IMG/VR virus record: IMGVR_UViG_3300042545_000962
Location: 1-25,691 of that record
From: a virus
Length of the DNA: 25,691 nt
Strand: one strand, 5' to 3'
Part shown: positions 1-25,691 of the stretch, in pieces
Layout of the letters: each line of letters begins with the position of its first letter
How positions within the stretch are numbered: position 1 is the first letter of the stretch
Translations under genes and position numbers: made by a program
Notes under the pieces: generated by a model
Seen by the model: only the letters and a program-made list of their open reading frames with translations
Database searches by the model: none
Told to the model about the DNA's origin: nothing

Positions 1-894
1 AGTCTTAGCAACAATAGCTTCAGAAGCTAGGGATACGTTGATCTCTGGGATAGCAGGAGTAGTGTCTCCAGCACCGCCAGTGAATTCGAAGTCACCTCTC
101 GTGTTGTCAGTAGGCTGCTTGTGGTACATAACTGATCCTGTGATCTCGGCAGTTACGGTAAGGGCAGAACCAGATACTACGAAGATAACGTTGTTACCAG
201 ATACAGTAGTAAGTTCTGGGTTAGTAGTTACGTCGGTTGAACCAGAAATCAGGCGGAAAGCTCTTGCACCTTTTAGATCAGCAGAAAGACCACTCATACT
301 AACAGTTACAGTCTTGTATGAAGCAGGCAGAATGCCGTCTTGATAAGCGATAGAAGCTGAAGTAGCAGCACCAGTAGACTGAGTGATAGCTAAAGAAGCT
401 GAGTTGATGGTGTATCCAAAGCGACCGGCACCGTAAAGGCCTCCAGCTACTTCAGTGTCAACGCCGATTTTGCTGTTGGCAGTTGATACGTTACCGTACA
501 TATTGCTGTCGGCAGTAAAGCCGTTAGCATTGTTACCGTACTTAAAGTCAAGGTAGAAAACCAGACCTGAAGGAAGGTTCATAGGCTGTACAGATACGAA
601 ATCTTTAGCAGCGATTTGAGCGAATACCTTTCTTACAAGTGGCAAAGCTACACCAGCCCACTGCTCAGCATTACCTGTAGCAGTACCGATGGCACCGCCT
701 CCGGTAGCGTTAGCTTCCTTGATGATTTGCTTGGCTTGGTTTTCAAGCACCATAGCCATGTTGTTCTTGTCGATGTCGTTTGATAGACCCTCAAGAAGAC
801 CGGTTGCAGACCACTTGTCAGCGAGTCTACCGGCGTCAGCTTGCAAAGACTTAAAGCCTTGAGCTGATTCGTTTAAAAGAGTGTTTAATTCCAT
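1..894 (-). CDS. 23: Major capsid protein, T4 gp23-like (3' end cut off by window edge)
   Basis: This forms the hexameric shell of the phage head. The first 298 residues are present; the reading frame is open to the window edge, so the C-terminal part is missing. A segment at about residues 78-115 reads LPLVRKVFAQIAAKDFVSVQ and continues with a MNLPSGLVFYLDF stretch, the conserved core start of T4-like capsid proteins. The N-terminus MELNTLLNES resembles the capsid-targeting peptides of neighbouring genes. At residues 58-61 it has I-K-E|A, close to where T4 gp23 is cleaved by gp21 (after residue 65), so the mature protein probably starts at Ala61. The gene begins 17 bases after the scaffold stop, in an A/T-rich gap with no Shine-Dalgarno sequence. 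Family identity is very likely; the processing site is inferred from the motif. Confidence 0.93.
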   Translation of the reverse strand, partial: MELNTLLNESAQGFKSLQADAGRLADKWSATGLLEGLSNDIDKNNMAMVLENQAKQIIKEANATGGGAIGTATGNAEQWAGVALPLVRKVFAQIAAKDFVSVQPMNLPSGLVFYLDFKYGNNANGFTADSNMYGNVSTANSKIGVDTEVAGGLYGAGRFGYTINSASLAITQSTGAATSASIAYQDGILPASYKTVTVSMSGLSADLKGARAFRLISGSTDVTTNPELTTVSGNNVIFVVSGSALTVTAEITGSVMYHKQPTDNTRGDFEFTGGAGDTTPAIPEINVSLASEAIVAKT

Positions 895-911
895 TTTGAA
901 ATTTTTATATG

Positions 912-2288
912 TTATTTAATAATTCCTGCAAGTTTTTGCATACGCAATACAGCCTGGTTAGTTTCTGTGATTACTCCTGGTTTGGTAGAGATTCCTGCAG
1001 CAGCAGAGGCAAAGCCCTTGGCTTCCCTCACTACTTCTTTCTTACCTACAGAAGAAACATTTTCACTAACTGTTTCGTATACTAGCTTCACTTCCTTCAC
1101 TGTCTCGGCTTTATCAAAAGCAGCAATGACGCTGGCTTTCTGCGATTCAGATAGGTTGCTGGCTTTAAAAACTTTATTGACGTAGAGTAACTTAGCGTTA
1201 AGCAAGTTAGTCTCGTTTAAATCGTTTCGAAGAGTTTCGATGGTTGATAGAGCTTCCATAAGGTCGTCGGCAGTAGGAGCTTCTTCGCCAGCTTTCGCTG
1301 CGTCTTTTGCTCCGCCTCTGATTTTTTGAACGATCTTTTCAACTCCCATTCCGGCAGCAGCAAGAGCGGGAACAGCTGCTAAAATAGCTGCCATTACTTG
1401 CTCTGGGTTTTGAGCTGAGAAAATAGCTAGATCTGCCATGACGTTCTCTTCCATTTCTGGAGCGTGCTTCATCTCGGAAGTTAGTCTTTCCATTATTCTG
1501 TGGTAAGCAGCTTCGCCCAAGGCTTCAGCAACTCCCATCAGTTCAGCGACTTTCTTAACTTCAGCGGTAGTTCCGTATTCAACCATCTTTCCTAGGACTT
1601 CATGAACGTCCATGCCTTTTGCTTCAGCATATGTTCTCATACCTTCCATAGTTCCGGGCTTCATATGCTTCTTTAGTTCGGCAATTGCTGATTCTCTAAG
1701 AGGATCAGCTGCTTCTTCTACTTCTGCAACGTTACCGTGTGCTGTAAGTCCCTGGGGGTTGTTAAGAGTCGCTAGCTCGGCCATAAGTTCGTCGATATTG
1801 ATTTCTGTATCAGTTACAGCTGTCATATCATCTCCCGTCATGTCCATAGCGTCGGCTTCTAATTCGTCCTCTTCTCCTTGTTCCTGGTCGCCCATTACTT
1901 GCATAAGTACGTCCCGGATCAAGTCCTTAAGGTCTTCAACACTCATCTCTCCTACCTCTTCTTCAGCCTCGTCTTCTGATTCTTCAGAATCAACCTCAGC
2001 TTCTTCGCCGGCTTCATCTCCTTCTACTTCACCTTCTTCTGAGTGCTCCTCTTCCGCTCCGATTGCTTCTTCAAGGGTCTCTTCTTGAACCTCCTCAGCT
2101 ACTTCTTCTTCAGAAATAACGGTGGTGGGTGCATCCTCTTCTTCCATCTCTGTGAGACGTTGAGCTAAAAGCTCTTTAAGTTGAGGAGTAAGAGACTCTT
2201 CCAAAGCAAGTTTTGCGTTAGCGATAGCAGCTTCACGAATTGATTTAGCGTCGGCGATAGCCTGCTTAAATAAATCTTTGTTAGCCAT
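912..2288 (-). CDS. 22: Prohead core scaffold protein, T4 gp22-like, acidic
   Basis: This is the probable internal scaffold around which the prohead shell assembles, later degraded by the gp21 protease. I chose the ATG at 2288 (MANKDLF); an in-frame ATG eight codons upstream (2312) is possible. The protein (458 residues from this start) has a helical N-terminus, then a long Glu/Asp-rich stretch (about residues 55-160), a middle helical part, an Ala-rich hydrophobic segment, and a C-terminal domain with LNAKLLYVNKVF, a motif common to scaffold-type proteins of T4-like marine and Bacteroidota phages. It is much longer than T4 gp22 (269 residues). Several (L)-x-E|(A/S) gp21-type sites occur (LEE|A, LRE|S, LGE|A), as expected for a scaffold that is digested. 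Its place just before gp23 matches T4 order. Assignment rests on context, composition and the C-terminal motif. Confidence 0.8.
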   Translation of the reverse strand: MANKDLFKQAIADAKSIREAAIANAKLALEESLTPQLKELLAQRLTEMEEEDAPTTVISEEEVAEEVQEETLEEAIGAEEEHSEEGEVEGDEAGEEAEVDSEESEDEAEEEVGEMSVEDLKDLIRDVLMQVMGDQEQGEEDELEADAMDMTGDDMTAVTDTEINIDELMAELATLNNPQGLTAHGNVAEVEEAADPLRESAIAELKKHMKPGTMEGMRTYAEAKGMDVHEVLGKMVEYGTTAEVKKVAELMGVAEALGEAAYHRIMERLTSEMKHAPEMEENVMADLAIFSAQNPEQVMAAILAAVPALAAAGMGVEKIVQKIRGGAKDAAKAGEEAPTADDLMEALSTIETLRNDLNETNLLNAKLLYVNKVFKASNLSESQKASVIAAFDKAETVKEVKLVYETVSENVSSVGKKEVVREAKGFASAAAGISTKPGVITETNQAVLRMQKLAGIIK

Positions 2289-2356
2289 AATGTTAACTTT
2301 GGATTTGTACACCCATTATATTTTGTGGGGCGTAATAGTAATTTTTTTTACTTTAA

Positions 2357-2377
2357 ATATCGTATCATTCACGATAT
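2357..2377 (-). other. Hairpin in the gp22 leader
   Basis: A perfect 7-bp inverted repeat (ATATCGT ... ACGATAT) with a 7-base loop lies about 70 bases before the scaffold start and 7 bases downstream of the TATTTATA box at 2385-2392. If that box is a promoter, this hairpin would sit at the very 5' end of the gp22/gp23 mRNA, where it could protect the message or bind a regulator. The function is inferred; the repeat is seen directly. Confidence 0.45.
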
Positions 2378-2384
2378 ATTCTTA

Positions 2385-2392
2385 TATAAATA
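2385..2392 (-). promoter_or_regulatory. TATTTATA box before gp22 (candidate phage promoter)
   Basis: This is one of six exact copies of TATTTATA on the coding strand, all in intergenic gaps. It lies just downstream of the terminator at 2411-2436 and about 97 bases before the gp22 start, so something must restart transcription here for the scaffold and capsid genes. That position makes it the best single argument that the octamer is promoter-related. The exact sequence is the reverse complement of the T4 late promoter box TATAAATA, so polarity remains uncertain. Confidence 0.5.
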
Positions 2393-2410
2393 CAAATAAG
2401 TTATAAAAAC

Positions 2411-2436
2411 AAAAAACCCCAGTCTTTCGACCGGGG
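2411..2436 (-). terminator. Rho-independent terminator after the small basic genes
   Basis: On the minus strand the sequence forms an 8-bp stem (CCCCGGTC / GACTGGGG, one G-T pair) closed by a GAAA tetraloop and followed by TTTTTTG and further T residues. This is a textbook intrinsic terminator with a stable GNRA loop. It lies about 30 bases after the stop of the 40-residue basic protein and before the gp22 leader, separating the gp17-gp21 transcript from the gp22-gp23 transcript. No other equally clear terminator was seen in the window. Confidence 0.87.
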
Positions 2437-2465
2437 CTCCCAAAGGTAGCGCCCTAGGGGAAAAT

Positions 2466-2588
2466 TTATTTAGTCTCTAGCCTAGCTAAGGTCTTAAGAT
2501 TGGCTAGCATTCTTTTCTTAAATTTGAGCTTGGTGCTCCGACTTAAGGGCTTAAATGCCGCTTTTCTTTTTTTAGCTGACCCTGCCAT
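2466..2588 (-). CDS. Tiny basic protein (40 residues), unknown function
   Basis: This short gene starts by a TAATG overlap with the histone-like gene upstream. The product is extremely rich in Lys and Arg (it begins MAGSAKKRKAAFKPLSR), with almost no acidic residues, which suggests binding to nucleic acid or to the acidic scaffold. It is followed by a strong terminator, so it closes a transcription unit. Sitting between gp21 and gp22, it could be a minor head component, but I do not recognise a family. Support comes from its start-stop coupling, its sensible composition and its fit between neighbouring features. Confidence 0.6.
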   Translation of the reverse strand: MAGSAKKRKAAFKPLSRSTKLKFKKRMLANLKTLARLETK

Positions 2589-2761
2589 TACTTGGCCTTG
2601 CTTTCGGCTGTAGAAACTTTTCTGTATTCAGTCACGAGCTTCTTAAGCTCTCCTAAAGACTTTCGGGCTCTTGCCTTGGCAGCCTTAGTTTCTTTACCGT
2701 GATTGATTACAAACTCTTGATACAAAGTATCAATTTTTTCGAATAACTCTTGTGATGTCAT
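2588..2761 (-). CDS. Histone H1-like (Hc1-type) DNA-binding protein
   Basis: The 57-residue product has an N-terminal helix (MTSQELFEKIDTLYQEF) and then a basic segment around residues 23-50 with KETKAAKARARKSLGELKKL followed by a YRKVS motif. This matches the pattern of the Hc1 histone-like family widespread in Bacteroidota and in Chlamydiae (K-A-A-x-x-R-A-R-K ... L-x-K-L-x-x-E-[FY]-R-K-x-S). Such proteins bind and condense DNA non-specifically. In a phage head module it could help compact DNA in the capsid or act on the host nucleoid. It is preceded by a 42-base A/T-rich gap with no Shine-Dalgarno sequence. The family call is from memory of the motif, not from a search. Confidence 0.68.
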   Translation of the reverse strand: MTSQELFEKIDTLYQEFVINHGKETKAAKARARKSLGELKKLVTEYRKVSTAESKAK

Positions 2762-2803
2762 AACAAATATAATTAAAATTAATGTTTAGGGTATTCCCTT
2801 AGT

Positions 2804-3097
2804 TTACATATCCTCCATGGATACGTGTCTACCGTTAGGGTAGTATAGGTCGGTTAGCTCTTCTAGCTGATCTGGGGTTAGTTCGGTTCCGTCAACAAAG
2901 GTGGCCTTATCGATGAACCACTCTAGTCCGTTTCCAAAGTCGTCTTTACCTAGTTCAATAGAATCAAAGTTTACCTGTTTTCCGTCAACCATGTATTCCC
3001 CGTCTTTCATTTCGGCCGCTTCGTTTACACTTAGCGCCTTAGAGTTAGTAGTGAGTTTGTTCTCTACTAAGAATTTTTTTAAATCGAAATTGTTCAT
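2804..3097 (-). CDS. Small acidic head-module protein with capsid-targeting-like N-terminus
   Basis: This 97-residue acidic protein has an N-terminus (MNNFDLKKFLVENKLT) that resembles the capsid-targeting peptides of T4 internal proteins, with L-V-E at residues 10-12 as a possible gp21 site, although the following Asn is not the preferred residue. The rest contains MKDGEYMVDGKQVNFDSI and ends acidic. The gene sits immediately downstream of the protease gene, where T4-like phages keep small prohead core genes. The leader before the ATG is almost pure A (ten consecutive A), the type of A-rich initiation region used by Bacteroidota. I recognise similar small proteins in other T4-like phages but know no function. 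Confidence 0.75.
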   Translation of the reverse strand: MNNFDLKKFLVENKLTTNSKALSVNEAAEMKDGEYMVDGKQVNFDSIELGKDDFGNGLEWFIDKATFVDGTELTPDQLEELTDLYYPNGRHVSMEDM

Positions 3098-3117
3098 TTT
3101 TTTTTTATTTTTTACTT

Positions 3118-3696
3118 TTACGCTCTAAGAATGTCACCTATGATGTTGTGAAGCCGGGCGTAAGGATCTACTACCTGCTTTACCTCATTTAAGGAGACGG
3201 GGTTTAAAAATGCTCCGTGAGTGGAGGGATTCGATACGAAATCCCAACACACAAGTTCGAAGTCGTCCTTCACCATTAAGGTATTCTCACCGATGGGCTG
3301 GACTGAGCCTGTGCCTCTTGAAGAGATACCGATCGTATGACCGCCCTTGATGATTTCTTTCACGATGTTGCCAGCTGGGGTGTTCAGTAACTCAACCTTA
3401 CCCATTAGGTTATCTCCATCCCACCAAAGATCCTTCACCACGTGGGAAGCATTTTTTAGTGAGACGATAGGTGATTCCGGGTGATCTAACTCCCCGTATG
3501 CATTACCCACCTTAACGAAAGCTTCCATGTACTTCTTGACCTCTCTTGCAAGGATGTCTTTTTCGTAGATCCTTCCGTTTTGGTTCTTGGCATTGGCTCT
3601 CTGCATAACACCCACAACCTCGAAGATACCGGGTCTTTTTACGGACTCGGTGATCGTAGGACGGAAAGGGGTATATTCAATTAAGAGATTTGCCAT
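3118..3696 (-). CDS. 21: Prohead core protease, T4 gp21-like
   Basis: This serine protease acts inside the prohead to cleave the capsid protein, scaffold and internal proteins after (I/L)-x-E, triggering maturation. At 192 residues it is slightly shorter than T4 gp21 (212). The catalytic motifs are visible: GELDHPES around residues 69-75 with His72, and GISSRGTGS around residues 123-131 with Ser125 or Ser126 as nucleophile, matching peptidase families U9/S78. The N-terminal GVMQRANAKNQNGRIYEK motif is also typical. Its stop is 21 bases before the next gene, and its start is 2 bases after the stop of the 435-residue gene. Its presence gives direct meaning to the many L-x-E sites in neighbouring products. 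Confidence 0.95.
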   Translation of the reverse strand: MANLLIEYTPFRPTITESVKRPGIFEVVGVMQRANAKNQNGRIYEKDILAREVKKYMEAFVKVGNAYGELDHPESPIVSLKNASHVVKDLWWDGDNLMGKVELLNTPAGNIVKEIIKGGHTIGISSRGTGSVQPIGENTLMVKDDFELVCWDFVSNPSTHGAFLNPVSLNEVKQVVDPYARLHNIIGDILRA

Positions 3697-3698
3697 GA

Positions 3699-5006
3699 TT
3701 ATGATTCTAGAGTCTTCTTAATTAAAGACTTTACTGCTTCTTTGAGCTGGGTTTCTTGCTGCGAGTTAGATTCTAGTAGAAAAGGACCTGGAAGGTCTTT
3801 AATTATTTTAGCGAAATCTTCTTTCTTCCACGAGGGAAAGAGCTGGTCTTTTATATCACCTAATTTACCAGCTGCAAGATCTTTAAAATCTTTTAATTTT
3901 GTATTATAAGCGTGTTTACCACTATTCTTTAACGAATTTTTATAGATATCAAACTCCATAATGTGTTTTTCAAGTTCCTCCTCCGGTGCACCGTCGCCTT
4001 CTTCGAGCCGGGGTACATTCATCGTTCCTGAAATATCGTAAGTGCCGTCTTCTTTTTGTTTCGCAGATGAATCGTAATCAGTAGTGGTGGTTCTTCGAGG
4101 ATCGATACCGGGTTCGTTAACGTCATCTTCACTCATGTTTGGACTCTCTGCAAGGGCTTTAAGTACTTTCTCAAAATCTTCCTTCTTCCACTCTGGATAG
4201 TGTTCAGTTTTTGTATCAGCCGACTCACCAGCTGCCATATTTTCAAAATCTTTTTTTGCCTGCATTTTCCAAATCAAAGGATTTTTCTTATAGTGGTCTA
4301 TATTTCCTTGTATTTCCTTTTCAGATGCACCGTCACCTTCTTTATACTCGTACGAATAACCAGATCCTTCCTCTTCATCTTCGTACCCCTCTTCAAGCTT
4401 AAACTTGTTAAACTCTTTTTTAAGTTCGTGAGCAGACATCTTAACGTAGTGTGTAGGATTTGCAAGCACTTTTTTTCTAAAAGCTGCTCCTACGGAGGCT
4501 GGTTTCTCAGCTACTGTATCAGCAATATCTCCTAGCTTATCTTGAACTTTGCTAGAAGCGTTTCTCTCAACCCTGTCTAGAGCAGTCTCTTCACTTAGCT
4601 TTGCTTTCTCCATCTTCTCACCGGGTTCGGTCATGGTCTGGGCGTTCTTGTAGCAAAGAGGATCTTTGATAAGCTCTTTAGCAGCTTTCTCTTTTGCTTT
4701 TGCGTACTCTTCTTCTGAAGGAGTACCGGTGATGCCTGCAGCATGAAGCTCGGCTTCAATACCGTGATCCAAAAGATCCGGTGCAACCATGTCGATAGGA
4801 TCTACTTCTGGCTTCTTGTAAGCTGTTACTTCAGCTTTCTTAGCCTCTACCACCATCCCCTTGTTCTTAAGGATAGCGACGGTGTCTGCAAAGCTGTTGA
4901 ATTGGGTAATGAGGTTAGAGTGTGCTAGTCTAGCATCTCTTACGAATTGTACTTTAGAGAAGTTTCCTTCTAAAATAGCATTATATTTTTCTTGTAGTGT
5001 TTTCAT
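3699..5006 (-). CDS. Repeat-containing head-module protein, probably internal/prohead core
   Basis: The 435-residue product starts MKTLQEKYNAILE|GN, which looks like T4 internal protein I (MKTYQEFIAE|A) and carries an I-L-E|G gp21-type site at residue 13. Next comes a region with FVRDARLAHSNLITQFNSFA, a sequence I associate with conserved proteins beside the protease in marine T4-like phages. Two related acidic repeats occur at about residues 222-285 and 335-405, each starting EGDGA and ending P-x-WKKEDF. The rest is charged and probably helical. The start overlaps the upstream stop as ATGA. Probably a packaged or scaffold-associated protein; its specific function is unknown. Confidence 0.75.
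   Translation of the reverse strand: MKTLQEKYNAILEGNFSKVQFVRDARLAHSNLITQFNSFADTVAILKNKGMVVEAKKAEVTAYKKPEVDPIDMVAPDLLDHGIEAELHAAGITGTPSEEEYAKAKEKAAKELIKDPLCYKNAQTMTEPGEKMEKAKLSEETALDRVERNASSKVQDKLGDIADTVAEKPASVGAAFRKKVLANPTHYVKMSAHELKKEFNKFKLEEGYEDEEEGSGYSYEYKEGDGASEKEIQGNIDHYKKNPLIWKMQAKKDFENMAAGESADTKTEHYPEWKKEDFEKVLKALAESPNMSEDDVNEPGIDPRRTTTTDYDSSAKQKEDGTYDISGTMNVPRLEEGDGAPEEELEKHIMEFDIYKNSLKNSGKHAYNTKLKDFKDLAAGKLGDIKDQLFPSWKKEDFAKIIKDLPGPFLLESNSQQETQLKEAVKSLIKKTLES
3792..4343 (-). repeat. Two-copy protein repeat inside the 435-residue head protein
   Basis: Two diverged copies (coding for residues about 222-285 at 4152-4343, and about 335-405 at 3792-4004) share the order EGDGA, a Glu/Lys helix, a KDF-x-x-x-AAG segment, then P-x-WKKEDF. 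The spacer between them holds a Thr-rich strand. The repeat suggests an internal duplication of a small domain. Confidence 0.7.
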
Positions 5007-5221
5007 CTGAAATCAAACAATTTAGTGTTGGAAGGTCTCTTTGGTCTCTCTGTCTTAGTGTAACCAAAGCTCTTCATTGCGGTGACGGCTCTGTTGTCTT
5101 TTTTCCCTTTCGAAAAAGCGTAAGGGGTTTGGGGCGCTCCTATCGCTCCGGTGACGTTCATCTCGCTGAGCCGGTCTAGGATAAGTTCTCTGAGGAGCTC
5201 GGTGAATTTATGCTTTTTCAT
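5003..5221 (-). CDS. Small basic head-module protein, unknown
   Basis: This 72-residue protein has a helical N-terminus MKKHKFTELLRELILDRLSE (a possible L-S-E gp21 site at residue 20, followed by Met) and then a basic C-terminal part with a TGAIGAPQTPYAFSKGKK segment. Short proteins with a similar T-G-x-x-x-x-x-TP[FY]AFS motif after a variable leader occur in other T4-like phages, as far as I recall. It is coupled by ATGA overlaps to genes on both sides and lies between portal and protease, the region where T4 has gp67 and gp68. No function can be assigned. Confidence 0.7.
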   Translation of the reverse strand: MKKHKFTELLRELILDRLSEMNVTGAIGAPQTPYAFSKGKKDNRAVTAMKSFGYTKTERPKRPSNTKLFDFR

Positions 5222-6072
5222 AAAGTCTTTAGCTCGTTAACAAGTTCATAGTACTGAAGGAGATTGACGATGTGATTGTCATCAATCCGGGTCTTCTTAT
5301 CCAAAGGCTTGATAAGCTTTTGAACTTCGTCGATCTTGATCTTAATAATCTCGTCTTTGACCTTAGGGGTAAGAGCATTAACTTCTATAGAAATTTTCTC
5401 TAGCTCCTCGTTGATCATATTCCTAAGCTTGACCTGTGACTCAGAAGCGGTGATAAACTCTCTAAGGATATCTTTCTGCTGAGGTAGGAAATTTTCATAC
5501 TCTCCGTTAAACTTCTCCAGGAGAATCTTGTAAGTAAGTAATCTTAAATCCTTATCGTACTTTGAAAACTCTTCGATCATCGCATCCTTAACATCGTCTT
5601 CGTTTTGCTTCTTAGCAGTCAAGTGCTCTAGAATAGTAACTCTGTTATCGACGATGAACTTAGGATCGGCAAGATCTTCAGAGCTTTGAGTCTCCATCAA
5701 GCAGTACAGAGCAGCCAGCGGCTTGTAGTCCCGGACCTTCATTGAGAAGAACTCCTCTAGGTCGTAAGACTCTTTGATCTCTTTGATAAGATCGTACTTC
5801 TGCTTCTTGATAGCTGTTCTATCTAACTTGTTTGAGATCTCGATGATAGTGGAGACGATGGTGTCGGCTTTGGGCTGGGATACTCCTTTGTTCTTAAGGA
5901 TGTATTCGTAAAGCTTGAACTCTCTAACTAGCGATGTTTTACCTGTGTAGAACTTCTTGAGTACCTTCACGGCCGGGGAGTCTTTCCTCGATAGAGTGTC
6001 GGCAGCAATTTGCTTCACCAACAGCTCAAAAATAAGGCCTGTGTTTTTATACTTCGAATGCTTAATTTTCAT
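5218..6072 (-). CDS. Conserved head-module protein between portal and protease, unknown
   Basis: This 284-residue, Lys-rich, mostly helical protein begins MKIKHSKYKNTGLIFELLVK. No enzyme motif, signal peptide or membrane segment is visible. Its place directly after the portal gene, where T4 carries the prohead core genes 67 and 68, suggests a role in prohead core or portal-core assembly, but that is positional inference only. A TATTTATA box (6092-6099) lies 19 bases before the start, in the short gap after the portal stop. The downstream gene overlaps by ATGA. Confidence 0.75.
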   Translation of the reverse strand: MKIKHSKYKNTGLIFELLVKQIAADTLSRKDSPAVKVLKKFYTGKTSLVREFKLYEYILKNKGVSQPKADTIVSTIIEISNKLDRTAIKKQKYDLIKEIKESYDLEEFFSMKVRDYKPLAALYCLMETQSSEDLADPKFIVDNRVTILEHLTAKKQNEDDVKDAMIEEFSKYDKDLRLLTYKILLEKFNGEYENFLPQQKDILREFITASESQVKLRNMINEELEKISIEVNALTPKVKDEIIKIKIDEVQKLIKPLDKKTRIDDNHIVNLLQYYELVNELKTL

Positions 6073-6091
6073 GAGTATGTAAGTCTACTGA

Positions 6092-6099
6092 TATAAATA
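6092..6099 (-). promoter_or_regulatory. TATTTATA box before the 284-residue head protein
   Basis: An exact copy of the intergenic octamer lies four bases after the portal stop codon and 19 bases before the next ATG. Context on the coding strand is CATATATTTATATCAG. It belongs to a set of six sharing orientation and placement. Confidence 0.45.
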
Positions 6100-6103
6100 T
6101 ATG

Positions 6104-7981
6104 TTACTTCTCTAAATCCTTAATATTGCTTTCATCTAGTAAAGTACTAGTTTCTGCAGTATGATCTTGTTCAAAGATTAGTTTTTTACGCTCTTTGAAT
6201 AAATCCTGATTTTGAAAGAACACTGATTTAGTTGCTAGACTACCCTCTTTAAGTTTATCGTTCTGTGATTCATAACCGCCCTTCATATCGTGGGTACCTA
6301 GTCTGTCTCTCCCTAGGGGATCGTTCTGGGTGCCGTAGATGGACATATTTGTTCTTGGTCTGCCCTCGGGATTAGTTTCTCCTACAAGCTCATCATAGCC
6401 GGTGGGTACTTTCTGTCCGTCGACACCCTTCCTACCGTACATAGTGGCTAGGTCGTGAGGTGTGCCGTAGGATATCCCTGACTTGACAGGATCATTACCT
6501 TCGTTTTCAATTTGAGTGGTCCGGAAGGTTCTCTTCTTATCCTCTCTAATCAAATCACGCATCTCGTTGTACTGATCTTCGGATAGGTTGAAGATATTTT
6601 CGTAGATATAGTCTGATGAGAATAAAGCACTGCTCATCATCTGAGTTGCTAGATCAATCTTTTCTTTGAGTAGAGCTACCTTCTCCTGTTCGTAGATGAT
6701 AGAAGGAGTTGTTAGCTTTAGTTCAAAGTTAGTAAGACTCTCTCCTTTGTACCCCTGGGTGTAAAGGTGTATAAGAGCAATCTTAGTCAGCTCTGATTCT
6801 AGGATGCGCTGGATTCTCTCTACTGTTCTAGCAAAGCGAATATCCTCGGCAGCAAGAGTTGCCTTGCCCTGCAAGTCTCCTTCGTAACCGAAGTATGCCT
6901 TGGGTATCTTAAGGGCAGCAAACATCTTATCTCTTAGGTAAGAGACGTCGTTGGTTCCGTCATACTCTAGTCCCTTGGTCGTATCGATTCTGGTTGAAGT
7001 ATCACCTCCACGGACCGGGATATAGAAATCCTCGATCATATTCTGCATGTTAAAGCGAAGATTGTACTGTCCGGTTTGCGGATCTACGTACGGGGTCTTC
7101 TTCATCTGGTTGATGGTCTTCTGCATGAACTGCTCCACCTCGTTAGGGGGTACGTTACCGACGTTGATGTAGAAGGTCCTCTTCTCAGGAGCTCTCATGA
7201 TCCTGTGGATAAGCATTGCATCCTCCATAAGGATGAGCTGCTTGAATACCTTCCGGGCTGGCTCTAGATAAGACCTGCCGTAGGGTAGGAAGTTAGTATC
7301 AGACAGAAGACGGAAGTGTGCTACTTCGTAGTTGTCTAACTGGATGATTTTGTCTTTGTGTCTGGGGATGTAATTAGGGTCGGTCGATGAAGCGATACCG
7401 TCAGGATCGATTGAGAAGGTGACCTTAGCTGGGGCTTTAGGGTCCTGGCTCTCGTGACGAACCATGCTATAGACGGTATAAGGGAGGACGTTGTAAACTC
7501 CGAACGTCTCAGCAATCTCTAGCTTAAGGAAGAAGTCCCCATACTTACACATATTCCTAGCCCATGACCATAAGTTAAACTCAATGTTTAAAACGTCGTA
7601 GAATAAGTTGTTGAGAATCTTCTTTACGTTCTCATCCGAGGTTTTTATCGTCAAGATGTCACCCATATCATTTCTCAGGCAAGACTCGTCAGCGATAATA
7701 TCAAGGGCTGAAGCGATGATCGGATCAGTATCCATTGCCTCGTAATCGGAGTAGAGCTGAATCCTTAACGTTTGATAGTTAAGGTTTGGGTTGAAGATAT
7801 TTTTGTTATTGTAGATGTAAAGTCTAGAGAAGCGGTCAACCAATGAATTGGTCTCGTAACGTCCAGTACTCTGGATGTGGTTTACGTCTGCTATCTTTAA
7901 CTGATTCCCACCAACGTTACGTATTACGACGTCTGTGGAGAAAAGTCTCTGTAGTCTACTAAATAAAGAAGTGTTAGCCAT
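6104..7981 (-). CDS. 20: Portal protein, T4 gp20-like
   Basis: This forms the dodecameric portal at the head vertex, through which DNA is packaged and ejected, and it initiates prohead assembly. At 625 residues it is a little longer than T4 gp20 (524). Recognisable parts are the N-terminal region with LYSDYEAMDTDPIIASALDI and DESC, the central LLPYGRSYLEPARKVFKQL-type segment (about residues 232-252) and EDAMLIHRIMRAPEKRTFYI, then the KIPKAYFGYEGD motif, all typical of gp20 homologues. Directly upstream is the terminase gene; T4's tail sheath and tube genes 18 and 19, which lie between 17 and 20 in T4, are missing here. A TATTTATA box lies 16 bases before the start and there is no Shine-Dalgarno sequence. 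Confidence 0.94.
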   Translation of the reverse strand: MANTSLFSRLQRLFSTDVVIRNVGGNQLKIADVNHIQSTGRYETNSLVDRFSRLYIYNNKNIFNPNLNYQTLRIQLYSDYEAMDTDPIIASALDIIADESCLRNDMGDILTIKTSDENVKKILNNLFYDVLNIEFNLWSWARNMCKYGDFFLKLEIAETFGVYNVLPYTVYSMVRHESQDPKAPAKVTFSIDPDGIASSTDPNYIPRHKDKIIQLDNYEVAHFRLLSDTNFLPYGRSYLEPARKVFKQLILMEDAMLIHRIMRAPEKRTFYINVGNVPPNEVEQFMQKTINQMKKTPYVDPQTGQYNLRFNMQNMIEDFYIPVRGGDTSTRIDTTKGLEYDGTNDVSYLRDKMFAALKIPKAYFGYEGDLQGKATLAAEDIRFARTVERIQRILESELTKIALIHLYTQGYKGESLTNFELKLTTPSIIYEQEKVALLKEKIDLATQMMSSALFSSDYIYENIFNLSEDQYNEMRDLIREDKKRTFRTTQIENEGNDPVKSGISYGTPHDLATMYGRKGVDGQKVPTGYDELVGETNPEGRPRTNMSIYGTQNDPLGRDRLGTHDMKGGYESQNDKLKEGSLATKSVFFQNQDLFKERKKLIFEQDHTAETSTLLDESNIKDLEK

Positions 7982-7997
7982 TCAAAAGCTGTTTAAG

Positions 7998-8005
7998 TAT
8001 AAATA
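7998..8005 (-). promoter_or_regulatory. TATTTATA box before the portal gene
   Basis: This exact octamer begins three bases after the terminase stop codon and ends 16 bases before the portal ATG (coding strand GACTATTTATACTTAAAC). If it is a -10-like element, the portal transcript would have a very short leader. Confidence 0.45.
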
Positions 8006-8008
8006 GTC

Positions 8009-9589
8009 CTAACGGAGTAACCAGGTTAAATCCTCTTTTCCGTGCGGAGTATCCATAGTATACGGATTATTTTTCATATCTCCAACATTATACACAGGAG
8101 CCTGGCGGGTATTTAGGCTTGAGAAGGAAGATAACTGGGCTCTAGCCAGGTCCATACCTTGCTGGCGGAGTCTTAGGGCTGTATCTCGGACGTATAGCGC
8201 AGTAGCAAAAGCGATTATGAGATCGTCGTTATAACCGCTCTGTGCTTGAGCTTTGCCGTTTTTCCATACAAAGACTCTCATCTCCTCTAGCAGTCTCTTG
8301 GACTGAATAGTGACTGATTTATCTCTGATGTATTCCATCATCTTAGCGATTACTAGAGGACGGGTCTTCATAGACATGGTAAAGCCTGGGACTAAATTCC
8401 CTTTCTCATACTTATTCATATAGCTCTCGACCGTATCCTGGTCTGATCTAGAGGAGTAGTATAGGTTGGGGTATTCCCGGTCTAGGACCTGCTCGATGGT
8501 AGCCCATCCCATGGATGCGTTTTCAATCACTAGCAAGGCGTTGTTATATTCTGAGGCTATGCCCACTAATATGTTTCCGAAGTCACGGGGAGATACCTTG
8601 CTCCTATATTCACCGATTTGCGTAGCCGCTTCGATATCGATGATATGAAAGGTGCTGTAGTCGGCTCCGTCCCCTCTTGCTACGTCAGCCACAACCATAT
8701 AAGACTTAGTGTAATCAGGGTACTCCCAGATCCATAAATTGCTATCTACTCCTCTTCTCTCGTTGGGGTCCTTGCGGTAGGTCTGCTCGTAGAAGGAGAG
8801 GTACTCAGGCTCAAAGACTGTTTCTCCTGAAGAAAGGAAGTCACAGTCACATTCCTGTGCTGCCATCCTAGGTCCTAGGTCGTTATCCTGTAAGTCTCTC
8901 CAGGCCTGGGTTCTTTCCGGATGCACGGTCCAGGGCAGACGTATGGGTATGAAAGAATTCTCTGACATCTCTGCTTTAGCCCAGGTCTGATGAAACCAGT
9001 TCCCTACACCGTTCGGGGTAGATAAAGCCATACACTGTCCTCCTGTTGCTAGGGTCTGCTGTGCAGCAGCGAAAGTCTCATCGATGTTATCGATAAACGC
9101 AGCTTCGTCAATAATCAGTAGCGATACAGCCTCAGATCTAGCAGCATCGGAGTTCGATGATTTAGCAGCGATCCTTGATCCGTTTACAAGCCGTAAAGAA
9201 AGTTTGTTTTTCTCTAAGGACTTAAGCCGCAACCAGCTCGGAAGCTGCTCGTACATAAACTGTACCTTGGTGACTAGGTTCCGGGCTGTGGCCTGGGTGG
9301 TTGCTAATGCGAGGATGTTCTTGTCCTTATGGAAGATCATCAACCACAGCGCATACCCTGATGCTAGGGTTGAGATCCCAAGCTGCCTAGATTTTAAAGT
9401 AATCAGAAATTGATTATCTTTGAACAGATGCAGGACCTTATCCTGGAAAGGGTATAGATTGAAAAGAATCCTGCCTCTCTGGGGATGCTGGATGTAGCAA
9501 TACTTACGCATAAAGTATGCCGGGTCTTGGGCACACTTGGCGTATTCTTGTATTACTAACTGTTTTACATTCAGCGGCTGTTCGCTCAT
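8009..9589 (-). CDS. 17: Terminase large subunit (packaging ATPase-nuclease), T4 gp17-like
   Basis: This is the motor that pumps DNA into the prohead through the portal and cuts the concatemer. The 526-residue protein shows both domains. In the N-terminal ATPase, the Walker A-like LKSRQLGIST is at residues 65-74 and the Walker B LLIIDEAAF at 157-165 with the catalytic Glu; LSTPNG at 189-194 is the coupling motif. In the C-terminal RNase H-like nuclease, the metal-binding acids are D302 (VVADVARGDG), E356 (LLVIENASMG) and D455/D456 (GYNDDLI). It is shorter than T4 gp17 (610), mainly at the termini. The start overlaps the upstream spanin-like gene stop as ATGA. No small terminase (gp16) was recognised in the window. 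Confidence 0.96.
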   Translation of the reverse strand: MSEQPLNVKQLVIQEYAKCAQDPAYFMRKYCYIQHPQRGRILFNLYPFQDKVLHLFKDNQFLITLKSRQLGISTLASGYALWLMIFHKDKNILALATTQATARNLVTKVQFMYEQLPSWLRLKSLEKNKLSLRLVNGSRIAAKSSNSDAARSEAVSLLIIDEAAFIDNIDETFAAAQQTLATGGQCMALSTPNGVGNWFHQTWAKAEMSENSFIPIRLPWTVHPERTQAWRDLQDNDLGPRMAAQECDCDFLSSGETVFEPEYLSFYEQTYRKDPNERRGVDSNLWIWEYPDYTKSYMVVADVARGDGADYSTFHIIDIEAATQIGEYRSKVSPRDFGNILVGIASEYNNALLVIENASMGWATIEQVLDREYPNLYYSSRSDQDTVESYMNKYEKGNLVPGFTMSMKTRPLVIAKMMEYIRDKSVTIQSKRLLEEMRVFVWKNGKAQAQSGYNDDLIIAFATALYVRDTALRLRQQGMDLARAQLSSFSSLNTRQAPVYNVGDMKNNPYTMDTPHGKEDLTWLLR

Positions 9590-10005
9590 AATACCGTCAG
9601 TCCTAGTACCAGGGCAGCGCCCGTCCCTAGTCCGGTTAATAACCCTTTCCAGTAGTTGGCGGCTTTGCCGGCCTTCAACACTGCAATTTCTTTCTCTCTT
9701 GTCTCTAGCTGAATCCCTTTTTCAGTAATAGTTTCATAGAGAGCTTTAGTAATACCGTCTTTCTTAACGATCTGCTCTTTCTGAATATCTATGACATCTC
9801 TAAGCCCTTTAGCTTCTCTGATCCAGCTCTCAAGCTCGATCTTGCAAAGGTCACCTGCCTGCAGGTCAGCAATTACTTTTCTTGTAACCGTCTCCGGTAG
9901 GCAAACTAAAGTATCTTTATTAACGACTATAACGCTCTGCGAAATAGCGGGCAAGCTCAGCAGTAGAAAGCTTGCTAAGCTCAGCCATCCTTTTATTGAA
10001 TTCAT
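9586..10005 (-). CDS. Exported spanin-like lysis protein with signal peptide and C-terminal membrane segment
   Basis: The 139-residue product has an N-terminal hydrophobic segment ending LLLSLPAISQS, a likely Sec signal peptide cleaved near residue 21-23, but no lipobox. A periplasmic part with VNKDTLVCLPETVTRK follows, then a coiled-coil-like charged stretch, then a C-terminal hydrophobic helix at about residues 119-139. Similar proteins occur in lysis cassettes of Bacteroidota phages. Its first 86 bases overlap, in another frame, the end of the upstream coiled-coil membrane gene, the embedded arrangement typical of Rz/Rz1 spanin pairs. It may be the outer partner, but lack of a lipoprotein Cys makes this uncertain; a two-membrane-anchor (unimolecular) arrangement is another possibility. 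Confidence 0.7.
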   Translation of the reverse strand: MNSIKGWLSLASFLLLSLPAISQSVIVVNKDTLVCLPETVTRKVIADLQAGDLCKIELESWIREAKGLRDVIDIQKEQIVKKDGITKALYETITEKGIQLETREKEIAVLKAGKAANYWKGLLTGLGTGAALVLGLTVL

Positions 10006-10261
10006 CTCTTTCTTTTTTACGTTTTGTTTCTTCTCCTTCTAATGCTTTGAGGGTAGAGTCGGCTCTGTTTTGAAGTCTTAGTGCCTCATTCTCTAAAGAG
10101 AAAACGACCGTCTTCAAAGAATCTTCTCTTGCTTCAGATGCCTCTCTTACTGCCTTCAATTCAGTCAAGTACTTTTTCTTGTAAGGGTTTAGTAAACCTG
10201 TGAACATAAGGATTGCTAGTGCAACTGCAATAACTGTGATAATTGATTGTAATTTGTTCAT
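9920..10261 (-). CDS. Inner-membrane spanin-like protein (Rz-like)
   Basis: This 113-residue protein has one N-terminal transmembrane helix (about residues 6-24, IITVIAVALAILMFTGLL), a KKK anchor, then a long heptad-rich coiled coil (residues 35-95) and a C-terminal ELARYFAERYSR tail. That is the topology of an inner-membrane spanin, with the coiled coil crossing the periplasm. In Bacteroidota phages, Rz-like proteins often end with a similar F-x-x-R-[FY] motif. Its 3' end overlaps the next gene by 86 bases in a different frame. Spanins disrupt the outer membrane in the last step of lysis. No endolysin or holin was seen in this window. Function is inferred from topology and overlap. Confidence 0.7.
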   Translation of the reverse strand: MNKLQSIITVIAVALAILMFTGLLNPYKKKYLTELKAVREASEAREDSLKTVVFSLENEALRLQNRADSTLKALEGEETKRKKERDEFNKRMAELSKLSTAELARYFAERYSR

Positions 10262-10269
10262 AGCTTAGA

Positions 10270-11325
10270 TTAGAATCCTAGTAGCTGAGGGGCTTTGTTG
10301 CTTTTGGTAAAGTCGTTCTTAAATTTGATATCACCTGATAGTACTGCGGCTTTGAATTCTTCACGGGAGTATATCTTATAATTCCCTTGCATGTAAAGTA
10401 AAATTAAATCACTGGGTTCAGTTGCGTAGAAGTTATCAACATACCATCCGTAAAGCGTGTTGCGAATTTCACCTATATTGGCAAAATCAGATCCTGCAAA
10501 AGCGTCTTGGAATTCTCTATTCACCGCCTCTCTGACCTTTGTCAAAGTTGCAGGGTCTAAATTAGCTTTACCGATCTGTTCGAGGTACTTGGCGAGGTTA
10601 ACTGCTTCCGGGATTTGCGTTATCTGTTCTAAGGATTCAATTAACTGCTTTAAGTTACCGTGACGCTCTCCTAATCTAGCTGAGTCAGCTTTAATTTCTA
10701 TACTAACTCCTTCAACATCTACGTCTCCTACTGATCTTTTAACCCCGTCTTTCATAAAGAGAGCCAGGCCGTACTCACCTTTGCCAACTCCTTTGCTTGT
10801 ACGGATAGAAGAGAAGTCAACTATTGGCTGTACCAGCTCCGTAGGTAGGTTTGTCTGCTTTACAAAGAAATCAACTAAACTGCCTCCAGCACTAGCTCTT
10901 AAATCACTAAGGCCGGGCATGGAGTCGGATTCAAGAAATTTAAGAAGTTTTTCTTCAGCATTCAATCTCTGGGCAGTTGTTAGTACTAGGTACTTACTTT
11001 CCTCCATACCTTTTTCGGTAAGTATTTCAGATATTTTTGAAGATATTCCTTGACCTTTGCCCTGTATCTGAGTGTATAGATTCTTAACGAATTCAGCAGG
11101 CAGATCGTCTTTGCGAGTCTTAAGGAGATCCATAAGAGCATCTACGGTGATTTCAGATTCCTCCTCTTCTTTTACTATTTCAGTATTGGTTCTCAAAGAT
11201 GCTTCAGTAAGGTTAATTTTAAATAATCCTTCTAAGATACGAAGATCTTCCTCAGAGTCCAACTGCGGATAACCCTTAGCACATCTCCAAGACCATTCCT
11301 TGATTATCTTGTCGACTAAATCCAT
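10270..11325 (-). CDS. PD-(D/E)XK nuclease-like protein with a phage N-terminal leader domain
   Basis: The 351-residue product carries GKGEYGLALF (Glu184), then GDVDVEG (Asp201/203) and IEIK (Glu210, Lys212), the spacing and residues of a PD-(D/E)XK endonuclease core as in many restriction-like enzymes. The N-terminus VDKIIKEWSWRCAKGYPQL resembles a short domain found at the front of otherwise unrelated proteins of marine T4-like phages. It ends at NLTE|ASL (residues 38-44), a good gp21-type cleavage site at residue 41. I infer a DNA nuclease that may be packaged in the head, acting on host DNA after injection. It overlaps the upstream gene by TAATG. Target and activity are unknown; a non-catalytic structural role cannot be excluded. 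Confidence 0.68.
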   Translation of the reverse strand: MDLVDKIIKEWSWRCAKGYPQLDSEEDLRILEGLFKINLTEASLRTNTEIVKEEEESEITVDALMDLLKTRKDDLPAEFVKNLYTQIQGKGQGISSKISEILTEKGMEESKYLVLTTAQRLNAEEKLLKFLESDSMPGLSDLRASAGGSLVDFFVKQTNLPTELVQPIVDFSSIRTSKGVGKGEYGLALFMKDGVKRSVGDVDVEGVSIEIKADSARLGERHGNLKQLIESLEQITQIPEAVNLAKYLEQIGKANLDPATLTKVREAVNREFQDAFAGSDFANIGEIRNTLYGWYVDNFYATEPSDLILLYMQGNYKIYSREEFKAAVLSGDIKFKNDFTKSNKAPQLLGF

Positions 11326-11894
11326 TATAGTCCTGCGAATACGTCCTCTCCAGCTCCGGGGGTAGTTGCGGGGGTTTCTGCTCCTGTCTCGGCTCCTGCT
11401 TCAGCACCGGCATCAGCACCGGCATCAGCAGCCGGTTCAGGTGCTCCTGCTCCTGCGAATACATCTCCTCCTGCTCCCTCTTCTCCTCCTAATGCATCCA
11501 TTCCTGTCTGGATTGGACCGTGAGAGAGAATGATGCCGATCTTGTCGAGTGCCTGCTGGTACTCCGGTAGGTTGGCTAGGTAGTAGCGCTTGCCCTCGAT
11601 ATTGGCTTCAAAATTCTTACCCATCCACTTTAAGACCATATCTTGTCCGGACTTAAACTCTACCTTGAACGTAGAGGGTTTAGGGGACATCCATCCTACC
11701 TTCTCTACAAATTGCATGTACTGAGGGGTTAGGAGGTGGGTGAGAGTCTTTTGGAGGGTAGGAAACTTACCGAGAATATTCAATGTAGGGTCTGTTTGGT
11801 CCCTCTTCGGTCCTTGGACCGGGGGCTGGGCAGCCTCAATAAGCACCTCAAAGTATGCCTCTTGAATTATATCTTTAAGCTTATTTAGTTTCAT
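11325..11894 (-). CDS. Capsid-targeted-type protein with Ala/Gly/Glu low-complexity tail
   Basis: This 189-residue protein starts MKLNKLKDIIQE|AYFEVLIE|AAQ. Two good gp21-type sites occur in the first 21 residues (IQE|A at 12, LIE|A at 20), the clearest double site in the window. A folded middle domain (about residues 45-130) with FPTLQKTLTHLLTPQYMQFV is followed by a low-complexity tail of Ala, Gly, Asp, Glu, Pro and Thr. The tail holds two copies of a DVFAG motif, one at the start and one at the C-terminus. It is likely an internal head protein; no enzyme motif is visible. It is coupled by ATGA to the gene upstream and TAATG downstream. Confidence 0.75.
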   Translation of the reverse strand: MKLNKLKDIIQEAYFEVLIEAAQPPVQGPKRDQTDPTLNILGKFPTLQKTLTHLLTPQYMQFVEKVGWMSPKPSTFKVEFKSGQDMVLKWMGKNFEANIEGKRYYLANLPEYQQALDKIGIILSHGPIQTGMDALGGEEGAGGDVFAGAGAPEPAADAGADAGAEAGAETGAETPATTPGAGEDVFAGL

Positions 11895-12961
11895 TTCTTC
11901 TTAGAATGCTGGGCGATTGCTGCGCCGATCTTAACTCTTCTACCTTTGAGGTACTTATCAGTCTTGTCTACTTTGCCGTCGTTGTCGATATCTTCATCTT
12001 CATGACCGACCGGGTCTAGTTCTTTAGCTTTTTTTTCTTCTGCCAAAGCCTGATCCATTGCAGGTTTAGCTAGTTCAAATTCAAGGTAGTGCTTGGCGCT
12101 GCTAACCATTGAGTTTGCTTTTGTGATTTTAGACTGCCACCAGGCTGGAAAATCAACTTCAGCCTCACTGTCAAACTGGTCTACCATCTTATAAAGCTCG
12201 ATAGCGTATTTTGCGATCTGGTAAAGCTCTGATTTAATCATATGCGGTTCGTGATCCTCATGTCCTAGGTCTAAATCTTCATCTAACGATTCAGCAAACA
12301 TATCGTTAACTAATTCTTGAGCCATTGAGTTTAAATCAATCTTATTATTGCCACGACCCATATTCCAAACACGCCCTAATGCAATTTCAAGATAACTAAC
12401 TCGATCATCTGAAGGAATCATAGCTTCTTCGGCTGTAATTGTGTCTCCTTTTTGAGCATTATCAATTTGCTTTAAAAAGTCAGGGTTTGCTACACCAGCT
12501 CTCATTGCTGCTTCTTTTGCCCGTTTTTTTGATTCTGGATCACTTATTACAGTGACCTCAACTTCAGTTAACACTTCTTTAATAGCTTTTAAAATATCTT
12601 CTTTTTTCATCTTTCCTTTGTTTGGTGCTACGAAATAGGCATCATCGCCGTAAGTTGATAACCCTTCTTTGAAAGGTCTTGGGCAAGGGGTTCCTTTGAC
12701 GTGAGTATGTCCGCATCTTCCGCAATATGTAGCTTTCTTTTCAGTCAGTACTTCTTTAATGGCTTTTAAAATAGCTTCTTTATTCATCTTTGATTTTTTT
12801 TTAGCTACATTTCTATTTTCCTTATAAAAATCTTTAAGTTCTTTAGTGGAGAGATTGCTTATTAGTTTATCGTCTTTTACTTTTTTTAGAAAATCTTCAA
12901 CGGTTTCCGAGTTAGTCGCATGAAGAATAAGGTCCCCTAAGTCGCTTTCCTGCAGCTTCAT
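11891..12961 (-). CDS. Multi-segment head-type protein with duplicated targeting peptide, zinc-ribbon-like and Ca-loop-like motifs
   Basis: The 356-residue protein begins MKLQESDLGDLILHATNSE and then contains two nearly identical peptides, MNKEAILKAIKEVLTE (59-74) and MKKEDILKAIKEVLTE (118-133), each looking like a capsid-targeting N-terminus with an L-T-E site. Between them is CGRCGHTHVKGTPC (80-93), a zinc-knuckle-like cluster. The C-terminal half has a helical domain (about 238-300) with MIKSELYQIAKYAIELYKM and AKHYLEFE, a pattern I recall from conserved T4-like phage proteins. It ends with DEDIDNDGKVD (322-332), a dockerin/EF-hand-like calcium loop, then a basic tail. It looks like a mosaic built by cassette fusion. 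Function is unknown. Confidence 0.72.
   Translation of the reverse strand: MKLQESDLGDLILHATNSETVEDFLKKVKDDKLISNLSTKELKDFYKENRNVAKKKSKMNKEAILKAIKEVLTEKKATYCGRCGHTHVKGTPCPRPFKEGLSTYGDDAYFVAPNKGKMKKEDILKAIKEVLTEVEVTVISDPESKKRAKEAAMRAGVANPDFLKQIDNAQKGDTITAEEAMIPSDDRVSYLEIALGRVWNMGRGNNKIDLNSMAQELVNDMFAESLDEDLDLGHEDHEPHMIKSELYQIAKYAIELYKMVDQFDSEAEVDFPAWWQSKITKANSMVSSAKHYLEFELAKPAMDQALAEEKKAKELDPVGHEDEDIDNDGKVDKTDKYLKGRRVKIGAAIAQHSKKK
12563..12787 (-). repeat. Direct repeat encoding a targeting-like peptide twice within one gene
   Basis: Two 48-base direct repeats (12740-12787 and 12563-12610) match at 42 of 48 positions by my alignment. Each encodes ATG-K-(E)-(A/D)-ILKAIKEVLTE. The intervening segment encodes the Cys/His cluster. 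High nucleotide identity suggests recent duplication or recombination between related leader sequences. Confidence 0.8.
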
Positions 12962-12962
12962 A

Positions 12963-13187
12963 TTATTTAGCTAAGAAAGCTCCTCCTGCTGATAGTTTGA
13001 TTTCTCTGATCTTTACATCTAGGTTTAGACCAGCTGCTAGCGGTAGGTTTGCGGCTGTACTGCCATCTGCAAACGTAACAGATTGAACTACAGTGCTTGA
13101 GGATACTGAGGTGATTGCTCTCCAGCTACCTGATACTGGGGAAGTACCTGTTAGGTAAAGGCCTCCGTTGAAAGTTACTTTAGACAT
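12963..13187 (-). CDS. Small beta-rich protein, possible virion decoration component
   Basis: The 74-residue product has alternating hydrophobic and Ser/Thr residues (VTFNGGLYLTGTSPVSGSWR and later SSTVVQSVTFADGS), suggesting an all-beta fold, with an amphipathic C-terminus ending AGGAFLAK. Such small beta-rich proteins in phages are often decoration or fibre-related, but nothing specific identifies it. Unlike most neighbours it has no targeting-like N-terminus and is preceded by its own TATTTATA box, in a 26-base gap. The start at MSKVTF is 16 bases from that box. Confidence 0.7.
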   Translation of the reverse strand: MSKVTFNGGLYLTGTSPVSGSWRAITSVSSSTVVQSVTFADGSTAANLPLAAGLNLDVKIREIKLSAGGAFLAK

Positions 13188-13203
13188 GGTAAGGTTTTTT
13201 CTT

Positions 13204-13211
13204 TATAAATA
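13204..13211 (-). promoter_or_regulatory. TATTTATA box before the small beta-rich protein
   Basis: An exact octamer within CTATTTATAAAGAAA on the coding strand, two bases after the upstream stop and 16 bases before the start. The extended 15-base string is also present in full at the box at 16776-16783. Confidence 0.5.
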
Positions 13212-13213
13212 GA

Positions 13214-13426
13214 TCACTGACAGTGATAGTTAAGGTACCTCTGCAGGGCTTTTGCATACGTAGTGCCTTTGTCTTTAAGTTTACCCCTAGCCGCTCTTAC
13301 TTTTGTACATGAAAGCTTACCTAGCCTCTTTTTGAGGATGCCTGGATTCATAGGATCGTGAATTCCTTCTGCCAGCACTTCGGCTGCTAGTTCCTGTATT
13401 AGGTTTGCGAATTCTGTATTTTTCAT
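13214..13426 (-). CDS. Small basic capsid-targeted-type protein
   Basis: I chose the ATG at 13426 because it forms an ATGA overlap with the upstream stop; an ATG two codons earlier is possible. The 70-residue protein has a helical leader MKNTEFANLIQELAAEVLAE|G with a clean L-A-E|G gp21-type site at residue 20. A basic Cys-containing domain follows (PGILKKRLGKL, then KGTTYAKALQRYLNYH). The removed leader plus compact basic remainder fits a small DNA-associated internal head protein, comparable in size to T4 internal proteins after trimming. I do not know a function. Confidence 0.72.
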   Translation of the reverse strand: MKNTEFANLIQELAAEVLAEGIHDPMNPGILKKRLGKLSCTKVRAARGKLKDKGTTYAKALQRYLNYHCQ

Positions 13427-13890
13427 CTCCATCCTACTACTTCATCATACTGTGCCTGAGTCCAGTATGAATAGTAATCTCCTGTTTTTAATCTATTAGA
13501 CGCCTGTGTTAGGTCACTGAGTGACTGTATTACATATAAATAACACCCATTAAAGGTTGTTCGATGACCGTTTACTGTAAATGGATTGCGAGGATCGTTG
13601 TCTAAGATTACTTTATCTTTAGCTTTAAACATAAAGTTAAGTTCTTTTATCTTCTGCTCCAACTCCTCTATAGTAAAATCTGTGTACTGCTTAAAATAGA
13701 AAATGCTTACATCGAATTCGGTAGTATCTACCCGGTCGATTAGCAGTTCTAAATCTTCTATGTTTGTTAGAGCAGTTATATCTACTCTCTTCTCTTTGAC
13801 TGCTTTAGCGGCATAAGGACAGATTGGACCGTTGCCAAGCTTGCCAGGCTCCTGGATATACTTTATCCACTCCTGGAGCTGGTCTTGCAT
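13423..13890 (-). CDS. Conserved phage protein with CPYA motif, unknown
   Basis: This 155-residue protein begins MQDQLQEWIKYIQEPGKLG and contains GNGPICPYAAKAVKEK near residue 20-35, then a mixed alpha/beta body with DNDPRNPFTVNGHRTTFNGC and a C-terminal segment rich in aromatic residues. The CPYA motif after a Trp-containing helix recurs in a family of phage proteins I recall but which has no assigned role. The single N-terminal Cys could be redox active or metal-binding with the later Cys; this is speculative. Coupled to neighbours by TAATG and ATGA overlaps. Confidence 0.68.
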   Translation of the reverse strand: MQDQLQEWIKYIQEPGKLGNGPICPYAAKAVKEKRVDITALTNIEDLELLIDRVDTTEFDVSIFYFKQYTDFTIEELEQKIKELNFMFKAKDKVILDNDPRNPFTVNGHRTTFNGCYLYVIQSLSDLTQASNRLKTGDYYSYWTQAQYDEVVGWR

Positions 13891-14303
13891 TATTCCTTAT
13901 CTTTGATCGGTCCTCCTACCACCCAAGCATCGCAAGTTCTAGAGGCTGCGCATTTAAACTTTAGAAATCTGCAGTATCCTAGCTCACCGGCATCAATCAC
14001 ATCGTAAGGATCTTCCGTACCCATGTCCGATCCGATGCCCTTGGCGATACAGTCTAGGGTCTTGGTCGTGATATCGAAAGCAGCACAAGTACCGCATACC
14101 ATATTCTTAAGCTCTTCAGCTGTATCGACCTGCCACATATCCATCTTCTTCTTCCAGAACTTTTCGTTCTTTTGGGAAGGGTCAGCAGGGCCGTATCCGT
14201 ATTCGTCAATAGCTTTCTGTCTGTTCTCAAGATTGAGGTCGATGTCTTGGGTTGCGGGAGGACATTTAACCTCCGCTTCGCTGATAAGTTTACTTAGCTT
14301 CAT
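13890..14303 (-). CDS. Cysteine-rich metal-binding-type protein with capsid-targeting peptide
   Basis: The 137-residue product starts MKLSKLISE|AEVKC, a textbook targeting peptide with I-S-E|A after residue 9. The body has seven Cys (14, 70, 73, 85, 111, 118, 124), including VCGTCAAFD and GYCRFLKFKCAASRTCDAW, a pattern similar to small high-potential iron-sulfur or zinc proteins. It may bind a metal cluster. If packaged, it would be a metal-binding internal head protein delivered to the host. It overlaps the next start by 14 bases. Metal type and role are not determinable from sequence. Confidence 0.75.
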   Translation of the reverse strand: MKLSKLISEAEVKCPPATQDIDLNLENRQKAIDEYGYGPADPSQKNEKFWKKKMDMWQVDTAEELKNMVCGTCAAFDITTKTLDCIAKGIGSDMGTEDPYDVIDAGELGYCRFLKFKCAASRTCDAWVVGGPIKDKE

Positions 14304-14511
14304 CTTGCTTGACGATTTGATCGTAATGATCCATTGTTAGAGTTTCACCTTCTGTGGAGAGTCTGATAGCGTTATCGGCTATAAAGTGTAGGTCTACGTC
14401 TGCTTGGGCATCTTCTCTCGCGTACTCCAGAAGTCTGATGAATAGGGGAATATCCAGAGTAACTTTGTCCTCCGGGTTGCTGGCTTCTAAGAGGAGGTCT
14501 ATTAGTTTCAT
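14290..14511 (-). CDS. Small capsid-targeted-type acidic protein
   Basis: This 73-residue protein starts MKLIDLLLE|ASNPED, the closest match in the window to the T4 internal protein leader (MKTYQEFIAE|A), with L-L-E|A at residue 9. The remaining 64 residues form a probable helical unit containing IPLFIRLLEYAREDAQADVD and a C-terminal LTMDHYDQIV. The EYAREDA segment recurs, as far as I recall, in small conserved phage proteins with different leaders. It is translationally coupled at both ends. Function unknown. Confidence 0.75.
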   Translation of the reverse strand: MKLIDLLLEASNPEDKVTLDIPLFIRLLEYAREDAQADVDLHFIADNAIRLSTEGETLTMDHYDQIVKQDEAK

Positions 14512-14705
14512 TTCTTTTCTTTTTTAAGAATCTCTTTTCCAGCCTTAACAGCATCTTTGTAAGCCTTGGAGTTAGGGTGAGATGGTTTTTCACCCCTTGC
14601 TCTTTGTGCTCTAATGTTAGCCCATAGTCCGGGTTTCTCCTTGATTACCTCTAGGAGTAGCTCACGCATGAAAGCGTGCATAGCAGATTTACTTACCTTG
14701 GCCAC
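14508..14705 (-). CDS. Small basic protein with GLWANIRAQRARGE motif
   Basis: The 65-residue product has a helical leader MAKVSKSAMHAFMRELLLE (L-L-E at residue 19, followed by Val, a weak site) and then KPGLWANIRAQRARGEKPSH, a motif shared with many small basic phage proteins of unknown role. It ends KEILKKEKK. The start lies inside the 3' end of the upstream 47-residue gene (17-base overlap) and the stop overlaps the next start by ATGA. Probably nucleic-acid-associated given its charge. Confidence 0.72.
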   Translation of the reverse strand: MAKVSKSAMHAFMRELLLEVIKEKPGLWANIRAQRARGEKPSHPNSKAYKDAVKAGKEILKKEKK

Positions 14706-14832
14706 GGTACTTCTTGGTATAGTTCTTGCTGGTTTTAAGAACTGAAGTCTTGGTCTTAGAATGTACCCCCGGTCTGCTGACCTTCGGCCTGTCTTGAAAT
14801 GTTGATACTGCTTGAGACTTGATCTTAGCCAT
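14689..14832 (-). CDS. Very basic 47-residue phage protein (SRPGVH-type)
   Basis: This gene starts by a TAATG overlap with the upstream stop. The product begins MAKIKSQAVSTF and contains VSRPGVHSKTKTSVLKTSKN and a KKYRGQGK C-terminus. I recognise the SRPGVHxKTKTS...KNYxKKYRGQG pattern from small basic proteins in many T4-like phages of aquatic bacteria. With a majority of Lys, Ser, Thr and Arg, it resembles a ribosomal-protein-like or DNA-binding tail. Role unknown. Reading frame, composition and motif make it a confident gene despite its size. Confidence 0.78.
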   Translation of the reverse strand: MAKIKSQAVSTFQDRPKVSRPGVHSKTKTSVLKTSKNYTKKYRGQGK

Positions 14833-15095
14833 TACTTGACTTTGACGACGTCCGCTTTGAGTACTTTAACTCTTTTTCCCTCGATGATTGCAACGGCCTT
14901 CTTTCCTAGGTTGGAGACGTATCTCTCAATCTTTTTTCCCTGGTAGTACTCTCCTGGGGTAAGAACCGGGGCAGTAACAGCTACAGGAGCTGCTTCAATT
15001 ACAGGAGTCAATTCGATTTCCGGGGTTATCTCCGGGGTAGCTACAGCTACTAGTTCTTCGATAATCTCGTTATCAGTATGCTTTTTCTTTGCCAT
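14832..15095 (-). CDS. Small protein with Pro/Val/Ala linker and basic C-terminal domain
   Basis: The 87-residue product has a Lys-rich start, a Pro, Val, Ala, Thr linker (about residues 15-45, with VIE|AAP as a gp21-type site at 34) and a compact beta-type C-terminal domain from GEYYQGKKIERYVSNLG onward, ending basic. The start lies within the end of the upstream gene, preceded by TATAAAAATTT, a sequence also found just before gp23. No family recognised. The linker and small domain suggest a structural adaptor. Confidence 0.65.
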   Translation of the reverse strand: MAKKKHTDNEIIEELVAVATPEITPEIELTPVIEAAPVAVTAPVLTPGEYYQGKKIERYVSNLGKKAVAIIEGKRVKVLKADVVKVK

Positions 15096-15357
15096 GTTTA
15101 AAAATTTTTATAAGTAAATGACCAGAACCTTTAATGACCCGATGCCACTCGTGTTTCTTAATAAATATCCTTTCACCCTCTTTAAGAAGGATGGGCATTT
15201 CATTGTCTCTTTGGAACTGCCAATCACTAGGGCAGAGTGGTTCTACAGTACGATCTTCGTCGTCCCTATGCCACATTAACTCTATTGGGTCAATGTTTTC
15301 GGTAAATTCTCGGATGATGTATTTGTCTGTAACTTCTAGATCAGTGTAGGGTCTCAT
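15073..15357 (-). CDS. Cupin-like small protein, unknown
   Basis: The 94-residue protein contains WHRDDEDRTVEPL (29-41) and a second cluster EWHRVIKG (70-77) with GER-x-F-x-x-K between, and a GHLLIKI strand near the end. The two H-containing strands and a turn of the form LKEGERIFIKK fit a minimal single-domain cupin fold. The WHRDxEDR motif recurs in small proteins of other T4-like phages. No substrate can be proposed. It overlaps both neighbours. Confidence 0.65.
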   Translation of the reverse strand: MRPYTDLEVTDKYIIREFTENIDPIELMWHRDDEDRTVEPLCPSDWQFQRDNEMPILLKEGERIFIKKHEWHRVIKGSGHLLIKIFKHGKEKAY

Positions 15358-15830
15358 TTGAGTTTTACTATTACACCACCACTAGTACCATATGGTTTTA
15401 CAATAGCATTAGGGAATTCATATTTAATATACCGTGTGTAAAGGTTTAATCTAGATACATTTGCAGTTTCACCTTCTTTTTTTGATGGGGTGAATGTTAT
15501 AGTATCAATTTCAGGGTGATTTTGAATATCTTTTTTAATAATAGCTGTTACAGTTGCCATAACTCTAAACAGTTCACCTTTATTTGTTACAATATCATCT
15601 CGTTCCAAATCCGGTTCATCTTCATCTGAGACATAGAATCTTACTCCTAATACGTTAGTTGTATCCTCGTCATAGAAATCTAAATCATCATATTGTAATT
15701 CTACAGTATATGGATAATTTTCAGTATAAAATCCATAAACTCTCATAACATCATAATCACCATAAAAATCAAATTTATATGGTTGAGAACTTGAGTCTCC
15801 TATTTCTTTTATAAGATCTATTAACTTAAT
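15354..15830 (-). CDS. AT-rich capsid-targeted-type protein, unknown
   Basis: I chose the ATG at 15830, four bases after the upstream stop, because it yields MIKLIDLIKE|IGDSS, a targeting-like leader with I-K-E at residue 10; a longer upstream start at 15869 would overlap the DUF5872-like gene. The 158-residue product is acidic with many Tyr and Asp (FDFYGDYDVMRVYGFYTENY) and a C-terminal segment SRLNLYTRYIKYEFP. The DNA is visibly AT-richer than its neighbours: in the sample row 15661-15720 I count 16 of 60 G+C, against 30 of 60 at 16261-16320. That may indicate recent acquisition. Function unknown. Confidence 0.72.
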   Translation of the reverse strand: MKLIDLIKEIGDSSSQPYKFDFYGDYDVMRVYGFYTENYPYTVELQYDDLDFYDEDTTNVLGVRFYVSDEDEPDLERDDIVTNKGELFRVMATVTAIIKKDIQNHPEIDTITFTPSKKEGETANVSRLNLYTRYIKYEFPNAIVKPYGTSGGVIVKLK

Positions 15831-15834
15831 CATA

Positions 15835-16764
15835 TCACCAGAAACCACCAAAGCTTGATTTAAGTCCAATCAACTTGGCGTACCTTGGGAGTCTGCAAGA
15901 CCAGTACCCGGGCTTGGTTTTATCGTTTTTCTGATCGCAGTTGTGACGGCTGGCAAAGTTACGGCGTGCTTCAGGATTGTTGATCTTAGCGGTCAGTCCT
16001 GTAGTGCCTCCGAAGTTAACTTTGATAGTTTTGCCGGTCTTAGGGTTGCGGGTGTAAACGAAGAACTTCTTAGGTCCTCCTCTTTTAGGTTTATTCAAAG
16101 CTACTTCCTTGCCCTGGTACTTAGCCTCGGCTAGTGCCTCGCTTGTAATGTCCACAACCCAGATATCGGGGTCGGGATTGGTACCTGAGTCAATCAGGCT
16201 GTGAAGGATATCTTCTCCTACTACGATCTCGTACTTTACTACTCCTGCCTCCTGGTACTTCAGGACTACGGGCATCTGGACCTGATCACTGTCAGTAAAA
16301 GTAACTAGCTCACCTGTTGCCGGATCTTCCATAACGGGGTCGATGTCGGAGTACTTTGCAGTATATCCGAATCCTCCGGACGCTTTGGATATATCAGAAA
16401 GCTTTTTCCACTGCTGTTCTCCCATCTTAAAGATCTGAGGATTTGTAGAGGCTTGAAGCCAGGTTGCTTCAGCGTCGGGGATTACAAAAGTAATCTCCTC
16501 TAGCATCGGGAAGTCTAAAGGTACTTTTTTACCTTCGAATTCTGCATACTCACCTACCTGGGTTTCAAACAAAAGCTCCATATCTTCTAGACATAGATTC
16601 TGTAGCAGACCTTCGTTCATAAGCAGACGTGCCTGACGAATAGTGTTGAAGTATTCCTCTGACCCTGGACGGTAAATATTCTCGTATAAAGGATTGCCGG
16701 TCTGCAAATGGTAGCGAAGACCTTCCGTTAGTACTGTCGTAACTTTTGACTCAGTTAAAATCAT
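15835..16764 (-). CDS. DUF5872-like C-terminal domain protein with capsid-targeting leader
   Basis: The 309-residue protein starts MILTESKVTTVLTE|GLRY, with an L-T-E|G gp21-type site at residue 14. The N-terminal two thirds are unrecognised. The C-terminal 60 residues (about 232-291) read KKFFVYTRNPKTGKTIKVNF, then ARRNFASRHNCDQK and a KPGYWSCRL motif, matching the DUF5872-type domain I recall from phages and large viruses. That domain has conserved R-H-N-C and Y-W-S-C residues, so could bind metal. The product is likely packaged in the head. The TATTTATA box lies 11 bases upstream of the ATG. Confidence 0.75.
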   Translation of the reverse strand: MILTESKVTTVLTEGLRYHLQTGNPLYENIYRPGSEEYFNTIRQARLLMNEGLLQNLCLEDMELLFETQVGEYAEFEGKKVPLDFPMLEEITFVIPDAEATWLQASTNPQIFKMGEQQWKKLSDISKASGGFGYTAKYSDIDPVMEDPATGELVTFTDSDQVQMPVVLKYQEAGVVKYEIVVGEDILHSLIDSGTNPDPDIWVVDITSEALAEAKYQGKEVALNKPKRGGPKKFFVYTRNPKTGKTIKVNFGGTTGLTAKINNPEARRNFASRHNCDQKNDKTKPGYWSCRLPRYAKLIGLKSSFGGFW

Positions 16765-16775
16765 TCAAGTTTCTT

Positions 16776-16783
16776 TATAAATA
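16776..16783 (-). promoter_or_regulatory. TATTTATA box before the DUF5872-like gene
   Basis: Exact octamer, within CTATTTATAAAGAAA on the coding strand, immediately after the stop of the zinc-protein gene and only 11 bases before the next ATG. If it were a -10 box, the message would be almost leaderless, so a translational or processing role is also possible. Confidence 0.45.
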
Positions 16784-16784
16784 G

Positions 16785-17357
16785 TTACTCCAGGTGCTTC
16801 TTCAGGTGGTCAAGATATTGATTGACGTTCTTGATGATTTCGGCTTTTTGCCGGGCAGGATTGTTTCCCCAGTCCTCTACTGTACCGTCCTCGGTAACGA
16901 AGGAGATTGACTCTCCTAGCTGCTCGATCATCCATTGCTGCAGACCCTCAGCCCAGCCCTGCATGTTGCCTTGCATCATCTGCTTTTCATACTCCTGGTA
17001 TAACCCGGCTCGTCTAAGACCTGCCTCCATATCGATGGTACAATCAAAGCAAAAGCCGTGGATCTTATACATTTTTTTAGCCAGGTGATGGTTCATAGAA
17101 CCGCTGCATTTAGGGCAGATGAGCGGGGTCTGAGCTAGCTTCTTAGCACCGTCGAGTTTGGTGACATTCTGTCTAACACCGTTTTTAATGGTCCAGGTCC
17201 TACCATCTTCTAGCCAGGTTTCGCCCTCGGTATGCTTTTGCTTTACCTTCTCGTACCCTAAACCGACCATGGTCCGGCTGTTAAAATTTTTAGTGATGAG
17301 GTTCCGGGCTCTGTTTACAGCCCTCTCATCAAATTCCTTCTTTAGATGGCTTGACAT
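16785..17357 (-). CDS. Conserved phage zinc-ribbon protein
   Basis: This 190-residue protein has a four-Cys zinc ribbon (CPKC at 81-84 and CFDC at 103-106) embedded in a conserved block GETWLEDGRTWTIKNGVRQ ... LICPKCSGSMNHHL. That block is familiar from T4-like phages of aquatic bacteria. It likely binds nucleic acid or a protein partner; no catalytic residues are obvious. Its N-terminus lacks the targeting peptide. It overlaps the upstream HAD gene by 29 bases. Confidence 0.78.
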   Translation of the reverse strand: MSSHLKKEFDERAVNRARNLITKNFNSRTMVGLGYEKVKQKHTEGETWLEDGRTWTIKNGVRQNVTKLDGAKKLAQTPLICPKCSGSMNHHLAKKMYKIHGFCFDCTIDMEAGLRRAGLYQEYEKQMMQGNMQGWAEGLQQWMIEQLGESISFVTEDGTVEDWGNNPARQKAEIIKNVNQYLDHLKKHLE

Positions 17358-17889
17358 AACCTAGTGTTTCTAATCTTCTGATAATTAAGGTGGGATCCCC
17401 GTTCTTGGGGTGATAAATTCCTATTCCTCCGGCATCTTTCCATCTCTCGATAGTATCTTCCCGGTCATCGATCAAGATGTCATCGGGTCCGGAGCATTCT
17501 AGGTGCTTTTCTTTAGCTTGTCTAAAGATGATAGGAGGGATAGGATCAAGTTCTCTATTCGCCCACTCGACTTTCCCGTCTCTGGATGATTGCTCGGATG
17601 AAGGAGCGGTAAGTAAAGTAGGGTTAAAATCCTGGATGTGCTTCCATAAAACTTTCCCGTAAGGGGTCCATTCCATTCCTTCCCAGAAGATCTGCCCGAT
17701 CGGGGCGATGGCACTCCAGAACCCTGCCTTGCCTCTCCGTTCTTCATACTCGGCTGGAAGCATTTCAAAGTAGTGATCAAACCTCTGATCGAAGTCTGTC
17801 AGCACTCCGTCCATATCACAGTAGAGCTTGCCTTTAGGTTTTGGATTCTGCTCTTCTTCAGTAAGTAGTAAATCTGCTAATATTCCCAT
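17329..17889 (-). CDS. HAD-family phosphatase (5'-nucleotidase type) with capsid-targeting-like leader
   Basis: The 186-residue protein shows the HAD signature CDMDGVLTDFD with nucleophile Asp25 and acid/base Asp27, motif II Thr94 (LLTAPS), a Lys around 127 and motif IV ILIDDRED (Asp141/142). Cap features resemble small 5'(3')-deoxyribonucleotidases or polynucleotide phosphatases, so the substrate is probably a nucleotide or phosphate end. Before the catalytic domain is MGILADLLLTE|E, resembling the capsid leaders of neighbours, with L-T-E at residue 11. That would make it a head-packaged phosphatase, although Glu after the site is not the preferred residue. It starts 2 bases after the polyprotein stop. 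Confidence 0.82.
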   Translation of the reverse strand: MGILADLLLTEEEQNPKPKGKLYCDMDGVLTDFDQRFDHYFEMLPAEYEERRGKAGFWSAIAPIGQIFWEGMEWTPYGKVLWKHIQDFNPTLLTAPSSEQSSRDGKVEWANRELDPIPPIIFRQAKEKHLECSGPDDILIDDREDTIERWKDAGGIGIYHPKNGDPTLIIRRLETLGYVKPSKEGI

Positions 17890-17891
17890 CT

Positions 17892-20735
17892 TTAGTTAAG
17901 ATTTGGTATGCCTCCGATCTGAGGGATCCGGGCTTTAAACTTATCGTAGACTTCTTTCCTCTTCTCTATCGATATTACCCCGGTATCAACCAGGCTATCT
18001 AAGTACTGATCGACAGTTGACTGAAAGTCAGTCTTGTCGTAGTTTGCTTTCATGTAAAGTCCTTGGATGTTTGCATCCACTTCTTTAGGTAGCATGAAGT
18101 ACTTGTAGAATGTCTCTGGATTCTGTCTGATCCTCTTGCGCATGGCTAGGTCACCCCTCATCCATTTGGTGGGCTGGAGCTGAGCTCCGGACTGGGTAAG
18201 GTGTTCGGTCTCATGACGGATAAGATCGGTCAAAGTAGATTGGATCTTTTGAAGGATGCTAGCACCGTCACCGGGATTAAACGCTAGAATAATATCTAGT
18301 TCTCCGTCTTCTGATGAAGCTTCTCCGTCGATGTAGTACTCCCCGGGCTTGACCTCATTAGATTGAGCAAACTTTAGGTTAACTTCTACAGTGATCGGTT
18401 TACCGTCTTCTGTTCTTGTACCTTTCTCACTCTGGCTTGTGAACTTGCCCAGGTAAGCGGTCTGGTATTCAGTTGATAGCATAACTCCTAAAGGAGACAT
18501 CCCGTATTCCTTGGCAGTTTCAACGTCTTTCTTCTTAGGTTCTCTTAAGGTCTTAAGGTTATACCCTTTTAGCTTTTTACCCGATATTAAAACGTTTAAA
18601 GCATCGTTAACAGCCTGTCTAACATCAGCAACGATGGAGCGGTATTTAGTACCTTCTTCTAGGGTATCTTGATTTTTGATCGAATCCTCATACTCCCTCA
18701 TAAGCATACTTCCTTTAAAATGTGCCTCTTTTTCAATCTCGTTTAACGCTGAATCCTCCTGGGTGTTGGTGGTAGCAATCATCGGCAGACGTCCTTCTAG
18801 ATTCTGCATATGATGAATCATCTCATGACAAAAAGACCTCATGACGTCTTTGGGGTGACGGCCTGTCACATACAGCACGACTTCTTTCTTACCAGGATCA
18901 TACGTAGCAGTCTTACCAAAAGTCTTAGCAGCGTTTTCTTCATCTTGTCTGGTTTTGATCTCCGGTAGCGGGACTACCTTCATACCTTTAGTTATCATAT
19001 GCTCCAGTATCCCGGCGATATACGGTACGTAGTTGAAGTACGTTCCTAATTCGTTGATGGGTTTTTGCTGGGGTGTAAAGTCAGCAGGTCCTGTCGGTTC
19101 AGCCTTGTTGTAGATCATCGGGGTAATGACGATCGACTGACCGTTGAAATCAACGATGACATCATCCGGGGCTAAATCCCGAAAGTAAACCGTAAGGTCT
19201 TGCATCCTTTGACGGACTACCGATGGGACGACCGAGATCGGGGTGACGGGGGTACCCATACTAACTTCCGAAGTCTCTTCTTGCTTTTCAGCTTTTTCTT
19301 TTTTGCTTTCTCCTAGGAAGTTACTAAATACATCATCGATGGCTTCAGCCATTTTGTACTCAGGAGTTGCTTTTAAAATTCCGAGTACTACTTTTTTATC
19401 GTCTGCTGAAAGTTCTTCAGGCATCCATTGACCTGTTTTTAGGTAGTCGGCATCTGTTCTGACTGTGGTAGCAGATAGTTTTTCTTCGTTGATCGTTGAC
19501 ACAATTTTTAATTTTGCTTTATCGTAGAAATTGTCTTTGTTGAGCTGTAAAGCTTTAAATTTACCTGCATCTCCCGGATCGCTAGAAGAACCTACTACGT
19601 AGTCTTGCTTTGGGTTAGCTTCGATCTCCTGGTAGATTGAAAGGATAGGTGTGATCGGAGCGATTTCAATCTCGGTAGGCTTACCTAAGTACTTTGCATA
19701 TACCTCCCAGATCTCTTTTGACTGCTGAGCTGTGATTATTTCTCCTTCTCTGATCCTACCACCGATGTAAATCTTAATTAAATCTACATCCTTGCCTAGC
19801 TCTTTAGCGATGTGGAAGTGACCGCGGTGAGGTGGCTTAAAGCCGCCCCCATAAAGTCCGATCACAGTTCCTTCTGCTTCAGTTAGCGTTTGAGCAACGG
19901 CCGCTAAAGCCTTCTCTTTATTATCTCCTTTAGGAGTACCTACTTCCCCGGACTTAACCGATACCATTGAGCGGAAGATTCCCGCTACGCGGTTCTTGCT
20001 TCTAGGATTTTTTAGCGAGCTTGTGACCTGGTCTAAAAGTTTTTCAAAAGGCTGGCTTAAATCAAAGTCCTTAAGAAGGTTTTTAATATCCTCCCAGTTA
20101 TTGGATTTCCAAATCTCTTCTCTAGCTACTTCTTTAAAGTTATCCAGAGTTACTTTTCTAAGGGTTAAATTTACACTAGAGAGGTTGAATTCATATTCCT
20201 GATTTGCTTCTAAAGGCGGTACGTTCTTGATTCCCAGACGGGCAAATACTTCGGCCGGATCCTGCTCCAGCAGCGCAGTCTTAACTAATCCTAAGATCAA
20301 ACCCTGCACTTCTGCGGGTAGGTCTAGGAATGAGTTCTTAAACTGATGCTCTACTTCTGAAAGCGATACCATGATATCTACCTGAATAGATTCACCGGGT
20401 GCTCCTTTGATAGGATACAGTACTGAGATGATCTCTCCTGAATTGTAGAATCTTTTACCGGCATACCTCTCGCTCTTAAAAGGTATAATCAAGGAGTCCG
20501 GCATCTTTGATACCGTATCGATGATCGCCTGCTTGGCTACTTTCTTATCATCATACTCAAAGGTAGCGATAATGTCTAGGTCACCGAAGTCAGGCTTTGA
20601 ACCTGCTTTCACGCTCCCGGAAAGACTAGAGACTTTATAGCCCGGGATCTTACTGAGTACCTTCTCAGTAAAATCGTTAAACGTATCCTGGACGTTCTGT
20701 CTCTTGATTCTATTTCCTCCTGCTACACCGCTCAT
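17892..20735 (-). CDS. 947-residue multi-enzyme protein: nucleotidyltransferase, cytidylyltransferase-like, and two metallopeptidase-like domains
   Basis: Four modules are visible in order. Residues 1-280: a Pol-beta-type nucleotidyltransferase with G40-S41, D52/D54 (GDLD) and D120. Residues 287-470: a cytidylyltransferase/NMNAT-type Rossmann domain with GGFKPPHRGH (297-306) and SATTVR (421-426). Residues 500-690: a zincin-like domain with CHEMIHHMQNLEGR (H637, E638, H641) and downstream Glu. Residues 695-947: a second zincin-like domain with RHETEHLTQ (H841, E842, H845). Between modules lie TLTE|A (286), FLGE|S (476) and TLEE|G (694), each matching the gp21 cleavage rule. The cytidylyltransferase and first peptidase modules are familiar from marine T4-like phages. 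Activities are inferred from motifs only. ATGA-coupled to the upstream nucleotidyltransferase. Confidence 0.85.
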   Translation of the reverse strand: MSGVAGGNRIKRQNVQDTFNDFTEKVLSKIPGYKVSSLSGSVKAGSKPDFGDLDIIATFEYDDKKVAKQAIIDTVSKMPDSLIIPFKSERYAGKRFYNSGEIISVLYPIKGAPGESIQVDIMVSLSEVEHQFKNSFLDLPAEVQGLILGLVKTALLEQDPAEVFARLGIKNVPPLEANQEYEFNLSSVNLTLRKVTLDNFKEVAREEIWKSNNWEDIKNLLKDFDLSQPFEKLLDQVTSSLKNPRSKNRVAGIFRSMVSVKSGEVGTPKGDNKEKALAAVAQTLTEAEGTVIGLYGGGFKPPHRGHFHIAKELGKDVDLIKIYIGGRIREGEIITAQQSKEIWEVYAKYLGKPTEIEIAPITPILSIYQEIEANPKQDYVVGSSSDPGDAGKFKALQLNKDNFYDKAKLKIVSTINEEKLSATTVRTDADYLKTGQWMPEELSADDKKVVLGILKATPEYKMAEAIDDVFSNFLGESKKEKAEKQEETSEVSMGTPVTPISVVPSVVRQRMQDLTVYFRDLAPDDVIVDFNGQSIVITPMIYNKAEPTGPADFTPQQKPINELGTYFNYVPYIAGILEHMITKGMKVVPLPEIKTRQDEENAAKTFGKTATYDPGKKEVVLYVTGRHPKDVMRSFCHEMIHHMQNLEGRLPMIATTNTQEDSALNEIEKEAHFKGSMLMREYEDSIKNQDTLEEGTKYRSIVADVRQAVNDALNVLISGKKLKGYNLKTLREPKKKDVETAKEYGMSPLGVMLSTEYQTAYLGKFTSQSEKGTRTEDGKPITVEVNLKFAQSNEVKPGEYYIDGEASSEDGELDIILAFNPGDGASILQKIQSTLTDLIRHETEHLTQSGAQLQPTKWMRGDLAMRKRIRQNPETFYKYFMLPKEVDANIQGLYMKANYDKTDFQSTVDQYLDSLVDTGVISIEKRKEVYDKFKARIPQIGGIPNLN

Positions 20736-21643
20736 TTAATCTGGTACTTTATAAGATTTGAATCCTCGGGTAAGAATTTACCCTTTAGCTGTAACCTCTC
20801 CTGGCTGGCGATCCAGTAATCCTGAAGATCTTCCGGGATATCGGCCCGGGTGCTGTCAAGTATCTTAAGGTAGATGTCGTAGACTCTGTTAAGGTCCTGC
20901 TCACTTAAGTTCTTCTTAAGGGATTCAATGATGCTAAAATAGTTCTCTAATATCTCATTGCTGAAATCAGCGCCGTAGAGTTTGTTTAGTAGCTCGATGG
21001 CCTGGGCAGGAGTTTTAGCTTCTACTTCCTGGGTGTCTTTGTTCTTAACTCCGTAGTTATGGGAGAAGATATATCCTTTGTTAGCAAATAAAGCTACCAG
21101 GAGCTGGGTCCTATGCAGGCCCTTAACGTTACCGGAATAAACGCTAGAATAATAAGCGAACTTAAGCCAGTCTATATCTCCTACGTTTATATCAATCTGA
21201 ACGTTCTTCTCTAATTGCTCTCCTGCCTCGTTGAACTGAGGGGCTTGGAGGAATAGCGCTCCTGCGGAAGATCCTTTTACATCAACAGCAAGGTTGGTAT
21301 CAGACTCTTGGATTTTTTCGGCAATAGCTACGATCACTGCTCTTTTCATAAGCTGGTCTTCAGAGGCTGTCCTAGATCTCTTCTTAAAAAGTTCAAAGAG
21401 CTCCTGAACGTGCTTCTGATCTAAACCCCAGTCCTGGATCTTATCAAAGCTTTGGTCTGAGATCGCTAAATCGATATCTCCAGATACCTCTTTCTTGCCG
21501 GCAGAGCCTAGGGTCTGCATCTGCCTGAAGTGCGGTTCGGCTGCGGGGAATAACCTTTTGAATTCTTTTAAAAAGTTAAGCAGGGTAGGTTTGATATCCT
21601 CCCTGTTAATCTTATCTGTAGTTCCAAATACGTTTCCTCCCAT
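20732..21643 (-). CDS. Pol-beta-superfamily nucleotidyltransferase
   Basis: This 303-residue protein carries the nucleotidyltransferase motif: G46-S47 followed by GDIDLAI with D56 and D58, and a later third acid D151 in VQIDINVGD. This is the catalytic arrangement of enzymes that transfer an NMP to RNA, protein or small molecules. The C-terminal half is helical. The next gene begins with a second domain of the same superfamily, so the two may act together or be duplicates that have diverged. Target unknown. It is preceded by a TATTTATA box and an inverted repeat, and the leader immediately before the ATG is A-rich. Confidence 0.8.
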   Translation of the reverse strand: MGGNVFGTTDKINREDIKPTLLNFLKEFKRLFPAAEPHFRQMQTLGSAGKKEVSGDIDLAISDQSFDKIQDWGLDQKHVQELFELFKKRSRTASEDQLMKRAVIVAIAEKIQESDTNLAVDVKGSSAGALFLQAPQFNEAGEQLEKNVQIDINVGDIDWLKFAYYSSVYSGNVKGLHRTQLLVALFANKGYIFSHNYGVKNKDTQEVEAKTPAQAIELLNKLYGADFSNEILENYFSIIESLKKNLSEQDLNRVYDIYLKILDSTRADIPEDLQDYWIASQERLQLKGKFLPEDSNLIKYQIK

Positions 21644-21651
21644 TTTTTTTA

Positions 21652-21688
21652 CTATTTATCTACCTAAAGATAGGCTCTTTATAAATAG
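21652..21688. repeat. Inverted repeat in the gap before the nucleotidyltransferase
   Basis: An 8-bp perfect inverted repeat (CTATTTAT at 21652-21659, ATAAATAG at 21681-21688) brackets a 21-base spacer that itself contains a CCTA/TAGG mini-stem. One arm is part of the TATTTATA box. It could form a hairpin in the leader mRNA or an operator. Confidence 0.6.
21680..21687 (-). promoter_or_regulatory. TATTTATA box before the nucleotidyltransferase
   Basis: Exact octamer in GCTATTTATAAAGAG on the coding strand, two bases after the stop of the RecB-like nuclease gene and 36 bases before the next ATG. It coincides with one arm of the inverted repeat. Confidence 0.48.
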
Positions 21689-21689
21689 C

Positions 21690-22472
21690 TTACAACTTTA
21701 CCGATAAAGGATATGTCTGAAAGGATGGTTCATCGGCAGGATGCTCTAAAAGGTAGAGTTTATAGATGAGTTGGAATAGTTCAAAGTTCTCATCGATGTT
21801 ATCAACTACTTTAAGCTCCCATCCCTTACCCTGGAATGCTCCGTCCTTGCTAGAGGCAGTTCTCTTAGTTGATTTTAGCCAGATAATACCTGTCCGGTCG
21901 ATCTTCTGCCCGTACATCTCTTCCCAGGCCTTGGCGTAAGCCGATAGCTGTAACTCGTGAGACTTATGCAAAGAATTAGAAGTCTTAATATCCAGCAACC
22001 AAACCTCATCACCGATCTTGGCAATGATATCAGCAGTACCGGCATACTTATGGACGTCTGAGAAGGTAAATTCTTCGGTAGCAATGACGTCAGGGTCCAT
22101 GGCCTTCCAAGCTTCAACGAACTTATTGATCATCTGCCATACCAGCAGCGAGTACTTAGCCTTGCCGTAATCATCCATCCACTGGACTTCCCCGCCTTTG
22201 ATCAGCTCCTCGGCTGCATTGTGGACTGCCGTCCCTTCTTCACCTGCCCTTCTCATGATGAGATCGGCATTATGCCCTACGTCCTTAATCCACTGCTCAA
22301 AGAACTTATTTTTGGGCATGTACTGCAGGATCGTAGTAACGGAGGGGTAATAAATGCCTTCGCCTCTTCTGTAAACCCGGCGGTCCGGCAGAGTGATCTG
22401 CTTTAGCTCTCCGTCGAACTGAATGCGTTTTTGCTTATGCTCTAAAAGAAAATTGGAACCTGGATAAATCAT
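21690..22472 (-). CDS. PD-(D/E)XK exonuclease, RecB/Cas4-like
   Basis: The 260-residue protein shows the RecB/Cas4 nuclease motifs in order: GTAVH (His84 region), EEFTF, GTADI with Asp148, LLDIKTS with Asp161 and Lys163, and LQLSAYA with Gln175. Such enzymes degrade or trim DNA ends and in phages often work with replication or recombination proteins. No Cys cluster for an iron-sulfur site is visible, unlike Cas4 or AddB, so an iron-free RecB-type nuclease is more likely. The gene is ATGA-coupled to the primase gene upstream, supporting a role in DNA replication or repair. Confidence 0.87.
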   Translation of the reverse strand: MIYPGSNFLLEHKQKRIQFDGELKQITLPDRRVYRRGEGIYYPSVTTILQYMPKNKFFEQWIKDVGHNADLIMRRAGEEGTAVHNAAEELIKGGEVQWMDDYGKAKYSLLVWQMINKFVEAWKAMDPDVIATEEFTFSDVHKYAGTADIIAKIGDEVWLLDIKTSNSLHKSHELQLSAYAKAWEEMYGQKIDRTGIIWLKSTKRTASSKDGAFQGKGWELKVVDNIDENFELFQLIYKLYLLEHPADEPSFQTYPLSVKL

Positions 22473-23392
22473 ACGAAAGCTAATTTGTGTCGGAGGAGGT
22501 CACTGAAAGTCAGCTCCTGGGACTGTTGAATATGGTGGGTGAAAGTAGTAAAACCCATCTGTGAAGGATCTTTATCGATCATGTCAACAAGGAACACTCG
22601 TTTACCCATAGCAAGGAATTGCTCAGAGTACCGTAGCGCACTTTTTAAAGCATCTTTATCCAATGCTATATAAATGTCTTGAACCTTGTTTGACACTAAT
22701 TTTAACATTAAACTCTTAGATAAGGACTTACCTAGGATCGGGACAGCATTACGTTTAACAGCCATGGCATCGAAGACTCCTTCAACTAAGATGACGGGCT
22801 GGTCCCAGTTAATTAAATTCTCAAATCCTATCACATCCTTGGATGCGGGAGGATTCTTGTACTTAAAATAATTATTCTCAAAGGTCCTGCCAACGAAAAA
22901 GTTTAGCTGATTATTTTCATCGTATGAAGGTACGATGATTCTTCCAGCATAATCTCCGGTGGTGCAGTAGCCGATGTTATATTTTAAAAAGTCGTTCTCG
23001 GTAAGACCTCTATTGTAGAGGTAGTTCCTGATCTTGTTTGCAATAACGGAAGTCCGGGTGGCGGTAGTCAATGCCTGAAACTCTTTAGGAAGTTCTACAA
23101 ACGTGACTTCGTAGTCAGCTGTCTCTCCTTTCCTGACAAGTCTTAAGACCTGGTTAGCTTCATCCTTACCAAGCTTCATCTGCCTTAGCAGAGACTTAAC
23201 AGTCCTACCTCTAGCACTACAAACCCAGCACTCCCACGGATTCTCCCCCTTCTCGTTAGTACTCAGCTTGATCTCAAGCTTGGGTTTGCGATGGTTGCAG
23301 AACGGACAACTAAATGCATAGTTATCCCGGGCCCTCTTATTAGATTTCCCCAGTACGTTCTCGATTGCGCTTAGCAGTATAGGATTCTCCAT
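22469..23392 (-). CDS. DNA primase (zinc-finger plus Toprim), gp61/DnaG type
   Basis: This enzyme makes RNA primers for the lagging strand. At 307 residues it is close in size to T4 gp61 (342). An N-terminal zinc finger is built from Cys29/Cys32 (CPFC) and Cys55/Cys58 (CWVC). The central part includes YLYNRGLTENDFLKYNIGYC, a DnaG-like region, then VPSYDENNQLNFFVGR. The Toprim catalytic acids are Glu204 (LVEGVFDAM) and Asp245/Asp247 (ALDKDA). Start is at MENPILL; the 57-base gap upstream contains no clear promoter. It is coupled to the RecB-like nuclease. Confidence 0.92.
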   Translation of the reverse strand: MENPILLSAIENVLGKSNKRARDNYAFSCPFCNHRKPKLEIKLSTNEKGENPWECWVCSARGRTVKSLLRQMKLGKDEANQVLRLVRKGETADYEVTFVELPKEFQALTTATRTSVIANKIRNYLYNRGLTENDFLKYNIGYCTTGDYAGRIIVPSYDENNQLNFFVGRTFENNYFKYKNPPASKDVIGFENLINWDQPVILVEGVFDAMAVKRNAVPILGKSLSKSLMLKLVSNKVQDIYIALDKDALKSALRYSEQFLAMGKRVFLVDMIDKDPSQMGFTTFTHHIQQSQELTFSDLLRHKLAFV

Positions 23393-23449
23393 GCGGAGGC
23401 ATTACATAGTTATAACCTTAATATAAGAACGAAACCGCTTGTAACCAAC

Positions 23450-23989
23450 TTAATAGTCGATAAGCTTTATATCACCATCGGCGGTTGCCATTACGTTGTT
23501 GTCATCTCCGAACATATCAACTTCTTCAGGATCAATGCCGGTTTGAACCAGCTCCTGCCTTGCACCGATAAAGACCTTCTGCAGGTACGGGGATAGGTCT
23601 GAAAGCAGGCTCTTATCTCCTTCGCTAAAGAACTGATCTAATATATGAACGTTCTTCTCAATTTCCTCAGAGTATTCTTGAGAGACCGGCTGTAGGTTTT
23701 CGATTTGGTACCAGCCTCCTTTTTCCATCTTTACTGCCTTACCGATGTTTGCCAGGTATTTAAATTTTTTACCCTGGGCTTTAATCATAGCCTCCATTTC
23801 GATGTCATCCTGGGTGATTTTTACAAGGTACCCTTCTCTAGGTTCGTACTCTAATTCCGGTACAGGTTTGGGTGCACTATAAACAACCCCTTGAGATCCT
23901 ACTCCTACATCAGTAGCTCCAGCTGCTTTAAAAGCATCTTTAATTTTAGAGTAAGTGCTCTCAGTAAGAAGTGCTTGGATTAGTTTCAT
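23450..23989 (-). CDS. Short kinase-fold-like protein with capsid-targeting peptide
   Basis: The 179-residue product begins MKLIQALLTE|STYSK, with an L-T-E|S gp21-type site after residue 10. The body resembles the nucleotide-binding parts of protein kinases: a glycine loop VGSQGVVY (29-37), LVKIT with Lys57, a helix with Glu64, and at the end GDDNNVMATADGDIKLIDY, comparable to the D-x-x-x-N-V ... L-I-D-[FY] metal-binding motifs of ABC1/aminoglycoside kinase-like proteins. The protein stops right after this last motif, so the usual C-lobe helices are missing; it could be a minimal kinase, pseudokinase or unrelated fold. If correct it would be a head-packaged kinase-like effector. Moderate confidence in the fold. 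Confidence 0.68.
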   Translation of the reverse strand: MKLIQALLTESTYSKIKDAFKAAGATDVGVGSQGVVYSAPKPVPELEYEPREGYLVKITQDDIEMEAMIKAQGKKFKYLANIGKAVKMEKGGWYQIENLQPVSQEYSEEIEKNVHILDQFFSEGDKSLLSDLSPYLQKVFIGARQELVQTGIDPEEVDMFGDDNNVMATADGDIKLIDY

Positions 23990-24438
23990 ATAAAATCTTT
24001 CCTGTAGAATTTACCTAATATGTTATCGTTGTAGTATAACTCGTTATTCTCAATGGCACCGTATTTAAATAAATATTTACACTCATAGTAGGTAAGCATC
24101 TTTTTACCGGTAGCAAGCTCTAGAATCTCTTTATGGAACTCTTCTTTAGGGAAGGTTCTGGTTAAAGATAAGAACTCTTTGTTGGATCCGTAGTAACTAG
24201 CCCAGTCACTTTCTTTGGTGACTAATTTGGTGATAGGCTTGCGGCCAGGGCCAGTCTGTTCGGCGATCTCTTTTTTGGTGAGCTTAACCTTCCGGGTAAA
24301 GTACATGACTTTCTTGCCGATATATTTTTTGTTGGTAGGGGTGTGGGTGATCTGGTAGATAAATCCGTAAGTGCCTTCCGGCATATCGGAAATTTTAGTG
24401 ATCATCCTACCCTTGTAAGTCCAGGTAGGTTCTGTCAT
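23986..24438 (-). CDS. GIY-YIG-family endonuclease-like protein
   Basis: The 150-residue protein carries the GIY-YIG core: GFIY at 25-28 and KYIGKK at 38-43, followed by a DWASYYGSNKEF segment (78-89), TYYECKYLF with Glu119, and a NDNILGKFY C-terminus with Asn139. These residues match the catalytic Tyr, Tyr, Glu and Asn positions. There is no recognisable DNA-recognition tail, so it is a stand-alone domain, as in T4 Seg-type or endonuclease II-like proteins. It might be a homing or host-DNA-degrading nuclease. ATGA-coupled to the kinase-like gene downstream. Confidence 0.83.
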   Translation of the reverse strand: MTEPTWTYKGRMITKISDMPEGTYGFIYQITHTPTNKKYIGKKVMYFTRKVKLTKKEIAEQTGPGRKPITKLVTKESDWASYYGSNKEFLSLTRTFPKEEFHKEILELATGKKMLTYYECKYLFKYGAIENNELYYNDNILGKFYRKDFI

Positions 24439-24442
24439 GATA

Positions 24443-25603
24443 TTAAATATCTAGTGCGATAACAAAAGTCATATCCGTGTACCTGGATTTAGGTATCGGT
24501 TGACCTAGCTTAGCTACTGCTATGAGTTCGTTTGAATCGTTGTAAAGTCCTACCGTTGTGATGTAGGGCTGGAAGTAGCTCCCGGTTGCGAAGTTGTAAG
24601 TTTCTCCGTTGCTGCCTGATTTGATGGAAGGGTTCTGAGAGTAGTTTAAACTACTTTCATTCACCCGGCAGCGGTACTGATGCTGGAAGATGGTGTGGGA
24701 GGCTTGCCAGTTTACATTAGTACCGTAACCAACAGAATTTTTTAACAAGGATACTAGTTGATCGGTTTTGCTGATAACGCCTACCCCGTGCGGGTAGAAA
24801 ATATTACCTACGTTAGTACCTCCCCCTATAGTATAATCTACATTAGAGCTTGAAACAAAAAGTATCTCTACTGGCCCTATGTCAGTTGTTGGATCAGCAA
24901 ACTCATAAACTGAGCTATCAGTTGTCATTACTCCTGTAGTTGCATCATAGATAATCCCTCGGCTATCAATCTCTTGTATCTGGGTAGAACTTACCAAGTA
25001 GAAAGGGCTTTTGATTGCTGATCCTTGCCATGACGCTGAGGCAAATGTATACTGTGCAGGAGGGGTAGTTGGATCTAAGGTGATTTGAGCGGAGCCGTCA
25101 AAACTTACAAACTGGGCTGATTCAGAATAGAAGGTTAGTACCGGGATTGTTAACGTGGTGTCGGTTGCAATTTGCAAATTCCCTTCTCCGTCGTCGGCGA
25201 TAGTTATCGAACCTGTTATAAGAGTGAAGCTTGAAGGCTTGATTGCTTCTCCGAATCTATCCCTTCGAATATCTACTACAAAGATGTCTGTGCTGTCGGT
25301 GAGAGTCAGGCTCCGGGAGTAGAACAGAGTAGATTGGTTGTAATTTTCAAAACTACCGCTTTCGACTGAAGAACTGAAATTCGAATAATATAGATGATTT
25401 ATAGAATCAAATACTAAGCTAGAGTATTGATTTTGTGTCTTTAAGGATGACGAAGAGAAAAGGGATGTTCTATCCCTAGTTCCGATATAGAACTCTACAC
25501 CTGCACTCCCGCTGTCGCTGAAGTACGGTAAGGAAAATGATTTATGCGCAGTATAAGGTACTACGAATGCATCCTGCTTGTTTAGTCGTATAAATGCACT
25601 CAT
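24443..25603 (-). CDS. Virion structural protein (beta-rich), tail/baseplate candidate
   Basis: This 386-residue protein is rich in Ser, Thr and short beta-type segments and ends with SNELIAVAKLGQPIPKSRYT followed by DMTFVIALDI, a C-terminal pattern that I associate with structural proteins of Bacteroidota T4-like phages. Its N-terminus (MSAFIRLNKQDAFVVPYTAH) is likewise typical. No enzyme or membrane motif is present. The preceding gene, cut by the window edge, ends similarly (IRIKLDF), so these may be members of a structural gene set. Baseplate or tail role is inferred only. Confidence 0.75.
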   Translation of the reverse strand: MSAFIRLNKQDAFVVPYTAHKSFSLPYFSDSGSAGVEFYIGTRDRTSLFSSSSLKTQNQYSSLVFDSINHLYYSNFSSSVESGSFENYNQSTLFYSRSLTLTDSTDIFVVDIRRDRFGEAIKPSSFTLITGSITIADDGEGNLQIATDTTLTIPVLTFYSESAQFVSFDGSAQITLDPTTPPAQYTFASASWQGSAIKSPFYLVSSTQIQEIDSRGIIYDATTGVMTTDSSVYEFADPTTDIGPVEILFVSSSNVDYTIGGGTNVGNIFYPHGVGVISKTDQLVSLLKNSVGYGTNVNWQASHTIFQHQYRCRVNESSLNYSQNPSIKSGSNGETYNFATGSYFQPYITTVGLYNDSNELIAVAKLGQPIPKSRYTDMTFVIALDI

Positions 25604-25607
25604 TCAT

Positions 25608-25691
25608 TTAGAAATCAAGCTTGATTCTAATTAATGCTTCTTTAGTGAAGTCCTTTAGTAGGGGTCTTGATAGCTTTGCAACCGCTAGCAG
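25608..25691 (-). CDS. C-terminal end of an upstream gene, probably structural (partial)
   Basis: Only the last 27 codons lie in the window; the frame is open to the edge and stops at 25608, four bases before the next start. The tail reads LKDFTKEALIRIKLDF, similar in style to the C-termini of phage tail or baseplate proteins, which supports but does not prove a structural role. Confidence 0.6.
   Translation of the reverse strand: MLAVAKLSRPLLKDFTKEALIRIKLDF

Follow-up and report, generated by a model that had tools for sequence, protein, structure and literature searches.

Described routes for loading proteins into phage heads

In phage T4, the internal proteins IPI-III and Alt reportedly carry a capsid-targeting sequence, an account said to go back to Mullaney and Black in 1996. 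The propeptide of T4 gp24 (MAKINELLRE), which we take to be cut after Glu10, is comparable to the leaders treated here in length, make-up and end, but gp24 is a shell protein, unlike the cargo considered below. According to PMC9026906, the propeptides of the T4 internal proteins target them to the core, and these proteins co-purify with gp22; for IPIII, replacing the P1 Glu by Asp leaves entry intact and prevents cleavage. In phage P1, the first 30 residues of DarB form an N-terminal signal that suffices to package a reporter in the head, yet the accessible text (PMC9024508) covers one such cargo, and P1 seems to be without a separate scaffold. The ejection proteins of phiKZ and SPN3US are likewise processed by a prohead protease and include two paralogues with an identical N-terminus; in contrast to the present case, several of their propeptides exceed 100 residues, the cut motifs are AxE/SxE, and a scaffold counterpart is unconfirmed in the excerpted parts of PMC5694885. 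The polyvalent proteins (Iyer et al. 2017) are multi-domain and presumed to be injected effectors; the available excerpt of that work (PMC5512222) describes no leader, whereas here (I/L)xE sites often precede domains. The proteins that a phage injects are the first to act during infection, and T4 Ip1-3 block type IV restriction, as stated in the accessible part of PMC12373910. Since their bodies have few relatives, most injected phage proteins are hard to find.

The DNA analysed here (the window, a viral stretch of 25,691 nucleotides) spans the block of head genes in a T4-type relative of Flavobacterium phage immuto, the terminases of the two being 75% identical. As in the T4 system, short N-terminal leaders (here 9-26 aa) lie outside the functional domain of several unrelated proteins and finish in a gp21-type (I/L)xE end, in a phage with a T4-type head and an S77 protease; the differences are other leader sequences, several exchangeable families and many more bodies. 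A preliminary description had likened the leaders to those of the T4 internal proteins in sequence as well, which the comparison does not support: none of 13 peptides compared with T4 ipI (ipII and ipIII lay outside the comparison) passed the cut of <=50/1000 shuffles. Because the ipI leader is not similar, the leaders are regarded as working like the T4 capsid-targeting sequence and not as its homologue. The T4 gp24 N-terminus passed the same cut with four window leaders (best with 5003, 0/1000; uncorrected for 52 comparisons).

Leader-bearing genes of the window

All twelve open reading frames that had been listed as leader genes exist in the window (Table 1), with leaders as described apart from the corrections given here. 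About ten of them stand, including 15354 on little evidence. This gene had been listed from a TTG, while MIKLIDLIKE followed by IGDSS begins at an ATG 12 codons in, so that its true start is probably 15833. Gene 3699 is better described as a conserved core protein, since site and body are conserved together in relatives matching from the N-terminus; an inner stretch of it recurs among the scan matches (L322 and L245) as a stand-alone protein behind an F3 leader (see below). Gene 10270 (MDLVDKIIKE, then WSWR) was rejected as a carrier of a cargo leader. Among the relatives listed, the sequence runs on across the supposed site with minor substitutions (DK..xEW(S/A)(W/F)R..KGYPD, with W at P1'), two of them being without the site, so this start is taken as an ordinary conserved N-terminus. 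Absent from the earlier list were gene 14508 (leader end LLLEVIKE, then KPGLW), a pair of copies inside 11891, the tail of the scaffold and also gp23.

Table 1. Leaders and associated features of the window; genes are named by their lower coordinate.
Feature	Position	Strand	Basis
Leader MKLIQALLTE of kinase-like cargo 23450-23989	23960..23989	(-)	pLDDT <50 at residues 1-9, predicted domain from ~11
Predicted mature kinase-like cargo domain	23450..23959	(-)	mean pLDDT 90.1; protein-kinase folds in Foldseek and VIA-align
Leader MGILADLLLTE of 5' nucleotidase (HAD/NT5C) cargo 17329-17889	17857..17889	(-)	PHROG 2643 match from residue 19
Leader MILTESKVTTVLTE of 15835-16764	16723..16764	(-)	homologues with divergent leaders
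Leader MIKLIDLIKE of 15354	15804..15833	(-)	few homologues, weak
Leader ...MHAFMRELLLEVIKE of 14508	14637..14705	(-)	[ILVM]xE before GLWANI in 9/10 divergent N-termini
Leader MKLIDLLLE of 14290	14485..14511	(-)	[ILVM]xE in 2/3 divergent N-termini
Leader MKLSKLISE of 13890-14303	14277..14303	(-)	homologue leaders MKLLDILNE, MSNFDLRKYLAE, MRKLTNILLE
Leader of 13214 (...EVLAE, then GIHDP)	13367..13432	(-)	6/6 divergent N-termini, one cut by contig end
First internal leader-like repeat MNKEAILKAIKEVLTE in 11891-12961	12740..12787	(-)	read from sequence
Second internal leader-like repeat MKKEDILKAIKEVLTE in 11891-12961	12563..12610	(-)	read from sequence
Leader MKLNKLKDIIQEAYFEVLIE of 11325	11835..11894	(-)	comparison with homologues
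Leader MKKHKFTELLRELILDRLSE of 5003	5162..5221	(-)	[ILVM]xE in 13/14 divergent N-termini
N-terminus MKTLQEKYNAILE (then GNFSK) of core protein 3699-5006	4968..5006	(-)	site present, conserved with body
F1-family leader MNNFDLKKFLVENKLTTNSKALSVNE of 2804	3020..3097	(-)	F1 pattern scan, conservation profile
gp21-type prohead protease (Peptidase S77)	3118..3696	(-)	E 9.6e-34
Scaffold in gp22 position	912..2288	(-)	ATG at 2286-2288; between gp21 and gp23; family alignment
Scaffold tail VITETNQAVLRMQKLAGIIK	915..974	(-)	core same as F3 leader family
gp23 propeptide end ENQAKQIIKE, then ANATGG	715..744	(-)	motif match

Homologues of the kinase-like cargo 23450 carry other leaders (MKLTQALLTE, MKLSRIILE), and in its structure model the predicted fold begins just after the predicted cut. 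The Foldseek hits have a probability of 1.00 (E 1e-4) but a query TM of 0.35-0.49, and VIA-align gives Z 8.8 over 125-136 residues at an rmsd of 4.1-4.6. As the 50 rows shown for Foldseek and the 50 shown for VIA are all kinases or kinase domains, the model is consistent with a kinase N-lobe and catalytic-loop region. The model of a body with exchanged leaders (L171) was poor (mean pLDDT 43.7) and left uninterpreted. In the nucleotidase 17329, [ILVM]xE lies ahead of the domain in 17 of 18 divergent N-termini. Several bodies also occur in other contexts: the 14290 domain is found inside longer proteins too, the 13214 body is found at the C-end of immuto h191, and by eye the C-end of the 841-aa immuto h192 looks homologous to 11325. 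The S77 protease was present in 22 of 26 leader-selected records, among them 14/14 of those >=70 kb, and undetected in 4/30 records, all fragments of 37-68 kb. A search of the window against Rfam gave nothing at the gathering threshold. Virion proteomics was not found in the literature, nor in the accessible part of the Baltic Flavobacterium phage paper (PMC7077304), from which the word immuto is absent.

Sites in excess beside the head genes

A single bare site proves little, because the background of the pattern is about 22-30%; chance-level (I/L)xE alone was therefore dropped as evidence. In immuto (annotation by others; protease and scaffold left out of the head block), 20/32 head-block genes have [ILV]xE with the E at 5-22, versus 46/204 elsewhere (Fisher p 1.1e-5), while internal control windows gave 0.30 in both groups and shuffled N-termini 0.33 and 0.24. 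When one region rule was applied to six genomes or long records (155-173 kb), the head-block excess recurred in 6/6, with p from 0.034 to 2.4e-6 for the simple pattern (summed, 105/177 vs 311/1103) and from 0.020 to 2.7e-5 with P and G barred from the leader (72/177 vs 149/1103); a summed p of ~1e-15 is too optimistic, since orthologues are not independent. The leaders shared by these N-termini are real. For G023, one of the six, the best-matching N-terminal pairs were mostly enzymes rather than leaders.

Aligning leaders against bodies in related phages, as the preliminary description had suggested, revealed divergent or exchanged leaders over conserved bodies. For five conserved domains with divergent leaders, [ILVM]xE stands just before the domain in 47/51 cases (47/52 with a single NadR case), compared with 0.10-0.28 in controls; a few of the N-terminal or internal labels behind these counts were guessed where an ORF meets a contig end.

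Exchangeable leader families and the scaffold tail

The set, which had been put at about a dozen proteins, turned out to be far larger and to include leader families beyond the earlier view. Two long families, F1 and F3, account for at least 243 tagged bodies (not dereplicated, with a few chance matches remaining) in at least 106 blastp components without mutual blastp links. Among the matches listed, which are samples from pattern scans, F1 occurs on at least 52 body groups and F3 on at least 61. F1 chance matches (e.g. L156, L161, L178, L191, L204, L220) are in part within the 243 bodies; the F1 conservation and end-site counts exclude matches without the motif at residues 6-9. Since KFLxENKLT in F1, and MQKLAGI and the leader-end E in F3, are conserved by construction, the evidence is confined to P1' and the remaining positions. 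At most F1 sites outside the scan pattern, conservation is 2.3-4.5 bits in the leader and 1.1-1.6 in its last four residues, then 0.64 and ~0.3 bits after it, and an [ILVM]xE end is found in 49/51 families vs 3/51 control windows among the matches listed. In F3 the drop is gradual, the four residues after E still having 0.95-1.65 bits. Again among the matches listed, P1' is S22 N16 G11 of 61 in F3 and N12 D7 V6 A5 E5 of 49 in F1, the latter looser than in gp23.

Both families are exchanged on homologous bodies: in six components among the matches listed, F1-tagged and F3-tagged bodies are directly homologous to each other (best E 1.5e-39, 1.4e-11, 4.3e-10, 3.9e-56, 4.8e-22 and 6.8e-30), and by eye the body of immuto h176 resembles an F1-tagged one and is preceded by a leader of a third type. 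The F3 pattern was found in at least 120 viral stretches, versus one match in the genome collection that lies in no ORF >=60 aa. Within the collection of cultured phages, the leader peptides of F1 and F3 are confined to the four immuto records; the consensus of another family, F2, had zero matches there, the query being too short to be informative. Pfam searches of 102 cargo proteins returned 23 families, each in one protein (best E 2.1e-6).

The RMQKLAGII core of the F3 leaders recurs in the C-terminal tail of the scaffold, whose gene lies between those for the gp21-type protease and gp23. This core is present in 44/46 distinct complete scaffold ends, the other two having a MQILAGI variant; when tail and leader were compared for covariation, the tails varied (F/W/M), the M of the leaders being set by the scan pattern. 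By reading, gene order (gp21-scaffold-gp23) and acidic composition are as in T4 gp22; the hhalign match to gp22 is weak (prob 3.8, E 0.011) and homology is not demonstrable. The leader end motif in turn agrees with the gp23 propeptides, which end in I(V/I)xE or close variants (P1' A15 Q6 S5 G4 L1 of 31 matches). The single L looks spurious.

Alternative readings

The match of a leader to a scaffold tail, as well as the position of the tagged 2804, 5003, 3699 and h194 family among core genes, would also suit proteins that are prohead core parts, degraded like gp22/gp67/gp68 rather than injected. This is unlikely, as folded enzyme-like bodies such as the nucleotidase and the predicted kinase-like protein make improbable scaffolds and the tagged bodies are highly diverse. 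Sorting to the tail, a membrane or an infection compartment, with incidental cutting, is suggested by an F2-like N-terminus on a small immuto protein adjoining a baseplate gene, with look-alikes in four other genomes; a leader may thus not mean capsid only. We consider it quite improbable as a general account given the clustering beside gp17-gp23, the scaffold-tail identity and the protease-type ends.

That each leader is just a conserved helix belonging to its domain, with (I/L)xE arising by chance, holds for 10270 and could draw on the high background of the bare pattern. For the families tested it is largely excluded by leaders that diverge or are exchanged over conserved bodies and by the apparent disorder of the leader in the kinase-like model, which makes it very improbable overall. 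Equally hard to credit is a DNA or mRNA element, such as an expression cassette, with the peptide as by-product: certain 12-mers upstream are shared by as many as 4-5 body groups, against 2 in shuffles, and codon use is restricted at several F1 positions, yet the codon entropy of F3 is about that of the bodies, and the F3 core also forms the end of the scaffold and of four other proteins.

Proposed route and implications

Comparison lends good support to the core idea of a T4-like capsid-targeting leader removed by a gp21 homologue, because the S77 protease is present, leaders are exchanged and their end matches that of the gp23 propeptide; the predicted disorder and detachment of the leader in the kinase-like model point the same way. 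The cutting itself, like packaging and injection, is what we infer from these features. By far the most convincing explanation is that the leaders are modular capsid-targeting sequences through which cargo docks on the prohead core, the protease cutting them off before the cargo is injected. Late in infection, each cargo would be made with its short helical leader and dock on the core, in the case of F3 through the very peptide with which the scaffold terminates, so that cargo may enter in the guise of scaffold. After closure of the shell, the gp21-type protease would cut behind (I/L/V)xE, as in gp23, and the freed cargo inside the head could then be injected along with the DNA and conceivably act against the host.

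Taken together, this phage and many of its relatives probably tag dozens of unrelated proteins for head loading and delivery to the host. We lean slightly towards the view that large T4-type phages have a general system of address tags, in which the terminal peptide of the scaffold and at least two other exchangeable leaders serve as removable import tags, any gene placed behind one could become an injected effector, and some cargo would be polyproteins cut into several effectors by the head protease. The identity with the scaffold tail suggests a way for such leaders to work in these phages that can be put to the test. As a search tool, the readable leader flags at least ~100 body groups in uncultivated phages, few of them with a Pfam domain, and the leaders are possible packaging tags for Flavobacterium phages.

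Gene Content and Closest Isolate

The minus strand of the window encodes the first part of gp23, a scaffold at the place of gp22, a gp21-type protease (Pfam S77, E 9.6e-34), portal and terminase, with a string of small genes upstream. The closest isolate found is Flavobacterium phage vB_FspM_immuto_2-6A (immuto), whose terminase is 75% identical; its study covered the annotation tables of the whole genome and, for each of the 239 proteins, the N-terminal 34 residues. Upstream of the terminase, two overlapping genes, one with a signal-peptide-like and one with a membrane-anchor-like start, resemble an embedded spanin pair. A further gene encodes a protein resembling a GIY-YIG nuclease (see table).

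Features and leader types (^, predicted cut)
Feature	Location	Sequence
F1 leader	immuto genes 3, 179, 194, 195; window gene 2804	M(E)NF(D/N)L(K/R)KFLVENKLTxNS(K/R)xLxE^
F3 leader	immuto genes 41, 188	MKKQILSEQFRRMQKLAGIITE^ (gene 41 reads MQFLAGI)
F2/F4 leader types	immuto	MKKSQLRxIIKE, MKLIDLLxE
F2-like N-terminus	immuto gene 157; G002 6872; G003 125870; G016 40006; G019 158323	LIKEAVREAIREEL
Scaffold	window 912..2288	
Overlapping gene pair	window 9586-10261, minus	
947-aa protein	window 17892-20735, minus	AQTLTE^AEGT
GIY-YIG-like protein	window 23986-24438, minus	YGFIYQITHTPTNKKYIGKK
Ribosomal protein S21 gene	L386 (Mel-JY01) 18284-18511	

Leaders at the N-Termini of Head-Block Proteins

Capsid-targeting leaders are known from T4 and P1. 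Those that the preliminary description had proposed for window genes are present in the sequence. Because 22-30% of such proteins show the plain (I/L/V)xE pattern as background, controls were used to test it. Of the 32 head-block genes of immuto, not counting protease and scaffold, 20 carry it versus 46 of 204 elsewhere (p 1.1e-5), while its frequency in internal windows is equal in both regions. A single region rule (27 kb upstream of gp23) yields an excess near head genes in 6/6 genomes or long records. A motif-free test likewise finds non-homologous proteins of one genome more alike at their N-termini than in internal stretches: pairs scoring at least 34 number 20 versus 6 in immuto and 17 versus 4, 12 versus 7, 11 versus 5, 10 versus 1 and 17 versus 3 in the genomes or long records G016, G023, G002, G019 and G003, respectively. 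The top N-terminal pairs also take in tail proteins and enzymes whose N-terminal folds are common; in G023 these form the majority.

Reading of the immuto N-termini revealed long leaders that recur on unrelated proteins. DNA pattern scans turned up many copies of both F1 and F3 in IMG/VR, and counts refer to the matches listed. Among these, 111 distinct places carry F3, of which 101 lie at most 40 residues from an ATG, 6 are internal and 4 C-terminal, and the 243 tagged bodies fall into 106 components joined by blastp links. Pfam recognized 23 families, one protein each, among 102 tagged representatives. Profiles built with a single sequence for each body family give 2.3-4.5 bits at most F1 leader positions that the scan pattern left free and about 1.5 at a few variable ones; the last four leader residues hold 1.1-1.6 bits, followed by 0.64 and then about 0.3. 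The F3 profile falls gradually past the Glu (1.65, 1.51, 1.06, 0.95, then 0.33 bits). An [ILVM]xE end is seen in the F1 leaders of 49/51 families versus 3/51 in a control window. F3 leaders vary in codon use about as much as the bodies do, which argues that the peptide rather than the DNA seems to be conserved; several F1 positions are less varied. In the genome collection, the F3 pattern matched once, within no ORF of at least 60 aa.

The F2-like N-terminus of a small protein does not fit a capsid-only tag: its gene in immuto adjoins a baseplate gene, and such an N-terminus recurs in four other genomes, which the capsid-tag model leaves unexplained. AT-rich motifs like ATATTTATAA precede a number of F1/F3-tagged genes (e. 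g. in loci L107, L128, L223 and L268) and are perhaps a late promoter. In 40 kb around the scaffold of the huge-phage record LR756508 (L387), many small proteins near protease, scaffold and gp23 start like MK(L/I)(T/S)E.KLR..(I/V)(K/R)EE, the same leader idea in a distant lineage.

Predicted Cut Sites

The gp23-like propeptides of related loci end in ENQAKQI(V/I)xE^ or a near variant of it; among 31 matches the next residue is A (15), Q (6), S (5), G (4) or L (1, probably spurious). The residue after F3 leaders is S in 22, N in 16 and G in 11 of 61 cases; F1 leaders are looser (N12, D7, V6, A5, E5 of 49). The earlier doubt about sites followed by N is thus weakened, as N is common in both families, while V, I and M stay uncertain. 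An S77 protease was detected in 26 of 30 records, and in 22/26 of the leader-chosen subset; the 30 were hand-picked from 340 loci and are mostly long contigs. The four records without a detected S77 are fragments of 37-68 kb.

Leader Exchange and Mosaic Bodies

The comparison of leaders with bodies in relatives, which the preliminary description had put forward, shows that leaders are exchangeable. Homologues of window genes carry differing leaders over one and the same body, and in six components homologous bodies bear F1 in one protein and F3 in another (best E-values 4e-10 to 4e-56; one case was shown as an alignment). [ILVM]xE precedes GLWANI, PGILKKRLG, PLFIRLLE, NT5C and AFSK domains in 47/51 divergent N-termini (control 0.10-0.28), or 47/52 with one NadR case, and stands in front of 15/19 internal occurrences, NadR included (control 0.21-0.39). 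Thus, domains that in one phage stand alone behind a tag are built into longer proteins in another, mostly preceded by a cut-type site.

In loci L322 and L245, part of the interior of core protein 3699 stands alone behind an F3 leader. In the family of immuto gene 194, seven of the eight members examined have an F1-like N-terminal leader (the one in L151 starts differently), and all eight contain an F1 copy further in, ahead of a variable second body or the protein end. Window protein 11891 holds two internal leader-like repeats. The 947-aa protein, 44% identical to its immuto counterpart, combines a nucleotidyltransferase-like N-terminal part, a NadR-like GGFKPPHRGH domain and, by eye, metallopeptidase-like HEMIHH and HETEH motifs; its cut-type site lies between parts, ahead of the NadR-like domain, and a packaged polyprotein is possible.

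Among single bodies, gene 17329 encodes a 5' nucleotidase-like HAD protein. The fold model of 23450 (mean pLDDT 90.1; residues 1-9 below 50) matches protein kinases in Foldseek and VIA-align (Z 8.8 over 125-136 residues, rmsd 4.1-4.6), a middling Z with TM-scores of only 0.35-0.49. Its sequence stops at an IKLIDY stretch, so the bulk of the C-lobe is absent, and it is a predicted kinase-like domain.

A Peptide Common to Tag and Scaffold

The scaffold, whose gene lies between those of protease and gp23, ends in ...VITE....V.RMQKLAGIIK, and this tail core is the F3 leader core; the match between the immuto F3 leader and the window scaffold tail beats 1000/1000 shuffles. Of 59 scaffold homologues, 10 run off a contig, and among 46 distinct complete C-ends the core lies at most 16 residues from the end in 44, the remaining two having RMQILAGI. 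Outlying relatives in Microcystis phage Mel-JY01 (VERMKKLAGIVK) and the 484-kb record LR756508 (SRMQKLADIS) retain it, and it is also C-terminal in four further proteins. Sequence comparison with T4 gp22 found no proof of homology, and the scaffold is named from its gene position. The annotation of Mel-JY01 places a ribosomal protein S21 gene between those for prohead protease and scaffold, and L387 has a basic protein of similar appearance ahead of its scaffold.

The ip genes of T-even phages had been found via their signal (PMC12373910). A search of the open-access literature found no description of the present leader families, of leader exchange or of a match to the scaffold tail. In T4, the propeptides of internal proteins direct them to the core, and these proteins are co-purified with gp22 (PMC9026906); the T4 leader is reported to be absent from other core proteins (PMC9958956). 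In contrast, the F3 tag and the scaffold described here have a common peptide, which suggests how the tag may act: cargo would enter the prohead via the same contact as the scaffold ends.
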